Below are positions 1-64,000 of a DNA stretch of 64,000 bases, piece after piece. Positions within the stretch are counted from its first letter, which is position 1. Every line of letters begins with the position of its first letter. The position numbers were made by a program, and so were the translations under genes. Source of the DNA: Geodermatophilus obscurus (lineage in GTDB: Bacteria > Actinomycetota > Actinomycetes > Mycobacteriales > Geodermatophilaceae); NCBI RefSeq assembly GCF_900143215.1, contig NZ_FRDM01000007.1:62001-126000 (forward strand), in the 5' to 3' direction. The notes beneath the pieces were generated by a model. The model saw only the letters and a program-made list of their open reading frames with translations, searched no databases and had not been told where the DNA came from.

Positions 1-1
1 C

Positions 2-430
2 CGACTGCTGGAGGAACTGCTCGGCAGCATCGGCGAGGGCACCGAGATCCGGCCGCCGCTGTACGTCGACTACGGCAGCCACCTCCGCGTCGGCGCCCGG
101 TGCTTCGCCAACTTCGGCCTGGTCGCCCTCGACGTCGCACCCATCACCATCGGCGACGACGTCCAGATCGGGCCCAACGTCCAGCTGCTCACCCCGACCC
201 ACCCGGTCGAGCCGGAGCCACGGCGGGCCAAGTGGGAGGCCGCCGAGCCGATCACGATCGGCGACAACGTCTGGCTCGGCGGCGGGGCGATCGTGCTGCC
301 CGGCGTGACGATCGGGGAGAACACCGTCGTCGGCGCGGGAGCGGTGGTCACCCGGAACCTGCCGGCGAACGTGGTCGCCGTGGGCAACCCGGCCCGCGTC
401 GTCCGCACCCTGGACGGGCCCGAGGGGTGA
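2..430 (+). CDS. Sugar O-acetyltransferase, maltose/galactoside acetyltransferase type (5' truncated)
   Basis: Cytoplasmic acetyl-CoA-dependent acetyltransferase of the left-handed beta-helix Maa/LacA/NodL family. The 142 visible residues carry the hexapeptide repeats that build the helix (for example ITIGDDVQIGPNV and ITIGDNVWLGGGA), the THP segment containing the presumed catalytic His at visible residue 67, and the typical GNPARVVR end. The N-terminal part, about 40 residues in relatives, lies left of the window. The stop overlaps the GTG start of the next gene (GTGA), so the two are probably translated together. The acetyl acceptor cannot be told from sequence. Confidence 0.88.
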   Translation, partial: RLLEELLGSIGEGTEIRPPLYVDYGSHLRVGARCFANFGLVALDVAPITIGDDVQIGPNVQLLTPTHPVEPEPRRAKWEAAEPITIGDNVWLGGGAIVLPGVTIGENTVVGAGAVVTRNLPANVVAVGNPARVVRTLDGPEG

Positions 431-990
431 GCGCCGCACCGGTCCCGGCGCGGCGGGCCCGCCGGCACGACCCGGGACGTCGCGACCGGCTGGTGGCCAC
501 CACGCTCGACGTCATCGCCGAGCAGGGTGTCGCCGCCGCCACGCACCGGGCGATCGCCCGCGCGGCCGACGTCCCGCTGGGATCGCTGACCTACCACTTC
601 GACTCGCTGACCGAACTGCTCGCCGCGGCGTTCACCCGGCACGTCGACACGGTCGCCGAGCGCTTCGACGAGCGGATGCGTGCCGCGCCGGACCGGACGG
701 CAGCGCTCGGGGCGCTGGTCGAGCACCTCACCGGCGACCTGCTCGGGTCCCACCGGGACCTGGTGCTCGCCGTCGAGCTCTACGTCGCCGCGGCGCGGAA
801 CCCGGCGCTGCGTGCGGTGACCCAGGAGTGGATGTCCCGCAGCCGCCGCAGTCTCGAGCGGCACCTCGACCCGGGAACCGCTCGCGAGGTCGACGCGCTG
901 GTGGAGGGGCTGGTGCTGCACAGCGCCCTGTCCACCGACCCGATGGACGCCGACCAGATCCGTTCCGCCCTGCTCCGGCTCGCCGGCTGA
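427..990 (+). CDS. TetR family transcriptional regulator
   Basis: 187-residue DNA-binding regulator. The N-terminal TetR helix-turn-helix spans about residues 20-60, with the recognition part THRAIARAADVPLGSLTYHF at 39-58. The rest is a helical ligand-binding domain that I cannot assign to a ligand. The GTG start overlaps the preceding stop by four bases. A longer reading from position 100 would run through the upstream acetyltransferase and is rejected. The MFS gene starts 13 bases downstream, so this regulator probably controls that exporter and itself. Confidence 0.9.
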   Translation: MSAAPVPARRARRHDPGRRDRLVATTLDVIAEQGVAAATHRAIARAADVPLGSLTYHFDSLTELLAAAFTRHVDTVAERFDERMRAAPDRTAALGALVEHLTGDLLGSHRDLVLAVELYVAAARNPALRAVTQEWMSRSRRSLERHLDPGTAREVDALVEGLVLHSALSTDPMDADQIRSALLRLAG

Positions 991-1003
991 CCCGAGGGAC
1001 ACC

Positions 1004-2203
1004 GTGGAGACCACCACGCTCGACGCCGCGCGCCTGCGCCGGGCCCGCGTCGCCGTCGCCGCCTGCTTCTTCCTCAACGCCGTCTGCTACGCAGGCCTCG
1101 TGCCGCGGCTGCCGGAGCTGAAGGCGCAGCTCGGGTTGAGCAGCACCGCCCTGGGCGCGGCGCTGGCGGCCGTGCCCCTGGGCGCCCTGCTGGCCGGGCT
1201 GTCCTCGGCGGCCCTGATCCGCCGGTTCGGCTCCGGCCGGGTGGCCTCCTACGGCCTGGTGCTCCTCGGCGTCACGGTGTGGACGGCGGCGGTGGCGCCC
1301 ACCTGGCTCGGCCTGGCCGCCGCGCTGCTGGTCCTCGGCGCGCTGGACGCGATCGTCGACGTCGCCCAGAACGCGCACGGGCTGCGGGTGCAGCGGCTCT
1401 ACCAGCGTTCCATCCTCAACGCCTTCCACGGCATCTGGAGCATCGGCGCGGTCACGGGCGGGCTGCTCGGCTCGGCCGCGGCGGGGCTGGGCGTGCCCCT
1501 CGCGGTCCAGCTCGGCGGATCGGCCGCCGTCTTCGGCGCCCTCGCGCTGGTCGTCTCGACGGCCGTGCTGCCCGGCCGCGACGAGCCGGAACCGGCTGCC
1601 GACGAGCGCCCGCGGGAGCGCCCGCGCCGCCGGGCCGCCCTCCCGGCGCTCGCGGTGCTCGGCGTCCTGGCCGCCTGCGGCGCTCTCGTCGAGGACGCCG
1701 GCGCCTCGTGGAGCGCGCTCTACCTGCGCACCGAGCTCGGCGCCGGTGCGGCCACCGCGGGGCTGGGCTTCGTCGCCCTGTCCGTGGCGATGACCGTCGG
1801 GCGGCTGACCGGTGACCGCGTCGTCGACCGGTTCGGCCGGCGCCGGGTGGCGCGGGCCGGCGGCGCGCTCACCGCCGCCGGGATGGGCCTGGCCCTGGCG
1901 CTGCCGTCGGTGCCCACGACGGTGCTCGGGTTCGCCCTGGCCGGGCTCGGCGTCGCCACGTTGGTCCCGGCCGTCTACCAGGCGGCCGACGAGCTGCCCG
2001 GGCTGCCGCACGGGCTCGGGCTCACGGTGATCAACTGGCTGCTGCGGATCGGCTTCCTCGTCTCCCCGCCGCTGGTGGGCGCCCTGGCCGATGCGACGAG
2101 CCTGCGGGTCGCCCTGCTTCCCGTGGTGCTGGCCGGGATCGGCGCGCTGGTGCTCGGCCGGGCCCTGCCGGGACGGACGGCCGGGCGGCCGCCGCCTGAG
2201 TGA
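1004..2203 (+). CDS. MFS transporter, YbjJ-like
   Basis: 399-residue inner-membrane secondary transporter with about 12 hydrophobic segments. The stretch DAIVDVAQNAHGLRVQ at about residues 116-131 resembles the D-x(3)-N-x(3)-G signature of YbjJ/FucP-like MFS proteins. The conserved MFS loop RFGSGRVASYG is present after the second segment. The GTG start at 1004 has a GGGACACC leader. It lies 13 bases after a TetR gene, the usual regulator-plus-exporter arrangement. The substrate is unknown. Confidence 0.88.
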   Translation: METTTLDAARLRRARVAVAACFFLNAVCYAGLVPRLPELKAQLGLSSTALGAALAAVPLGALLAGLSSAALIRRFGSGRVASYGLVLLGVTVWTAAVAPTWLGLAAALLVLGALDAIVDVAQNAHGLRVQRLYQRSILNAFHGIWSIGAVTGGLLGSAAAGLGVPLAVQLGGSAAVFGALALVVSTAVLPGRDEPEPAADERPRERPRRRAALPALAVLGVLAACGALVEDAGASWSALYLRTELGAGAATAGLGFVALSVAMTVGRLTGDRVVDRFGRRRVARAGGALTAAGMGLALALPSVPTTVLGFALAGLGVATLVPAVYQAADELPGLPHGLGLTVINWLLRIGFLVSPPLVGALADATSLRVALLPVVLAGIGALVLGRALPGRTAGRPPPE

Positions 2204-2228
2204 CGAGGACGGGGGTACCGCAACCGCC

Positions 2229-2525
2229 ATGGCACTCCGCAGTGCGGCGGTCGCGGCCGCCGGCCAGTGGGTGGACCCCGACGACGGCATCCGCTACCCC
2301 GCAGGCGAGGTCCACGCCTGGGAACGGGGGCGCAACGAGACGGTCTGCGGCCTGTCGCTGAGCAGGTCGCGGCTGGCCCGCTTCCCGCACGTCGGCTGGG
2401 CCGACGTCCAGCCGGAGTCCGGCCGCCACGCCGAGGAGGTGCAGGACGTCTGCCGCCGCTGCCGGGCAGCACTCGGCGGACGGCGGGACGACCGCGGCTG
2501 GACCCGGACGAACCCACGGCCCTGA
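2229..2525 (+). CDS. Small Cys-containing hypothetical protein
   Basis: 98-residue protein starting at ATG 2229. It contains a single Cys in the middle (ETVCGLSLSRSRL) and a CxxC pair near the end (DVCRRCRAAL), which could bind zinc, and a Trp-rich N-terminal part (GQWVDPDDGIRYP). The layout is like small uncharacterised actinobacterial proteins with a TVCG-L-L ... C-x-x-C pattern. No function can be given. It converges on the small gene at 2529-2702; the two stop codons are only three bases apart. Confidence 0.65.
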   Translation: MALRSAAVAAAGQWVDPDDGIRYPAGEVHAWERGRNETVCGLSLSRSRLARFPHVGWADVQPESGRHAEEVQDVCRRCRAALGGRRDDRGWTRTNPRP

Positions 2526-2528
2526 GGG

Positions 2529-2702
2529 TCAGCGCCGCCGGGAGAAGACGTACCGGAACGGCCCGGGCAGGCGCACCGACCAGCGGCGACCGCGCGGGCT
2601 GTAGCCCACCGGGCCGACGTGCAGGCTGGGCGAGATCCCGCGGCGGGTGAGGTGCAGGCGGAGGGGTCCGAGACGCCTGGTCAGGCGGAAGTGCAGGGGC
2701 AT
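2529..2702 (-). CDS. DUF4236-like small basic protein (57 aa)
   Basis: Short reading frame starting ATG at 2702. The 57-residue product begins MPLHFRLTRRLGPLRLHLT and continues with RGISPSLHVGPVGYSP, resembling the N-terminal DUF4236 pattern (hydrophobic-basic strand, then G-x-S-x-S-x-x-x-G-P). It is very rich in Arg, with no membrane segment. Function unknown. The first codons and the tight convergent packing with the gene at 2229-2525 support it, but its size leaves some doubt. Confidence 0.55.
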   Translation of the reverse strand: MPLHFRLTRRLGPLRLHLTRRGISPSLHVGPVGYSPRGRRWSVRLPGPFRYVFSRRR

Positions 2703-2853
2703 GCACCGGCCCCTACCCAGCCGCCCGCGTGTCGCTCACAGGGGCGACATGCCCCCTGCGGCGGCACCCTCCGGCGCTGCGAGGCGTTACCGTCTCTGAA
2801 CGCATGCCGAGTCCCGGCAACGGCGCCGGAGACCAGCGGAGGGGGAAGCCAGC

Positions 2854-3174
2854 ATGGAGACGAGCGTGGTCGACGTCCCGGATCGGGGACGGTTCGAGGT
2901 CCGTCTCGGCGACCGCGTCGTCGGTCTGGCCAGCTACCACGTCGAGGACGGCACCATGGCGCTGCCGCACACCGAGGTCGACCCCTCCGTCGGCGGCCGC
3001 GGGATCGGCTCGCTGCTGGTCGCCGGCGTGCTCGCCGCAGCCCGGGAGCGCGGGCTGACCGTGCTGCCCTACTGCTCGTTCGTGCGCCACTACATCCAGC
3101 AGCACCCCGAGGAGGTCGACCTCGTCGCCGAGGACGACCGGCCGCACTTCGGCCTGTACACCGCCGACCGCTGA
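2854..3174 (+). CDS. GNAT family N-acetyltransferase, YjdJ-like
   Basis: 106-residue compact acetyltransferase of the short GCN5-related group (Acetyltransf_CG). The acetyl-CoA loop is VGGRGIGSLLV at about residues 46-56, and the family-typical LPYCSFVRHYIQQHPE follows at about 71-86. A strong GGAGGGGG ribosome site precedes ATG 2854. The acceptor is unknown; relatives are mostly uncharacterised. It stands just upstream of the photolyase gene on the same strand, with a 54-base gap. Confidence 0.87.
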   Translation: METSVVDVPDRGRFEVRLGDRVVGLASYHVEDGTMALPHTEVDPSVGGRGIGSLLVAGVLAAARERGLTVLPYCSFVRHYIQQHPEEVDLVAEDDRPHFGLYTADR

Positions 3175-3228
3175 CCCGCTCGGTCGCGTGGACTGCGCGG
3201 CCGCCGAGAGCTGCCTACGCTCGCGCGC

Positions 3229-4644
3229 GTGCCCACCGCGCTGCTCTGGTTCCGCCGCGACCTGAGGCTGGCCGACCACCCGGCCCTGCTCGACGCCTAC
3301 GAGACGGCCGGGCCGGACGGCGCCGTCGTCCCGGTGTTCGTCTTCGACCCCCGGCTGTGGGGTCCCTCCGGAGCGCCGCGGCGGCAGTTCCTGCTGGACT
3401 GCCTCGCCGACCTCGGCGGGCAGGTGGACGGTGCCCTGGTGCTGCGCAACGGCGACCCGGCGCGCGTGCTGCCGGACCTGGTCCGCGAGGTGGGCGCGGG
3501 CAGCGTGCACGTCTCCGCCGACACCGGCGTCTACGGCCGGCAGCGCGACGCGGCGGTCGAACGTGCCCTCGGCGACGTGCCGTTCGTGCGCACCGGTTCC
3601 CCGTACGCGGTGACCCCGGGCCGGGTCACCAAGTCCGACGGGACGCCGTTCCGCGTCTTCTCCCCCTTCGCCCGCGCCTGGCGCGAGCACGGCTGGCGCG
3701 CCCCGGCACCGCGGCCGGACCCGGTGCCCTGGAGCACCGGCGCCCGCACCGAGGACCCGCCCGAGGTCCCCGGCCCGGACGGCGTCCGGCTGCCCCCGGC
3801 CGGTGAGGCCGCCGCCTCCGACGCCTGGCAGCGTTTCCGCGCCGAGCGGCTGGAGGGCTACACGACCACCCGCAACACCCCGGGCACCGACGGCACCAGC
3901 CGGCTGTCGGCCTACCTGAAGTACGGCTGCGTGCACCCGCGCACGCTGCTGGCCGACCTCGAGGGCCTCGACTCCGACTCCGCCGAGAGCTTCCGCAACG
4001 AGCTGGCCTGGCGGGACTTCTACGCCGACGTCCTGTGGCACCGCCCGGAGTCCGCCCGCCAGGCCCTCGACGAGCGGATGCACGCGATGGCCTACGACAC
4101 CGGTCCGGACGCCGAGGAGCGCTTCGCCGCCTGGGCCCGGGGCCGCACCGGCTACCCGATCGTCGACGCCGGGATGCGCCAGCTGCTCGGCGAGGCCTAC
4201 GTGCACAACCGCGTGCGGATGATCGTCGCGTCGTTCCTGGTCAAGGACCTGCACGTCGACTGGCGCCGCGGCGCCCGGCACTTTCTGCAGCACCTCGTCG
4301 ACGGGGACCTGGCCAGCAACAACCACGGCTGGCAGTGGGTCGCCGGCACCGGCACCGACGCCTCGCCCTACTACCGGGTCTTCAACCCCACCCGGCAGGG
4401 CCGGGAGTTCGACCCGGACGGCGACTACGTGCGCCGCTGGGTGCCCGAGCTGCGCGACGTGCCGGCGCGCCACGTGCACGAGCCGTGGCTCGCCCCGAGC
4501 GGGGTCCCCGACGGGTACCCGCTGCCGATCGTCGACCACGCGGAGGAACGCCGGGTGGCGCTGGAGCGCTACGAGCAGGTCCGCGACCGCTGGGTGTCGC
4601 CGGGGTCACCGCGCCGTCGTGGCGGAGTCGCTGGTCAGCGGTGA
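3229..4644 (+). CDS. phr: Deoxyribodipyrimidine photolyase
   Basis: 471-residue flavoprotein of the class I CPD photolyase/cryptochrome family, which repairs UV-induced pyrimidine dimers in DNA using blue light. The N-terminal antenna domain begins ALLWFRRDLRLADHPAL. The C-terminal FAD domain shows TSRLSAYLKYGCVHPR, NELAWRDFYADVL, GYPIVDAGMRQL and NNHGWQWVAGTGTDASPYY, the usual FAD-binding and electron-transfer region. GTG start at 3229. It precedes nei2, so two DNA repair genes sit together. A cryptochrome role is possible but less likely given the complete photolyase motifs. Confidence 0.94.
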   Translation: MPTALLWFRRDLRLADHPALLDAYETAGPDGAVVPVFVFDPRLWGPSGAPRRQFLLDCLADLGGQVDGALVLRNGDPARVLPDLVREVGAGSVHVSADTGVYGRQRDAAVERALGDVPFVRTGSPYAVTPGRVTKSDGTPFRVFSPFARAWREHGWRAPAPRPDPVPWSTGARTEDPPEVPGPDGVRLPPAGEAAASDAWQRFRAERLEGYTTTRNTPGTDGTSRLSAYLKYGCVHPRTLLADLEGLDSDSAESFRNELAWRDFYADVLWHRPESARQALDERMHAMAYDTGPDAEERFAAWARGRTGYPIVDAGMRQLLGEAYVHNRVRMIVASFLVKDLHVDWRRGARHFLQHLVDGDLASNNHGWQWVAGTGTDASPYYRVFNPTRQGREFDPDGDYVRRWVPELRDVPARHVHEPWLAPSGVPDGYPLPIVDHAEERRVALERYEQVRDRWVSPGSPRRRGGVAGQR

Positions 4645-4673
4645 AGCTGGAGGCATGACCTGCCGAGCCGCCC

Positions 4674-5483
4674 GTGCCTGAGGGCCACACGCTCCACCGG
4701 CTGGCCCGGGACCAGTCGCTGGCCTTCGCCGGACGACCCGTGCACGTCACCAGTCCCCAGGGCCGCTTCGCCGCCGGTGCGGCGCTGCTCGACGGCCGGG
4801 TGCTCGACGAGGTGACCTCCTACGGCAAGCACCTGTTCGCCTGCTTCGGCGCCGACACGCTGCACGTGCACCTGGGGCTGTACGGCAGCTACACCGCCGG
4901 CACCGGCACCCCGCCGCTCCCGCGCGGCGCGCTGCGGATGCGCTGGGAGGGCGAGGGTCCTGACGGCCTGGGCGTCTGGACCGACCTGCGCGGCGCCACC
5001 GCCTGCGAGGTGCTCCCCGCGCCGGAGGTGGACCGCATCCTCGACCGGCTCGGGCCCGACCCGCTGCGGCCGCGCAGCGACGGCACGGTCGCCCACCGGC
5101 GGATCGCCGGCAGCCGCACCGCGATCGGCGCGCTGCTCATGGACCAGTCGGTGCTGGCCGGCGTCGGCAACGTCTACCGCGCCGAGATCCTCTTCCGGCA
5201 CGGCGTCTCGCCGTTCCGTCCGGGCCGGCAGGTCGACGCCGATACCTGGGCGGCGGTGTGGGCCGACCTGGTGGTGCTCATGCGCGCCGGCGTCCGGATG
5301 GGCCGGATCGTCACCACCCGCCCGGAGCACCGCACCCGCCGCGGCGGCGCCGTCCGGCGGGAGGACGCGCACTACGTCTACCGGCGCACCGGGCTGCCCT
5401 GCCGGGTCTGCGGGACGCCGGTGCAGACCCAGGCGATGGTCGGCCGCAACCTCCACTGGTGCCCGGTCTGCCAGGCGGTCTGA
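4674..5483 (+). CDS. nei2: Endonuclease VIII-like DNA glycosylase Nei2
   Basis: 269-residue DNA glycosylase/AP lyase of the Fpg/Nei family, removing oxidised bases in base excision repair. The start MPEGHTLHRLA gives the catalytic Pro-Glu pair after Met removal and matches mycobacterial Nei2. The helix-two-turn-helix region includes LLMDQSVLAGVGNVYRAE. A C-terminal zinc finger uses Cys 243, 246, 263 and 266. GTG start at 4674, 29 bases after the photolyase stop. The HTLHR start separates it from Fpg (MutM). Confidence 0.92.
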   Translation: MPEGHTLHRLARDQSLAFAGRPVHVTSPQGRFAAGAALLDGRVLDEVTSYGKHLFACFGADTLHVHLGLYGSYTAGTGTPPLPRGALRMRWEGEGPDGLGVWTDLRGATACEVLPAPEVDRILDRLGPDPLRPRSDGTVAHRRIAGSRTAIGALLMDQSVLAGVGNVYRAEILFRHGVSPFRPGRQVDADTWAAVWADLVVLMRAGVRMGRIVTTRPEHRTRRGGAVRREDAHYVYRRTGLPCRVCGTPVQTQAMVGRNLHWCPVCQAV

Positions 5484-5487
5484 CCCG

Positions 5488-6342
5488 GTGACCGCGGGCA
5501 CCCGCGCACCTATCGTGGGGCGGTGGCCGGCGGGGGGCGTGCTCTTGGGGGTGGCCGCGCTCGCCGCGGCGTCCCTGGTCCTCGGCGTGCCCGCCGCGGC
5601 CGCCGAGGACGGCGTCGCGGTCGGCTACGACGTCTCCCACCCGCAGTGCGGCGACGACCTGCCCGACGAGCCGGCGTTCGCCGTGGTCGGCGTCAACGGC
5701 GGGCTGGCCACCCGGCCCAACCCGTGCCTGGCCGAACAGCTGGCCTGGGCGGCGGAGCAGGCCACCGGCGAGGTGGCGGCGCAGCCGCGGCTGCAGCTGT
5801 ACGTCAACACGGCCAATCCCGGGCAGGTGCGCGACCTGGTGACCACCTGGCCGTCGCGCGGGCACAGCCCCTACGGCCGCTGCGAGGGCGACAACAGCCG
5901 CGCCTGCTCGTGGCGGTACGGCTGGGAGCGAGCCGCCGTCACGGTGCGGAAGTTCTTCGTCCCGGCCGCCGAGGACGCCCGCGTCGACCCCGACCCGGGT
6001 GCCTACACCTGGTGGCTCGACGTCGAGACGACGAACACCTGGCAGACCGGGTCGGCGCCCGCCCGTGCCCGCAACCGCGCGGCGCTGGAGGGGATGGCCG
6101 CCCGTCTCGCCGGCAGCGGCGCCGAGGTCGGCCTCTACTCCACCGGCTACCAGTGGCGCCGGATCGCCGGCAGGGTGCCCGAGGGCAGTCCGCTCCACCA
6201 CCTGGACAGCTGGCTGGCCGGTTCCACCAGCCTCGCCGGCGCCCGTGCCACCTGCCGCCGCGACCCGCTGACCGACGGCGGCCGCGTGGTGCTCACCCAG
6301 TACGTCGCCGGCGGGCTGGACCACGACCACAGCTGCCTCTGA
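5488..6342 (+). CDS. Secreted glycoside hydrolase family 25-like protein
   Basis: 284-residue exported protein. A hydrophobic signal segment covers about residues 15-38, ending VPAAAA. The mature part starts with GYDVSHPQC (Asp 48) and later has WWLDVETTNTW and VGLYSTGYQW, the pattern of GH25-like TIM barrels with acidic residues at strand ends. Cys residues in the mature part probably form disulphides. A muralytic or surface-sugar activity is inferred from the fold only. The GTG start lies four bases after the nei2 stop. Confidence 0.78.
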   Translation: MTAGTRAPIVGRWPAGGVLLGVAALAAASLVLGVPAAAAEDGVAVGYDVSHPQCGDDLPDEPAFAVVGVNGGLATRPNPCLAEQLAWAAEQATGEVAAQPRLQLYVNTANPGQVRDLVTTWPSRGHSPYGRCEGDNSRACSWRYGWERAAVTVRKFFVPAAEDARVDPDPGAYTWWLDVETTNTWQTGSAPARARNRAALEGMAARLAGSGAEVGLYSTGYQWRRIAGRVPEGSPLHHLDSWLAGSTSLAGARATCRRDPLTDGGRVVLTQYVAGGLDHDHSCL

Positions 6343-6344
6343 AC

Positions 6345-6486
6345 CAGGGAGCCGTCGCGCGCCCCGTGCAGCGCGCGTAGCGCTCGCACCCCTCCTCCGC
6401 GTGCACAGGCGGACGGCGGCCAGCACGGCCTCCCGCACCGCCTGGGCGTGCTCGGGCTGCGGGGTGGTGGCGACGACGACGAGCAC
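6345..6486 (-). pseudogene. Decayed antibiotic-biosynthesis-monooxygenase (ABM) domain gene
   Basis: Reading leftward, an AGGAGG site precedes GTG 6486, followed by VLVVVATTPQPEHAQAVREA and more helix in frame 1. The match then jumps frame to AEEGCERYA and again to LHGARDGSLV. Joined, these read like an ABM-domain protein (strand, helix, EPGC-x-RYELH-like strand). The match stops where the convergent GH25-like gene ends, so the C-terminal half is gone. Two frameshifts plus truncation mark it as a remnant. Confidence 0.55.
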
Positions 6487-6545
6487 GGGCTGCCTCCTGC
6501 TCCCGGTTCTCGGAGCCTGGTGCTCGCCCACCCGGGCGGGACAGG

Positions 6546-7967
6546 ATGCGTGTCGTGTCGGCCGACGAAGACCCCGGTCCCCCGTCCCCTCGTCCGCGGC
6601 TGCGGGTGGCCGTCGTCGGCGCCGGCCCGGCCGGCATCTACACCGCCGAGGCGCTGACCCGGCAGCAGGAGGTGCCGGTCGCCGTCGACCTCATCGACCG
6701 GCTGCCCACCCCGTTCGGCCTGGTGCGCCACGGCATCGCCCCGGACCACCCCAAGATGCGCGCCATCCGCGACACGCTGCACCGGGCCCTGGACCACCCG
6801 GCGGTGCGCTTCGTCGGCAACGTCGAGATCGGCCGGGACCTCTCCTGCCGCGAGCTGCACGCCGCGGTGGACGCCGTCGTCTACACCTACGGTGCCGCGC
6901 TGGACCGGCAGCTGGGCATCCCCGGCGAGGAGCTGCCCGGCAGCCTCGCCGCCACCGCGCTGGTCGCCTGGTACACCGGCCACCCGGACGCCGACCGGGC
7001 GACGGTCGAGGCCGCCCTGGCGCGTGCCCGCTCGGTCGTCGTCGTGGGGGTCGGCAACGTCGCGCTCGACGTGGCCCGCGTGCTGGCCCGCACACCGGCC
7101 GAGCTCGAGTCCACGGACATGCCGCAGCACGTCCTCGACGCCCTCGCCGCCGCGCCGGTCGAGCAGGTCACCGTGCTCGGCCGCCGCGGCCCGGCGCAGG
7201 CCACCTTCACCACCCAGGAACTCCGCGAGCTCGGGGAGCTGGCCGAGGCCGACGTGCTGGTGGACCCGGCCGACCTGGAGCTGGACGCCGCCGCCGAGGA
7301 GCGGGTGGCGGCCGACCGGGTGGTGGCCCGGAACCTCGCGGTGCTGCGCGAGTGGGCCGGGCACACGGCACGGCCGGGCCGGGCGACGGTGACCCTGCGC
7401 TTCTTCACCCGCCCGGTGCGGCTGCTCGGGGAGGACCGGGTGGCCGGCGTCGAGGTCGAGCGCACCGTGGTCGACGCCGACGGCCGCGCCTCGGGCACCG
7501 GCGAGACGACCGTGCTGCCCGCCGACCTGGTGGTCCGCTCGGTCGGCTACCGCGGCGGCGAACTGCCCGAGCTGCCGCTCGACCCGCGTGCCGGCACCGT
7601 CCCCCACGACCTCGGCCGGGTGCTGCGCGGCGGGGCCCCCTCCCCCGGCGAGTACGTGGCGGGGTGGATCAAGCGCGGGCCGACCGGGGTCGTGGGCACC
7701 AACAAGCACGACGCCCGCGAGACGGTGGCCACGCTGCTGGCCGACGTGGCGGCCGGCGTGGTCCGCCCCGGCGGCGTCAGCGGGGACGACGACCTGGTGA
7801 CGACCCTGCGCGCCAACGGCGCCGATCCGGTGCTGCTCGAGGACTGGCGGGCCATCGACGCCGCCGAGGTCGCGCTCGGCGCCACCCGCGGCCGGGCCCG
7901 GACGACGCTGCACGAGTGGGAGTCGCTGCTCGCGGCGGTGCGCGAGGCGGCCGCCCGGGCGCGCTGA
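6546..7967 (+). CDS. fprA: Ferredoxin--NADP(+) reductase, FprA type
   Basis: 473-residue flavoprotein of the adrenodoxin-reductase/FprA family that passes electrons between NADPH and ferredoxin. The FAD-binding start is VAVVGAGPAGIYTAEAL at about residues 21-37, followed by PFGLVRHGIAPDHP. The NADPH loop is VVVGVGNVALDVARVLAR at about 158-175. The conserved end GWIKRGPTGVVGTNKHDA is present. ATG start at 6546. The gene stands alone between the monooxygenase remnant and a leftward operon, so its ferredoxin and P450 partners are elsewhere. Confidence 0.93.
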   Translation: MRVVSADEDPGPPSPRPRLRVAVVGAGPAGIYTAEALTRQQEVPVAVDLIDRLPTPFGLVRHGIAPDHPKMRAIRDTLHRALDHPAVRFVGNVEIGRDLSCRELHAAVDAVVYTYGAALDRQLGIPGEELPGSLAATALVAWYTGHPDADRATVEAALARARSVVVVGVGNVALDVARVLARTPAELESTDMPQHVLDALAAAPVEQVTVLGRRGPAQATFTTQELRELGELAEADVLVDPADLELDAAAEERVAADRVVARNLAVLREWAGHTARPGRATVTLRFFTRPVRLLGEDRVAGVEVERTVVDADGRASGTGETTVLPADLVVRSVGYRGGELPELPLDPRAGTVPHDLGRVLRGGAPSPGEYVAGWIKRGPTGVVGTNKHDARETVATLLADVAAGVVRPGGVSGDDDLVTTLRANGADPVLLEDWRAIDAAEVALGATRGRARTTLHEWESLLAAVREAAARAR

Positions 7968-8002
7968 CAGCTCAGGCCGGGAGCCGGGTGATGAGCCACC
8001 GC

Positions 8003-9112
8003 TCAGCCCAGCTCGCGCAGCAGCGCCCGCGCCCGCTCCTCGGTCCCGGTGGCGACGAACCGGATGAGCGTCTCGGTGTCCGGCCGCAGCCGCAGCGGCG
8101 CGCCGTCCGGCCCCAGCGCCACTCCCCCGGCCGCAGCGAGCAGCGCCAGCCCGCCGGCGACGTCGTGCACGTGGGTGCCGCTGCGGTCGAGGTTCTGCCA
8201 CGCCCCGGCCGCGCCGTCGGCGACCAGGCAGACGTCGACCGCGGTGCAGCCGGTCACCCGGACCCGGCGGGCGCTGGCCGGCACGACCACGGCCGACCCC
8301 GACGGGGCGGTGGGCGCGACGACCGTCCCGGCGTCCCGCGGCTGGACCGGCACACCGTCGCGCCGCGCCCCCGCACCGACCGCTCCCGACCAGCGGCGGC
8401 CCGACGAGAGGTCGGCGACCAGGCCCGCGACCGGGCGGCCGTCCTGCACCAGGGCCGCGGAGAAGGCCCACGGCGCCAGCCCGGCGCGGAAGTTGCCCGT
8501 GCCGTCGAGCGGGTCGAGCACCACCCACGGCTGGTCATCGGGGACCGGGCGGTCGGAGCGCTCCTCGCTGAGCACGGTCACGCCGAGCGGGCGCAGCGCG
8601 TGCGCCGCCGCCAGGTGCGCGGCCTCGTCGGCGCCCAGTGACGGGCTGCCGTCGGCCTTGGTGGTGTCCTGACCGGCGTCGCGGGCCAGCGCGACGGCGA
8701 CCTCGACCCGGGTGGCGGCCAGCGCGGCGGAGTGGAGGAAGCGGTCGGCCTGCGGGGTGCCGTCCGGCGGCGGCGGAACGGGCCGGACGTCGTCCCCCCG
8801 GCCGTCGCGGACCCGCTCGCAGCCCCACGACGACGCGGCGGCGAGGACGGCGGGCTGGTCGATCCAGGCGCCGCGCCGGCGGACGAGCACCGCCTCGGCG
8901 TGCCCGTCGGCACCCCACTCGCGGCGCAGCAGCGCGACGGCGCCCAGGTCGTCGACGAGCAGCCGCAGAGCGGGGTCGGGGAGCGCCGTCGCGAGGGCGC
9001 CGGGCGCGACCCCGAGGACCCGGGCCGCGGCCTGGACCTGGCCGGGGCCCGTCGCCACCCGGAGGTCGAGCGGGCCCGGGCCGGCGCCCTCCTCCAGCTG
9101 CGGCTCAGCCAC
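8003..9112 (-). CDS. Inositol monophosphatase family protein with N-terminal extension
   Basis: 369-residue protein. The C-terminal 260 or so residues are an IMPase-type Mg-dependent phosphatase: [24 protein letters not shown] (metal-binding Asp cluster), and [20 protein letters not shown] with [14 protein letters not shown]. About 110 residues come first, which IMPases do not normally have; I do not recognise that part. The substrate could be inositol phosphate, histidinol phosphate or another sugar phosphate. The GTG start overlaps the end of ppc by eight bases, so it is co-translated with it. Confidence 0.82.
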
Positions 9113-11924
9113 TGTTGCGCAGGGCCGTGGCGATGCCGTTGATGGTCAGCTGGATGTTGCGGCGCACCAGCTCGTCGTCGTCCCCGCCCTGCCCGTCGTG
9201 CCCGCGGCGCCGGCGCAGCATCTCCACCTGCAGGTGGTGCAGCGGCTCCAGGTAGGGGAAGCGGTTGCGGATCGACCGCGCCAGCGCCGGGTTGTCGGCC
9301 AGCAGCCGGTCGTCGCCGGTGACCGCCAGCAGCATCCGGCAGCTGCGCTCGTGCTCGGCGGTCAGCTGGTCGAACACCCGGTGCCGCAGCTGCTCGTCGG
9401 GCACCAGCTCGGCGTAGCGGGCGGCCAGGTCGAGGTCGGTCTTGGCCAGCACCATGCCCATGTTCGACAGCATCGTGCGCAACCACGGCCAGCGCCTGTG
9501 CAGCTCCTGCAGGCGGGCGAGCCGGGCCGGATCGCCCTCGACCCAGGTCTCCAGGGCCGACCCGGTGCCGTACCAGCCGGGCAGCATGATCCGCGCCTGC
9601 GACCAGCTGAACACCCAGGGGATGGCGCGCAGGTCGGCGATCGAGTCCCCCGCCTTGCGCGACGGCGGCCGGCTGCCGATGTTCAGCTCGGCCAGCTCGC
9701 CGATCGGGGTGGCCGCGCGGAACCACTCGACGAAGCCCGGCGTCTCGTGCACCAGCGCCCGGTATGCCTGCTGGGCGCGGGCGGCCAGGTCGTCGAGCAG
9801 CGCGTAGGCCGGCTCGGCGTCGTCCCCCAGGCCCTCGGTGTCGAGCAGGGTGGCCTCCAGCGTGGCCGCGACCATGGCCTCCAGGTTGCGCCGGGCGCGG
9901 TCGGGCTCGGCGTACTTGGCGGCGATGACCTCGCCCTGCTCGGTGATCCGCAGCGCGCCGGCCACCGCGCCGGGCGGCTGGGCCCGGATCGCGTCGTAGC
10001 TCGGCCCGCCGCCGCGGCCGACGGTGCCGCCGCGGCCGTGGAACAGCCGCAGCCGCACGCCCTCGTGCCGGGCGACCTCGACCAGCGCCAGCTCGGCCCG
10101 GTACAGCGCCCAGTTGGCGGCGAGGTAGCCGCCGTCCTTGTTGCTGTCGGAGTAGCCGAGCATGACCTCCTGCGCGTTCCCCCGGTTGGTCACCAGCGCC
10201 CGGTAGAGCGGCTGGCCGAGGACGGCGGTCATGGTCTCCGCGGCGCGCTGCAGGTCGCCGATGGTCTCGAACAGCGGGGAGATGCCGACCGGGCAGGTGG
10301 GGCCGCCGTCCCCGTCGGGGTCGAGGAGGCCGACCTCCTTGAGCAGGACGGCGACCTCGAGGACGTCGCTGACCGACTCGCACATGCTGATCACGTAGTT
10401 CGGGATCGCCTCCGGCCCCAGCGCGCGGACCTGGTCGGCCGCGGCGAGCAGCACGTCGAGCTCGCCGCGGGCGAGCTCGGAGAGGGCGGCGTCCGGGCGG
10501 ACCAGCGGGCGGCGCATCCGCAGCTCGCCGGCCAGCAGCTCGACCCGCTGCTCCTCGTCCAGGGCGGCGTAGTCGGGGCAGACCCCGGCCCAAGCGAGCA
10601 GCTCGGCGAGGACGTCGGCGTGGACGGCGGAGTTCTGCCGCACGTCCAGCCCGGCCAGGTGGAAGCCGAAGACCTCCACGGCCTCCCGCAGGCGGGCCAG
10701 CCGGTCGTCGGCCAGCGCAGCGGCGCCGTGCGTGCGCAGCGAGGCGTCGATCGTGGCGAGGTCGGCCAGCAGCTCGCCGGGGGTCGTGTAGGGCTCGAGC
10801 GCGGCGTGCGCGGCCTGGCCGGGCACCGACCCGAGCACCCGCTGCGCGGTCGCCGCCAGCCGGGCGTGCACGCCGTACAGCGCGCGGCGGTAGGGCTCGT
10901 CGGCGCGGAACGGCGAGTCGTCGCCGGAGGCGTCGGCCAGCTGCGCCAGCTCCGGCGTCGGCGTGATCAGCCGGTCGGACATCGACAGCTCGTCGTGCAG
11001 CGCCAGCAGCTCGGACAGGTGGTGGCCCAGCGCCGTCTCGGCGTGCCGGGTGCCGGCCCGGCGGACGGCATCGGCGGTGACGAACGGGTTGCCGTCGCGG
11101 TCGCCGCCGATCCACGAGCCCGGCCGCAGCACCGGCCGGTCCGGCCCGGCCGACGGCCAGCGCTCGTGCAGTGCGCGGCGCAGCTCGGCGTTGATCGCCG
11201 GCACCACCTCGAACAGCGACAGCTCGTAGTAGCGCAGCGCCTCGTCGATCTCGTCGGCCAGCCGCAGCCGGGACAGCCGCAGCAGGGCCGTCTGCCAGAG
11301 GGTGAGCACCGCGCGCTGCAGCTGCCCCGACCACGCCGGGTCGTCGGCCTCCCCGGGGACGGAGCGGTCCCGCCGGCGGATCAGCTCGGTGACCTGGCGC
11401 TGCACGCGGGAGATCGTGCGGCGGCGGACCTCGGTCGGGTGCGCGGTGACGACCGGGGAGACCAGTGCGCCGGCCAGCTCGCGGGCGACGACGTCGGCGT
11501 CCAGGTGCGCGGCGTCGAGCAGCTCGAAGGTGGCTGCCAGGCTGCCCTTCTGCGGCGGGGAGCCCTCGATGCGGTGGAAGCGGCGGCGGCGCTCGTGGTG
11601 CAGGTCCTCGGCGAGGTTGGCCAGCAGCGAGAAGTGGCTGAACGCGCGGATGACGTGGTTGGCCGAGCGGACGTCGAGGCCGTCGAGCCGGGCGGCGACG
11701 TCGCCGCGGTCGACCTCCGAGCGGCGCAGCCGGAAAGCCTCCACGCGGATGGCCTCGACGAGCGCGAGGACGTCGTCCCCCGACTGCTCGCGGATCACCT
11801 CGCCGAGGACCCGGCCGAGCAGCCGGATGTCCTCGCGCAGCGGGGCGTCGGCGGCGTCGGCTCCGTCCTCCTCGGCTCCTCCGTGGTGGCGCAGGTCGGC
11901 GACGTCGACGGTGGCTTCGGACAC
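9105..11924 (-). CDS. ppc: Phosphoenolpyruvate carboxylase
   Basis: 939-residue cytoplasmic enzyme that adds bicarbonate to PEP to make oxaloacetate, replenishing the TCA cycle. Hallmarks are [13 protein letters not shown] (catalytic His), [19 protein letters not shown], the [12 protein letters not shown] active-site block, and a C-terminus ending LRNSG. I chose GTG 11924 ([16 protein letters not shown]) rather than 11987, because the extra 21 residues are low-complexity and fall in the divergent promoter region. Citrate synthase, another oxaloacetate user, is encoded further right. Confidence 0.95.
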
Positions 11925-12132
11925 CCGGCGAGTATCGACCGTCCGTGGCACGGGCGGGTGTCGTGGCGAGGCCCCGCGGGTGCCCATGCCCCTCGCTCCC
12001 GATGATCACGGGGGTTGGTGCAGGGGGACACGCCACCAGCGGCGTGCCCGGCGGCGAGGAGACCATGATCGACGCGGGAGGGGGGCGGCCTCTCGGCGCG
12101 CACCGGGCCCGCCGCGACGGGACGATGCAGGG

Positions 12133-13068
12133 GTGCACCGACTCGCCGCCACGCCCGTCCCCGGCCTGTCCCCCGCCCAGCACGGCGAGGGCCCGACCTG
12201 GGACGCCGACCGCGGCGAGCTGCTGTGGGTGGACATCTCCGCGGGGCAGGTGCGGCGGGCCGCGATCGGCGCCGACGGCAGCCTCACCGAGACGGGGGTG
12301 CACCGCGGCGGGGACACCGTCGGCGCCGTCGTCCCGGCGGCGGACGGCGGGTGGCTGCTCGCCGCGGACGGCGGCTTCACCCACCTCGCGGCCGACGGCA
12401 CCGCCCGGGTGCTGATCACGCTGGCCGGCGAGGGCGGCAGCGAGGCCGACGGCGGCACCCGGATGAACGACGCGGCCTGCGACCCGGCCGGCCGGTTCCT
12501 CGCCGGCACCATGGCCTTCGACGAGCGCCCCGGCGCCGGCGCGCTGTACCGGCTGGACCTCGACGGCACCGTCACGACCGTGCTGGACGACCTGACCGTG
12601 TCCAACGGCATCGGCTGGTCGCCGGACGGGGGCACCGTCTACCTCGCCGACTCCGGCCCCGGCGTGGTGCACGCCTTCGACTACGACCTCGGGTCCGGTG
12701 CCTTCGGCGACGGCCGCGTGCTGCTCCGGTTCGAGGGGGACGACGGCGTCGCCGACGGGCTCACCGTCGACGACGAGGGCTGCCTCTGGATCGCGCTGTG
12801 GGGTGGCGGGCAGGTGCGCCGCTGGTCGCCGGACGGCGAGCTGCTCGCCGTCGTCGAGGTGCCCGGGGTGGCCCAGACCTCGAGCTGCGCCTTCGCCGGG
12901 CCCGGGCGCGACCTGCTCGTGGTGAGCACCTCGGCGCAGGGTCTGGATGACGCCGCGCGGGCCGCCCAGCCCGACGCCGGCCGGCTGTTCAGCGCCCGGC
13001 CGGGGGGAACCGGCCCGCCGGCGGCCCCCTACCGCGGCCCGTTGCAGGGCCTGCGCCAGCAGGGCTGA
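12133..13068 (+). CDS. SMP-30/gluconolactonase/LRE family protein
   Basis: 311-residue six-bladed beta-propeller of the regucalcin/gluconolactonase group, probably a metal-dependent lactonase. Seen are GEGPTWDADRGELLWVDI (metal-binding Glu), RMNDAACDPAGRFLAGTM (Asn-Asp), VSNGIGWSPDG and ADGLTVDDEGCLWIALW with the catalytic Asp region. Start GTG 12133, after GATGCAGG. The substrate lactone is unknown. It is divergent from ppc across a 208-base intergenic space that must hold both promoters. Confidence 0.86.
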   Translation: MHRLAATPVPGLSPAQHGEGPTWDADRGELLWVDISAGQVRRAAIGADGSLTETGVHRGGDTVGAVVPAADGGWLLAADGGFTHLAADGTARVLITLAGEGGSEADGGTRMNDAACDPAGRFLAGTMAFDERPGAGALYRLDLDGTVTTVLDDLTVSNGIGWSPDGGTVYLADSGPGVVHAFDYDLGSGAFGDGRVLLRFEGDDGVADGLTVDDEGCLWIALWGGGQVRRWSPDGELLAVVEVPGVAQTSSCAFAGPGRDLLVVSTSAQGLDDAARAAQPDAGRLFSARPGGTGPPAAPYRGPLQGLRQQG

Positions 13069-13168
13069 GGTCGCCGACCGCTGGGGCGGGTGGGACCGGA
13101 GAGCACGGAGGGGCGCGGTCGCGCGGCGCTGCCGGCCGCGGGCGCCGGCCGACCTAGCATCGGCTGCC

Positions 13169-13876
13169 GTGTCCACGGCTCCGGCAGACGTCCTGCGCAC
13201 CGTCGGCCGCGGCGCCGGGCAGCTGCTGCTCACGGTCGGCTACGTGCTGCTGCTGTTCGTCGTCTACGAGCTGTGGGTGACCGACCTGCTGAGCAACGCG
13301 CGCCAGGGCGAGCTGACCGCCGAGCTGCGCGAGGAGTGGGCGGCGCCGTCGGGAGCCGTCCCGGCCGAGCTGCGGGGCGGCGAGGCGTTCGCGATGCTGC
13401 ACATCCCGCGGCTGGGGGCCGACTACGCCCGGGCCGTCGTCGAGGGCACCGGTACCGAGGAGCTCGAGCAGGGGCCGGGCCACTACCCCGGCACCGCCAT
13501 GCCCGGCGAGCAGGGCAACTTCGCGGTGGCCGGGCACCGGGTGGGCCGCGGGTCGCCGTTCCTGGAGATCGACGAGCTGCGGGCCGGCGACCCGATCGTC
13601 GTCGAGACCGCCGACAGCTGGTTCGTCTACCGGGTGCTCGGGCCGGCGGACGGCGTGCCCGGCCAGCAGGTGGTCTCGCCCTCCGACGTGTCGGTCATCG
13701 CGCCGACGCCGAACGGCCCGCCCGACGCCTCGCCGTCGGGCGCCTACCTGACCCTGACCACCTGCCACCCCGAGTACTCCGCACGCGAGCGGCTGATCGT
13801 GCACGCCGTGCTCGAGGGCGGGCCGGTGAGCCGCGCCGAGGCACCCGAGGGCCCGCCGGCCCTGCGGGGAGTGTGA
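13169..13876 (+). CDS. srtE: Class E sortase
   Basis: 235-residue membrane-anchored cysteine transpeptidase that joins surface proteins with LAxTG-type signals to the cell wall. A signal-anchor helix lies at about residues 19-37. The catalytic His is 123 (VAGHR), the Cys is 199 (LTTCHP) and the Arg is in SARERL at 204-209; TLTTC followed by HPEYSARERL is typical of class E. Start GTG 13169. In many actinobacteria srtE lies near pabA and pknB; none of those is here, and no sortase substrate is encoded in the window. Confidence 0.9.
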   Translation: MSTAPADVLRTVGRGAGQLLLTVGYVLLLFVVYELWVTDLLSNARQGELTAELREEWAAPSGAVPAELRGGEAFAMLHIPRLGADYARAVVEGTGTEELEQGPGHYPGTAMPGEQGNFAVAGHRVGRGSPFLEIDELRAGDPIVVETADSWFVYRVLGPADGVPGQQVVSPSDVSVIAPTPNGPPDASPSGAYLTLTTCHPEYSARERLIVHAVLEGGPVSRAEAPEGPPALRGV

Positions 13877-13885
13877 GGAGCGACC

Positions 13886-14044
13886 GTGTACTCCTGGATC
13901 TGGCGGCACCTGCCCGGCGGGACGGCGGTGCGGGCACTGCTCGCCCTCGTGCTCGTGGCGGCGGTCAGCGCGCTGCTGCTGTTCGTCGTCTTCCCGTACG
14001 TGGAGCCGTACGTCCCGTTCGCCGACGTCACCGTCGACGAGTAG
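13886..14044 (+). CDS. Small membrane protein beside sortase (52 aa)
   Basis: Short gene from GTG 13886, nine bases after srtE, with a GAGGAGCGACC leader. The product starts MYSWIWRHLPGG, has one membrane helix at about residues 18-37, and ends PYVPFADVTVDE. Proteins of this size and pattern accompany class E sortase genes in other actinobacteria. The function is unknown; a structural or membrane-partner role for the sortase is a guess from the pairing. Confidence 0.75.
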   Translation: MYSWIWRHLPGGTAVRALLALVLVAAVSALLLFVVFPYVEPYVPFADVTVDE

Positions 14045-14056
14045 CCCCGCCGCGAG

Positions 14057-14136
14057 CCCGGTGACGGACCGGAACGGCCGCCCTCCAGGGGCCCGCGCCT
14101 GAGCTCGCGAGGCGTGGGGAGGAGGGTGGTCCTCCT
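14057..14136 (-). repeat. GAAGGACC-family 3'-end palindromic element 1
   Basis: Directly follows the stop of the leftward tetratricopeptide gene and points the same way. Read leftward it starts AGGAGGACCACCCTCC and ends GGCCGTTCCGGTCCGTCACC. The arms CACCCTCC and GGAGGGCGG can pair around a CGCCTCGCGAGC core. It is the closest relative of the element at 25182-25260, sharing both the ACCACCCT head and the GTTCC-x-GTCACC tail. Confidence 0.7.
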
Positions 14137-14994
14137 TCAGCCGCCGAGGTCGCGCAGCGCCCGCTGGGCGAGGTCGTCGCCGCCGGCCGCACCGAGCCGG
14201 AAGTGCTCGACGGCGCCGTCGAGGTCGCCGCGGTCGGCCAGCAGCACGGCGAGGTTGTGGTGGCAGTAGCCGTCGCCGGCGGCGATGCCGGCGCGGTAGG
14301 CCTCTTCGGCCGCCTCCACGTCGTCGAGGTCCTCGACGTAGAAGTTGCCCAGCGGCAGCCACGCCTGGACCTCGCCGAGCTTCGCGCCGCGCTCGAGGGT
14401 GAAGCGGGCCTCCGCCGTCCGGCCGGTCGTGCGCAGCAGCGACGCCAGCGCCACGCGGGTGCCGGCGAAGCGGTCGGCCCCGGCGCGCAGGTCGACCTCC
14501 AGGGAGGTGTCGTGCGAGGCGGCCCACCGCCAGCAGGCGACCACCGCGGCGGCGACGTCGTTCCCCGTCGCGGCCAGGTCGGCCGCCACCGCGAGGGCCT
14601 GCTCGTGCTCGCCCTGCTCGTGCAGCAGGAACGCCAGTTGCAGCCCGCCCTGGGTGTCCCCGGCCGCGCCGGCACCGCGGTAGGCGCGCATCGCGCCGGC
14701 CAGGTCGCCGAGCTGCTCGAGCACCAGGCCGAGGTTGACCCAGGCGTCGCGCTCGCCGCCGGCCAGCGCCCGCTCGTAGGCGTCGACGGCCTCCTCGACC
14801 CGGCCGCGGGCGGCCAGCGAGTTGCCGAGGTTGAACCAGCCGAGCGAGTCCCCCAGCTCGGCGGCCCGGCGGAAGCAGCGCTCGGCGTCCAGGTCACGCC
14901 CGGCCTCGGCCAGGTCGCAACCCAGCTCGATGACGGCGTCGGCGTCCCGGCAGGCGCGCAGCCTCCGGAGGCGCCCGTCGAGGTCCTCCCGCAT
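14137..14994 (-). CDS. Tetratricopeptide/Sel1-like repeat protein
   Basis: 285-residue soluble helical-repeat protein, probably a protein-binding scaffold. Successive units read ERCFRRAAELGDSLGWFNLG, EAVDAYERALAGGERDAWVNLG, and so on to GAVEHFRLGAAGGDD, each about 34 residues with the A-x-x-x-Y/F-x-x-A pattern. No signal peptide or catalytic domain is seen. I prefer ATG 14994 (MREDLDGRLRRL) to GTG 15021; neither has a strong ribosome site. Function cannot be assigned from the neighbours. Confidence 0.82.
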   Translation of the reverse strand: MREDLDGRLRRLRACRDADAVIELGCDLAEAGRDLDAERCFRRAAELGDSLGWFNLGNSLAARGRVEEAVDAYERALAGGERDAWVNLGLVLEQLGDLAGAMRAYRGAGAAGDTQGGLQLAFLLHEQGEHEQALAVAADLAATGNDVAAAVVACWRWAASHDTSLEVDLRAGADRFAGTRVALASLLRTTGRTAEARFTLERGAKLGEVQAWLPLGNFYVEDLDDVEAAEEAYRAGIAAGDGYCHHNLAVLLADRGDLDGAVEHFRLGAAGGDDLAQRALRDLGG

Positions 14995-15107
14995 GCGGCG
15001 ATCATGCGGCGCACCCCGCACCCCGTCCTCCCCCGCTGGGGCGGTCTCACCCGTCGGAGGAGGTGCAGGTCACCCGGGGGGAGTCAGTCGTCCCCGCGGG
15101 CACGGAG

Positions 15108-15191
15108 GCGGCCCCGTCCAGAGGCTCGCCGCAGGCCTCGTCCCGGGTCCCACCCTGAGCCTGCGAAGGGTGGGGAGGACGGGGTCCTTCA
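15108..15191 (-). repeat. GAAGGACC-family 3'-end palindromic element 2
   Basis: Starts right beside the stop of the leftward ABC permease gene and points the same way. Read leftward: TGAAGGACCCCGTCCTCCCC, then a second loop GGGTGGGACCCGGGACGAGG, then GGCGAGCCTCTGGACGGGGC. It looks like the left end of one copy fused to the right end of another, as in the composite at 39575-39702. Outer arms GGACCCCGTCC and GGACGGGGCC pair. Confidence 0.72.
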
Positions 15192-16379
15192 TCAGGCCCG
15201 CTCGGCGCGCAGCGCCTCGCGCAGCCTGGTCTTCCCGCTCGTGCGCAGCAGGGCGCCGGAGTAGACCCGCCCGCCGAGGCGGACGGCGAGCCCGATGGCG
15301 ACCAGCATGAGGACGACGGCCAGCGCCACCTCCCAGCCCGCCGCCTCCCCGGCCGCCTGGCGCACCGGCATCACCAGCGGCGAGAGACCGGGCACGAGGG
15401 AGGTGACCCGCGCGAGCGTGCCGCCGGGCTCGCCGGCGGCCTGCAGCGCCACGAAGAAGCCGGCGACGAGCAGCAGCGACGCCGGCGTGAGCACGCTGCC
15501 GAGGTCCTCCTGCCGGCTGACCAGCGAGGCGGCCACCGCGAAGACGCACGCGTAGAAGGCGTAGCCCAGGACGAACCAGGCGACGACGACGGCCACGGTG
15601 CCGATCAGCTCCCCGGGGACGTCGACCAGGTCGAGGGCCAGCGCGCCGACGACCCCGACCACCCCGATGACGACGATCTGCCCGAGCCCCAGCAGGCCCA
15701 GGCCGAGGATCTTGCCGGCCAGCAGCTGCCAGGGCCGCATGGTGGCCAGCAGCAGTTCCACCACCCGGCTGGACTTCTCCTCCACCACGCCCTGGGCGAC
15801 GAACTGCGCGAACAGGATGAGCAGGCCGTAGAGCAGGACGACGCCGATGATCGCCACGACCACCTGCTGGCCGTCGTCCTCCTGATCGCCGATCGGGACG
15901 ACCGCCACCTCGGGCAGGGACCGCAGGTCGACGCCGGCCTCCAGCAGCCGATCGGAGACGGCCAGCCCGCTGACCGCGCCGCCGACGACCGCCTCCAGCG
16001 CGGGGTCCCGGTCCAGGACCACGAGCTCGGGAGCCGGGCCGGTGCCGTCGACCAGCGCCGCGTCGACCTCCTCGTCCTCGACCGCGGCCCGCGCGGCGGC
16101 CTCGTCGTCGGCCTCGACCACCTGCACGTCGACGCCGACGGACTCGCCCTGCGCCTCGAGCGCCGGCCCGAGCCGGCCGTCGTCGCCCACGACCGCGACC
16201 CGGCTGGGCTCGTCACCGCCGCTGACCACCACCTGGAAGGCCATCGTGCCGAGCAGCAGCACGAGGATGACGATCGAGCTGACGATGAAGTTCTTGTCCC
16301 GGATGCGGCTGGAGACCTCGCGTGCGGCGACCAGCCGGACCAGCGCGGCGCTGCCCGGGGTGCGGGGTCCGGACGCCAT
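15192..16379 (-). CDS. ABC transporter permease, NatB-like
   Basis: 395-residue membrane subunit of an ABC-2 type exporter. One helix lies at about residues 33-53, then a large extracytoplasmic domain of about 120 residues, then five or six helices (VVVAIIGVVLLYGLLILFAQ onward). VEEKSSRVVELLLATMRPWQLL is the conserved NatB/ABC-2 loop. The start ATG 16379 overlaps the ATPase stop (TGATG), so the subunits are co-translated. Relatives move sodium or drugs outward; the substrate here is unknown. Confidence 0.88.
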   Translation of the reverse strand: MASGPRTPGSAALVRLVAAREVSSRIRDKNFIVSSIVILVLLLGTMAFQVVVSGGDEPSRVAVVGDDGRLGPALEAQGESVGVDVQVVEADDEAAARAAVEDEEVDAALVDGTGPAPELVVLDRDPALEAVVGGAVSGLAVSDRLLEAGVDLRSLPEVAVVPIGDQEDDGQQVVVAIIGVVLLYGLLILFAQFVAQGVVEEKSSRVVELLLATMRPWQLLAGKILGLGLLGLGQIVVIGVVGVVGALALDLVDVPGELIGTVAVVVAWFVLGYAFYACVFAVAASLVSRQEDLGSVLTPASLLLVAGFFVALQAAGEPGGTLARVTSLVPGLSPLVMPVRQAAGEAAGWEVALAVVLMLVAIGLAVRLGGRVYSGALLRTSGKTRLREALRAERA

Positions 16380-17287
16380 CACGCGGCGACCTCCGCCGGC
16401 TCGGCGACGGCCTCGCGGAACAGTTCCACCAGGCTCGGCTCGCGCCAGGCGAAGTGGCCGACCCGGCCGGTGCGCAGCGCCGCGGCGAGCACGGCCTGGT
16501 CGTCGGCGCCCGGGGCGAGCTCCAGCAGGGTGTCACCGGCCCGCTCGGACACCACCCGCACGCCGGGCAGCGCGGCCGCCCAGCCCGGTGGCGCGTCGGG
16601 GACGACCACCCGCAGCAGCCGGCCGGGCTCGCGGCGGCGCAGCTCGGCGACCGGCCCGGTGGCGACCATGGCCCCGCGGGCGAGGATGCCGACGGCGTCG
16701 CAGAGCCGCTCGACCAGGTCGAGCTGGTGGCTGGAGAAGACGACCGGGACGCCGCCGCGCACCTGCTCGAGCAGCGCCTCGGCGAGCGCGTCGAGGCCCA
16801 CCGGGTCCAGCCCGGAGAACGGCTCGTCGAGGATGAGCACCTCCGGCCGGCTGACCAGGGCCGCGGCCAGCTGCACCCGCTGCTGGTTGCCCAGCGACAG
16901 CTTCTCCACCTGGTCGCGGCGGCGCTCCCCGAGACCGAGCCGGTCGGCCCAGTGCTCGGCGGCGCGGGCGGCTGCCGCGGCGTCCAGGCCGCGGAGCCGG
17001 GCGAAGTAGGTCAGCTGCTCGCCGACCCGCATCTTCGGGTAGAGACCGCGCTCCTCCGGCATGTAGCCGATCCGGCGGCGCAGCGCCTGGTCCAGCGGCC
17101 GGCCCTCCCAGCGCACCTCGCCGGCGTCGGCGCGGACCAGCCCCATGGCGATCCGCATCGTCGTCGTCTTGCCGGCCCCGTTGGAGCCGCAGAAGCCGAA
17201 CATCGAGCCCGGGGCGACGGCGAAGGAGACGCCGTCCAGCACCCGGTTGGCTCCGTAGCTCTTGTGCAACCCGTCGAACTCCAGCAC
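16379..17287 (-). CDS. ABC transporter ATP-binding protein, NatA-like
   Basis: 302-residue cytoplasmic ATPase that powers the permease encoded next to it. Walker A is GSNGAGKTTT at about 34-43, the signature is LSLGNQQR (the GNQQR form seen in NatA-type exporters), and Walker B is VLILDEPFSGLDP. The C-terminal 80 residues match the DUF4162 extension common in this group. It is the first gene of a two-gene operon. Upstream, 89 bases separate it from the divergent udgX gene. Confidence 0.92.
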   Translation of the reverse strand: MLEFDGLHKSYGANRVLDGVSFAVAPGSMFGFCGSNGAGKTTTMRIAMGLVRADAGEVRWEGRPLDQALRRRIGYMPEERGLYPKMRVGEQLTYFARLRGLDAAAAARAAEHWADRLGLGERRRDQVEKLSLGNQQRVQLAAALVSRPEVLILDEPFSGLDPVGLDALAEALLEQVRGGVPVVFSSHQLDLVERLCDAVGILARGAMVATGPVAELRRREPGRLLRVVVPDAPPGWAAALPGVRVVSERAGDTLLELAPGADDQAVLAAALRTGRVGHFAWREPSLVELFREAVAEPAEVAA

Positions 17288-17376
17288 GCGCTCTCCCCGC
17301 CACCCTCCGTTGCCTCCGGCAACCGTATCGGCCGCTTGCTGTCGCGCCGGGACGCCCGGTGGGGTGTCATCGGCGG

Positions 17377-18051
17377 ATGAGCCAGGAGAACGTGCCGGCG
17401 CAGCCCCCGACCGGGGTGGGACTCGACGGGCTGCGCACGGCGGCCGCCGGGTGCCGGGCCTGCGAGCTGTGGCAGGGCACGACCCAGACGGTCTTCGGCG
17501 AGGGGCCGGAGACCGCCCGCATCGTCTTCGTGGGCGAGCAACCGGGCGACCAGGAGGACCGCAGGGGCGAGCCGTTCGTCGGCCCGGCCGGACGGCTGCT
17601 GGACAAGGCGCTGGCCGAGGCCGGCATCGACCGCCGCGACGCCTACATCACCAACGCGGTCAAGCACTTCCGGTTCAAGCCGACCGGCAAGCGGCGGATC
17701 CACCAGACCCCCGGTCCTGAGCACCTGCGGGCCTGCCGGCCGTGGCTGGAGGCGGAGTTCGCCGTGCTGCAGCCGGAGGTCGTCGTCTGCCTGGGCGCCA
17801 CCGCGGCCAAGGCGCTGATCTCGCCGTCCTTCCGGATCACCAAGGAGCGCGGCCAGCTGATCCCCTGGACCCCGCCGGGCGCCGACACGCTGTTCGCCGC
17901 GGCCGACGATGACGAGGACGCGCCGCACCAGACGTGGGTGCTCGCCACCACGCACCCCTCGGCGATCCTGCGCACCCCGGACGAGGCCCGCGACGCCGCC
18001 TACGACGCGCTCGTCGCCGACCTCCGGGTCGTGGCCCACGCCCTCGCCTGA
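17377..18051 (+). CDS. udgX: Uracil-DNA glycosylase UdgX
   Basis: 224-residue iron-sulphur uracil-DNA glycosylase of the UdgX group, which in Mycobacterium smegmatis forms a covalent link to DNA after removing uracil. The diagnostic KRRIH insertion is at residues 105-109, putting the reactive His at 109. Motifs GEQPGDQED at 53-61 and HPS near the end are present. Cys 26, 29, 120 and 138 would hold the 4Fe-4S cluster. I chose ATG 17377 over 17359. A 15-bp hairpin spans the stop codon. Confidence 0.95.
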   Translation: MSQENVPAQPPTGVGLDGLRTAAAGCRACELWQGTTQTVFGEGPETARIVFVGEQPGDQEDRRGEPFVGPAGRLLDKALAEAGIDRRDAYITNAVKHFRFKPTGKRRIHQTPGPEHLRACRPWLEAEFAVLQPEVVVCLGATAAKALISPSFRITKERGQLIPWTPPGADTLFAAADDDEDAPHQTWVLATTHPSAILRTPDEARDAAYDALVADLRVVAHALA

Positions 18052-18064
18052 GGGCGTGGGCCAC
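18031..18064 (+). terminator. Hairpin spanning the udgX stop codon
   Basis: Arms 18031-18045 (GTGGCCCACGCCCTC) and 18050-18064 pair perfectly over 15 bp with a 4-base loop GCCT. The TGA stop lies at the loop and right arm. There is no T run after it, as is common for high-GC terminators. It probably ends udgX transcription, and may also affect the last codons. Confidence 0.55.
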
Positions 18065-18305
18065 CGGTGCCGGCCGGGGGCGCTCATCCGACCGGGGGAA
18101 TCGTCCGCGCTGATCCCTCGAGCACGGCCCGGCCACCGCCCGCCAGCACGCCGCCGGCCGAGTGAGCGGGTGCGGTCGGCGACGCGCGACGACACGCCGG
18201 GCGCGACGACCGGAACCCCGCACTCGGCAGCTCGCGCCGACGGTGTCGATGGCCGGCCGGGCGGCCGAGCTGCGCGGATCCCGCCCACCAGGTAGGACGG
18301 GCGCC

Positions 18306-18749
18306 GTGGACCGCGTCCACACGGCCGAGGCAACGGCGTCCGGAGCCCGCACCGGGGAGGTGAGCTCCTCCGACGGCCGGCTGACGACGAGTCTGTCCCG
18401 CCCGGCGGAGATGGGCGGGGACGGCGGTCCGGGCACCAACCCCGAGCAGCTGTTCGCCGCCGGCTACGCCGCCTGCTTCCACAGCGCCATGCGCTTCGCG
18501 CTCCGGGACCTCGGGCTGACCCCGCAGGCGCTCGAGGGCTCCTCGGTCACGGCCGAGGTGCACTTCCTCCGCGCGGCCCCCGGCGACCTCGGTCTCGGCG
18601 TCGACCTCTGGGCGCGGCTGCCGCAGCTGGACGACGAGCAGGCCCGGCAGCTCGTGGAGAAGACGCACACCAGCGGCCCGTACTCGCGCGCCACGGCGGG
18701 CAACGTGGCGGTCGGGCTGCACGTCGTCCCGTCGTCCTCCGCCGCCTGA
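18306..18749 (+). CDS. Organic hydroperoxide resistance (Ohr)-like protein lacking the second cysteine
   Basis: 147-residue OsmC/Ohr-fold protein. Ohr enzymes reduce organic peroxides with two cysteines and lipoyl electron donors. Residues typical of Ohr are present: TNPEQLFAAGYAACFHSA with peroxidatic Cys 57 and Glu 47, and PYSRATAGNV near the end. In ordinary Ohr the latter is CPYS-x-AT; here Gly 124 takes the place of the resolving Cys, and Cys 57 is the only cysteine. GTG start at 18306. No MarR-type ohrR lies next to it. Confidence 0.88.
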   Translation: MDRVHTAEATASGARTGEVSSSDGRLTTSLSRPAEMGGDGGPGTNPEQLFAAGYAACFHSAMRFALRDLGLTPQALEGSSVTAEVHFLRAAPGDLGLGVDLWARLPQLDDEQARQLVEKTHTSGPYSRATAGNVAVGLHVVPSSSAA

Positions 18750-18812
18750 CCAAGGACCCCCTGCCCGCCACTGCAGGCGGCCTGCGGGGCCCGGGACGGG
18801 GCCGGCGGGCCC
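18750..18812 (+). repeat. GAAGGACC-family 3'-end element 3 (diverged)
   Basis: Begins one base after the Ohr-like gene's stop, same orientation: AAGGACCCCCTGCCCGCCAC, then CAGGCGGCCTGCGGGG and GGACGGGGCCGG. The head is clear and the tail is degenerate. It sits between convergent genes. Confidence 0.55.
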
Positions 18813-18833
18813 GAGCCGCGCGGGAACCACCTG

Positions 18834-20165
18834 TCAGCCGCGGGCGGAGGGCTGCGCCGAGCGGGACGCGCGGAACGTCCAGAACGAGGGGACGGCCAGC
18901 GCGACGACGACCATCGCGACGATGACGACCACGCCGCCGGAGACCATCGCCGTGGTCACGCCCGCCGCGCTGGCGATCGCGCCGGCCCGCAGGTCGCCCA
19001 GACGCGGACCGCCGGCGACCACGACCAGGAAGACGCCCTGCATGCGCCCGCGCATCGCCTCCGGCGCGGCCAGCTGCAGCATCGACGAGCGCAGCACCGC
19101 GCTGACCATGTCGCCGGCGCCGGCCACCGCGAGGCAGAGCACGGCCAGCCACAGGGTCGGGGCGAACCCGAAGCCGATGATCGCCATCCCCCACACGGCG
19201 ATGGCCACGACGACGACCGCACCCTGCCGGTCCACCCGTGACACCCACCCCGACGTGAGCCCCATGAACAGCGCACCGATCGAGACGCCGGCGAACAGCC
19301 ACCCCAGGCTGTTCGGCGAGTCGGCGTAGCGGCCCTCCGACAGCTCCGGGAAGACCGCCTGCGGCCAGGCGAAGAGCATCGCGATCACGTCGACGACGAA
19401 GGTCATCAGCAGCACCGGCTGGGTGCGCAGGAAGGCGAAGCCCTCGCCCACCCCGCGGACCGCGGCACCCAGCCGCAGCGGTCCGGCGTCCCGTCCCGGG
19501 GGCAGCGGCGGCAACCCGCGGAGCAGCAGGACGGCGACGAGGAAGCCGAGCGCGTCGACGGCGTAGGTCACCGGCAGGTCCCCGACGGCGATGAGCAGGC
19601 CGGCCAGCAGCGGCCCGGCGATGACGCCGACCTGGCGCACGGTCATGGCCAGCGCGTTGGCCGCCGGCACGCCCGCAGGCCCGACGATCGCGGGGATCAC
19701 CGCGCTGCGGGTGGGCTGGTTGACCGCCGTGAACCCGGAGACGCAGGCGGTGAGCACCCACAGCAGCGCCAGGTTGCCGCCGCCGGGCAGCAGCGCCTGC
19801 ACGGCCAGCAGCGCGCTGGTCACGGCGGAGCCGACACCGGTGACCAGCATCAGCCGGCGGCGGTCCATCGAGTCGGCGATCGCACCGCCCAGCAGGCCGA
19901 AGACGACGAGCGGCACGAGAGCCACCACCGAGGTGACGCCGACCAGCAGCGAGGAGCCGGTGAGCGCGTAGACCTGGTACGGAACGGCCACCAGCGTCAT
20001 CTGCTGGCCCAGCATGGTGGCTGCGACGCCCCAGAACAGCCGGCGGTAGTCCGGGTTGCGCAGCGGGGTGGTGTCGAGAGCCCACGCGCGACGTGGCTGC
20101 GGGGGCAGCGGCACCGGCTCCTCGACGGGGCCGCCGCCCTCGACCGGATCGACCGGCGACGTCAC
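18834..20165 (-). CDS. MFS transporter, DHA3/EntS-like
   Basis: 443-residue inner-membrane transporter with about 12 helices. It starts with a Pro-rich 30-residue tail, then NPDYRRLFWGVAATMLGQQM, typical of the EntS/MFS_3 group of drug or siderophore exporters. The loop DSMDRRRLML after helix 2 is the MFS motif A position. Start GTG 20165 overlaps the pdxH stop (GTGA), so it is translated with pdxH. The substrate is unknown, and no siderophore genes are nearby. Confidence 0.87.
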   Translation of the reverse strand: MTSPVDPVEGGGPVEEPVPLPPQPRRAWALDTTPLRNPDYRRLFWGVAATMLGQQMTLVAVPYQVYALTGSSLLVGVTSVVALVPLVVFGLLGGAIADSMDRRRLMLVTGVGSAVTSALLAVQALLPGGGNLALLWVLTACVSGFTAVNQPTRSAVIPAIVGPAGVPAANALAMTVRQVGVIAGPLLAGLLIAVGDLPVTYAVDALGFLVAVLLLRGLPPLPPGRDAGPLRLGAAVRGVGEGFAFLRTQPVLLMTFVVDVIAMLFAWPQAVFPELSEGRYADSPNSLGWLFAGVSIGALFMGLTSGWVSRVDRQGAVVVVAIAVWGMAIIGFGFAPTLWLAVLCLAVAGAGDMVSAVLRSSMLQLAAPEAMRGRMQGVFLVVVAGGPRLGDLRAGAIASAAGVTTAMVSGGVVVIVAMVVVALAVPSFWTFRASRSAQPSARG

Positions 20166-20836
20166 GGTGCCAGGCGCTGGACGACCCAGCCGCCCCCCTC
20201 CGCCATGCCGTGCCCCCCGGGGGCGGACCGGACGAAGCGGAGCCGGTCGTGCAGCCGGTCGGCCCCGCCCTGCCAGAACTCGACGGTGTCGGGTACCACC
20301 CGGTAGCCGCCCCAGACCTCCGGGCGCGGCAGTTTCTCCCCCTGCGTGTCGGCGTCCAGCAGGCGCAGCCGCTCGACGAGCTCCTCGCGCGAGTCGACCG
20401 GCGTCGACTGGAGGGAGGCGGCGGCGGCCAGCTGCGCGCCGCGGGGACGGGGGTCCCACAGGTCGTCGCTGGCCGTCGGGCCGACCCGCTCCACCCGGCC
20501 GGTCACCCGCACCTGCCGCTGCAGCGCGTGCCAGGGGAAGACCAGCGCGGCCCGCGGGTTGACCGCCAGCTGGGCGCCCTTGGCCGAGGCGTAGCTCGTG
20601 GCGAAGACGAAGCCGGCCTCGTCGTAGCCCTTGAGCAACACGATCCGCGCGTCGGGTGCGCCGTCGGCGTCGGCGGTGGCGACCACGACGGCGTTCGGCT
20701 CGGGCAGCTCCGCGGCGACGGCGTCGGCGAACCAGCGGTCGAACTGCTCGACCCAGGTGGGTGCGAGGTCGTCCTCCCGGAGGCCCCGGGTCTCGTAGTC
20801 CCTGCGCATGCGGGAGAGGTCGGGCACGACCGCCAT
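20162..20836 (-). CDS. pdxH: Pyridoxamine 5'-phosphate oxidase
   Basis: 224-residue FMN enzyme that oxidises pyridoxamine or pyridoxine phosphate to PLP, the last step of vitamin B6 synthesis and salvage. Seen: ARIVLLKGYDEAGFVFATSY, FPWHALQRQVRVTGRVERV and the C-terminal PDTVEFWQGGADRLHDRL substrate-binding block. Length and motifs are normal. Its start codon lies in the first copy of a 25-base tandem repeat (20831-20875). It is divergent from citA, with serC (a PLP enzyme) beyond. Confidence 0.94.
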   Translation of the reverse strand: MAVVPDLSRMRRDYETRGLREDDLAPTWVEQFDRWFADAVAAELPEPNAVVVATADADGAPDARIVLLKGYDEAGFVFATSYASAKGAQLAVNPRAALVFPWHALQRQVRVTGRVERVGPTASDDLWDPRPRGAQLAAAASLQSTPVDSREELVERLRLLDADTQGEKLPRPEVWGGYRVVPDTVEFWQGGADRLHDRLRFVRSAPGGHGMAEGGGWVVQRLAP

Positions 20837-20875
20837 CGTGGCAGCCGGGCACGAGCGCCGTCGTGGCAGCCGGGC
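20831..20875. repeat. 25-base-period tandem duplication at the pdxH start
   Basis: CGCCATCGTGGCAGCCGGGC at 20831-20850 recurs at 20856-20875 with one change (CGCCGTCG), five bases apart. The first copy contains the pdxH start codon, so the second copy duplicates the pdxH start region in its leader with ATG changed to ACG. Confidence 0.7.
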
Positions 20876-20878
20876 CCC

Positions 20879-23389
<2,511 letters not shown>

Positions 23390-23468
23390 AGAAGGACCCT
23401 CCTGCCCCCCGCCACTCGCAGGCTCGCGGCGGGACCCTGCAGGAGGGCCGCCGGAACGGGGGGTCACC
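23390..23468 (+). repeat. GAAGGACC-family 3'-end element 4 (cleanest A-type copy)
   Basis: Starts at the base after the serC stop, same orientation: AGAAGGACCCTCCTGCCCCC, core CCACTCGCAGGCTCGCGGCG, tail GGGACCCTGCAGGAGGGCCG. Outer arms GGACCCTCCTGC and GCAGGAGGGCC pair with one bulge, and CCCGCC pairs with GGCGGG inside. This copy defines the undisturbed A type that is split by insertions elsewhere. Confidence 0.78.
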
Positions 23469-23618
23469 GCTCCGGCAGACCCGCCCGCCGCTGCGCCACG
23501 CCGGGCGAGCCTGCCGACGCGCTCCCGCGCGCGCGGATAGCCTCGCAAGCGGACTCCCCCATCCCGGGGCCGGTCCACCCGCCGTGCCCACCCGAGCACC
23601 CACCCCAGGAGGCCGCCC

Positions 23619-24563
23619 ATGCGTTCGCTGCGGCTGGTGGCGCTCACCGACGACGGCAGGAGCCTGGTGCTCGCCCTCGACGGCGCCGAACCCGGCGAGG
23701 AGGGCGAGCGCTTCGAGCTGCCGATCGACGATCGGGTGCGCGCCGCCGCGCGCGGTGACGCCCGCCGGCTCGGCCAGATCGACGTCGAGATCGGCGCCAC
23801 GCTGCCGCCCCGGGTGATCCAGGCCCGCATCCGCGCCGGGGAGACGCCCGAGCAGGTGGCGCAGGCCTCGGGCATCCGCGTCGAGCGGATCATGCGCTTC
23901 GCCCACCCGGTGCTGCAGGAGCGCGAGCGGGTGGCCGAGCAGGCCCGCGAGGCCCGGGTGCGGCTGTCCGAGGGCGCGCCGTCGGTGCCGCTGCAGCAGT
24001 TCATGTCCGAGCGACTGCGGCTGCTCGGCGCCGACCTCGACGCCGTCCGCTGGGACGCCCACCGCGCCGGCGACGGCGTCTGGCAGGTCACCGCCGCCTG
24101 GCAGGCCGGCGCGAAGTCCGGCGTCACCCGCTGGGCCTACGACATCCCGGCCCGCACCGTCACCCCGGTCGACGCCGCCACCACCGACTTCGCCGAGGGC
24201 ACCCGGCTGGTGCGCGTCGTCCCGCACGTGCCGGTCGAGCGCCCTTCGCCGGTGCGCCCTCGTCCGGTGTCCGTCGTCCCCGACGACGACGGCGTGCCGG
24301 CCCCCGCCTCCTCCCGGCTCGCCTGCGACGAGGGCGACGACCCACCCGCGGACGACGACGTGCGCCCGGTGCTCCCGGCCGACGTCTCCCCCGCCGCCAC
24401 CCGGCGCACCGACCCCGCCCCGCCCGCCGACGAGGACGACATCAGCGAGCACGACACCGTCGTCCTCGGCCGTCCCGGCGGTGACGGGGACGACGACGAG
24501 GACCCGCGCGCCCGCATCCCCGCGTGGGAGGACATCGTCTTCGGGGTCCGCCGGCACCGCTGA
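23619..24563 (+). CDS. sepH: Septation protein SepH (DUF3071)
   Basis: 314-residue actinobacterial cell-division protein; in Streptomyces SepH stimulates FtsZ polymer assembly. The N-terminal DUF3071 domain (about 1-170) includes FELPIDDRVRAAARGDARRL and a helix-turn-helix-like IRAGETPEQVAQASGIRVER. A disordered acidic and Pro-rich linker follows, then the conserved end RIPAWEDIVFGVRRH. ATG 23619 follows CAGGAGGCCGCCC. Acts at the division site in the cytoplasm. Confidence 0.93.
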   Translation: MRSLRLVALTDDGRSLVLALDGAEPGEEGERFELPIDDRVRAAARGDARRLGQIDVEIGATLPPRVIQARIRAGETPEQVAQASGIRVERIMRFAHPVLQERERVAEQAREARVRLSEGAPSVPLQQFMSERLRLLGADLDAVRWDAHRAGDGVWQVTAAWQAGAKSGVTRWAYDIPARTVTPVDAATTDFAEGTRLVRVVPHVPVERPSPVRPRPVSVVPDDDGVPAPASSRLACDEGDDPPADDDVRPVLPADVSPAATRRTDPAPPADEDDISEHDTVVLGRPGGDGDDDEDPRARIPAWEDIVFGVRRHR

Positions 24564-24707
24564 CCCACGTCTCGCGGACTGCCCGGCGAGCGCACCCAGG
24601 TCGCAGGAGGTCACCGAGCTCGGACGCCGCGGGGTTCGCCCCGGCACGGTGACGCCGACCACGTCCCGCCAGGTGTCCACGCGGAACCGTCGGGTACCCC
24701 GGAGAGC

Positions 24708-25181
24708 ATGTCAGCCTCGGTGTCCATGCCCCTCGGCGGCGTGCAGGTCGGTTCCTTCGACAGCTACGAGCAGGCCCAGGCCGCCGTCGACTACCTCGCC
24801 GACCAGAAGTTCGCCGTCGAGAACGTCACGATCATCGGATCGGACCTGCGCCAGGTGGAGCGGGTCACCGGCCGGCTCACCTGGGGCCGGGTGCTCGCGG
24901 CCGGCGCAGCCGGCGGGGCCTGGTGGGGCCTGTTCGTCGGGCTGCTGCTCGGCATCTTCGCCGCCCGGCCCGGCGCCTGGATCGGTTCGATCCTCACCGG
25001 CCTGCTCATCGGTCTGCTGTTCGGCGCGCTGTTCGCCGCGATCGGCTACTCCGCCAGCCGGGGCCGGCGGGACTTCACGAGCACGAGCACCGTAGTCGCG
25101 GGCCGCTACGACCTCATGTGCAACCCCGCCCGCGCCGAGGAGGCCCGGGCTCACCTCGCCCGCTTCTCGCTGCGCGGCTGA
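24708..25181 (+). CDS. General stress protein-like membrane protein (GSP17M-like domain)
   Basis: 157-residue protein. The N-terminal soluble part GSFDSYEQAQAAVDYLADQKFAVENVTIIGSDL matches the general-stress 17M-like fold. Two or three glycine-rich membrane helices follow at about residues 63-115. A short C-terminal soluble part ends RYDLMCNPARAEEARAHLARF. Function unknown; relatives are often stress-induced. Start ATG 24708. Confidence 0.8.
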   Translation: MSASVSMPLGGVQVGSFDSYEQAQAAVDYLADQKFAVENVTIIGSDLRQVERVTGRLTWGRVLAAGAAGGAWWGLFVGLLLGIFAARPGAWIGSILTGLLIGLLFGALFAAIGYSASRGRRDFTSTSTVVAGRYDLMCNPARAEEARAHLARFSLRG

Positions 25182-25260
25182 GGAAGGACCACCCTTCCCC
25201 CCACGCCTCGCAGGCGCAGGCGGAGGGCCCCTGGAGGGTGGCCGTTCCAGTACGTCACCA
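25182..25260 (+). repeat. GAAGGACC-family 3'-end element 5
   Basis: Begins directly after the stop of the stress-protein gene: GGAAGGACCACCCTTCCCCC, then CACGCCTCGCAGGCGCAGG, and ends CTGGAGGGTGGCCGTTCC with GTACGTCACC after it. It shares head and tail with element 1 at 14057-14136, on the other strand. Confidence 0.72.
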
Positions 25261-25267
25261 AGGCCGT

Positions 25268-26077
25268 TCAGCGGAGGGTCGCGAACGCCACCGCGGCGGC
25301 TGCAGCGACGCCCAGGGAGTCGACCCCGGCCCGCATCGGGATGCGCGCCCGCACCCGCGCGGCCCGCTGCGCCTCCGGGGTCAGCCCCGGCCCCTCGGCC
25401 CCGAGCAGCACGGCCGTCCGCGGGTGTGCCCGCGGGTCCACCTCGGCCAGGTCGACGGCGTCGTCGGCCGGGGTGAGCGCCACGGTCAGGTAGCCGGCCT
25501 CGTGCAGCCGCTCCAGTCCGCCGGGCCAGTCGGTCAGGACGGCGAACGGCAGCGCCAGCACGTGCCCCATCGAGACCCGCACCGAGCGGCGGTAGAGCGG
25601 GTCGGCACAGCGCGGGTCCAGCAGCAGGCCGTCGACGCCGAGGGCCACCGCGGAGCGGGCGATCGAGCCCAGGTTCTCCGCGTCGTTGAGCGCCTCGAGC
25701 ACGGCCAGCCGCCGGGGTGCGGCCGGGTCCGGCCCGGCCAGCAGCGCGTCGAGGTCCGCCGGCGGACGGCGGTCCGCCGAGGCCAGCACCCCGCGGGTCA
25801 GCCGGAAGCCGATCACCTCCGAGAGCACCCACTTGTCCGCCTCGTAGGCGGGGACGCCCTCGGGCAGGTCGAGCGCCGCCACCCGCCCGGGCACGCCCAG
25901 CACCGCGCGCACCCGGTAGGACGAGGCCAGCAGCCGCTCGACCGCCGGGACGCCCTCCACGATCACCGGGCCGGTGCCGCGCTCGGTGCCCGGCCGGCGG
26001 TCGCCGGCCCTGAGGTCGCGGAAGTCGGCCACCCGCGGGTCGTCCGTTTCGGTGATCGTCGCGGGGAGCTCGGGCAC
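25268..26077 (-). CDS. SPOUT-family RNA 2'-O-methyltransferase (TrmH/SpoU type)
   Basis: 269-residue SAM-dependent methyltransferase acting on tRNA or rRNA. The knot motifs are LNDAENLGSIARSAVALGVD (motif 1), AVLLGAEGPGLT (motif 2) and IPMRAGVDSLGVAAAAAVAF (motif 3). The N-terminal part (EGVPAVERLLASSYRVRAV) fits the SpoU substrate-binding domain. GTG start at 26077. Target nucleotide unknown. Recall suggests a related methylase gene stands near serC in mycobacteria. Confidence 0.9.
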   Translation of the reverse strand: MPELPATITETDDPRVADFRDLRAGDRRPGTERGTGPVIVEGVPAVERLLASSYRVRAVLGVPGRVAALDLPEGVPAYEADKWVLSEVIGFRLTRGVLASADRRPPADLDALLAGPDPAAPRRLAVLEALNDAENLGSIARSAVALGVDGLLLDPRCADPLYRRSVRVSMGHVLALPFAVLTDWPGGLERLHEAGYLTVALTPADDAVDLAEVDPRAHPRTAVLLGAEGPGLTPEAQRAARVRARIPMRAGVDSLGVAAAAAVAFATLR

Positions 26078-26143
26078 GACCCCGATCCTGCCAACCCCGC
26101 GCCCACCGGGCGGCCGGGCCGCCCAGCCCGCAGGATCGTCGGC

Positions 26144-27091
26144 GTGCCCCCCTCCCCCACGACCGTCGTCGGCGGCGGCATCGCCGGCACCGCGTGCGCA
26201 AGCGTCCTCGCCGAGGCGGGGCTCCCCGTCCGCGTGCTCGACCGCGGCCGGCGGCCGGGCGGCCGGATGGCCTCGCGCACGCTGCACGACCGCACGGTCG
26301 ACCTCGGGGCCTCCTACCTGACCGCCGAGGAGGGCTCGCCCTTCGCGGCGGTGGTCGGCGACTGGGTCGCCCGCGGGCTGGCCCGCCCGTGGACCGACAC
26401 CTTCGCCGTCGCCGGGCCCGACGGGCTGCGGTCGACCACCACCGGTCCGATCCGCTACGCCGCGCCGGGCGGGCTCCGCTCGCTGGTCGCCGACCTCGCC
26501 ACGGGTCTGGACGTCGAGAGCGGGCGCACGGTCGCCGCCGTCGGCGCCGGCCCGCGGGTGGACGACGAGGACGTGCCGGCCGCCGTCCTGGCCATGCCCG
26601 ACCCGCAGGCCCGCCGCCTGCTCGACGCGGACACGGCCGGCCGGCTGCTCGACGACCGTCCGTGGGAGCCCTCGCTGGCCGTCGTCCTGGGGTGGCCCGA
26701 GCGGCGCTGGCCGGCCGACCTGCACGGTGCTTTCGTCCACGACGACCCGGCGGTCAGCTGGGTCGCCGACGACGGGGACCGGCGCGGGGACGGCGCCCCG
26801 GTGCTGGTGGCGCACACGACCGCCGAGTTCGCGGCCGCCCACCTGGCGGACCCGGACGCCGCCGCCGGCCCGGTCGCCGCCGCGGTCGGCCGGGCGCTGC
26901 GCATCGACGTCCCGCCGGCCTGGACGACGGTGCACCGCTGGACCTACGCGCGCCCCGCCGAGGCGCGGTCCGAGCCGTTCGCGCTGGCCGACGGGATCGG
27001 GGTCTGCGGCGACGGCTGGTCGGCGCCGTCGCGGGTGCAGGCCGCCTGGACCTCGGGCACCGCGCTCGGCCGCGCCCTGCTCACTGCATGA
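26144..27091 (+). CDS. FAD-dependent amine oxidase/renalase-like oxidoreductase
   Basis: 315-residue flavoprotein. The dinucleotide-binding start is VVGGGIAGTACASVLAEAGL at residues 8-27, followed by VRVLDRGRRPGGRMASRTL. The end GVCGDGWSAPSRVQAAWTSG is the second FAD-binding block. It resembles renalase and other short NAD(P)/FAD oxidoreductases. The substrate is not known. GTG 26144 is 66 bases from the divergent methyltransferase start. Confidence 0.83.
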   Translation: MPPSPTTVVGGGIAGTACASVLAEAGLPVRVLDRGRRPGGRMASRTLHDRTVDLGASYLTAEEGSPFAAVVGDWVARGLARPWTDTFAVAGPDGLRSTTTGPIRYAAPGGLRSLVADLATGLDVESGRTVAAVGAGPRVDDEDVPAAVLAMPDPQARRLLDADTAGRLLDDRPWEPSLAVVLGWPERRWPADLHGAFVHDDPAVSWVADDGDRRGDGAPVLVAHTTAEFAAAHLADPDAAAGPVAAAVGRALRIDVPPAWTTVHRWTYARPAEARSEPFALADGIGVCGDGWSAPSRVQAAWTSGTALGRALLTA

Positions 27092-27096
27092 CACTC

Positions 27097-27156
27097 GCGA
27101 TCATGGCGCCCTGACCACCCCCACGCGCCCCGCGGTGGTCCCGGCGCCATGATCGC
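27097..27156. repeat. Near-perfect 23-bp-arm palindrome between convergent genes
   Basis: Arm 27097-27119 begins GCGATCATGGCGCC and ends GACCACC. Arm 27134-27156 is its reverse complement except for two positions; the spacer is 14 bases. It lies between the stops of the FAD oxidoreductase and the thioesterase-like gene, so it may serve as a two-way terminator. The inner GACCACC/GGTGGTC matches the inner part of the 20879-20938 palindrome. Confidence 0.8.
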
Positions 27157-27169
27157 CGGAGAGTGGCGG

Positions 27170-27982
27170 CTACCGCGCCACCCGTGCCAGCTGGCGGGCC
27201 TGGGCGACCAGCCGGCCGGTGGCGTCCCAGATGCGGCACTCCTCGTCCGCCCAGCCGCCGGCCACCTCGGTGCAGCGTGACTCGACCAGGCACCAGCCCG
27301 GCGCCGGCAGCGCGCGGACCAGCACCTGCAGCTGCACGGTGGGCGCCCAGCCGGTCCGGCCCACGGCGAAGGCGGTGGGCGGCAGGGCGTCGGCGAACAG
27401 CAGCAGCGTGAACGGATCGGGCGCACTGCCGTCGGCCAGCCGGATCCAGGACCGCAGCACCCGCTGGTCGGAGTACCGGCCGACGGTCCAGCCCGCCGTC
27501 GCGGGGTCGAGCCGGGTGTCGATTCGCCGGACCAGGCCGACGGCCGGCCCGGCCCCGGTGGTCCGGGTGACGACGCAGTCGTCGGGACCGGGCAGCTGCG
27601 GCGCGGCGTTGTGGGTGTACTCGGCCGGCTCGGTCCCGAGGGTCGCCGTGGTCACCTGGACTGCGAGCGACGGGCCGGCCTCGCCGGCGACCAGCACCGA
27701 GGAGTGCGCCAGCGTGCGCCCGGCCGGGCCCGGGGTGACGGCGACGTGGGCCGGACCTCCGGGGGTGGCCCGCAGGTAGCTCGCCGAGAGCGCGACCGGG
27801 TGCGGGTGCGGGCTGTCCAGGACGGCGGCGCGGGCGGCCACCGCCAGCAGGTAGCCGCCGTTGAGGACGCCGCCACCGACGTCCCAGCCGGGGTCGAGGT
27901 CGGCGACCAGGCCACCCCCCTCGGCACGTCGCACGGTCGTCGCTGCGTCGAAGGCGGACGGGGTCCCATCGGTCTGCGGCAC
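27170..27982 (-). CDS. Acyl-CoA thioesterase family protein (TesB-like, double hotdog)
   Basis: 270-residue protein with two hotdog halves. The first contains WDVGGGVLNGGYLLAVAARAA and SASYLRATPGGPAHV. The second contains GRYSDQRVLRSWIRLADG and ESRCTEVAGGWADEECRIWDATGRLVAQARQL, close to TesB-type thioesterases. Likely hydrolyses an acyl-CoA in the cytoplasm. GTG start at 27982, 28 bases from the divergent aldo/keto reductase start. Confidence 0.83.
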   Translation of the reverse strand: MPQTDGTPSAFDAATTVRRAEGGGLVADLDPGWDVGGGVLNGGYLLAVAARAAVLDSPHPHPVALSASYLRATPGGPAHVAVTPGPAGRTLAHSSVLVAGEAGPSLAVQVTTATLGTEPAEYTHNAAPQLPGPDDCVVTRTTGAGPAVGLVRRIDTRLDPATAGWTVGRYSDQRVLRSWIRLADGSAPDPFTLLLFADALPPTAFAVGRTGWAPTVQLQVLVRALPAPGWCLVESRCTEVAGGWADEECRIWDATGRLVAQARQLARVAR

Positions 27983-28010
27983 GCCCCCGAGCCTGCCAGG
28001 GTGGGGTTCC

Positions 28011-28979
28011 ATGGAGTACACGCACCTGGGGCGCAGCGGCCTGTCGGTCTCCCGGCTCTGCCTGGGCACGATGAACTTCGGCTGGAAGACCGAGGAGTCC
28101 GACGCCCACGACCTGATGGACCGGGCGCTGGCCGAGGGCGTCAACTTCTTCGACACCGCCAACGTCTACGGCTTCGACGCCGGCAAGGGGCGCACCGAGG
28201 AGGTCCTCGGCACCTGGTTCGCCCGCGGTGGCGAGCGCCGGGAGAGGACGGTGCTGGCCACCAAGGTCTACGGCTCCATGAGCGACTGGCCGAACGACAC
28301 GTTCCTCTCCGCCCGCAACCTGGTCCGCTCCTGCGAGGCCTCGCTGCGACGGTTGCAGACCGACTGGATCGACCTGTACCAGTTCCACCACGTCGACCTG
28401 TCCACGCCGTGGGAGGAGATCTGGCAGGCCTGCGAGACGCTGGTGGCGCAGGGCAAGGTGCTCTACGTCGGGTCGTCCAACCACGCCGCCTGGCAGATCG
28501 CCGCGGCCAACGAGGCGGCCGCCCGCCGGCACTTCCCGGGCCTGGTCAGCGAGCAGTCGCACTACAACCTGCTCACCCGGCACGTGGAGCTGGAGGTGCT
28601 GCCGGCCGCGCAGCACTACGGGGTCGGCGTTCTCCCGTGGAGCCCGCTGGCCCAGGGCCTGCTGGCCGGCGTCCTCGGCGACCAGGCCGGCGACCGCCGC
28701 CACCTAGAGCGCAACCGCGAGCGCATCGAGCGGCACCGCTCCGCGCTGCAGGCCTACGAGGACGCCTGCCGCGAGTGGGGCCACGCCCCGGCGGACGTCG
28801 GGCTCGCCTGGCTGCTGCACCAGCCGGCGGTGACCGCACCGATCGTCGGACCACGCACGATGGAGCAGTTCGAGGGCTCGCTGCGGGCGCTCGGTGTCCG
28901 GCTGGACGACGCCCAGCTCGCCCGGCTCGACGAGATCTTCCCCGGCTACCGAGCGGCTCCGATGGAGTACGCATGGTGA
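28011..28979 (+). CDS. Aldo/keto reductase
   Basis: 322-residue NADPH-dependent TIM-barrel oxidoreductase, similar to the potassium-channel-beta-like AKR group. Catalytic set: Asp in NFFDTANVYG, Tyr of the same segment, Lys in VLATKVYG and His in LYQFHHVD. The cofactor end PIVGPRTMEQFEGSLRAL is present. ATG 28011. Substrate unknown. A short GC hairpin at 29047-29062 may end its transcript. Confidence 0.9.
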   Translation: MEYTHLGRSGLSVSRLCLGTMNFGWKTEESDAHDLMDRALAEGVNFFDTANVYGFDAGKGRTEEVLGTWFARGGERRERTVLATKVYGSMSDWPNDTFLSARNLVRSCEASLRRLQTDWIDLYQFHHVDLSTPWEEIWQACETLVAQGKVLYVGSSNHAAWQIAAANEAAARRHFPGLVSEQSHYNLLTRHVELEVLPAAQHYGVGVLPWSPLAQGLLAGVLGDQAGDRRHLERNRERIERHRSALQAYEDACREWGHAPADVGLAWLLHQPAVTAPIVGPRTMEQFEGSLRALGVRLDDAQLARLDEIFPGYRAAPMEYAW

Positions 28980-29046
28980 TCCTGCTGCCTCGCTAGCACC
29001 TGTCAGTCACCACGGGAACACTCAGCGCGATCCGCCGTCCCCCGGA

Positions 29047-29062
29047 CCCCCAGGACTGGGGG
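29047..29062 (+). terminator. Short GC hairpin after the aldo/keto reductase
   Basis: CCCCCA (29047-29052), loop GGAC, TGGGGG (29057-29062). No T run follows. It lies 68 bases after the aldo/keto reductase stop, in the 189-base gap before the peroxidase gene. Confidence 0.35.
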
Positions 29063-29168
29063 GCGGGTTCCCCTCCTGCCGCGTGTGCCCGGCCCCCCGC
29101 CCTCCCCCGGAGCCTCGGAACCGACGAGAGCGGCCGGTGGGGGCGGGCTCTCCGGCGCCGGGGGGCGG

Positions 29169-30983
29169 GTGCGCGTGCACGGGTACGGGGACGAGACGGC
29201 CGGGGTGTGCCCGTTCAGCGGAGCCGGCGCCGGGGACGGCGGGACGACGCGCAGCGCCGTGTCGCGGCGGGCCGTGCTCGCCGGGCTGGCGGGCATCGCG
29301 GCGCTGCCGGTCATGAGCGGGACCGCCCTGGCGGCGCCGCCCCGCCGTCCGCCGGCACCGACGCAGTCACCCGCGGCTCCACCACCGGCGCGCCGTCCGC
29401 GGGCCGCCCGCGGTGCGCACGCCGTCGGCAACCCGCGCGGCAGCGACATCGCGGTGCGCGCCGGCCGGGACGCCGAGGCCCGCTTCGGGCTGATGTTCAA
29501 GAAGCTGCCGGCCTTCGCCCCGCCGGACGCGCTGCTGACCGCGCTGGCGGTCTCGATGAACGACGGCAAGGCGCCGCTGTCCGACGTCAAGGACTCCGAC
29601 GTCGCCTTCGACAACCCGGGCATGCCGGCCGGCTACATCTACCTCGGCCAGTTCATCGACCACGACATGACGCTGGACAAGACGCCGCTCACCCAGCAGC
29701 AGCAGGACCCGCGGGCGACGACCAACTACGACACCCCCCGCTTCGACCTGGCCAGCGTCTACGGCCGCGGGCCGGCCGGCAGCCCGGAGCTCTACGACCC
29801 GGCGCGGCCGGGCTACCTGCTGTGCAACGACCACGACGGCGTGCGCGACCTGCCCCGCGACGACGTCGGGGCGGCCTGCCTCGGCGATCCGCGCAACGAC
29901 GAGAACCTGATCGTCGCCCAGTTCCACGCGGTCTTCCTGCGCCTGCACAACAAGCTGCGCGACGAGGGCAAGACCTTCGAGCAGGCGCAGCAGCTGGTCC
30001 GCTGGCACTACCAGTGGCTGATCGTCAACGACTACCTGCCGCGGATCGTCGGCCGCGACGTCGTCGACCGGCTGGTCCGGCGCCGCCGCGGCGGGCCCAT
30101 CGAGTTCCTCGGGCGGTTCTACAAGCCGCGCAACCCGCGCCGGCCGTACATGCCGGTCGAGTACTCCGGCGCGGCCTACCGCTTCGGGCACAGCATGATC
30201 CGCGCCGAGTACGAGGTGCACGACCAGCACACCGTGCCGATCTTCGGCAACGAGGGCCACCAGGACCTGCGCGGCAACCGGCCGGTCCCGGCCGACCTGT
30301 GGATCGACTGGAACTACTTCTTCGAGATCCCCGGCATGAGCACGCCCGACGACCGCAACATGGCGCGCCTGATCGACACCCAGCTGTCGCTGCCGCTGTC
30401 GACGCTGCCGCCGACCGTCGTGGCACCCACGGCCGGCGCTATCACCTCGCTGGCCGAGCGCAACCTGCTGCGCGGCAAGCGGCTGGGCCTGCCCGCCGGT
30501 CAGGACGTCGCCGTCGCCATGGGTCTCGAGCCGTTGACCAACCAGCAGCTGGGCCTCACCGACCCCGGCTGGAAGGGCAAGGCGCCGCTCTGGTTCTACG
30601 TGCTCAAGGAGGCCGAGCTGCTCGGCGGGCACCGGCTGGGCCCGGTCGGTGGCACGATCGTCGCCGAGGTGATCCTCGGCCTGATGGCCTGCGACACCGC
30701 CTCGTACTTCACCGCCAACCCCGGCTTCGACCCCGGCGCCGGGTACTCGATGGGCCACCTCCTGCTCTGGGCCGACGCGATCGACCCGCGTGCCTTCGAG
30801 GTCCCGGAGGAGGAGGACCCCGAGGACGGCGCGGCCGACGAGGACGAGATCGAGGACGAAGAGCCGCACGAGGAGGAATCGGAGGTCGAGGAGCCGGAGG
30901 ACGACGAGGAGCCCGAGCTGCTCGAGCCCGGCGAGGCGCCCGACCCCGCGGCGACCTCCCCGGTGCCCGGCCCGGTGGTCTAG
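29169..30983 (+). CDS. Animal-type heme peroxidase, Tat-exported, with acidic tail
   Basis: 604-residue member of the animal heme peroxidase (An_peroxidase) superfamily. A twin-arginine signal SRRAVLAGLAGIAALPVMSG begins at about residue 32. The distal His is 165 in LGQFIDHDMTLD and the proximal His 341 in YRFGHSMIRAEY; FHAVFLRLHNKL lies between. An unusual Asp/Glu-rich tail covers about residues 545-592. Likely a secreted, haem-bearing peroxidase with unknown electron donor. GTG 29169 is chosen; GTG 29175 and 29085 are alternatives. Confidence 0.87.
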   Translation: MRVHGYGDETAGVCPFSGAGAGDGGTTRSAVSRRAVLAGLAGIAALPVMSGTALAAPPRRPPAPTQSPAAPPPARRPRAARGAHAVGNPRGSDIAVRAGRDAEARFGLMFKKLPAFAPPDALLTALAVSMNDGKAPLSDVKDSDVAFDNPGMPAGYIYLGQFIDHDMTLDKTPLTQQQQDPRATTNYDTPRFDLASVYGRGPAGSPELYDPARPGYLLCNDHDGVRDLPRDDVGAACLGDPRNDENLIVAQFHAVFLRLHNKLRDEGKTFEQAQQLVRWHYQWLIVNDYLPRIVGRDVVDRLVRRRRGGPIEFLGRFYKPRNPRRPYMPVEYSGAAYRFGHSMIRAEYEVHDQHTVPIFGNEGHQDLRGNRPVPADLWIDWNYFFEIPGMSTPDDRNMARLIDTQLSLPLSTLPPTVVAPTAGAITSLAERNLLRGKRLGLPAGQDVAVAMGLEPLTNQQLGLTDPGWKGKAPLWFYVLKEAELLGGHRLGPVGGTIVAEVILGLMACDTASYFTANPGFDPGAGYSMGHLLLWADAIDPRAFEVPEEEDPEDGAADEDEIEDEEPHEEESEVEEPEDDEEPELLEPGEAPDPAATSPVPGPVV

Positions 30984-31011
30984 GGCGTGTCTCCCACGTG
31001 CGTGGCCGGTG

Positions 31012-31260
31012 CTGCAGAACTCTCGCTCGACGGGCGATGCCGCCGGCGACGTCGACTGGGCGGTGTCGGTCGACTCCACGGTCAGCCGCGCCCACCAGCA
31101 CGCCACCAACCTGCCGCGAGCCGAGATCCCCACAGGGGGCATCAGCGAACTACGTGAACAGGTCCGCGGGCCTCGCACCCGCTCTCTGATCGAGCCGGCT
31201 GACCTCGGCATCGGTCGTTCCCGCGGTGGCCTGTCGACCGGGTGCACCAGGAGGAGATGA
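31012..31260 (+). pseudogene. IS5-family transposase remnant
   Basis: One frame reads GDVDWAVSVDSTVSRAHQHAT, TGGISELRE and later PADLGIGRSRGGLST. These match the middle of IS5-type DDE transposases (the VDST-x-x-RAHQHA block with the first catalytic Asp, and the IGRSRGGL-TKIH block). The match starts abruptly after the peroxidase gene and ends at about 31240, just before the second catalytic region, with a stop at 31258. No inverted repeats are evident. It is a dead internal fragment. Confidence 0.72.
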
Positions 31261-31263
31261 CAA

Positions 31264-31608
31264 GTGGCTTACGACCCTGAGCTCGCAGACCGTGTTCGCG
31301 ATGCTCTTCCCGATGAGAAGAACGTCCGCGAGGTGAAGATGTTCGGTGGCCTCGCGTTCATGGTCGATGAGAAGATGGTCGCCTGCGTCTCGGGCGGCGG
31401 TGGCGCCCTACTCGTGCGCGTGTCGCGCAGTCGCGATGCCGAGTACCTGGAGGTGGCCGGGGCCCGCCGGGCAGAGATGGGCAAGGGCCGGTCGATGGGC
31501 GAAGGTTGGATCACCATCGATGAGGCGGCGCTCACGGAAGACAGACATCTGCACTTCTGGATCGACGCCGTCCTGGAGTACAACGCCGAGAAGACAGCGA
31601 AGCGTTGA
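31264..31608 (+). CDS. TfoX N-terminal domain protein
   Basis: 114-residue protein made only of the TfoX N-terminal domain: VREVKMFGGLAFMVDEKMVAC near residues 21-41, then LLVRVSRSRDAEYL and the end FWIDAVLEYNAEKTAK. Full TfoX/Sxy proteins regulate competence; stand-alone N domains have no clear role. AGGAGGAG lies seven bases before GTG 31264. Its base composition is visibly less GC-rich than its neighbours and it directly follows a transposase remnant, so it was probably acquired. Confidence 0.85.
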   Translation: MAYDPELADRVRDALPDEKNVREVKMFGGLAFMVDEKMVACVSGGGGALLVRVSRSRDAEYLEVAGARRAEMGKGRSMGEGWITIDEAALTEDRHLHFWIDAVLEYNAEKTAKR

Positions 31609-31626
31609 TCTAACGGACCCGCTGCG

Positions 31627-31798
31627 ATAGAAGGACCCCGTCCTCCTCTCGAAGGGCCCCCTTGCCCCCACCACTTCCAGGCTCGCGCCAGGCCCCGTCC
31701 AGAGGCTCGCCGCGAGCGTGCGAGCGGTGAGGAGGACGGGGTCCTTCTGCCTGCACGGGGGCCGTCAGGGCTCGCGGCGAGCCTCTGACCGGGGCCGC
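31627..31798. repeat. Triple-nested GAAGGACC-family composite (element 6)
   Basis: Three elements nest. Outer B, rightward: left end 31629-31648 (AGAAGGACCCCGTCCTCCTC), right end about 31768-31797. Inside it, A, rightward: left end 31651-31687, right end about 31752-31764 (TGCACGGGGGCCG). Inside A, a complete B copy pointing left at 31692-31748. The left ends of the two B copies form a perfect 20-bp inverted repeat (31629-31648 with 31729-31748). The block lies between the convergent TfoX-domain and ThpR genes. Confidence 0.75.
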
Positions 31799-31802
31799 GG
31801 GC

Positions 31803-32369
31803 TCAAGCCAGCGGCCAGGACGCGATCCGGTCGTAGCGCGGCACGGGTCCCAGGTGGCTCTCCAGCAGCTCCACCTCGGTCACCGGCCAGCCGGGCCCCC
31901 GGTAGCCGGCCAGCCGGTCGGGCAGGTCGCCGTCGCCCGGCCGGCCCGGCCGCCAGCGGCCCAGGGTGAGGTGGGCGCGGAACGGCCGCTCCTCCACCGG
32001 CATCCCGAGCCCCCGGGCGACGCCGGCCAGCCGGCCGGCGAGGGCGCCCAGCGCGTCGCCGTCCCCCGTGACGCCGGCCCAGAACACCTGCGGGCGACGG
32101 CGCGAGCCGAACCGTCCGGCGCCGGCGAGCCGGAGGGTCGTCGACGGGGTGGCCGTCACGGCCGGTGCCGCCGCGGCCACCAGCTGCGCCACCCGTTCGG
32201 GCGGGACCGCGCCGAGGAAGAGCAACGTCAGGTGCCAGCGGGTCGGCGGCGTCCAGCGGGGGGCGCCCGGCGCCTCGCGCAGCGGCGCCAGCGCGTGGTC
32301 CAGGTCGGCCAGGGCCGCGGCCGGCGGGGTGACCGCGAAGAACAGCCGCCGCGGCCGGGGGGCGGTCAG
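31803..32369 (-). CDS. thpR: RNA 2',3'-cyclic phosphodiesterase ThpR (2H family), probable CTG start
   Basis: 188-residue 2H phosphoesterase opening 2',3'-cyclic RNA ends. The two catalytic HxTL motifs are WHLTLLFLG and AHLTLGRW. The N-terminal strand RRLFFAVTPPAAALADLDHA is encoded upstream of the first ATG/GTG/TTG in frame (TTG 32225, which would remove the first motif's His). The only suitable start is CTG 32369, overlapping the previous stop as CTGA, like the GTGA couplings elsewhere in the window. The start is inferred; the family is clear. Confidence 0.85.
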   Translation of the reverse strand: MTAPRPRRLFFAVTPPAAALADLDHALAPLREAPGAPRWTPPTRWHLTLLFLGAVPPERVAQLVAAAAPAVTATPSTTLRLAGAGRFGSRRRPQVFWAGVTGDGDALGALAGRLAGVARGLGMPVEERPFRAHLTLGRWRPGRPGDGDLPDRLAGYRGPGWPVTEVELLESHLGPVPRYDRIASWPLA

Positions 32370-32767
32370 TCGGGCACCGCCAGGCCGGCGTCGGCGAGCG
32401 CGGCCTGCAGCCGCAGCCGCTCGACGTCGCGGGGCCGTCCGGGCGGGACGCGCTCGAGCGCGTGCGGCACCTCCAGCAGCCTGGCCGCCTCGGTGAGGAC
32501 GTCGTCGTAGGCCGCCTGCAGTCCCCGGCGGCGGGCCATCGGCGCGCCGGCCGGCACGCGGGCGAGCTGCGCGCCGAGCCGGCGGAGGTCCGCGGCCACC
32601 TGCTCGAGCGGCCGCCCGGCCGGCACCGCCGGCTGCTCCTGGCCGCGGCGGAGCAGCCGCGGCAGCTGCGCGGAGCCGAACACCAGCCGGGCCACGTAGC
32701 CGGCGAGGGCCACCGAGCCGACCACACCGCCGACGATGGCGCCGAAGTGGAGCAGCGAGGTCACCAT
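32366..32767 (-). CDS. Hypothetical single-helix membrane protein
   Basis: 133-residue protein with one membrane helix near the N-terminus (about residues 7-30: HFGAIVGGVVGSVALAGYVA). The soluble remainder is rich in Arg, Leu and Ala, with heptad-like helix (EQVAADLRRLGAQLARV and AAYDDVLTEAARLLEVPHAL). No known domain is recognised. ATG at 32767. Its stop overlaps the CTG start of thpR, so the two are translationally coupled. Confidence 0.72.
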   Translation of the reverse strand: MVTSLLHFGAIVGGVVGSVALAGYVARLVFGSAQLPRLLRRGQEQPAVPAGRPLEQVAADLRRLGAQLARVPAGAPMARRRGLQAAYDDVLTEAARLLEVPHALERVPPGRPRDVERLRLQAALADAGLAVPD

Positions 32768-32825
32768 GCCGCCTCCGGGGACGACTCGGGAGTGGTGGCC
32801 GTCACGGTACGACGCGGCGACGGCC

Positions 32826-34184
32826 TCAGCTCGTGTTTCGCGTGCCCGGGACCTCGCCCGCGGCGGCCTCGGCCACCGCGCGGACCGACGCAGGCGGGAC
32901 CGCCCGCTGCCCCACGTGCAGCTGGAGCCGCGGAGGGACGACGTGCGCCTCCAGCCGGACCCGCCGGCCGCGCGCCAGGCACGCGGCCGCGCCGGCCCCG
33001 GCGGCCACCGCGACGGCCCCGCCGAGGACGAACCCCCAGGGTGCGCCGAAGCGCTCGGAGACCCAGCCGACCAGCGGCGCGCCCAGCGGGGTGCCGCCCA
33101 GGAAGCACATGAAGTACAGCGCCATGACCCGACCGCGCAGCTGCGGGTCGACGCCCAGCTGCACGAAGCTGTTGTTGGCCACGCTGAACACCAGGCCCGC
33201 CGCACCGGTGGGCACGAGCAGCGCCGCGAACGACCAGTAGGTGGGCATCAGCCCGCAGGCGACGGAGAACAGCCCGAAGACGATCGCCGCGATCACCAGG
33301 AACCGTTGCCGCGGGCGCTGCGTGCGCCGGCTGGACAGCAGCGCGCCGGACAGCGACCCGACCGCGAAGCAGGTGGTGAGCAGCCCGAACGCCTGGGCGC
33401 CGAGATCGAACACCTCACGGGCCATGAGCGCGATCGTGACCTGGGAGTTGAAGGTGAACGTGCCCAGCACGAGCGCCAGTCCCATCGCCAGCCGCAGGTC
33501 CGGACGCGACCACGCGTAGCGCAGCCCCTCGCGCAGCTGGCCCCGGGCCCGCGCGACCGGCGGGCTGGCGTGCAGCTCACCCGGTCGCATGCACAGCAGC
33601 GCGCCGATGGTGAACGCGAAGCTGGCCGCGTTGACCAGGAAGGCCGGCGCGGTGTCCCCCGAGGCCGCCCCGATGAGCAGCCCGGCGACCGCGGGGCCGA
33701 CCAGCCGGGCCCCGTTGAAGATCGTGGAGTTGAGGCTGACCGCGTTCGGCAGCAGCTCGGGGCCGACCAGCTCCGCGACGAAGGCCTGCCGCACCGGTGC
33801 GTCGATCGCGGAGACCGAGCCGAGGGCGCCGGCGAGGACGAAGACGTGCCACAGCGCGATCCCGTCGGTGGCCACCAGCACCCCGAGCAGGAGGGCGAGC
33901 AGACCCATGAGGGTCTGGGTCGTCACGAGCATGCGGCGCTTGGGGTAGCGGTCGGCGAGCACCCCGCCGTACAGGCTGAGCAGCAGCGTCGGGCCGAACT
34001 GCAGCGCGGTGACCAGCCCGAGCGCCACCCCGTTGTCGTCCGAGAGCTGCAGGACCAGCCAGTCCTGGCCGATGCGCTGCATCCAGGTCCCGGTCAGGCT
34101 GACCAGGTTCGACGCGGCGTAGAACCGGTAGTTGCGCACGCGGAGCGACCGGAACACCCCGCTGTCCGCAGCTGCGCCGCTCAC
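32826..34184 (-). CDS. MFS transporter, DHA3 family
   Basis: 452-residue membrane exporter, about 12 helices, beginning FRSLRVRNYRFYAASNLVSL, typical of the MFS_3/DHA3 drug-efflux group; motif A is ADRYPKRRMLV. It ends with a soluble tail of about 50 residues. GTG start 34184 overlaps the MarR stop (GTGA). Paired with a MarR regulator it is most likely a drug or toxic-metabolite exporter. Confidence 0.9.
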   Translation of the reverse strand: MSGAAADSGVFRSLRVRNYRFYAASNLVSLTGTWMQRIGQDWLVLQLSDDNGVALGLVTALQFGPTLLLSLYGGVLADRYPKRRMLVTTQTLMGLLALLLGVLVATDGIALWHVFVLAGALGSVSAIDAPVRQAFVAELVGPELLPNAVSLNSTIFNGARLVGPAVAGLLIGAASGDTAPAFLVNAASFAFTIGALLCMRPGELHASPPVARARGQLREGLRYAWSRPDLRLAMGLALVLGTFTFNSQVTIALMAREVFDLGAQAFGLLTTCFAVGSLSGALLSSRRTQRPRQRFLVIAAIVFGLFSVACGLMPTYWSFAALLVPTGAAGLVFSVANNSFVQLGVDPQLRGRVMALYFMCFLGGTPLGAPLVGWVSERFGAPWGFVLGGAVAVAAGAGAAACLARGRRVRLEAHVVPPRLQLHVGQRAVPPASVRAVAEAAAGEVPGTRNTS

Positions 34185-34624
34185 CCACTCGCCAGCTTGT
34201 CGATGATGACCGCCGCCTCGCGCAGCACCGTCCGCTCCTCGGCGGTGAGCTGCTGGAGCATGCCGGACAGCCAGGCCTCGCGGGTGCGGGCCTCGGCGCC
34301 GAGCAGCTCCTCCGCGGCCGGGGTCAGGTCGATGACGACCTGCCGCCCGTCGGTCGGGTGCGGGCTGCGGGTGACCAGCCCCATCCCCTCGAGCGCGACG
34401 ACGACGCGGGTCATCGACGGCGGCTGGACCCGTTCGTGGCCGGCCAGCTCACCGGGGCTCATCGAGCCGTGCCGCTTGAGCGTGGACAGCGCCGCCAGGT
34501 GGGTGAGCGTGACCGAGGTGTCCACCGACTGGTTGCGCAGCCGGCGGGAGAACCGCATCACGGCCAACCGCAGGTCGTGGGCCAGCGCCGCGGTGTCCAG
34601 CGTCGTCCGGCTCACGGTCCCCAC
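34181..34624 (-). CDS. MarR family transcriptional regulator
   Basis: 147-residue winged-helix regulator. The DNA-binding part includes SMSPGELAGHERVQPPSMTRVV and the wing GLVTRSPHPTDGRQVVIDLT at about residues 85-105. Starts GTG 34624 or GTG 34615 (SRTTLDT) are both possible. It is the first gene of an operon with the MFS transporter and probably represses it until a ligand binds. The next gene leftward is translationally coupled. Confidence 0.9.
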   Translation of the reverse strand: MGTVSRTTLDTAALAHDLRLAVMRFSRRLRNQSVDTSVTLTHLAALSTLKRHGSMSPGELAGHERVQPPSMTRVVVALEGMGLVTRSPHPTDGRQVVIDLTPAAEELLGAEARTREAWLSGMLQQLTAEERTVLREAAVIIDKLASG

Positions 34625-34649
34625 CCTAACCGGGGATCCTTAGCACGGC

Positions 34650-36173
34650 TCAGAACAGCTGCTGGAGCGGCTCCAGGGCGAAGTACACGACGAACAGGAC
34701 GGCGATCAGCCACATCAGCAGGTGGATCTCGCGCCGGCGTCCGGCCGCGACGTGCAGCAGCACGTAGCTGACCACGCCGGCGCCGATGCCGTTGGTGATC
34801 GAGTAGGTGAACGGCATGACCGCGATGGTGAGGAAGGCCGGGATCACCACCGTCATGTCCTCCCACTCCAGGTGCCGGATCTGGTTGACCATCAACGCAC
34901 CCACGATCACCAGCACCGGCGCCGCCGCCTCCGACGGCACGATCTCCACCAGTGGGGTGAAGAACATGGCCAGCAGGAACAGCACGCCGGTGGCCACGCT
35001 GGCCAGCCCGGTCCGCGCGCCGTCGGCGACCCCGGCAGCGCTCTCGACGTAGGTCGTGTTGGACGAGACGCTGGCCGCGCCGCCGGCCGCGGCGGCCACC
35101 GAGTCGACCAGCAGCACCGGCTGCGACCTGGGCAGGTTGCGCTTCTCGTCGAGCAGGTCGCCCTCGGCGCCGACCGCGGTGACCGAGCCGACGGTGTCGA
35201 AGAAGTCGGCGATCATGATCGAGAAGACGACGAGCAGCGCCGCGATCACGCCGATCCGCTCGAAGCCGCCGAACAACGAGAACTGCCCCACCAGGGACAG
35301 GTCCGGGGCGCTCACCAGCTCCTCCGGCAGGGTCGGCACCTGCAGCGCCCAGCCGCGCGGGTTGACCTCGGCGCCGTCGGCGCCGATCCGCGGACCGATC
35401 CCGGCGAGGGCCTCGACGACGATCGCGAACACCGTCGAGACGACGATCCCGATGAGCAGCGCACCCCTGACCCGGCGGACCACGAGCACGCTGGTCAGCA
35501 GCAGCCCGACGACGAAGACCAGCAGCGGCCAGCCGGCGAGCTGACCGTTGACGCCGAAGCTGATCAGCGGGCTCCCCGGCCGGATGACGCCGGCGTCGGC
35601 CAGGCCGATGATCGTGAGGAAGAAGCCGATGCCGACCGCGATCGCCGTCTTGAGCTGCGCGGGGATCGCCTCGAAGACCGCCCGGCGGAAGCCGGTGAGC
35701 ACCAGCGCGGTGATCAGCAGGCCCTCGAGGACGACCAGGCCCATGATCTCCGGCCAGGACATCTGGGTGGCCGCGAACACCCCCACGATCGCGTTGATCC
35801 CGAGACCGGCGGCCACCGCGAACGGGTAACGGCCGACGACCCCCATCAGGATCGTCATGACCCCGGCCACGAGCGCGGTGACCGCGGCGACCGAGGCGAA
35901 GGGCAGCGAGGCCCCGGTGATGTCGGGCCCCGACAGGATGATCGGGTTGAGCACCACGATGTAGGCCATCGTGAAGAAGGTCGTCAGGCCGCCCCGCAGC
36001 TCACGGGGAACCGTCGAGCGGCGGGCGCTGATGCCGAAGTAGCGGTCCAGCCCGTTGCTGGGCCTGACCCGCGGTCCCTCGCTGCGCCGCGGGGACCGCG
36101 CCGGGGTGGCGACGTCGGCGGGGGTGCCGCCGTCCGTGGTGCGGCCCGTGGACGGGCGGGACTTCTCTGCCAT
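34650..36173 (-). CDS. NCS2 purine permease, AzgA/PbuG type
   Basis: 507-residue membrane transporter for hypoxanthine, guanine or adenine by proton symport. Family blocks: GGLTTFFTMAYIVVLNPIIL at about 62-81, IADFFDTVGSVTAVG, and SSNTTYVESAAGVADGARTG. About 14 hydrophobic segments. A 45-residue hydrophilic N-terminal tail comes first. ATG 36173. It is divergent from the DUF2530 gene across about 150 bases. Confidence 0.92.
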   Translation of the reverse strand: MAEKSRPSTGRTTDGGTPADVATPARSPRRSEGPRVRPSNGLDRYFGISARRSTVPRELRGGLTTFFTMAYIVVLNPIILSGPDITGASLPFASVAAVTALVAGVMTILMGVVGRYPFAVAAGLGINAIVGVFAATQMSWPEIMGLVVLEGLLITALVLTGFRRAVFEAIPAQLKTAIAVGIGFFLTIIGLADAGVIRPGSPLISFGVNGQLAGWPLLVFVVGLLLTSVLVVRRVRGALLIGIVVSTVFAIVVEALAGIGPRIGADGAEVNPRGWALQVPTLPEELVSAPDLSLVGQFSLFGGFERIGVIAALLVVFSIMIADFFDTVGSVTAVGAEGDLLDEKRNLPRSQPVLLVDSVAAAAGGAASVSSNTTYVESAAGVADGARTGLASVATGVLFLLAMFFTPLVEIVPSEAAAPVLVIVGALMVNQIRHLEWEDMTVVIPAFLTIAVMPFTYSITNGIGAGVVSYVLLHVAAGRRREIHLLMWLIAVLFVVYFALEPLQQLF

Positions 36174-36322
36174 GACGACTCTCCGGGCGCGCGGCCGGGC
36201 CAGCGTGCGGCGGGGGGCGCGCCGGCTGACCGGTGGGGACTGCGATGAGCGGCGACAGCGTGCCACACCCGTGTTCGGGCCACGTGACACGCGTCCGGGA
36301 TCGCAGGTCCTAGGGTCAGGTC

Positions 36323-36544
36323 GTGCCCCGACCGGCCAGGAAGGCCCCTCCCCCGCTGCGTGTGGACACCGTGCGGGTCGTGCTCGCCGGAACGGCGGTG
36401 TGGGTCGTGGCGCTGGTGGTCCTGCTGCTGCTCGGCGACCGGGTGGACCGGATGTGGACCTGGACCTGCGTCGCCGGCATCGCGCTGGCCGGCGTGGGCC
36501 TGGGCGTGATGCGCCTGCAGGGCCAGCTCGGCCGCCGCGACTGA
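36323..36544 (+). CDS. DUF2530 small membrane protein
   Basis: 73-residue protein with the DUF2530 opening PPLRVDTVRVVLAGTAVWVV and two membrane helices (about 17-36 and 44-62). Actinobacteria-specific, function unknown. GTG 36323. It stands between the purine permease and DUF3027 genes, a neighbourhood I recall as conserved in relatives. Confidence 0.85.
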   Translation: MPRPARKAPPPLRVDTVRVVLAGTAVWVVALVVLLLLGDRVDRMWTWTCVAGIALAGVGLGVMRLQGQLGRRD

Positions 36545-36612
36545 CGAGCGGACCCCGCGAGCAGGCCAGCTGCCCACGGGGCCGCTGCCGGAGTGCGGAC
36601 CGAGCCCGGGAC

Positions 36613-37416
36613 TCAGTCCGACAACACGTCGAAGGTGCCGGTGTCGTACCGGGCGGAGCGCACGACCTCGGTCGCGTCGTCGGCCGCCAGCGTGGCCTGG
36701 CTGTGCGCGCCGCAGCCGTAGTCGACGGTGACCACGCGGCCGTCGGCCGGGGCGTAGACGTTGCCGCACGCGCCGAAGCGGTGCCGCAGCGAGCCGGCCA
36801 GCGGCAGGAAGAACCCGCAGGTGCCGCAGGGTCCGGGCGCCTGACGTGCCATCGCGGAGCGGGGACCGAACTCCCCCGCGCTCCAGCGGGCCGCCGTCTC
36901 CTCGCGCCCCTCCCGCGACATGACCCGCTCCCGGCCGAGACCGACCTCGGAGGCGACGACGGAACCCTCGGGGTCGTCGGCGGAGTCGTCGTCGGTGGTG
37001 TAGCCGGGGACCAGCCGGGGGTCGTCCTCGGTCGAGGGCAGCACGTCGCCGACCGAGAGGTCGCCGGGGCGCAGCCGCTCGTGCCACGGCACCCAGGCGG
37101 GGGCCAGCAGCGCCTGCTCGCCGGGCAGCAGCACGACCTCGTCGACGGTCACCTGCTCCTCGCCCGGCACCCGCGCGAGGGTGACCGCCCAGTGCCAGCC
37201 GACGTAGCCGGGCAGCCGGCTGGCGAAGGAGTGGGTGACCACCTCGCCGAGGTCCTCGCCCACCGGCACGGCGGACGGCGCCTCGGGGCTGGCGCCGAGG
37301 TGCTCGCCGACCAGGTCCGGGGACCCGGCGGTCTCGACCGCCGCAGCCCGCGCCTGCTCGACGGCGGTGCTGGGCACGTCGCTCCCCGCGTCAGCGGGGT
37401 CGGGAAACTCGGCCAC
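36613..37416 (-). CDS. DUF3027 family protein
   Basis: 267-residue actinobacterial protein of unknown function. The N-terminal part has VGEHLGASPE, GYVGWHWAVTLARV and LLPGEQALLAPAWVPWHERL. A C-terminal Cys-bearing region GPCGTCGFFLPLAGSL and FGACGNVYAPADGRVV, then VDYGCGAHSQ, gives four or five Cys that could bind metal. GGGAG lies before GTG 37416. Divergent from the MFS gene at 37504. Confidence 0.87.
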   Translation of the reverse strand: MAEFPDPADAGSDVPSTAVEQARAAAVETAGSPDLVGEHLGASPEAPSAVPVGEDLGEVVTHSFASRLPGYVGWHWAVTLARVPGEEQVTVDEVVLLPGEQALLAPAWVPWHERLRPGDLSVGDVLPSTEDDPRLVPGYTTDDDSADDPEGSVVASEVGLGRERVMSREGREETAARWSAGEFGPRSAMARQAPGPCGTCGFFLPLAGSLRHRFGACGNVYAPADGRVVTVDYGCGAHSQATLAADDATEVVRSARYDTGTFDVLSD

Positions 37417-37503
37417 GGCGCCATTCTCCCTGACGCGGGGAGCGGCCGGGAGGCACGGGGGCGCTGCCCGCGTCCTCCCAGGTGGGTGCGGCACCATGGG
37501 CCC

Positions 37504-39054
37504 GTGTCGTCGCCCCGCCTCCCCGGCGCCGGTCGCCGCGCCCTGCGCCGGCGTCCGGCGCCGCCGCGGGCCCCGGGGGCGGAGACGGCACCGCTTGGCG
37601 TGCAGCGGCCGGCCACCCGCCCGCTGCCGACGGCCGGGGACGGCGCAGCCCCGCCGACCGCGGTCCTGCCGCCGGCCGCCCCGCTGCCCCCGCCGCCGCG
37701 GAAGCTGACGGTCACCCGGGTCGCGGCCGCCCGCACCCGCGAGCTGACCGGGGCCGCCGTCCGCCGGGTGCAGACGGCCAGCCGGGCCGACGGTGCGGGT
37801 CAGAGCGGGCTGGCCCGGTTGCTGTGGGTCAACGCCCTGCACATGGCCGGCGACGCGATGATCGTCGTCTCGCTGGCCGGCACGCTCTTCTTCGCCGCCA
37901 CCACCGACGCGCAGCGCAGCAACGTGGCGCTCTACCTGCTGGTGACGATGGCCCCGTTCGCGGTCGTCGCCCCGGTGATCGGACCGCTGCTCGACCGGCT
38001 GCAGCGCGGCCGCCGCTGGGCGCTGGCCGTGAGCCAGCTGGGCCGGGCCGCGCTGGCCCTGGGAATGGCCGCCCACTTCGACGACCTCTGGCTCTACCCG
38101 GCGGCGCTGGGCGTCCTGGTGCTGTCCAAGGCGCACAACGTGCTGCGGGCCGCGGTGATCCCGCGCGTGCTGCCCGGAGCGATGTCGCTGACCTCGGCCA
38201 ACGCGCGCACGTCGGTGTTCGGCCTGCTCACCGCCGGCGTCTTCGGCGGGATCGGCGCCGGGCTGGCCTGGGCACTGGGCTTTCCCTGGCTGCTGTGGGC
38301 GACCGCCGCGGTGTTCGGCTGCGGCGCGGTGCTCGCGGTGCGGCTGCCGCACCGCGTCGACGTCCCCACCGGTGAGCTGCCCGCTGATGTCTTGTCCACC
38401 GCACCGCAGGCGGTGGCGACCGGGCGCCGTCGCCGTCCGGTGAACCCGCGGGTGGTCGTGGCCCTGCGGGCCAACGCCGCGCTGCGCGGGCTCGGCGGGT
38501 TCCTGACGATCTTCTCCGCCTTCCTCGTCCAGGCCACGGTAGAGGGCGGCTGGCAGGGCACGCTGGCGCTCGGCGCGGTCGCGGGGGCGGCCGGCGTGGG
38601 CAGCGTGCTGGGCACCGCCGTCGGCTCCCGGCTGCACCGCGTCGACCCCGACCGGGTGGTGCTGTGGTCGGCGGGCACCGCGGCGGCGATCACCGTCGTC
38701 GCGGCGGTCTTCTACAGCTTCGCGATGGCCGCCCTCGTCGCCGGCGTGGCCGCCGTCGCCAACGCCCTGGGCAAGGTCGCCCTCGACGCGATCATCCAGC
38801 GCGAGGTCCCCGAGAGCCTGCGGGCCTCGGCGTTCGCCCGATCGGAGACGGTGCTGCAGCTGTCCTGGGTCGTCGGCGGCGCGCTCGGCATCGCCCTGCC
38901 GCCGACCGGCTGGCTGGGCTTCACCGTCGCCGCCGGGCTGCTCGTGCTCGCCGTCGCGCTGGCGCTCTGGCGCCCGCGACGCCGGGCGGCGCCACCGACC
39001 GCGCCAGTTCCGGCCCCGGACGCACTGACCGACCCGCTCGGCCGGCTCTCGTGA
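37504..39054 (+). CDS. MFS transporter with Pro-rich N-terminal tail
   Basis: 516-residue membrane transporter. The first 100 residues are hydrophilic and Pro/Arg-rich, then about 12 helices start at LLWVNALHMAGDAMIVVSLA. The conserved segment NARTSVFGLLTAGVFGGIG and the late IIQREVPESLRASAFARSET resemble a distinct actinobacterial MFS group found beside DUF3027. GTG 37504 after GCACCATGGGCCC. Substrate unknown. Its stop overlaps the next start (GTGA). Confidence 0.85.
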   Translation: MSSPRLPGAGRRALRRRPAPPRAPGAETAPLGVQRPATRPLPTAGDGAAPPTAVLPPAAPLPPPPRKLTVTRVAAARTRELTGAAVRRVQTASRADGAGQSGLARLLWVNALHMAGDAMIVVSLAGTLFFAATTDAQRSNVALYLLVTMAPFAVVAPVIGPLLDRLQRGRRWALAVSQLGRAALALGMAAHFDDLWLYPAALGVLVLSKAHNVLRAAVIPRVLPGAMSLTSANARTSVFGLLTAGVFGGIGAGLAWALGFPWLLWATAAVFGCGAVLAVRLPHRVDVPTGELPADVLSTAPQAVATGRRRRPVNPRVVVALRANAALRGLGGFLTIFSAFLVQATVEGGWQGTLALGAVAGAAGVGSVLGTAVGSRLHRVDPDRVVLWSAGTAAAITVVAAVFYSFAMAALVAGVAAVANALGKVALDAIIQREVPESLRASAFARSETVLQLSWVVGGALGIALPPTGWLGFTVAAGLLVLAVALALWRPRRRAAPPTAPVPAPDALTDPLGRLS

Positions 39055-39527
39055 GACGGATGGCGATCCCGGCCGTCGTGCTGCTGCTGGCCGGCTGCGG
39101 CTCCGAGCCGTCCGGCCCGCAGGACGTGGTCGTGGAGGCCGGGCCGCAGCGCGTGCAGGTCCCGCCCAGCCAGTCCTGCGTGGACGGCGAGCGACAGCAG
39201 TTCCCCCCTGCCTCGCCGATCGTCGAGGTCTCCCCCGGCACCACCATCCGGCTCACCGTGCCCGAAGCGGTGGCCGAGAACGGCTGGGACGTGCAGGTCT
39301 ACGACGAGCAGATCCAGGAGCGGCTCGGCATCGCGGAGGTCGATCCCGGCGCAGCCGTGTTCGAGGTCGACAGCTCCGACGTCGTCCCACCGGCGTTCTA
39401 CCTCGTCGTCGTGGAGGACGCCGGCGAGGAGTGCGAGGGCTTCAGCGGGGCCTGGCCGGTCGGCTTCCTCCGCGCCGGCGGCGACCTGGGCGGGACACCG
39501 ACCAGCAGCGCCCCGCCGCAGGGCTGA
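39051..39527 (+). CDS. DUF2771-like lipoprotein
   Basis: 158-residue exported protein. The start VRRMAIPAVVLLLAGC forms a lipoprotein signal with lipobox LLAGC at about 12-16, so the mature protein is anchored outside the membrane. The rest is a beta-rich domain (VEVSPGTTIRLTVPEAVAEN, AFYLVVVEDAG) like DUF2771. Two later Cys may pair. GTG 39051 overlaps the MFS stop; the two genes are coupled. Confidence 0.8.
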   Translation: MRRMAIPAVVLLLAGCGSEPSGPQDVVVEAGPQRVQVPPSQSCVDGERQQFPPASPIVEVSPGTTIRLTVPEAVAENGWDVQVYDEQIQERLGIAEVDPGAAVFEVDSSDVVPPAFYLVVVEDAGEECEGFSGAWPVGFLRAGGDLGGTPTSSAPPQG

Positions 39528-39574
39528 ACCCGGCACCTCTGGGGCGCCGTCGGCTCCGTCCGAGCCCCGCCCCG

Positions 39575-39702
39575 AGCCTGGTGACGCATGGGAACGGCCC
39601 CGTCCAGAGGCTCGCCGCAGGCCTCGTCCCGGATCCCACCCCGAGCCCGCGAAGGGTGGGGAGGACGAGGTCCTGCCACGGGGAGGAGGACGGGGTCCCT
39701 CC
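39575..39702 (-). repeat. Nested GAAGGACC-family composite (element 7)
   Basis: Directly follows the cold-shock gene stop, same orientation. Read leftward: outer B left end GGAGGGACCCCGTCCTCCTC; then a complete inner copy starting GGCAGGACCTCGTCCTCCCC and ending GGGATCCGGGACGAGGCC; then outer right end GCGGCGAGCCTCTGGACGGG and the tail GTTCCCATGCGTCACC shared with elements 1 and 5. Confidence 0.72.
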
Positions 39703-40098
39703 TCAGTGCTCCAGGTCGGTGGCGACCGCGCGCAGCACCGAGGCGACCTTGCGGGCCACCGGCCGGTCGGGGTGCCGGCCGTGCCGCAGCCCGTTGGACA
39801 CGTCGTCGAGCAGCTTGATCAGGTCCTCGATGATCGGGACCAGGTCGTCGGGCTTCTTGCGGGTCCGCTCCGCGTGCGCCGCCGTCACCGACGGCAGCGG
39901 GTCCAGCACCCGCACCTGCAGGGCCTGGTCGCCGCGGCGGCCGGCGACGATGCCGAACTCCACCCGCTGACCGGGCTTGAGCTCGCTGGTGCCGGACGGG
40001 AGGGCGTCCTTGTGCACGAAGACGTCCGGGCCGTCCTCACGCGAGAGGAAGCCGAACCCCTTCTCCGGGTTGAACCACTTGACTCTGCCGGTGGGCAC
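39703..40098 (-). CDS. Cold-shock domain protein with C-terminal extension
   Basis: 131-residue nucleic-acid chaperone. The N-terminal cold-shock domain (1-66) has RNP1 KGFGFLSRE and RNP2 [10 protein letters not shown] 65-residue helical extension follows ([20 protein letters not shown]), absent from the 67-residue Csp proteins but known in long actinobacterial members. It binds single-stranded RNA or DNA in the cytoplasm. GTG 40098 with GAGGGATCAAC before it. Confidence 0.92.
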
Positions 40099-40253
40099 GT
40101 TGATCCCTCAGTCGTCGGTCGCGGGCGGCCCCGGCACCGGGCCGGGAGGACGGGCGCGGCACGGATGGCCGCTGCTGCCAGGTTAGTCGCCACGCGGCGC
40201 CGTCCCACCGGTATTGCGCCGCCCGCCTCCCGGACCCGACCTAGCCTGGCGCG

Positions 40254-40601
40254 GTGCCGCCTGCCGACCACCCCGACTACCGCTTCACGCTGGCCAACGA
40301 GCGCACGCTGCTGGCCTGGCTGCGCACCGGACTGGCACTGGTCGCCGGCGGCGTCGCGGTCGCGGAGTTCGCCCCCGACCTCGGTGTCGCCTGGGGCAGC
40401 GCCGCGGTGGCGGTGGCGCTGGTGCTGACCGGGCTGGGCGCGGCGGTGGGCGGCTACGTGCGCTGGCGGCGCAACGAGCAGGCGATCGTCACCGACCGGC
40501 CGCTGCCGTCGAGCCGCGTGCTGCCGGCGCTGGTGGCCGCGGTGGCCGCCGTCCTCGTCGTCGTGGCCGTCCTCGTGGGCGTCGAGGTGCTGCGCGGGTG
40601 A
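40254..40601 (+). CDS. DUF202 membrane protein, YidH type
   Basis: 115-residue protein with the DUF202 start DYRFTLANERTLLAWLRTGLALV and three membrane helices (about 17-34, 42-62, 84-108). Function unknown. GTG 40254. It heads a two-gene operon with a second DUF202 protein, a pairing common in bacteria. Confidence 0.86.
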   Translation: MPPADHPDYRFTLANERTLLAWLRTGLALVAGGVAVAEFAPDLGVAWGSAAVAVALVLTGLGAAVGGYVRWRRNEQAIVTDRPLPSSRVLPALVAAVAAVLVVVAVLVGVEVLRG

Positions 40602-40645
40602 GCGGCTCTGCGCTCGGGCCGGCTCCGCCGGGCGGGAGCGAACGG

Positions 40646-40969
40646 ATGACGACGGCGGCCCGGGAGACGCAGCCGGAGCGCACCGTCCTGTCCTGGCAGC
40701 GCACCGGCCTGGGCGTGCTCGCCGTCGCCGGCCTGCTGGCCCGCGAGGCGGCGACCGGCGGCGCGGCGGTGCGGCTGGCCGTGGCCGGCGCGGTGGCGCT
40801 GCTGGGCCTCGGCGTGCTGGGCGGGCTGGCTCCGCTGCGGGCGCGGGCGGCGGAGCGGGCCGTCGACCGCGGGACGGGGGTGGCGGTGCCGCGGCTGGCG
40901 CTGCTCATCACCGCCGTCGTCGTCACGGTGGCGGGCGCTGCCCTCGTCGCGGTGCTCAGCCCTCGCTGA
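40646..40969 (+). CDS. DUF202 membrane protein, second copy
   Basis: 107-residue DUF202 protein: TQPERTVLSWQRTGLGVLAV at about residues 8-27, then three hydrophobic helices. I chose ATG 40646, preceded by GGGAGCGAACGG; GTG 40598, overlapping the first DUF202 stop, is an alternative adding 16 residues. Function unknown. Its last 14 bases overlap the end of the convergent nucleotidyltransferase gene. Confidence 0.82.
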   Translation: MTTAARETQPERTVLSWQRTGLGVLAVAGLLAREAATGGAAVRLAVAGAVALLGLGVLGGLAPLRARAAERAVDRGTGVAVPRLALLITAVVVTVAGAALVAVLSPR

Positions 40970-41525
40970 CCGGGAGCTCGACGATGCCGAGCCGGTCGAG
41001 CAGCACGAGGAACACCGCGGCGAAGTCGTTGCCGGCCACCTCGCGGTGCACCCGGTCCCAGTCGACCTGCTCACGCAGTGCCCGGGCCACCGGCAGCAGC
41101 CGCCCGTAGTCGCAGTAGTGCTCGTCCAGGGTCATGAGCTTGGTGACGACGATGTCGGTGGCCCCGAGCACCGGCATGTGCACCGACAGCACCGGCATGT
41201 CCTCGGCCCGGTCGATGAGGTCCTGCTCGACCGGGACGCCGCAGGTCCGCCACAGGACGTCGATGAACGAGCCGCCCTGGACGACCTTGGTCAGCCAGTC
41301 CTCGGGCGGGTCGACGACATCCAACCCGGCCTCGGCCAGCACCTTGGCCGCGCGCTCGGCCTCCGCCGCCGGCACCAGGAAGTCCGCGTCGTGGTCGGGC
41401 TCCGGAGCCCCGCGGACCCACGCGGCGTAGCCGCCGCACAGCGCGAAGGGGACGTCGCCCTGCTTGAGCGCGACGGCGACGCGCTTGAGGAGGTCACGGA
41501 TCTCGTCGCGGTCCGAGGGCTGCAC
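40956..41525 (-). CDS. Nucleotidyltransferase-fold protein
   Basis: 189-residue protein of the polymerase-beta nucleotidyltransferase superfamily. The core is FALCGGYAAWVRGAPEPDHDADFLV at 28-52 (given in parts: GG at 31-32, metal-binding Asp 46 and 48). The rest, including VLGATDIVVTKLMTLDEHYCDY, is like stand-alone or AbiEii-type family members. No toxin-antitoxin partner is next to it. GTG 41525 is chosen; longer readings enter the divergent neighbour. Confidence 0.78.
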   Translation of the reverse strand: MQPSDRDEIRDLLKRVAVALKQGDVPFALCGGYAAWVRGAPEPDHDADFLVPAAEAERAAKVLAEAGLDVVDPPEDWLTKVVQGGSFIDVLWRTCGVPVEQDLIDRAEDMPVLSVHMPVLGATDIVVTKLMTLDEHYCDYGRLLPVARALREQVDWDRVHREVAGNDFAAVFLVLLDRLGIVELPVSEG

Positions 41526-41600
41526 GCAGTGGCTGCTACCCGGGGTTCGCCCGCCGGAACGTGACGGTGTGGACGGCGGCTCGCGGGGCACAGGAGGCCC

Positions 41601-42374
41601 GTGCGGATCGCGACCTTCAACATCCTCCACGGGCGCTCGCCCGCCGACGACCGGGTCGACGTCGAGCGCCTCGCCGCCGCGGTGAAGGACCTCGACGCCG
41701 ACGTGCTGGGGCTGCAGGAGGTCGACCGGGACCAGCCGCGTTCCCTCGGCACGGACCTCACCGCGGTGGCGGCCGAGGCGATGGGCGCCGTGGACTCCCA
41801 GTTCGTGGCGGCGCTGCACGGCACCCCCGGCGGCACGTGGATGGCCGCCACCGGCGAGGAGCAGCCGGGGTCGGCGACCTACGGCATCGCGCTGCTGTCG
41901 CGCTACCCGGTGGTGTCCTGGCGGGTGGTGCGGCTACCTGCGCTGCGCAGCCGGGTACCGGTCTGGTTCCGCGGCGCGCCCCGTCCGAAGCTGGTCGGTG
42001 ACGAGCCGCGGGTGGCCGTCGCCGCCGTCCTCGACGGGCCGTCGGGCCAGTTCACCGTCTGCAACACCCACCTGTCGTTCGTCCCGGGCTGGGGCGCGCT
42101 GCAGCTGTCCAAGCTGGTGCGCTCGCTCACCGGGACCCGCGAGCCGCTGGTGCTGATGGGCGACCTGAACATGCAGGCCGGCCAGGCGGAGCGGGTCAGC
42201 GGGCTGCGGCCGCTGGCACCCACCGTGACGCCGACCTTCCCGGTCGACGAGCCGGCCCGGCAGCTGGACCACGTGCTGGCCCGCGGACCCATCACCGCGA
42301 CCGGACCGGCAGAGGCCGTGCGGCTGCCGCTGTCGGACCACCGGGCCCTCGTGGTGCCCTGCGCCCCCGACTAG
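41601..42374 (+). CDS. Endonuclease/exonuclease/phosphatase family protein
   Basis: 257-residue metal-dependent phosphoesterase fold. Catalytic blocks: FNILHG at the start, LGLQEVDRD (metal-binding Glu), CNTHLSFVP, LMGDLNMQAG (Asp-x-Asn) and LDHVL with LPLSDHRAL (final Asp-His). No signal peptide, so it acts inside the cell. The substrate may be DNA, a phospholipid headgroup or a sugar phosphate. GTG 41601. Confidence 0.88.
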   Translation: MRIATFNILHGRSPADDRVDVERLAAAVKDLDADVLGLQEVDRDQPRSLGTDLTAVAAEAMGAVDSQFVAALHGTPGGTWMAATGEEQPGSATYGIALLSRYPVVSWRVVRLPALRSRVPVWFRGAPRPKLVGDEPRVAVAAVLDGPSGQFTVCNTHLSFVPGWGALQLSKLVRSLTGTREPLVLMGDLNMQAGQAERVSGLRPLAPTVTPTFPVDEPARQLDHVLARGPITATGPAEAVRLPLSDHRALVVPCAPD

Positions 42375-42386
42375 CCTTCGCACGAG

Positions 42387-42498
42387 CGGCCCCTCTGCAG
42401 GGCCCCGCCGCCGGCCCCGTCCAGAGGCTCGTCCCGAGTTCGCGAGGGATGAGGAGGACGGGGTCCTGCCACGGTGGGGGCAGAGGGGTCCTTCCACC
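42387..42498 (-). repeat. Nested GAAGGACC-family composite (element 8)
   Basis: Follows the acyl-CoA synthetase stop, same orientation. Read leftward: A left end GGAAGGACCCCTCTGCCCCC, then a complete B copy (42411-42470, starting GGCAGGACCCCGTCCTCCTC and ending CTCTGGACGGGGCCGG), then A right end GGGCCCTGCAGAGGGGCCGC. The A arms CCCCTCTGC and GCAGAGGGG pair across the insertion. Confidence 0.75.
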
Positions 42499-44154
42499 TC
42501 AGGCGTTGCGGACGGCGGCGGCGTCCTCGAGGCCGAGCTCCTTGACCGAGACCTCGCGCATCTCGATCTTGCGGATCTTGCCGGTGACCGTCATGGGGAA
42601 GGAGTCGACGACCTTCACGTAGCGCGGGACCTTGTAGTGGGCCAGCCTGCCGGCGCAGAACTCGCGCAGCGCCTCGGGCGTGAGCGGCCCGGCCCCCTCG
42701 CGCAGCCGCACCCAGGCCATGAGCTCCTCGCCGAAGCGCTCGTCGGGCACCCCGATGACCTGGGCGTCGACCACGTCGGGATGGGTGTAGAGGAACTCCT
42801 CGACCTCGCGCGGGTACACGTTCTCCCCGCCGCGGATGACCATGTCCTTGATGCGGCCGACGATGTTGAGGTAGCCCTCGGCGTCCATGACCGCGAGGTC
42901 GCCGGTGTGCATCCAGCGGGCGGCGTCGATGACCTCGGCGGTCTTCTCCGGCTCGTTCCAGTAGCCGAGCATCACCGAGTAGCCGCGGGTGCAGAACTCC
43001 CCCGGCGTCCCGCGGGGCACGGTCAGGCCGGTGGCCGGGTCGACGACCTTGACCTCCAGGTGCGGGTGCACCCGACCGACGGTGGCGGTGCGCCGGTCGA
43101 GGTCGTCGTCGGCACCGGTCTGGGTGGAGACCGGTGAGGTCTCGGTCATCCCGTAGCAGATGGTCACCTCGGCCATGCCCATCTCGGCGACCACCCGCTT
43201 CATCACCTCCACCGGGCACGGCGAGCCGGCCATGATGCCGGTGCGCAGGCTGGAGAGGTCGTAGGTGCCGAAGTCCGGCAGCGCCAGCTCGGCGATGAAC
43301 ATCGTGGGGACGCCGTACAGCGAGGTGCACCGCTCGTCCTGCACCGCCTGCAGCGTGGCTGCCGGGTCGAAGCCGGGCGCGGGGATGACCATCGTGGCGC
43401 CGTGGCTGGTGGCCGCGAGGTTGCCCATGCCCATGCCGAAGCAGTGGTAGTAGGGCACCGGGATGCAGATCCGGTCGGCGTCGGTGTAGCCGCAGCCCTC
43501 GCCCACGAAGAACCCGTTGTTGAGCAGGTTGTGGTGGGTGAGGGTGGCGCCCTTGGGGAAGCCGGTCGTCCCCGACGTGTACTGGATGTTGATCGGGTCG
43601 TCGGCCGACAGCTCGGCCGCGCGCCGGACCAGGAGTTCCCGGTCGCCCGCCCGCCCGGTGGTCAGCAGCTGCTCCCACGCGTCGTCCCCGAGGAACAGGA
43701 CCTCCCGCAGGTCGGGACACTCGCCGCGCACCTCGGCGACCATCGCCCGGTAGTCGCTGGTCTTGAACTCCGGCGCGCTGACCAGCACCGAGATGCCGGC
43801 CTGCTTCAGCACGTAGGCCAGCTCGTGGGTGCGGTAGGCCGGGTTGATGTTGACCAGGATCGCGCCGAGTCTCGCCGTCGCGTACTGCACGAACGCCCAC
43901 TCGGCGCAGTTGGGGGCCCAGATGCCGACCCGGTCGCCCTTGGCGACGCCCAGCGCGTCCAGCCCGAGGGCGACCGCGTCGACCTCGGCGACGAACTCCG
44001 GATAGCTGAAGCGGCGACCCGTCGCGCACTCCACCAGCGCCTCGTGGTCCCCCACCCGCGCCGCCGTCCGGTCCAGGTTGGCGCCGATCGTGTCCCCGAG
44101 GAGCGGGACGGTCGAGGTGCCACTGCTGTAGGACGGCAGCGCGGGCTGGGTCAT
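42499..44154 (-). CDS. Acyl-CoA synthetase (AMP-forming)
   Basis: 551-residue ligase activating a fatty or related acid with ATP and CoA. Motifs: ATP loop [18 protein letters not shown] at about 188-205, [50 protein letters not shown] and catalytic Lys in [13 protein letters not shown]. It resembles the FadD/AcsM medium-chain group; chain length cannot be read from sequence. CAGGAGGAAGAGC before ATG 44154 is a strong ribosome site. Confidence 0.93.
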
Positions 44155-44171
44155 GCTCTTCCTCCTGGATG

Positions 44172-44233
44172 TCGGCCCCCCTGCAGGGGCCCGCTGCGAG
44201 CTTGCGAGCTGCGGGGGGCAGGGGGTCCTTCTA
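44172..44233 (-). repeat. GAAGGACC-family 3'-end element 9 (A type)
   Basis: Begins directly at the second of two tandem TAG stops of the 71-residue gene. Read leftward: GAAGGACCCCCTGCCCCCCG, core CAGCTCGCAAGCTCGCAGC, tail GGGCCCCTGCAGGGGGGCCG. Outer arms CCCCCTGC and GCAGGGGG pair; CGCAGC and GCTGCG continue the stem within. Confidence 0.75.
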
Positions 44234-44449
44234 CTACTCGCCCGCCTGGACGCCGGCCCGGTTCGGCTTGTCGGTCGGGTGGGCGTACCGGAGGCGGTCG
44301 GACGGCAGCGGGAAGTCGTGGTCCTCACCGAAGGGCGACAGGGGGCCGGCCGACGCCGCGAGGAACTCCGTCACCGGCGCCCCGCCGTCGTCCGACTGGC
44401 CCCAGGTGGGCTCCACCAGGTGCTCGTGCTTGGCGTTCCGCTTGGCCAT
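44234..44449 (-). CDS. Small hypothetical protein (71 aa)
   Basis: Starts ATG 44449 after GGAGGGTACGGCGAC. The product [20 protein letters not shown] ... [20 protein letters not shown] is hydrophilic, without membrane segment or known domain. The stop is doubled (TAGTAG). It appears to belong to a small actinobacterial family of unknown role. An element of the GAAGGACC family follows at once. Confidence 0.7.
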
Positions 44450-44565
44450 GTCGCCGTACCCTCCGTTGTGCGCTGTCCGTGCGGGACACCGCCCGGTGCC
44501 CTCGTCTGCCGTGCATCTTGGCTGATGCAGTACCCCGGATGCACGCAGTACGCCCCTGCGTCGGG

Positions 44566-45093
44566 TCAGTGGTGGCGCACCGCTCGGGCGCCGTAGACCG
44601 TCGGGACGCCGTCCGCGGTGAGCACCCACTCCCGCGGCCCGACCGGCGCGGCGCGCACGACCGCGTCGTGCAGCTGCTGGACCGCACGGGTCCGCCACAC
44701 CGCGGTGCTCTCCAGCCGCAGCCGCACCGGGTCCGCCGTGGGGTCGAGCTCGTCGTAGCCCTCGGGCTCGAAGGAGAGCACCGCCGGGCCCGCGATGCGC
44801 AGGACGCCGGTCTGCCACGGCACGGTGCGCAGCGCCCGGAGCCAGCGGTGCGAGCGCAGCAGCGCGCCGGCCCCGGCGGCGGCCGCGACCGAGCCGACGA
44901 GGACCAGGCAGACGACCAGCAGGCCGGCCAGCGGCAACGGTTGCCCGGAGTCGCGCACGATGGTCGCCGCCGCGGCGGCGAGCAGCACCCCGAGGACGAC
45001 GGCGATGACCCCGCCGACCAACCAGCGCAGCGCGCCGGCCTGGTAGCCGGTCAGCGCGGTGCGGGTCTGCGGGTCGTCGGCGGCCGGGATCAC
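44566..45093 (-). CDS. Hypothetical two-helix membrane protein
   Basis: 175-residue protein. Two membrane helices (about 24-46 and 56-80) are followed by a soluble domain of about 90 residues (TVPWQTGVLRIAGPAVLSFE and STAVWRTRAVQQLHDAVVRA). GTG 45093. No known family is certain. Divergent from the XPB-partner gene, with 52 bases between the starts. Confidence 0.72.
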   Translation of the reverse strand: MIPAADDPQTRTALTGYQAGALRWLVGGVIAVVLGVLLAAAAATIVRDSGQPLPLAGLLVVCLVLVGSVAAAAGAGALLRSHRWLRALRTVPWQTGVLRIAGPAVLSFEPEGYDELDPTADPVRLRLESTAVWRTRAVQQLHDAVVRAAPVGPREWVLTADGVPTVYGARAVRHH

Positions 45094-45145
45094 GCTCCCA
45101 TGCTGGCAGGGGCGGCGACGGGGACGGCGACGTAACGTGGACCGG

Positions 45146-47404
45146 ATGTCCTCGCCAGCCCCCGCGACGCTCGCCTCCTGGCTGCGCACCCGCAGTGACG
45201 AGCAGCTCGCTGCGCTGCTGGCCGCCCGCCCCGACGTCGCCCGCCCCGCGCCCTCCGACGTCGTCGCCCTCGCCAGCCGGCTGGCCGTGCCGGTGTCGGT
45301 CGACCGCGCCCTCGACGAGCTGGACGCGGCCACGCTGCAGGTGCTCGACGTCGTGCTGCTCGCCGACACCGACGGGGTGGACGCCGCCGACCTGCCCGCC
45401 GCGCTGCCGGCGGTGCCCGACGACGTGCTCGAGGCCGCCGTCGACCGGCTCACCACGCGGGCGCTGCTGTGGGGGGACGACGTGCTGCACGCCCCCGAGC
45501 CGGTGCGCCGCGCCGTCCGGTACCCCGCGGGCCTGGGGCGCCGCGCGGTGGAGCTGCGGCTGGCCTTCCCGGCGGACCTGCCGGAGGCGCTGGGCGAGCT
45601 GCCGGCCGAGGAGCGCGACGTGCTGGAGCGGCTGGCCGGCGACCGCCCGGTGGGTCACCTGCCGGACACCGACGGGCCCGGTTCCTCCCCCGCCCGCCGG
45701 CTGCTGCAGCGCGGACTGCTGGCCCGCATCGACGCGCTCACCGTGGAGCTGCCCCGCGAGATCGGGGTGCAGCTGCGCGGCAGCCTGCCCTACGGCCCGC
45801 CCCGGCTGCGGCCGGAGCCGGTGGCCGTCGAGCGCGACCCGGCCGTCGTCGACCGGCAGGCCGCGGGTGCGGCGATGGAGGTGATCGGGCGGGTCGGCGA
45901 GCTGCTGGCCCTGCTCGAGGAGGAGCCGGCGGGGCTGCTGCGCAGCGGGGGCGTCGGCGTCCGCGACCAGAAACGGCTGGCCCGCGCGCTGAAGGTCGCC
46001 GAGCCCGACGCGGCCTGGCTGCTGGAGCTGGCGTACGCCGCCGGCCTGCTCGACGTCGGCGGCCCGCACCGCGACGAGTGGCTGCCCACGCGGGCCTTCG
46101 ACCTGTGGCGCGAGCAGGAGCTGCCCGACCGCTGGGCCACCCTCGCGGCGGGCTGGCTGGCCGCCGTCCGGCTGCCCTCGCTGGCCGGGCAGCGCGACGT
46201 CGCCGGCAAGGCGGTCAACGCCCTGTCCCCCGACCTGGTGCGGCACACCGCACCGGCGATCCGCCGCTCGGCCCTGACCGCGCTGGCCGAGTACCCGCCC
46301 GGCTGCGGCGTGCTCCCCGACGACCTGGTCGCGCTGCTGCGCTGGCGCACCCCGCGGCGCGCGGACCGGCTGGCCCCGGTGCCCGACCTGCTCGCGGAGG
46401 CCGCCCGGCTGGGGGCCGTCGTCGGCGGGGTGCTGTCGGCCGGCGGGCGCGGGCTGCTGGCCGCCGGTGAGGACGGCGCGGCCGATGGCATGCGCGGGCT
46501 GCTGCCCGACCCCGTCGACCACGTGCTGGCCCAGCCCGACCTGTCGCTGGTGGCGCCCGGCCCGCTGGTCGCCGAGCTCGCCGACACCCTCGCCGTCGTC
46601 GCCGACGTCGAGTCCTCGGGCGGGGCGACGGTCTTCCGGGTGTCGGAGTCCAGCGTGCGCCGCGCCCTGGACGCCGGCTGGTCGGCCACCGACCTGCACA
46701 ACTTCTTCGCGCGCGCCTCCCGGACGCCGGTGCCGCAGGCGCTGGACTACCTGGTCGAGGACGTGGCCCGCCAGCACGGCCGGCTGCGGGTCGGCGCCAT
46801 CGAGAGCTACGTGCGCTCCGACGACCACGGGCTGCTCTCCCAGGTGCTCAACGACCGGCGGACGGCGAGCGCCGAGCTGCGCCGCCTGGCACCCGGCGTC
46901 CTGGTCAGCGGGCTGGGCGCCGACGAGGTGCTCACCGTGCTGCGCGAGGCCGGCTACGCCCCGGCCGGCGAGTCCCCCGGCGGCGCCGTCCTCACCCGCC
47001 CGCCGGCCCGGCCGCGCGCCGCGGGCCGCCGTCCCGGGGGGGCCGCCCCGCAGGCGCCGCGGCCGCTCACCGGCGACGAGCTGGCGGCCACGGTGCGGGA
47101 GATCCGCGCCGGGGACGCCGCCCTGGCCGCCCGCCGCGGTGAGGCGGTGCGCCAGGTCCCCGGCGTGACGACTGCCGGCACGCTGGAGCTGCTGTCCCGC
47201 GCGGTCCGCGAGGGCGTGCCGGTGTGGCTGGGCTACGTGGACGCCCAGGGCAGCGGCAGCCAGCGCGTCGTCCGGCCGGTCTCGCTGGCCGGCGGCTTCC
47301 TGCAGGGGTACGACGAGCGCCGCGGGGAGAGCCGCACCTTCGCCGTCCACCGGATCACCTCGGTGGCCCTGGTGGAGGACGACGACCTGGCGCCGTCGTC
47401 CTGA
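45146..47404 (+). CDS. XPB-associated protein (helicase C-terminal domain 3 / WYL-like)
   Basis: 752-residue protein usually encoded beside actinobacterial XPB helicase. It is mostly helical; the middle (VLAQPDLSLVAPGPLVAELA, VFRVSESSVRRALDAGWSAT) matches the Helicase_C_3 family. The last 65 residues (LLSRAVREGVPVWLGYVDAQ ... RTFAVHRITSVALVEDD) look like a WYL-type ligand or nucleic-acid sensing fold. ATG 45146. Probably a partner or regulator of the helicase; proof is lacking. Confidence 0.85.
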   Translation: MSSPAPATLASWLRTRSDEQLAALLAARPDVARPAPSDVVALASRLAVPVSVDRALDELDAATLQVLDVVLLADTDGVDAADLPAALPAVPDDVLEAAVDRLTTRALLWGDDVLHAPEPVRRAVRYPAGLGRRAVELRLAFPADLPEALGELPAEERDVLERLAGDRPVGHLPDTDGPGSSPARRLLQRGLLARIDALTVELPREIGVQLRGSLPYGPPRLRPEPVAVERDPAVVDRQAAGAAMEVIGRVGELLALLEEEPAGLLRSGGVGVRDQKRLARALKVAEPDAAWLLELAYAAGLLDVGGPHRDEWLPTRAFDLWREQELPDRWATLAAGWLAAVRLPSLAGQRDVAGKAVNALSPDLVRHTAPAIRRSALTALAEYPPGCGVLPDDLVALLRWRTPRRADRLAPVPDLLAEAARLGAVVGGVLSAGGRGLLAAGEDGAADGMRGLLPDPVDHVLAQPDLSLVAPGPLVAELADTLAVVADVESSGGATVFRVSESSVRRALDAGWSATDLHNFFARASRTPVPQALDYLVEDVARQHGRLRVGAIESYVRSDDHGLLSQVLNDRRTASAELRRLAPGVLVSGLGADEVLTVLREAGYAPAGESPGGAVLTRPPARPRAAGRRPGGAAPQAPRPLTGDELAATVREIRAGDAALAARRGEAVRQVPGVTTAGTLELLSRAVREGVPVWLGYVDAQGSGSQRVVRPVSLAGGFLQGYDERRGESRTFAVHRITSVALVEDDDLAPSS

Positions 47405-47514
47405 AGAAGGACCCCCTGCCCCCCGCCACTCGTAGAAGGACCCCGTCCTCCTCACCGCTCGCAGGCTCGCGGCGAGCCTCTGGACGGGGCCGGCGGGACC
47501 CTGCAGGGGGCCGG
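47405..47514 (+). repeat. Nested GAAGGACC-family composite (element 10)
   Basis: Starts directly after the stop of the XPB-partner gene. A left end GAAGGACCCCCTGCCCCCCG with CCACTCG (to 47432), then a complete B copy at 47435-47492, then A right end GCGGGACCCTGCAGGGGGCC. Against the intact A copy at 23390, the inserted B replaces the A loop CAGGCTCGCG. The B copy differs at one of 57 bases from the inverted B copy at 31692-31748. Confidence 0.8.
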
Positions 47515-47548
47515 GGACAAGGGAAGGGGCCGCCCCTGCCTCGCCGCT

Positions 47549-47584
47549 CCACGGGAAGGACCTGTCGGTCCCCGTGGTTACCGT
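47549..47584 (+). promoter_or_regulatory. Hairpin and possible -10 box upstream of the XPB gene
   Basis: CCACGG (47549-47554) pairs with CCGTGG (47572-47577), and GGACC (47558-47562) with GGTCC (47567-47571). TACCGT at 47579-47584 fits a -10 box, 51 bases before the GTG start. A terminator of the preceding gene followed by the helicase promoter is the simplest reading. Confidence 0.35.
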
Positions 47585-47635
47585 GTCGGAGGCCCGCTGC
47601 GGCCACCGTCCCCCACCTCTTCCGAAAGGTCCCGC

Positions 47636-49321
47636 GTGTCTGACGGCCCCCTGATCGTCCAGTCGGACAAGACGCTGCTGCTCGAGGTCGACCACCCCGC
47701 CGCCCGCGACTGCCGCGCGGCGATCGCGCCGTTCGCGGAGCTGGAGCGCTCCCCCGAGCACGTGCACACCTACCGGGTGACGCCGTTGGCGCTGTGGAAC
47801 GCGCGGGCCGCCGGGCACGACGCCGAGCAGGTCGTCGACGCGCTGGTCCGCTACTCGCGCTATCCGGTGCCGCACGCGCTGCTGGTCGACATCGCCGACA
47901 CGATGGACCGCTTCGGCCGGCTGACGCTGGCCAACGACCCGGTGCACGGGCTGGTGCTCACCACCTCCGACCGCGCGGTGCTCGAGGAGGTCGTCCGCAG
48001 CAAGCGGGTGGCGCCGATGCTGGGCGCGCGGATCGACCAGGACACGATCGTCGTGCACCCGTCCGAACGCGGGCGGCTCAAGCAGGCGCTGCTCAAGGTC
48101 GGCTGGCCCGCCGAGGACCTGGCCGGCTACGTCGACGGCCAGGCCCACCCGATCGAGCTGGCCCAGGACGACTGGCACCTGCGCGACTACCAGCAGGAGG
48201 CCGTCGACGGCTTCTGGGCCGGCGGCTCGGGCGTCGTCGTCCTGCCCTGCGGGGCGGGCAAGACGCTGGTCGGCGCGGCGGCGATGGCCGAGGCGAAGGC
48301 GACCACGCTGATCCTGGTCACGAACACCGTCGCCGGGCGGCAGTGGAAGCGCGAGCTGATCGCGCGCACCTCGCTGACCGAGGAGGAGATCGGCGAGTAC
48401 TCGGGCGAGCGCAAGGAGATCCGCCCGGTCACCATCGCGACCTACCAGGTGATCACCACCCGCCGGAAGGGCGAGTACCGGCACCTGGACCTCTTCGACG
48501 CGCAGGACTGGGGGCTGATCGTCTACGACGAGGTCCACCTGCTCCCGGCGCCGATCTTCCGACTGACCGCCGACCTGCAGTCGCGGCGCCGGCTCGGGCT
48601 CACGGCCACGCTGGTCCGCGAGGACGGCCGCGAGGACGACGTGTTCTCGCTCATCGGGCCCAAGCGCTACGACGCCCCGTGGCGCGACATCGAGGCGCAG
48701 GGCTACATCGCCCCGGCCGAGTGCATCGAGGTCCGGGTCGCCCTGGACGACGAGGAGCGGATGACCTACGCGGTCGCCGAGCCCGAGGAGCGGTACCGGA
48801 TCGCGGCCACCGCGACCTCGAAGCTGCCGGTGATCCGCCGGGTGCTCGACCGGCACCCCGACGAGCAGAAGCTGGTGATCGGCGCCTACCTCGACCAGCT
48901 CGACGAGCTCGGCCGCGCCCTCGACGCCCCGGTCATCCAGGGGTCGACGACCAACCGGGAGCGGGAGAAGCTCTTCGACGCCTTCCGCGCCGGGGAGGTC
49001 AGGACGCTGGTGGTGTCCAAGGTCGCCAACTTCTCCATCGACCTGCCCGAGGCCGCGGTCGCCGTCCAGGTGTCGGGGACCTTCGGCTCGCGGCAGGAGG
49101 AGGCCCAGCGACTGGGCCGGGTGCTGCGTCCCAAGGCCGACGGCCGGCAGGCGCACTTCTACACCGTGGTCAGCCGCGACACCCTCGACGCCGAGTACGC
49201 CGCCCACCGGCAGCGCTTCCTGGCCGAGCAGGGCTACGCGTACACGATCGTGGACGCCGCCGACCTGGCCGGCCCCGGTGAGGTCGGCGGTCCCGGCTGG
49301 GTGGACGAGCCGGCGGACTGA
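47636..49321 (+). CDS. xpb: XPB/Rad25-family DNA helicase
   Basis: 561-residue superfamily 2 helicase, 3'-5' DNA unwinding, involved in repair. Walker A LPCGAGKTLVG, motif II YDEVHLLPAP (DEVH), motif III GLTATLVREDGRED, which also contains the XPB-specific RED motif, and motif VI QRLGRVLRPKADG. The N-terminal 170 residues form the damage-recognition-like region. GTG 47636. The pairing with the upstream gene matches what I recall of mycobacterial Rv0862c-Rv0861c. Confidence 0.94.
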   Translation: MSDGPLIVQSDKTLLLEVDHPAARDCRAAIAPFAELERSPEHVHTYRVTPLALWNARAAGHDAEQVVDALVRYSRYPVPHALLVDIADTMDRFGRLTLANDPVHGLVLTTSDRAVLEEVVRSKRVAPMLGARIDQDTIVVHPSERGRLKQALLKVGWPAEDLAGYVDGQAHPIELAQDDWHLRDYQQEAVDGFWAGGSGVVVLPCGAGKTLVGAAAMAEAKATTLILVTNTVAGRQWKRELIARTSLTEEEIGEYSGERKEIRPVTIATYQVITTRRKGEYRHLDLFDAQDWGLIVYDEVHLLPAPIFRLTADLQSRRRLGLTATLVREDGREDDVFSLIGPKRYDAPWRDIEAQGYIAPAECIEVRVALDDEERMTYAVAEPEERYRIAATATSKLPVIRRVLDRHPDEQKLVIGAYLDQLDELGRALDAPVIQGSTTNREREKLFDAFRAGEVRTLVVSKVANFSIDLPEAAVAVQVSGTFGSRQEEAQRLGRVLRPKADGRQAHFYTVVSRDTLDAEYAAHRQRFLAEQGYAYTIVDAADLAGPGEVGGPGWVDEPAD

Positions 49322-49380
49322 AGGAGCACCCCGTCCTCTCCCTGCGTGAGCTCGGGGCGGGACCCCGGACGGGCCGGCCG
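49322..49380 (+). repeat. GAAGGACC-family 3'-end element 11 (diverged)
   Basis: Directly after the XPB stop: AAGGAGCACCCCGTCCTCTC, then GTGAGCTCGGGGCGGGACC and CCGGACGGGCCGG. Arms CCCCGTCC and GGACGGG still pair. Weakest member of the set. Confidence 0.5.
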
Positions 49381-49387
49381 ACCGGGG

Positions 49388-49726
49388 TCAGGACGGTGCC
49401 CCGCCCTCCGCGATCTCGCGGAGGGCCTGCAGGTGCCGGGTGTACACCGCCCGTCCTCGCGTGCTGAGCCGCAGCCAGGTGCGCGGGCGCTTGCCGACGT
49501 AGCCCTTGCGCACCTGCACGTAGCCGGCCTGCTCCAGCGTGCTGACCTGCTTGCTCAGGGCCGAGTCGGTCACCCCGACGGCGTCGCGAACCCAGCTGAA
49601 CTCGGCCTCCGTCGTAGCGGCCAGCGCCGCCACCACGGAGAACCGCACCGGCGCGTGGATGACGTCGTCCAGCCGGTGCCGGGGATGGGCGGCGCCGGCC
49701 GGGACGCCGGAGGGAGCGCTGGTCAC
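49388..49726 (-). CDS. Winged-helix transcriptional regulator (MarR/ArsR-like)
   Basis: 112-residue DNA-binding protein. It starts LDDVIHAPVRFSVVAALAAT, has a recognition helix in VTDSALSKQVSTLEQAGYVQ and wing KGYVGKRPRTWLRLSTRGRAVY, typical of the small one-domain winged-helix regulators related to MarR. GTG 49726 overlaps the stop of the membrane-protein gene. It probably controls its own operon through the palindrome at 50200-50215. Confidence 0.87.
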   Translation of the reverse strand: MTSAPSGVPAGAAHPRHRLDDVIHAPVRFSVVAALAATTEAEFSWVRDAVGVTDSALSKQVSTLEQAGYVQVRKGYVGKRPRTWLRLSTRGRAVYTRHLQALREIAEGGAPS

Positions 49727-50151
49727 GCCCGCGCCTCCGCGCGGGCGCCGAGGACGAGCGGCACGGCGCTGAGCAGCGACGCCGGGAACCAGAACAGCGG
49801 CTGACCGCGGAAGAACAGCAGCCCGAGGACGAGGACCACGGCGAACACCGCTGCCCACGACAGCAGCGCACGCACCCAGCGGCGGGAGAAGCCGGACGGG
49901 GTGAGCCGGAGCCCGGACAGGAAGCCCACGGTGAGCCCGGCGGTGCACAGCAGGTAGGCGGCGGTCAGCCAGAGGACCGCGCCGTCGTCCGTCAGCAGGC
50001 CCAGCGCCGTGAGGTACACGACGTTGAGCGCGGCGAAGGCGAGCAGCCAGCCCACGTAGCGGAACGAGGCCGCGCGGACCGCGGCCTGCATCCGTGCATG
50101 CGTGGCGAGGTGGTCAGCGGCGAGCAGCGCGCCGGGCTCCGGCTCGGACAT
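49723..50151 (-). CDS. Four-helix membrane protein
   Basis: 142-residue protein with four membrane helices (about 31-52, 60-80, 92-111, 117-135) and a hydrophilic N-terminal 28 residues. No family is recognised. A perfect GGAGGTCCC leader precedes ATG 50151. First gene of an operon with the winged-helix regulator, an arrangement seen often in Streptomyces and relatives with membrane proteins of unknown role. Confidence 0.8.
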   Translation of the reverse strand: MSEPEPGALLAADHLATHARMQAAVRAASFRYVGWLLAFAALNVVYLTALGLLTDDGAVLWLTAAYLLCTAGLTVGFLSGLRLTPSGFSRRWVRALLSWAAVFAVVLVLGLLFFRGQPLFWFPASLLSAVPLVLGARAEARA

Positions 50152-50199
50152 GGGACCTCCTGGATCGGTGGGCGCCACCATGGCAGGTACTTTCCACAC

Positions 50200-50215
50200 G
50201 TGCAAGTAATTGCAC
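50200..50215. promoter_or_regulatory. Palindromic operator candidate GTGCAA-4-TTGCAC
   Basis: GTGCAAGTAATTGCAC, a perfect 6-bp inverted repeat with a 4-base centre, in an AT-rich patch that stands out strongly. It is 49 bases upstream of the membrane-protein start and of the encoded regulator's operon. It is a plausible binding site for that regulator. Confidence 0.5.
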
Positions 50216-50252
50216 CAGGAGCAGCGCCTGCTGGGCGCGGCCGGTACGCCGG

Positions 50253-52514
50253 TCAACCCTGGGCGGCGGACCACGCGGCGATCTGCGCTCGGGAGCGGAA
50301 ACCCAGTCGGGTGAGGATCTGCTCGACGTGCGACTCCGCCGTCCGCGGTGAGATGACCAGCCGGGCAGCGATCTCCCGGTCGGTCAGCCCCTGGGCCACC
50401 AGGTCGGCCACCTCCCGTTGGCGGCGGGTCAGCGGGCCGGACGGCGGGGGCGCCGGCGTCGCCGCCGCGCGTTCCTCCCCCAGGGCCAGGGCGACCGCCG
50501 GGGCCCGCTCCAGGGCGCTGCCCTCCGCGTACCGGGCAGCCCACCGCTGTTCGCCGAGCGCGCGCCGGGCTCCCGCCGTCCAGTGCGCACCCATGGCGGT
50601 CAGGGGAGCCGGCTGCCGCGCCGGCACCGACCGCCAGACCGCCTCGGCCGCGCCGGCCAGCCGGGCGGCCGTCTCGGGATCCCCACGGGCGGCCGCGGTC
50701 CAGCCGAGCGCGGTCACGCAGAGCGCGACGCCGCTGCGGTCGTCGACCTCGCGCATGAGCCGCAGCGCCTGCTCCTCGAGCCGGGTGGCTTCCCCGGGGT
50801 CGCCGCCGGCCAACCGCACCAGGCCCTGGCCCCAGAGGGCGTGGGAACGGGTCCACGGGTCGGCGGCGCTGTCCAGGCTCGTGCCGAAGGCCGCGTCGGC
50901 GGACCCGAGGTCGCCGGCGAGCAGGGCCACCACCCCGACGTCGGCCCAGCAGAACGCGCCGGCCCGCGCCCCGACCGCCTCGTGCCCAGCGGCCGCCGCG
51001 CGCAGCAGCCGGTCGGCGGCCGGCAGGTCCCCCCGGAACAGCGCCGCCTGACCGAGGTACTGGGTGGCCAGCGCGTCCTCCGCCGGCAGGTCCAGCGCCC
51101 GCGCGTCCCGCACCGCCTCCTCGAGCAGCGGGACGGCGGTCTCCGGATCGGTCGCGACGAGCGCGAGGTAGCCGGCGACGAGGAGCCCCCGCGCCCGCTC
51201 GGGACCGGGCGCCGGCACCGCTCCCAGCAGCAGGTCCAGCCGGCGCCGCCCCTCGCCGAGGTGGCCGCGGGCCGCCCAGTACAGCCACGCGTCGGCGGCG
51301 ACCGAGAGGCCGGCCGCCTCCTCCCCGGGCGTGCGCAGGCAGTGCTCCAGTGCTCCGCCCAGCTCGGCGTGGACCGCCGCGAGCCGGTCGAAGGCGGCGA
51401 CCTGCCCGGGTCCGAGGAAGTCCGCCGCCGCGTCGGCCACGAGCCGGGTGACCCACTCCCGGTGCCGCCGGCGGACCGCCGCTTCCTGCCCGCAGGCGGC
51501 GAGCAGCTCGCGGCCGAACGCCCGGACGGTCTCCAGCATCCCGAACCGGCTCCCGGCGCCGTTCCGGACGACGGTCAGCAATGAGGCGTCGACCAGGCCG
51601 CCGATCGCGTCGAGCAGGTCGTCGGCCGGCAGCCCGTCGTCCGCGCACACCGCCGCGGCAGCCGCCAGGTCGACGTCCCCGGCGAAGACCGCGGCGCGCG
51701 CCCACAGCAGCCGCTCGCGCTCCCCGAGCAGGTCGGCGCTCCACTCCACCGTCGCCCGCAGCGTGCGGTGGCGGTCCGGCCCCGCGGGCCCGGGACGGCG
51801 CAGCAGCCCGAACCGGTCGTCCAGCCGGTCCAGCAGCTCGGCCGGGGTGAGCGTGCGCAGCCGGACGGCGGCCAGCTCGATGGCCAGCGGGATGCCGTCC
51901 AGCCTCCGGCACAGCTCGGCGAGGGTGTCGTCGTCCTCCGGCGTCAGCACGAGGCCGGGAGCGGCCGCCCGGGCCCGCTGGACCAGCAGCTCCACCGCCT
52001 CCGACCCCGCACCGACCGGCAGCGGCGGTACCGCGCACAGCACCTCCCCCGGCAGGTCCAGCGGCGTCCGGCTGGTGACGAGGACCGAGAGGCCGGGGCA
52101 GGCGGAGGTCAGCGCGTCGAGCAGCACGGCGCAGGCGTCCCGCAGGTGCTCGCAGTTGTCCAGCACGAGCAGCACCCGCCGCTCGCCGAGGACGTCGGCC
52201 AGCGACGCCGGCAGCCAGCGGCCCGTGCTGTCCCGGACGTCGAAGGCGGCGGCGACCTGCGCGGCAGCCAGCGCGGGATCGCGAACGGCGGTCAGGTCGG
52301 CCAGCGCGACCCCGTCGGGGAAGGACCGGCGCAGCTCGTCGGCCACCCGCAGCGCCAGCCGGGTCTTCCCCACCCCGCCCGGCCCGACCAGCGTCACCAG
52401 CCGGGACCCCGCCAGCAGGCCGCGCAGCCGGGCCAGCTCGGCCCGCCGGCCGACGAACGAACTGCGCTCGGCCGGCAGCCGGAGCCCCGCCGCGGGAGCC
52501 GCCCGCCCGCCCAT
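50253..52514 (-). CDS. LuxR-family regulator with NB-ARC-type ATPase
   Basis: 753-residue signalling regulator. Order: P-loop ATPase (Walker A LVGPGGVGKTRLAL at about 42-55, RRVLLVLDNCEHL Walker B, SVLVTSRTPLDLPGE sensor), then TPR-like helical repeats at about 350-640, then a C-terminal LuxR helix-turn-helix LTRRQREVADLVAQGLTDRE and SPRTAESHVEQILTRLGF. ATG 52514. The signal is unknown. It is divergent from the CPBP operon, with an inverted repeat between. Confidence 0.9.
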   Translation of the reverse strand: MGGRAAPAAGLRLPAERSSFVGRRAELARLRGLLAGSRLVTLVGPGGVGKTRLALRVADELRRSFPDGVALADLTAVRDPALAAAQVAAAFDVRDSTGRWLPASLADVLGERRVLLVLDNCEHLRDACAVLLDALTSACPGLSVLVTSRTPLDLPGEVLCAVPPLPVGAGSEAVELLVQRARAAAPGLVLTPEDDDTLAELCRRLDGIPLAIELAAVRLRTLTPAELLDRLDDRFGLLRRPGPAGPDRHRTLRATVEWSADLLGERERLLWARAAVFAGDVDLAAAAAVCADDGLPADDLLDAIGGLVDASLLTVVRNGAGSRFGMLETVRAFGRELLAACGQEAAVRRRHREWVTRLVADAAADFLGPGQVAAFDRLAAVHAELGGALEHCLRTPGEEAAGLSVAADAWLYWAARGHLGEGRRRLDLLLGAVPAPGPERARGLLVAGYLALVATDPETAVPLLEEAVRDARALDLPAEDALATQYLGQAALFRGDLPAADRLLRAAAAGHEAVGARAGAFCWADVGVVALLAGDLGSADAAFGTSLDSAADPWTRSHALWGQGLVRLAGGDPGEATRLEEQALRLMREVDDRSGVALCVTALGWTAAARGDPETAARLAGAAEAVWRSVPARQPAPLTAMGAHWTAGARRALGEQRWAARYAEGSALERAPAVALALGEERAAATPAPPPSGPLTRRQREVADLVAQGLTDREIAARLVISPRTAESHVEQILTRLGFRSRAQIAAWSAAQG

Positions 52515-52533
52515 GGCCGGGGACCGTAGCGGC

Positions 52534-52563
52534 CGGTACGGGTCCGGGGGAGGACCCGTACCG
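52534..52563. promoter_or_regulatory. 12-bp-arm inverted repeat in divergent promoter
   Basis: CGGTACGGGTCC (52534-52545), spacer GGGGGA, GGACCCGTACCG (52552-52563). It lies 20 bases upstream of the LuxR-type regulator start and 54 bases before the gene at 52617. It is a likely operator shared by both promoters, or a strong hairpin in the regulator's leader RNA. Confidence 0.55.
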
Positions 52564-52616
52564 CCGTCCGGAGATCTCCCGATGCCCCTCCCGCCGGCCG
52601 GCGGGAACGTGGCCGC

Positions 52617-52931
52617 ATGGGCGAGCGGCGGTCCCGGGAGGAGCTCTTCCTGGTCCAGTTCCGCAGCTGTCCGCCGTCCGTGGGGGACGTGGTGGAGATG
52701 CACCGCGCCCTCCACCGGGCGGTGACCCGGCTCGGCTCGGCGGGGACGGCGATCCGCTGGTGCGCCGCCTGGCTGCTCCCCGACGACTGCCGGTGCCTGT
52801 GCCTGGTCCAGGCGGCACGGGAGGCCGACGTCGTCCGCGCCCGCGACCTGGCCGCCCTGTCCACCGCGTCGGTCTTCCCGGCCCGCGCGCTCGGCGGGGG
52901 GCCTCCCCTCCGAACCGGAAGCAGGTCCTGA
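52617..52931 (+). CDS. DUF4242-like small protein
   Basis: 104-residue protein with a ferredoxin-like pattern: LFLVQFRSCPPSVGDVVEMH, AIRWCAAWLLPDDCRCLCLV and EADVVRARDLAALSTASVFP. This resembles DUF4242 proteins, some of which bind nickel; here there are four Cys. Function unknown. ATG 52617. The CPBP protease gene follows after one base, so they form an operon facing away from the LuxR-type regulator. Confidence 0.7.
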   Translation: MGERRSREELFLVQFRSCPPSVGDVVEMHRALHRAVTRLGSAGTAIRWCAAWLLPDDCRCLCLVQAAREADVVRARDLAALSTASVFPARALGGGPPLRTGSRS

Positions 52932-52932
52932 C

Positions 52933-53781
52933 GTGTCCACCACCGACGCCCGCCGTCCCGTCCCCGCCCCGCCCGGTGGCCTGCGCAGCCGGGTCGCGCG
53001 CCGCCCGCTGACCGCCTTCCTCGTGCTGGTGGCCGTGGTGGGCTGGCCGCTGATGTCCGTTCCGGCGCTCACCGCGCACGGGGTCCTCCCCGGCGGCCCG
53101 CTGCCCCAGGAGCCGTTCGCCCTGGGGACGACGCTCCTCGTGATGCTGCCCGCCGCGCTCTGGGTCACCGCGGTCGTCGACGGGCCCGGCGCCGTCCGGG
53201 CACTGCTCCGGCGCTCGGTGCAGTGGCGCTTCGGTGCCGGCTGGTGGGCCGCGGTGCTGCTGGCCCTGCCGGTGCTCACCCTCGCGGTCGGGGTGGCCGC
53301 GGGACAGGGCCTGCGGACCGGCGACCTGCTCGCCACGCTCGGCTCGGGCGCCTTCTCCGTGCTGACCGCGGTGCTGCTCGTGCACCTGTGGGAGGAGACG
53401 GTCTGGGCCGGGTTCTTCCAGGGCCGGCTGGAGCAGCGGCACGGCTTCCTCGCGGCCGCCGCGCTCACCGCCGTCCCGTTCGCGGCGGTCCACCTGCCGC
53501 TGTCCTTCATCGGCGACCTGACGGTCGACCGGCTCGCGCTCGCGGTCGGCGGGCTGGTCGTGCTCGGCGTCCTGATGCGGCTCCTGGTGGGCGCCACCGT
53601 GCGCGGCGCCGCCGGCAGCCTGCTGGCCGCCGGGATCGTGCACGCGACGTTCAACGCCGCCAACAACGAGGGCAACCTGGTCGACGACCTGCTGGGCGGT
53701 GGTCAGCCCTCGCTGTACGCGATCGTCGCCGCGGCGCTGTTCACCGCCGGCGCACTCCTCGCGCTGCGCGACCGGCGCTGA
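52933..53781 (+). CDS. CPBP family intramembrane protease
   Basis: 282-residue membrane protein with about eight helices, of the Rce1/CPBP glutamic intramembrane protease family. Motif 1 is EETVWAGFFQGRL: the Glu pair is there but the usual Arg (EExxxR) is Ala. Motif 2 FAAVHLPL and motif 3 HATFNAANN are intact. It may process a peptide or a membrane protein, or be non-catalytic. GTG 52933. Confidence 0.85.
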   Translation: MSTTDARRPVPAPPGGLRSRVARRPLTAFLVLVAVVGWPLMSVPALTAHGVLPGGPLPQEPFALGTTLLVMLPAALWVTAVVDGPGAVRALLRRSVQWRFGAGWWAAVLLALPVLTLAVGVAAGQGLRTGDLLATLGSGAFSVLTAVLLVHLWEETVWAGFFQGRLEQRHGFLAAAALTAVPFAAVHLPLSFIGDLTVDRLALAVGGLVVLGVLMRLLVGATVRGAAGSLLAAGIVHATFNAANNEGNLVDDLLGGGQPSLYAIVAAALFTAGALLALRDRR

Positions 53782-53840
53782 CGGTCGGCTGCAGGCAGGA
53801 CGCGGGCACGGTCACGCCCGGGGCGCGCGACCGAGAACCT

Positions 53841-53859
53841 GTAGCACGTACGGTGCCAC
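53841..53859. promoter_or_regulatory. VapBC promoter with inverted repeat over the -10 box
   Basis: GTAGCAC, five bases, GTGCCAC (one mismatch) overlaps TACGGT (53849-53854), a good -10 box. The start GTG 53864 is ten bases beyond, so the transcript may be leaderless or nearly so. An operator here fits self-repression by a VapB-VapC complex. Confidence 0.45.
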
Positions 53860-53863
53860 CTTG

Positions 53864-54145
53864 GTGGGCACGACCCGCATCGGTGTGCGTGAGCTGCGAC
53901 AGAACGCCAGCCGGTACCTGGCGCTGGTCAAGGCGGGTGAGACGGTCGAGGTGACCGAGCGTGGGGAGCTCGTCGCGGTCCTGGCCCCGCCGTCCCCTGC
54001 GGTCACGGCACGCGAGCGGCTCATCGCCGAGGGTCGGCTGATCCCGGCCACCGGACCACGCTTCATCCCGGAACCCGTGGCAGCCGCCCCAGGGGCGCCG
54101 AGCGTCTCCGAGGCGCTGGCCGAACAGCGCGCCGAGCGACTGTGA
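53864..54145 (+). CDS. vapB: Antitoxin, Phd/YefM (VapB-like)
   Basis: 93-residue antitoxin. The Phd/YefM DNA-binding part is IGVRELRQNASRYLALVKAG followed by VEVTERGELVAVLAP; the C-terminal 40 residues should wrap the toxin. GTG 53864 is taken as start; TTG 53861 would add one residue. Its stop overlaps the toxin start by GTGA. It represses its own promoter in known systems. Confidence 0.9.
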   Translation: MGTTRIGVRELRQNASRYLALVKAGETVEVTERGELVAVLAPPSPAVTARERLIAEGRLIPATGPRFIPEPVAAAPGAPSVSEALAEQRAERL

Positions 54146-54534
54146 TCGCCTTCGACAGTTCCGCTCTGACGAAGCTCGTCGTCCGCGAACAGGAGACCGC
54201 GGCCCTGCGCGCGTGGTTGGCAGCACGCGAGGAGGCGGCCTGGTCGGCCAGTGCCCTGACCCGCGTCGAGGTGGTGCGTGCCGTGGCCCGGGCGCAGGCC
54301 GCCGCCGTGCCGACTGCTCGCAGACTCCTGGCGGGTGTGGACCTCGTCCCCGTGGGGCCGGACGTCCTCGAGGTGGCCGCCGAACTCGGGCCGCCGTCCC
54401 TACGCAACCTCGACGCGGTCCACCTGGCGACGGCCCTGGGCCTCGGGTCCGCCCTGGACGCCTTCGTGGTCTACGACGAGCGACTGGCGCAGGCAGCCAC
54501 CGACGCAGGACTGCCGGTCGTCGCGCCGTCCTGA
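54142..54534 (+). CDS. vapC: Toxin VapC, PIN domain ribonuclease
   Basis: 130-residue PIN-domain toxin that in this family cuts RNA, often tRNA. The acidic metal-binding set is Asp 5 (AFDSSALTKLV), Glu 43 (RVEVVRA), Asp 91 (NLDAVHLATAL) and Asp 112 (VVYDERLAQAA), all present, so it should be active. GTG 54142 overlaps the antitoxin stop. Confidence 0.92.
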   Translation: MIAFDSSALTKLVVREQETAALRAWLAAREEAAWSASALTRVEVVRAVARAQAAAVPTARRLLAGVDLVPVGPDVLEVAAELGPPSLRNLDAVHLATALGLGSALDAFVVYDERLAQAATDAGLPVVAPS

Positions 54535-54718
54535 CCCGAGGGGCCCCTGGGGTCCGCGGGACGGAACGGCCCGTCCGCCGCGCGAGACGATCGCCACACC
54601 GCGCGGCGCCCACCGGCATCTGTGCAGCTCAACGGCTCGCTGACGGACGCCATACGTCGTCGCGCGCGAGACGCGCGGGAGGTGGCCGGTTGGGCGTGTT
54701 GCTCGTCGCGCAGGCAGG

Positions 54719-56524
54719 ATGACCCTCGACATGGCGAGTGCAGCACGCGCGGAGGCGGTCGCCCCGCAGAGGACCAGCCGACCGCTCCGGGCCTGGCAGC
54801 AGGCCGCGCTGGAGCAGTACGAGCAGGCTTCCCCGAAGGACTTCCTGGTCACCGCGACCCCGGGCGCGGGCAAGACGACCTTCGCCCTCACCCTGGCCGC
54901 GCGGCTGCTGCAGCGGCGCGAGGTCGCCCGGGTGGTCGTCGTCTGCCCGACCGACCACCTGCGGCTGCAGTGGGCCGAGGCCGCCGACCGGATGGGCATC
55001 GTCCTCGACCCGAACCTGACCAACGCCGTCGGCCCGGTGCGCGCCGGCACGCAGGGCTACGTGACCACGTACGCGCAGGTCGCGGGCAAGCCGATGCTGC
55101 ACGCCGCCCGCTCCACCGCGGTCAAGACGCTGGTCGTCCTCGACGAGGTGCACCACGCCGGCGACGGCCTCTCCTGGGGCGAGGCGGTCGAGGAGGCCTA
55201 CGGCTTCGCCGCGCGCCGGCTGTGCCTCACCGGGACGCCGTTCCGCACCAAGCCCGACGAGCGCATCCCCTTCGTGCGCTACGAGGAGGACACGTTCGAG
55301 GGGGACGACGGCGAGGGCGGGATCGGTCTGGTCAGCCGCGCCGACTACACCTACGGCTACAAGGAGGCGCTGGCCGACAACGTCGTCCGCCCGGTCGTGT
55401 TCGCCGCCTACACCGGGACGTCACGCTGGCGGAACTCCGCCGGCGAGGTGGTCGCCGCCTCGCTGTCCGAGGCCGGCACCCGCTCGGTGGAGATGCAGGC
55501 CTGGCGCACCGCGCTGGACCCCAAGGGCCAGTGGGTGCCGCACGTCATCGCGGCCATGGACGACCGGATCACCCACCTGCGCGAGGAGGGCGGCATGCCC
55601 GACGCCGCCGGGCTGATCCTCGCCAGCGACCAGGACGACGCCCGCGCCTACGCCAAGATCGTGCGCCGGGTCACCGGCAAGGCGCCCGAGGTGATCCTCT
55701 CCGACGACCCCAAGGCGTCGAAGAAGATCGAGCGCTTCGCCACCGGCTCCGCGCGGATCGCGGTCTGCGTGCGGATGATCTCGGAGGGCGTCGACGTCCC
55801 GCGGGCCGCCGTCCTGGCCTGGATGACCTCCTACCGGACGCCGCTGTTCTTCGCCCAGGCCGTCGGCCGCGTGGTCCGCGCCCGGGCGTCGCACGAGTCG
55901 GCGACGGTGTTCCTCCCCGCCGTCCGGCCGCTGCTGGGCCTCGCCGCCTCGATGGAGGAGCAGCGCAACCACGTGATGCCGCCGCCGAAGACGGTGCAGG
56001 GCGACGAGCTGGACCTGGAGCCGCTGCCGCCCAAGGAGCGCGAGCCGGTCACTCTCAAGCAGTTCGAGGCGCTGGAGGCCGACGCCCGGTTCGCGCACGT
56101 GCTCGCGAGCGGCACCGCGCACACCGGCGAGGGCCGGCCGGCCGCCGAGCCGCTCGCCGCCGAGGAGGAGGACTTCCTCGGCATCCCGGGCCTGCTCACC
56201 GCCGAGCAGACGGCGTCGTTGCTGGCCAAGCGGGACGACGAACTGCGGATCCGGATCGCCCAGCGCGCCCACTCCGACGACACCGGCGAGCTGCCGATCG
56301 TCGACGACCACCCCGACGAGGACGACGCCGGCCGCTCCTGGCGCGACGCCGCCGAGCTCCGGCGGGAGGTCAACCGGCTCGTCGCCCGGGTCGCGGCCAA
56401 GACCTCCAGACCACACGGCGTGGTGCACACCGAGCTGCGCAAGGCCGTGCCCGGCCCGCCGTCGGCGTCGGCGTCGGTCGACGTCCTCCGCGCCCGCCGC
56501 GAGCGCCTCCGCACGATGCTGTGA
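54719..56524 (+). CDS. Superfamily 2 DEAD/DEAH-box helicase
   Basis: 601-residue helicase-like ATPase. RPLRAWQQAALEQY (Q-like motif), Walker A TATPGAGKTTFAL at about 49-61, motif II VVLDEVHHAGDG (DEVH), motif III CLTGTPFRT, motif V RMISEGVDVPRAA and motif VI QAVGRVVRAR. The C-terminal 160 residues are charged and of unknown role. A conserved actinobacterial helicase of unknown duty. ATG 54719. No restriction or other defence gene lies beside it. Confidence 0.9.
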   Translation: MTLDMASAARAEAVAPQRTSRPLRAWQQAALEQYEQASPKDFLVTATPGAGKTTFALTLAARLLQRREVARVVVVCPTDHLRLQWAEAADRMGIVLDPNLTNAVGPVRAGTQGYVTTYAQVAGKPMLHAARSTAVKTLVVLDEVHHAGDGLSWGEAVEEAYGFAARRLCLTGTPFRTKPDERIPFVRYEEDTFEGDDGEGGIGLVSRADYTYGYKEALADNVVRPVVFAAYTGTSRWRNSAGEVVAASLSEAGTRSVEMQAWRTALDPKGQWVPHVIAAMDDRITHLREEGGMPDAAGLILASDQDDARAYAKIVRRVTGKAPEVILSDDPKASKKIERFATGSARIAVCVRMISEGVDVPRAAVLAWMTSYRTPLFFAQAVGRVVRARASHESATVFLPAVRPLLGLAASMEEQRNHVMPPPKTVQGDELDLEPLPPKEREPVTLKQFEALEADARFAHVLASGTAHTGEGRPAAEPLAAEEEDFLGIPGLLTAEQTASLLAKRDDELRIRIAQRAHSDDTGELPIVDDHPDEDDAGRSWRDAAELRREVNRLVARVAAKTSRPHGVVHTELRKAVPGPPSASASVDVLRARRERLRTML

Positions 56525-56641
56525 CACCGCGGTCCGACCGCACCGCACCGCGGCCACGTGCCGTCCCCGACCTGCGCTGAGCTCCCTCGAGTCCTCGTCG
56601 CGGAGCCCCTCCGGGCCCCCGCTCCTCGGCCTCAGCACGAC

Positions 56642-59587
56642 CTATCCCGTCGGCAGCAGGCCCTTCGCGGCCGCGAGGGCCACCGCCTCGGTGCGCCCGC
56701 CCGCGCCGAGCTTGGCCAGGATCCGGCTGACGTGCACGCTCGCCGTCTTCTCGCTCATGTGGAGCTCCACGCCGATCTGCCGGTTGGTGCGGCCCTGGGC
56801 CAGCAGCCGCAGCACCTCGGCCTCCCGCGGCGTGAACACCGCAGCTGCCCCGGGCGCCCGGCCCACCCCCGGCACGTCCAGCCGCCCCCGCCGGGCCAGG
56901 GCCGTGACCGCCGCCCGCAGCGGTGCCGCACCGAGCCGGGTGGCGACCTCCGCGGCCGCCCGCAGTTCGCGCTCCGCAGCCGTCCGGTCGCCGGCGGCCA
57001 GCAGCGCCTCGGCCAGCCGCCGGCGCGACCGGGCCTGCTCGTAGACGTGCCCGTAGCCGAACGCGTCGCCCGCGGCCCGCCACAGCTCCGGTGCCGGGCG
57101 GCCGGTCAGCCGTGCTGCCTCGGCCTCGACCCGGGCCTGCCAGGCGACCGCCTCCACCCCGAACGGCCCGACGTCGCGCAGGTGGTCCTGCACCGCCGCG
57201 CGGGCCTGGGCGACGAGCTCCTCCCCCGCCTCGACCCAGCGTCGAGCGCCGGCGTCGTCGCCCTGCAGGCGGGCGGCCGCGGCGGCGTCGCCGACCGGGG
57301 CGAGCGCGGTCGCGACCAGCCGGAGGACGGCGAGCCGGTCGGCGTCCCAGTACGTCTGCACCTGCCGCACCGCTCCCCGCGCCCGCTCCACGGCGGTCCC
57401 GGCGTCCCCCGCCCAGGCGGCGAGGTCGATCTCCGCCCCGGCCGCCGCCAGCAGCAGCAGGACGTGCGCGTCCAACCGGTCGGTCAGCCCGCGCGCCCAG
57501 ACCACCCGCTCGGCGGCCGACGGGTCCCCGCGGCCGACCTGCACCAGCAGCCCGGCGGCGCCCACGTGCGCGGCCATCTCCGGCACGCGCGCCAGCCGGT
57601 CGGCCAGCTCCAGGCTGCCGTCCCAGTCCCCCGCGACGTAGCGGGCGGACACGCCCAGGTGGCGCAGTTCGGCGCCGTAGAACGACCACTCGACGCCGAG
57701 CTCGGCCGCCCGGGCGAGCGCGTCGGAGACCCAGCGCAGCGTGGCGGCGATGTCCCCGGCCTCGTACGGGACGACGGCGAGGTTGAACAGCACCCGCATC
57801 TCGACCTCGGTGTCGCCCGACCGCCGGGCCCGCACCAGGGCCTCCTCCAGCCGGCCGGGGAGGTCGCTGCCGCCGCGCATCCGGGCCAGCGAGACCGCGG
57901 TGTCGGCCCACGCGCTGTCCAGGCCGAGCGCGTCGGCGGCGGCCAGCGCCTCGTCGGCCGCCGCGTCGGCCTCCGCCCGGCGGCCCAGCGACCAGCTGGT
58001 GCGCGCGTGGGTGGCCGCGGCCCAGGTGCGCACCGGGGACGGCGGGTCGGCCGGCACCAGCGCCATCGCCCGGCTGCTCTCCCGGTGGGCCGCTGCCTGG
58101 TCCTCGATCCGGCTCAGCGCCTGGGCCAGCCGGTAGTGCACCCGCGCGCGCTCGACCGGGTCGCCGTCCGGGCCGAGCAGGTCCAGCGCGGCGCGGATCA
58201 GCGCCACCGCCCGCTGCGGCTCCCCCGCGGTGCGGGCGGCGGCCGCGCTGTCGAGCAGCAGCGCCGGCTGGTCGCGTCCCGCGCGGGCGGCCGCGTCGGG
58301 CACCGCCGGCCACAGCGCCAGCGCCGCCTCCAGGTGCTGCAGCTGCTCGGCGGGCGCGCCGGCCCGGCACGCCTCGGCCGCCGCCTCCAGCGACGCGGAG
58401 AACGCCCCGGCGAGGTCGTTGCTGCCGCGGGCGTGGTGCGCCAGCTCCGCGGCGGTGCCGGCGCCGGGGTTCGCAGCGAGGTAGGCGGCCGTCGTGGCGT
58501 GCAGTCGCACCCGCTCGCCGGGCAGCAGGTCGGCGAGAACGGCCTCGCGCAGCAGGGCGTGCCGGAACCGGTAGCGGCCGTCGTCGGAGACCACGAGCAG
58601 GTGGTGGTGCACCGCCTCGGCCAGCGCGGCGTCCAGCTCGGCCGGGAGCGGACCGCTGACCGCGGCGACCAGGTCGTGCCGCACCTGCCGGCCCGCGACC
58701 GCGGCCACCCGCAGCACCTGCTGGGCCGCCTCCCCGAGCTGCTCGACCCGCGCCAGCAGCACGTCGGTCAGCCCCATCGGCAGCGTCTCCCCGGCGAGGC
58801 CCGCCGCGAGCAGCTCCTCGGCGTAGAAGGCGTTCCCCTCGGCGCGGGCGACGACGTCCTCGACCGTCCGGTCGGGCACGCCCGAGGCCAGGCCGCGCAC
58901 CAGCTCGCCCACAGCGGCGTCCGGGAGCGGCGCCAGCTCCAGCCGCTCGACCAGGGGCAGCCGCACCAGCTCGGCCAGCAGCGGGCGCAGCGGGTGGCGG
59001 CGGTGCAGGTCGTCGGAGCGGTAGGAGGCCACGAGGGCGACCGGCTCCTCGGCCAGCCGGGCGAGCAGGTAGCGCAGCAGGTCGCGGCTGGAGCGGTCGG
59101 CCCAGTGCACGTCCTCGAGGACGACGAGCAGCGGGGTCTGCGCGGCCAGCTCGCCCAGCAGCGCCGCCACCGACTCGAACAGCTGCAGCCGCCCGCCGTC
59201 GGCGACCGGACGGCGGACCAGCGGGCGGCCGAGGTCGGCGGCGTCCCCCGCCGGCAGCTCGGGGACGGCCGGGGTGCTCCGCGCGGACAGCAGCGCCGGC
59301 AGCCCAGGGTGCCCCGACCCCGGGGCCACCGCGCGGAGCAGGTCGACGAAGGGCAGGTAGGGCAGCCCGACGTCGCCGAGGTCGACGCAGTGCCCGGTCA
59401 GGACGCGCAGGCCGCGCTCGGCGGCACCGACGGCCAGCTCGTCCAGCAGCCGGGTCTTGCCGACGCCGGCGTCACCGGCGACGAGCACCGCGGAGGGGTG
59501 CCCCTCCAGGGCACGGTCGACCACGGCGAGCAGCCGGGCGAGCTCGGCCTCCCGGCCCACCAGCGGTCGGTCGTCCCACTGCGGCAC
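56642..59587 (-). CDS. Large LuxR-family regulator with AAA ATPase (LAL type)
   Basis: 981-residue signalling regulator. The N-terminal AAA-type domain opens PLVGREAELARLLAVVDRAL, with Walker A VAGDAGVGKTRLLDE at about 36-50 and Walker B LLVVLEDVHWADRSS. A long TPR-like helical region follows, then a C-terminal LuxR helix-turn-helix FTPREAEVLRLLAQGRTNRQ and MSEKTASVHVSRILAKLG. GTG 59587. Inducer and target genes unknown. A second regulator of similar plan is at 50253. Confidence 0.9.
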   Translation of the reverse strand: MPQWDDRPLVGREAELARLLAVVDRALEGHPSAVLVAGDAGVGKTRLLDELAVGAAERGLRVLTGHCVDLGDVGLPYLPFVDLLRAVAPGSGHPGLPALLSARSTPAVPELPAGDAADLGRPLVRRPVADGGRLQLFESVAALLGELAAQTPLLVVLEDVHWADRSSRDLLRYLLARLAEEPVALVASYRSDDLHRRHPLRPLLAELVRLPLVERLELAPLPDAAVGELVRGLASGVPDRTVEDVVARAEGNAFYAEELLAAGLAGETLPMGLTDVLLARVEQLGEAAQQVLRVAAVAGRQVRHDLVAAVSGPLPAELDAALAEAVHHHLLVVSDDGRYRFRHALLREAVLADLLPGERVRLHATTAAYLAANPGAGTAAELAHHARGSNDLAGAFSASLEAAAEACRAGAPAEQLQHLEAALALWPAVPDAAARAGRDQPALLLDSAAAARTAGEPQRAVALIRAALDLLGPDGDPVERARVHYRLAQALSRIEDQAAAHRESSRAMALVPADPPSPVRTWAAATHARTSWSLGRRAEADAAADEALAAADALGLDSAWADTAVSLARMRGGSDLPGRLEEALVRARRSGDTEVEMRVLFNLAVVPYEAGDIAATLRWVSDALARAAELGVEWSFYGAELRHLGVSARYVAGDWDGSLELADRLARVPEMAAHVGAAGLLVQVGRGDPSAAERVVWARGLTDRLDAHVLLLLAAAGAEIDLAAWAGDAGTAVERARGAVRQVQTYWDADRLAVLRLVATALAPVGDAAAAARLQGDDAGARRWVEAGEELVAQARAAVQDHLRDVGPFGVEAVAWQARVEAEAARLTGRPAPELWRAAGDAFGYGHVYEQARSRRRLAEALLAAGDRTAAERELRAAAEVATRLGAAPLRAAVTALARRGRLDVPGVGRAPGAAAVFTPREAEVLRLLAQGRTNRQIGVELHMSEKTASVHVSRILAKLGAGGRTEAVALAAAKGLLPTG

Positions 59588-59636
59588 GGCGCCGATCGTG
59601 GCATGGTCCGCCGACGGGACCGGTGCGACCCGGGCG

Positions 59637-59695
59637 GCCCCCCTGCAGGGGCCCACCGCGAGCCTGCGAGCGGTGGGGGGCAGGGGGGTCCTTCT
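59637..59695 (-). repeat. GAAGGACC-family 3'-end element 12 (A type)
   Basis: Directly after the stop of the 42-residue gene, same orientation. Read leftward: AGAAGGACCCCCCTGCCCCC, core CCACCGCTCGCAGGCTCGCG, tail GTGGGCCCCTGCAGGGGGGC. Arms CCCCCCTGC/GCAGGGGGG and CCCACCGC/GCGGTGGG make one long stem. Confidence 0.78.
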
Positions 59696-59824
59696 TCAGC
59701 GCGCCCGCCGGGTCCAGCGGAGCGTCCGGCCGTGCCGGCGGCCGCGGGTGCCGCGGCCGAGCTGCTGCAGCACCTCGCGGCGGTAGGCGAGTTCGGCCTC
59801 GAGTCCGGGGTTGGGGTAGGTCAC
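59696..59824 (-). CDS. Small basic protein (42 aa)
   Basis: Short gene from GTG 59824 with AGGAGACGGTC before it. The product starts MTYPNPGLEAELAYRREVLQ and ends in a run of Arg-rich residues. The ELAYRRE segment is like a family of very small actinobacterial proteins of unknown role. It lies between the MHS transporter and the LuxR-type regulator, all leftward. Confidence 0.6.
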   Translation of the reverse strand: MTYPNPGLEAELAYRREVLQQLGRGTRGRRHGRTLRWTRRAR

Positions 59825-59920
59825 GACCGTCTCCTGTCGTCGGTGTCGATGACGACGACGGTCGTGCTGAGGGGCAGCCCCCGGCATCGGTCGGTCGGGC
59901 AGACCTGCGGCCCTCGGCCC

Positions 59921-59940
59921 CGGCTGAGGCCCCTCAGCCG
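59921..59940 (-). terminator. GC hairpin after the MHS transporter gene
   Basis: CGGCTGAGG (59921-59929) and CCTCAGCCG (59932-59940) are perfect 9-bp arms. It lies four bases after the transporter stop. No T run. Confidence 0.5.
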
Positions 59941-59944
59941 GTCC

Positions 59945-61249
59945 TCAGCGCAGCTCGGTGCCCTTGCTCTCCCGCAGGGTCAGGATCACGACGAACGCGA
60001 GGGCCGCGGCGATGGCCACGTACCAGAAGAACCACAGTGGCCGGTCGTTGTTCGACAGCCAGGTGATCACCAGCGGCGCCGTGCCGCCGAAGATGGCGAC
60101 GGTCAGGTTGTACCAGGAGCCGATGCCGATGGCCCGCAGCTCCGTGGGGAACAGCTCGCTCATGATCGCCGGGGCGATCGACGCCATGAGCGCGTAGAGC
60201 CCGAGGCCGGTGCAGAAGACGACGATCAGCGAGAACAGGTTGTCCCGGACCAGGAACGACAGCGGCACGATGAGCACGGCCATCGCGCCCGACCAGATCA
60301 GCAGCTGGGGCTTGCGGCCGATGTGGTCCGAGAGCTTCCCGAACGGGTAGCACAGCGCGACGAACAGCGCGGTGCCGAGCGAGAGCGCGATGAAGACGTC
60401 GGTGCTGTCGGCGCCGCGGAAGGCGATCGCGAACGGCGTCAGCGCGCTGAAGAAGGTGTAGTAGGACAGCGTCGACAGCAGCGTGAACGCGCACAGCTGC
60501 ACCACGGCCTTCGGGTGGTGCGTGATCGTCCGCAGCAGCGGGTGCTTGGTCGCGCGGGCCTTCTCCGCGTTCTCCTCGAACTGCTCGGTCTCGACCAGCG
60601 ACCGGCGCAGCCACATGCCGACCAGGCCGAGCACGCCGCCGATGAAGAAGGCGATCCGCCAGCCCCAGGACTCCAGCTGGTCCTGGCTCAGGGTGCTGGT
60701 CAGCAGCACACCGAGCAGCGAGGCGGCGAGCAGCGCCGACCCCGTGGAGATGTAGAAGAACGACGAGTACCGGCCGCGGTGGGCCGGCGGGGCGATCTCG
60801 CCCAGGTAGGCCGAGGCGTTGGAGACCTCACCGCCCAGGGACATGCCCTGCGCGATGCGCGCCAGCAGCAGCAGGACCGGCGCCAGCCAGCCCACCTGCT
60901 CGTAGGTGGGCAGGATCGCGATGACCATCGATCCGCCGGCCATCAGCAGGATGGTCAGCAGCATCCCGGCCTTGCGGCCGCGCAGGTCGGCGAACCGGCC
61001 GAGCAGGATGCCGCCCAGCGGCCGGAAGAAGAAGGCCAGCGCGTACGTCGACGTCGCCCCAATCAGGGCGAGCGCCTGGTTCTCGGCCGGGAAGAACTGG
61101 CCGGCGAAGAAGACGACGAAGGTCGCGTAGACCGTCCAGTCGAACCACTCGACCGCGTTGCCGATGCTGGCCGAGACCAGCGTCTTCACCGGCAGCTGGT
61201 GCCGCTCCTCGGTCGCCGTCGTGCCGGGACCCTGCACTGCGCCTGCCAT
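59945..61249 (-). CDS. MFS transporter, metabolite:H+ symporter (MHS) family
   Basis: 434-residue membrane symporter, about 12 helices. Start block SASIGNAVEWFDWTVYATFV is typical of the MHS (ProP/KgtP/ShiA) group, with RFADLRGRKAGML and QGMSLGGEVSNASAYLGEIA and the conserved HRGRYSSFF. Probable substrates are small carboxylates or betaine-like compounds. ATG 61249 after GGTGGGGTTCC. TACGGT at 61288-61293 (leftward) may be its -10 box. Confidence 0.92.
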   Translation of the reverse strand: MAGAVQGPGTTATEERHQLPVKTLVSASIGNAVEWFDWTVYATFVVFFAGQFFPAENQALALIGATSTYALAFFFRPLGGILLGRFADLRGRKAGMLLTILLMAGGSMVIAILPTYEQVGWLAPVLLLLARIAQGMSLGGEVSNASAYLGEIAPPAHRGRYSSFFYISTGSALLAASLLGVLLTSTLSQDQLESWGWRIAFFIGGVLGLVGMWLRRSLVETEQFEENAEKARATKHPLLRTITHHPKAVVQLCAFTLLSTLSYYTFFSALTPFAIAFRGADSTDVFIALSLGTALFVALCYPFGKLSDHIGRKPQLLIWSGAMAVLIVPLSFLVRDNLFSLIVVFCTGLGLYALMASIAPAIMSELFPTELRAIGIGSWYNLTVAIFGGTAPLVITWLSNNDRPLWFFWYVAIAAALAFVVILTLRESKGTELR

Positions 61250-61553
61250 GGAACCCCACCGATCGCCCGGTTCGCTGGACGACGTAGACCGTAAGGGGCT
61301 CCCGGGAAGACGGCACGCCGAACCGGGACCAGGGTCCGGACCGGGCGACGGCCGCCTCGCGGCGAGATGCACAACGCGGCTCCAGGCCCCCGACCGGAGT
61401 CGGGGCGGTGGTCCGTGAAGGCGTAACCAAATGGCACCCGGGGGCACGATGCACCCGGCCCGGACGCTCTCCACGCTACCCGCGCCGCAGCCCCCTCACA
61501 CGGGCCGGGGCGGGTTCCTGCGGCCCTTCTCGGGGCCGTGCCAGACTCCGCGC
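61250..61553. other. Divergent intergenic region, 304 bp
   Basis: Holds the promoters of the MHS transporter (left) and the M20 peptidase (right). I see a possible -10 box TACGGT facing left at 61288-61293. No gene, repeat or RNA was recognised in the remainder. Confidence 0.5.
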
Positions 61554-62825
61554 GTGGCCGACCTGACCGCCGTCGAGGCGCGCGTGCTGTCCGCCGTCGA
61601 CGAGGCCCGGGCGGTCTCCCGGCTGCGCGACCTGGTGGCCGTCCCGTCGGTCGGCGGCACGGCCGCGGAGTGCGAGGTGCAGCACCTGGTCGGCGACTGG
61701 CTGGAGGAGCTGGACTGCGCCGTCGACCGCTGGCCGATCGACCTCGCCGCGGTAGCGATGGCGCCGGACGCCCCCGGCCAGGAGGTCGAGCGGACCGAGG
61801 CGTGGGGCGTGGTCGGCACCGCGCCGGCCGCCGAGGAGGGTCTGCCGGCGCTCGTCTTCTCCGGCCACACCGACGTCGTCCCGCCCGGGGACCGCGCCCG
61901 GTGGCCGGCCGACCCGTTCGACCCGCGGGTCGCGGGCGGCGCCGTCCACGGCCGCGGGACCTGCGACATGAAGGCCGGGGTCGTCGCCGCCCTCGCCGCG
62001 CTGGCCGCCGTCCGGACGGCGGGGCTGCGGCTGGCCCGGCCGGTCGCGCTGCACGCCGTCGTCGGCGAGGAGGACGGCGGACTGGGCGCGTGGGCGACGC
62101 TGCGGCGCGGGCACCACGGCGAGGTGTGCGTCATCCCCGAACCGACCGCCGGCGCCGTGGTCACCGCCAACGCCGGCGCCCTGACCTTCCGGCTGGAGGT
62201 TGCGGGGCACGCCGCGCACGCGGCCCACCGCGACCGCGGGGTCAGCGCCGTCGTGCTGTTCGAGCGGGTGCACGCCGGGCTGCGCGCGTTCGAGGCGGAG
62301 CGGCAGCAGGACGCCGACCCGCGCTTCGGCGGCGCCCCGTACCCGTACGGGATCAACATCGGGCGGGTGCAGGCCGGGGACTGGGCCAGCTCGGTGCCCG
62401 ACCGGCTGGTCGCCGACGGCCGCTACGGCGTCCGCCTGGATGAGGACGTCGCCACGGCGCGGGCCGCCCTCGAGGCCCGGCTGGCCGACATCTGCGCCGC
62501 CGATCCGTGGCTGGCCGGGCACCCGGTGCGCCTGACCTGGACCGGCGGCGCGTTCGCCAGCGGCACGCTGCCGCACGGGCACCCGCTGCTGCCGGCCGTC
62601 CAGCGCGCGGTGGCCGACACCGGCGCCGGGGTGCCGCCCGAGCGCGCCATCCCCGCCGGCAGCGACCTGCGGCTCTACGCCGCGGCCGGGGTGCCGACCC
62701 TGCACTACGGCCCCGGCGACCTGCACCTGGCCCACGGGCCGCTGGAGCGGGTGCCGGTCGACGAGCTGGTCACCGCGGCACGGGCGTTCGCGCTGCTGAC
62801 CCTGCGCACCTGCGGGGTGGCATGA
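61554..62825 (+). CDS. M20 family metallopeptidase (deacetylase/dipeptidase)
   Basis: 423-residue zinc-dependent amidohydrolase like acetylornithine deacetylase, succinyl-diaminopimelate desuccinylase or carboxypeptidase. Zinc site blocks: FSGHTDVVPPGD (His-Asp), GRGTCDMKAGVVA (bridging Asp), VVGEEDGG (catalytic Glu), plus VIPEPT and a late DLHLAHGPLERVPVDEL (His). GTG 61554. Substrate uncertain. The next gene starts within its stop (ATGA). Confidence 0.88.
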   Translation: MADLTAVEARVLSAVDEARAVSRLRDLVAVPSVGGTAAECEVQHLVGDWLEELDCAVDRWPIDLAAVAMAPDAPGQEVERTEAWGVVGTAPAAEEGLPALVFSGHTDVVPPGDRARWPADPFDPRVAGGAVHGRGTCDMKAGVVAALAALAAVRTAGLRLARPVALHAVVGEEDGGLGAWATLRRGHHGEVCVIPEPTAGAVVTANAGALTFRLEVAGHAAHAAHRDRGVSAVVLFERVHAGLRAFEAERQQDADPRFGGAPYPYGINIGRVQAGDWASSVPDRLVADGRYGVRLDEDVATARAALEARLADICAADPWLAGHPVRLTWTGGAFASGTLPHGHPLLPAVQRAVADTGAGVPPERAIPAGSDLRLYAAAGVPTLHYGPGDLHLAHGPLERVPVDELVTAARAFALLTLRTCGVA

Positions 62826-63451
62826 CGCTCGTCGGGTTCGAGGCGTGGGCGGAGCTGGCCGGCGACTCCCCCACCTCGCGCACCGAGTGGGCCGCCGTCG
62901 TCGCCGCGTGGGGCGAGCCGCACCGCCGCTACCACGACCTCGGGCACCTGGCCGCCGTCCTCGGGCTGGTGGGTGAGCTGGCCGGCGCCGCTCCCGACCC
63001 CGACGCGGTGCGGCTGGCCGCCTGGTACCACGACGTCGTCTACGACCCCCGCCGCACCGACAACGAGCAGGTCAGCGCCGAGCGGGCGCGTGCCGGCCTG
63101 CGCGGGCTGGTGCCGCCGGAGCGGGTCGAGGAGGTGGCCCGGCTGGTGCTGCTGACTGCCGGTCACGATGCGGCTCCGGACGACGCCGACGGCGCCGTCC
63201 TCTGCGACGCCGACCTGGCGGTGCTCGCCGGACCGCCGGAGGCCTACGCCGCCTACGCCTCCGCGGTGTGCGAGGAGTACGGGCACCTCTCCGACGCCGA
63301 GTTCACCGCCGGGCGCACCGCCGTCCTCGAGCACCTGCTGGCGCTGCCGGTGCTGTACCGGCTGCCGGCCGTCGCCGCCGAGTGGACGCCGCGGGCGCGC
63401 GCCAACCTCGCCGCCGAGCTCAGCCTGCTACGGCGCCGCGCCTCTTCTTGA
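62822..63451 (+). CDS. HD-domain metal-dependent phosphohydrolase-like protein
   Basis: 209-residue protein of the HD superfamily as seen in predicted phosphohydrolases. Metal ligands: HRRYHDLGHL, AAWYHDVVYDPRRTDNE (His-Asp), and late Asp in LCDADLAVLAG. Substrate unknown, perhaps a nucleotide. ATG 62822 overlaps the M20 stop. Its last 32 bases overlap the end of the convergent DUF4031 gene. Confidence 0.86.
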   Translation: MTLVGFEAWAELAGDSPTSRTEWAAVVAAWGEPHRRYHDLGHLAAVLGLVGELAGAAPDPDAVRLAAWYHDVVYDPRRTDNEQVSAERARAGLRGLVPPERVEEVARLVLLTAGHDAAPDDADGAVLCDADLAVLAGPPEAYAAYASAVCEEYGHLSDAEFTAGRTAVLEHLLALPVLYRLPAVAAEWTPRARANLAAELSLLRRRASS

Positions 63452-63698
63452 GCCGCAGCCCCGCCCCCACCAGCCGGGCGAGCAGCTCGCGCCCGCCGAC
63501 CGGCTCGGCGCCGGCGGCCACCGCCACCCCGTAGAGCTCGTCGGGGATGTCGTAGTGGTCGCCCTGGAAGGCCCGCCGCGGGATGCCGAGCTCGGTGGCG
63601 ACGAAGGCGTGCAGCTCGTCGTAGGAGACGTCGCTGACCAGGTGCGACCAGCGCCGCCCGCGCCACGGCCACACCGGGGGGTCGATCAGCACCGCCAC
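63420..63698 (-). CDS. DUF4031 family protein
   Basis: 92-residue protein with the DUF4031 pattern: VLIDPPVWPWRGRRWSHLVSD, YDELHAFVATELGIPRRAFQ and GDHYDIPDELYG. Function unknown. GTG 63698. It faces away from the oxidoreductase gene that starts at 63735, and its 3' end overlaps the HD gene. Confidence 0.87.
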   Translation of the reverse strand: MAVLIDPPVWPWRGRRWSHLVSDVSYDELHAFVATELGIPRRAFQGDHYDIPDELYGVAVAAGAEPVGGRELLARLVGAGLRLKKRRGAVAG

Positions 63699-63734
63699 GG
63701 CCCCAGTCTGCCGGTCGGCGATAGCGTCGTGCGG

Positions 63735-64000
63735 ATGAGCGACGAGATCCGCTGGGGCGTGGTCGGGCCCGGCCGCATCGCCGAGAACGTCATGGCCGAC
63801 TTCGCGCACGTGCCCGGCGCCCGGCCGGTCGCGGTCGCCTCCCGCTCGGCCGACCGCGCGGCGGCGTTCGCCGAGCGGCACGGGCTCGAGCGGGCGCACG
63901 GCTCCTACGCCGAGATCCTGGCCGACCCGGACGTCGACGTGCTGTACGTGGCCACGCCGCACCCCCAGCACCACGCGGTCGCCCTCGCCGCGATCGACGC
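63735..64000 (+). CDS. Gfo/Idh/MocA family oxidoreductase (3' truncated)
   Basis: NAD(P)-dependent sugar or inositol dehydrogenase-like protein; only 88 N-terminal residues are in the window. RWGVVGPGRIAENVMADFAH is the Rossmann loop, and YAEILADPDVDVLYVATPHP with QHH is the family's second conserved block. ATG 63735. Substrate unknown. Confidence 0.88.
   Translation, partial: MSDEIRWGVVGPGRIAENVMADFAHVPGARPVAVASRSADRAAAFAERHGLERAHGSYAEILADPDVDVLYVATPHPQHHAVALAAID

Follow-up and report, generated by a model that had tools for sequence, protein, structure and literature searches.

The window analysed here, 64,000 nucleotides of a Geodermatophilus obscurus contig (NZ_FRDM01000007.1), has a GC content of about 76% and belongs to a genome of 5,238,583 bases in 112 contigs. 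Twelve loci in the window carry a short hairpin-forming DNA repeat, and we found that this repeat recurs behind gene ends in Geodermatophilus and in the family Geodermatophilaceae. An earlier note on this DNA had pointed to the twelve loci, and on reading the sequence we found each of them in its place. Two covariance models, R1 and R2, were built and detected a unit at 12 of 12 loci; the best E-value was 5e-10 or lower at ten of these, and the two weak loci are 18752 (+; E 0.016) and 49321 (+; E 0.04 and 9.5e-4). Genes were called with a custom codon-model gene finder together with lists of open reading frames (ORFs); the gene finder overlooked at least two small ORFs (59696-59887 and 31264-31608). 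The elements are listed below, with the position of the hairpin foot given relative to the stop codon (+4, for example, is 4 nt).

14076..14134 (-): type C unit at +4 of the TGA of gene 14137-14994 (-); R1 E 1.2e-11, R2 E 8.9e-10
15110..15189 (-): apparent collapsed composite of one 5' half and two 3' halves, at +4 of gene 15192-16379 (-); unit 15134-15189 R2 E 1.3e-14, additional 3' half (T)GCGGCGAGCCTCTGGACGGGGCC
18752..18803 (+): degenerate unit at +4 of gene 18306-18749 (+); R2 E 0.016
23392..23449 (+): type A unit at +4 of gene 22277-23389 (+); R1 E 1.2e-15
25184..25243 (+): type C unit, then a GTTCCAG tail, at +4 of gene 24708-25181 (+); R1 E 4.6e-10
31633..31796 (+): triple nest, 24 nt past ORF 31264-31608 (+); outer B unit, middle A unit (about 31654-31763) and inner, reversed B unit (31691-31746, -; R2 E 2.2e-16)
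39596..39698 (-): B unit (39620-39675) inside a B unit, at +4 of gene 39703-40098 (-); inner unit R2 E 1.4e-13
42388..42491 (-): B unit (42413-42468) inside an A-like unit, at +7 of gene 42499-44154 (-); inner unit R2 E 5e-15
44174..44230 (-): type A unit at +5 of gene 44234-44449 (-), with the next co-directional gene beginning shortly beyond; R1 E 3.2e-13
47409..47512 (+): B unit (47436-47491) in the loop of an A unit, at +4 of gene 45137-47404 (+); inner unit R2 E 1.4e-16
49324..49378 (+): degenerate B unit with the foot GCACC instead of GGACC, at +4 of gene 47636-49321 (+); R2 E 9.5e-4, R1 E 0.04
59636..59693 (-): type A unit at +4 of small ORF 59696-59887 (-); R1 E 3.3e-16

The elements had been described as starting at or near the stop codon of a gene on the same strand, and this was borne out: the foot lies at exactly +4 in nine of the twelve loci (gene ends 14137-, 15192-, 18749+, 23389+, 25181+, 39703-, 47404+, 49321+ and 59696-), at +5 behind 44234- and at +7 behind 42499-. 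The locus at 31627, described as set off from its stop and as carrying inverted copies, does have its foot at +24 past 31608+ and contains a reversed inner unit. The ORF at 59696-59887 (-) encodes 63 aa, and a relative appears to have it too; the 59637 element stands behind the TGA of this ORF. Two adjacent helicase-like genes (Helicase_C_3/WYL and XPB-like) occupy 45137-49321 (+), with the 47405 composite between them.

Most copies are 54-58 nt long. The unit opens with a leader, mostly N-R-R-A after TGA, and continues through GG, an A that bulges out and the 8-9 nt arm; past an internal loop the inner stem is capped by the loop TCGCAGGCTC, and the returning arm and CC close the unit. Two stacked stems are formed, an outer one made of the 8-9 bp arm and GG:CC with the bulged A, and a second, inner one past the internal loop. 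Arm types A and B, which the earlier note had taken as the two main types, are both present; they are not the sole types, and the further arms CCACCCTTCC, CCCTCCTGC, CCCCTCTGC and CCCCGCTGC occur beside them. Both-side changes were found in 52 cells among 25 type A units (12.7 when shuffled) and in 56 cells among 39 type B units, 35 of them distinct (14.0 when shuffled), although covariation of the outer helix is partly built into these counts because the hairpin scan demanded outer-arm pairing. The inner stem alone is therefore the unbiased test, and there 83% and 85% of cells are paired in the type A and type B sets, respectively, with compensatory changes present. Further pair types in the stems were no more numerous than in shuffles, of which 122 and 55 of 500 reach the observed number. 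Predicted minimum free energies (MFE) of three single units range from -33 to -38 kcal/mol, and hairpin z-scores against shuffled sequences are modest, at -1.6 to -2.6.

A 14-mer derived from the arms occurs 94+67 times in the 5.24 Mb genome versus 1+0 times for the reversed pattern, and the family is therefore not a product of chance. Across 26 genomes of the same genus the 14-mer matches range from 4 to 259, a range that reflects some arm types only, and the 14-mer is nearly missing outside the family, with 0-3 matches in each of 60 genomes from other families of the order. The R2 model found a match in 48 of 57 family genomes and in 9 of 12 genera, several genomes being incomplete among the genera without a match; this survey scored 99 candidate regions per genome and speaks to the presence of a match, not to total copy numbers. 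A search of the 64-kb window against Rfam at the gathering threshold matched no known RNA family.

The position of units within the own genome was surveyed in 997 kb, comprising a complete contig and portions of three others, where the two models gave 120 units at E <=0.05. The upstream gene lay on the same strand for 94 units and on the opposite strand for 23, and 3 units fell inside predicted genes. Exactly 4 nt separated stop and hairpin in 38 of the 94 same-strand units; 57 lay within 13 nt, and 18 at 25-38 nt, where those inspected were mostly inner units of nests. When four relatives were added, to make five species, a hairpin stood within 13 nt of the stop at 101 of 1416 gene ends. The register depended on the stop codon: elements behind TGA (n=84) lay at offsets 3, 4, 5 and 6 in 2, 59, 4 and 2 cases, and those behind TAG (n=16) lay at +2 in nine cases and at +5 in five. 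Requiring the core motif as well left +4 in 54 of 75 TGA elements and +2 in 8 of 14 TAG elements. An element was found at +4 of 59/1232 stop TGAs, of 4/18,664 TGAs in coding sequence and of 3/5436 intergenic non-stop TGAs, and two of these last three were the stop of the overlooked 63-aa ORF and that of its apparent ortholog. The tests on 85 elements reported below cover offsets 1, 2, 4 and 5 and leave out the remaining 16 of 101. A second conserved stretch, approximately GTTCCAGnACGTCACC, directly follows the hairpin (past 25243 and at related loci) in 20 of the 85 stop-adjacent elements, as judged from its first bases.

Pattern counts in 81 whole genomes of the family were 1755 at +4, 795 at +3, a count that includes much coding background, and 358 at +5; the own genome contributed 72, 16 and 8, respectively. 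The +4 offset leads in 54 of the 81 genomes and does not lead in 27. In 80 named loci with 523 gene ends, from the family and two more distant metagenome-assembled genomes (MAGs), we found 11 hits, of which four lay at TGA+4, in species outside the five surveyed, and an element at 1/659 intergenic non-stop TGAs. The strict same-strand placement that had been asserted from twelve copies thus holds over 997 kb and in the lead of +4 across the family; random orientation, or copies inside genes and upstream of starts as often as downstream, was not seen.

Nested composites occupy four of the loci (31627, 39575, 42387 and 47405). At 47405 the loop of an A unit is replaced by a B unit, and at 39575 and 42387 units are nested via the linker CCGTGGCAGGACC. 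Copies of the 47405 composite, roughly 80-92% identical, are found at many sites in several genomes, which indicates either the spread of whole composites or their repeated formation at one and the same loop. The element at 15108 has the layout of 39575 minus the stretch between its two AGGACC repeats, with one 5' half and two 3' halves, and looks like a collapsed composite. Motifs of the 3' half occurred within 70 nt at 18 of 85 element ends versus 28 of 698 ends without an element, and at 8 of 398 further downstream; the 18 include some outer arms of nests and hence are not a pure count of scars. From the nests, the layout of 15108 and the half-element motifs, we infer a model in which a copy would insert into the loop of another, the composite would collapse and the newcomer would inherit the address.

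Turnover between species was followed at 147 gene ends for which one or more of the four relatives had an ortholog, after orthologs without a stop at the homologous position had been dropped (12/109 in G024, 12/104 in G015, 7/87 in G003 and 12/77 in G012). Occupied orthologous gene ends gave 43 shared species pairs versus a shuffled mean of 12.8, and 0 of 2000 shuffles reached 43; the 43 pairs derive from 19 gene ends in five species and are not independent, and we estimate that the 320 of 1416 ends without room for an element would lift the shuffled mean roughly 1.3-fold. The 8-nt arm was identical in 4 of the 43 shared pairs, and at least three of its eight positions differed in 26; the aligned regions between species have a mean identity of 87-92%. 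Presence and absence also vary behind the same stop between related species, and element-free orthologs can end at that same stop. The idea that the element supplies the stop was ruled out at the TGA sites compared, because orthologs without the element end at the same TGA; at TAG+2 sites such a supply is possible. In 41 filled/empty pairs the 3' junctions were not clean at this divergence, and no target-site duplication could be read. A different short palindrome, approximately GAGATCGSCGATCTC, is found repeatedly close to the 3' ends of some genes in G003, G012 and G015, three of the relatives, and is possibly a second repeat family. Elsewhere in the own genome, near position 131886 of contig C21 (G000), lies a near-perfect palindrome, TAGGAGGACCCCG...CGGGGTCCTCCTA, which two convergent genes may share.

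We searched for an enzyme that could move these elements. The RAYT transposase domain Y1_Tnp (PF01797) was found in 0 of 37 family genomes, the own genome included; in the order's other families the same search was positive in 3 of 24 genomes, and 5 of 14 controls were positive too. Mobilisation by a RAYT is therefore rejected, unless an unrecognised enzyme acts. A reverse transcriptase was rejected as well: RVT_1 had one match in the own genome and none in G014, G015 and G016, and as these genomes are rich in the 14-mer (259, 83 and 135 matches, respectively), no link was seen.

Several known repeat systems resemble this family in part. RAYT-linked REPs are treated in PMC2817692. GTAG-type REPs, as described in PMC3733652, bear a GTAG tag that stays unpaired; the TAG stop of flanking ORFs is often provided by the repeat, and some families are found inserted within other palindromes. 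A table there gives a single stem of 5-13 bp, and the phyla listed for GTAG repeats are Proteobacteria, Cyanobacteria, Chloroflexi and the PVC group, with 'Actinobacteria' absent from the text. The elements studied here are likewise short, high-copy intergenic palindromes. An unpaired GTRG tag stands beside the hairpin in 21 of 59 off-stop units, and at stops in 5 of 53 (counted on 112 of the 120 units, those starting NNGG; genome frequency 0.0086 per position). They differ in having two stacked stems over 54-58 nt rather than a single stem of 5-13 bp, in their fixed +4 distance behind TGA with the tag altered, in the lack of any Y1 transposase match in 37 family genomes and in their actinobacterial host. 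In E. coli, 446 of 4072 predicted REPs are described as lying within 15 nt of a stop, and ribosome stalling has been reported for REPs in this position (PMC12306157); both systems place a hairpin this close to the stop, but here the mode is one exact distance. The MIRU elements of mycobacteria are described as lying at starts (PMC12548453), whereas the units reported here are hairpins behind stops. The claim of the earlier note that such placement is unusual for REPs thus stands in part: stop-near E. coli REPs and stop-supplying GTAG REPs are on record (PMC12306157, PMC3733652), and a fixed register is absent from these accounts as far as their available text goes. In a mostly open-access literature we found no paper on this family and none that joins 'Geodermatophilus' with 'repetitive extragenic palindromic', and a genome paper on Geodermatophilaceae (PMC9686282) uses 'palindromic' for CRISPR alone. 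The fixed register, the nesting and the actinobacterial host are new to us.

The elements had also been called terminator-like, and we compared them with what a terminator would lead one to expect. No TTT was present in the 8 nt after the hairpin in any of the 85 elements, nor in any of 90 when the core motif was required, and the 85 carry at most three T in this stretch; in nests the partner taken may be the inner one, so that 'after the hairpin' may fall inside the composite. In a first count, 14 of 296 tight co-directional ends were occupied, and 7 of these 14 overlap the next gene, by chance or through miscalling; we therefore repeated the count on the 90 of 101 elements that have the core motif, treating overlapping ends as a separate class. 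Among ends more than 10 nt from the next gene, 39/440 convergent ends were occupied (8.9%), and occupancy at co-directional ends was 25/365 with more than 100 nt left, 17/225 with 31-100 nt and 6/62 with 30 nt or less (6.8-9.7%). Convergent ends thus showed no rise over the co-directional classes, all classes being defined by gene orientation and spacing; ends without room for an element were occupied in 0 of 320 cases. Ten tRNA genes in the 40 own loci scanned had no unit within 1.9 kb (the nearest is at 1.98 kb), which is too few to tell.

One copy stands between flgD and flgE, within a run of co-directional flagellar genes. This gap holds an element in 4 of 16 loci of the genus (own, G012, G008 and G013), and the arms CTTG/CAAG, CGTG/CACG and CTCG/CGAG show compensatory changes at two positions, with one further mismatch in G008. 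The remaining twelve loci have no such element, and flgD still appears to be terminated by a stop there. The compensatory changes imply that one copy or more has been retained for the sake of its structure, a result not expected if the elements were purely selfish. A strong terminator at this place would stop transcription before it reached flgE and the genes downstream, unless the gap contains a promoter for flgE. The element-free gap of G003 contains an unrelated perfect palindrome, GGCGGTTTCCGCGGAAACCGCC.

What is left of the terminator-like character is the GC-rich hairpin itself, and 0/90 TTT, the flat occupancy and the flgD-flgE copy weaken the terminator reading. We regard it as quite unlikely that the elements are terminators made of a hairpin without a U-tract, copied around the genome by conversion and selected at gene ends. 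Such terminators do share with our elements a strong GC-rich hairpin on the coding strand right behind the stop: in M. tuberculosis nearly 90% of terminator structures are reported to have no U trail or a mixed one, and in 13 genomes 58-66% of hairpin units lie within 20 bases of the stop (PMC8355165). Hairpins a few nt past stops would also fit uncoupled transcription of the B. subtilis kind, for which short stop-to-hairpin distances have been read as an indicator (PMC7858274). Such terminators differ from the family described here, which switches arms, also occurs within an apparent operon and has a putative terminator activity only. Moreover, selection for termination does not predict a distance of exactly +4, the hairpin z-scores are modest, and the tRNA result adds little weight against this reading.

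Nesting, apparent collapse and arm switching at the same gene end point instead to a REP-like mobile family, the movement of copies being inferred from comparison. The elements are, in our judgement, probably small non-autonomous REP-like mobile hairpins of the Geodermatophilaceae that are addressed to stop codons and act as a 3'-end barrier, not as an efficient transcription terminator. A founder copy would land directly behind a stop codon, and later copies would enter the apical loop of the resident copy. Loss between two AGGACC repeats would then delete the old 5' half, leaving the newcomer with the inherited address and the old 3' half as a scar. At the +4 distance the hairpin in the mRNA would stand approximately at the mRNA entry of a ribosome that has the stop codon in its A site. 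There, an mRNA hairpin would form a barrier that may protect the upstream message or slow termination, and that would mostly be tolerated and sometimes kept.

A different account of the register, which we hold to be unlikely, is that copies insert anywhere between genes and that selection, acting on the mRNA end or on the terminating ribosome, keeps those near stops. The reported stalling of ribosomes by stop-near E. coli REPs (PMC12306157), the compensatory arm changes between flgD and flgE and the excess sharing of occupied gene ends all favour it, but such selection would probably tolerate +3, +5 and +6, which together with +4 were counted 2, 4, 2 and 59 times, respectively, behind TGA, and the fast turnover of arms and of presence also speaks against it. 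The stop codon may instead be recognised in its translational context, with insertion via mRNA or coupled translation and with genuine stops and unpaired resident loops as targets, a proposal that we consider distinctly doubtful. Far less probable still is that the DNA word CTGA or TGA is the target and that stops are hit only as carriers of that word. The excess of C before TGA at element stops (52/59 versus 727/1173 others, p 2e-5) is in its favour, and MIRU elements have a DTGA target. A bare TGA is nevertheless strongly disfavoured as such a word by the near absence of elements at +4 of intergenic non-stop TGAs (3/5436, all TGAs pooled, two of them the overlooked stop and its apparent ortholog, versus 59/1232 at stops).

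REP-like repeats are common, but their placement is unsettled, as is their nature: parasite, terminator or brake on translation. The probable family of stop-addressed mobile hairpins in Geodermatophilaceae combines a fixed distance to the stop with gains, losses and arm swaps that can be read between species; placement thereby becomes separable from selection, and the question becomes testable.
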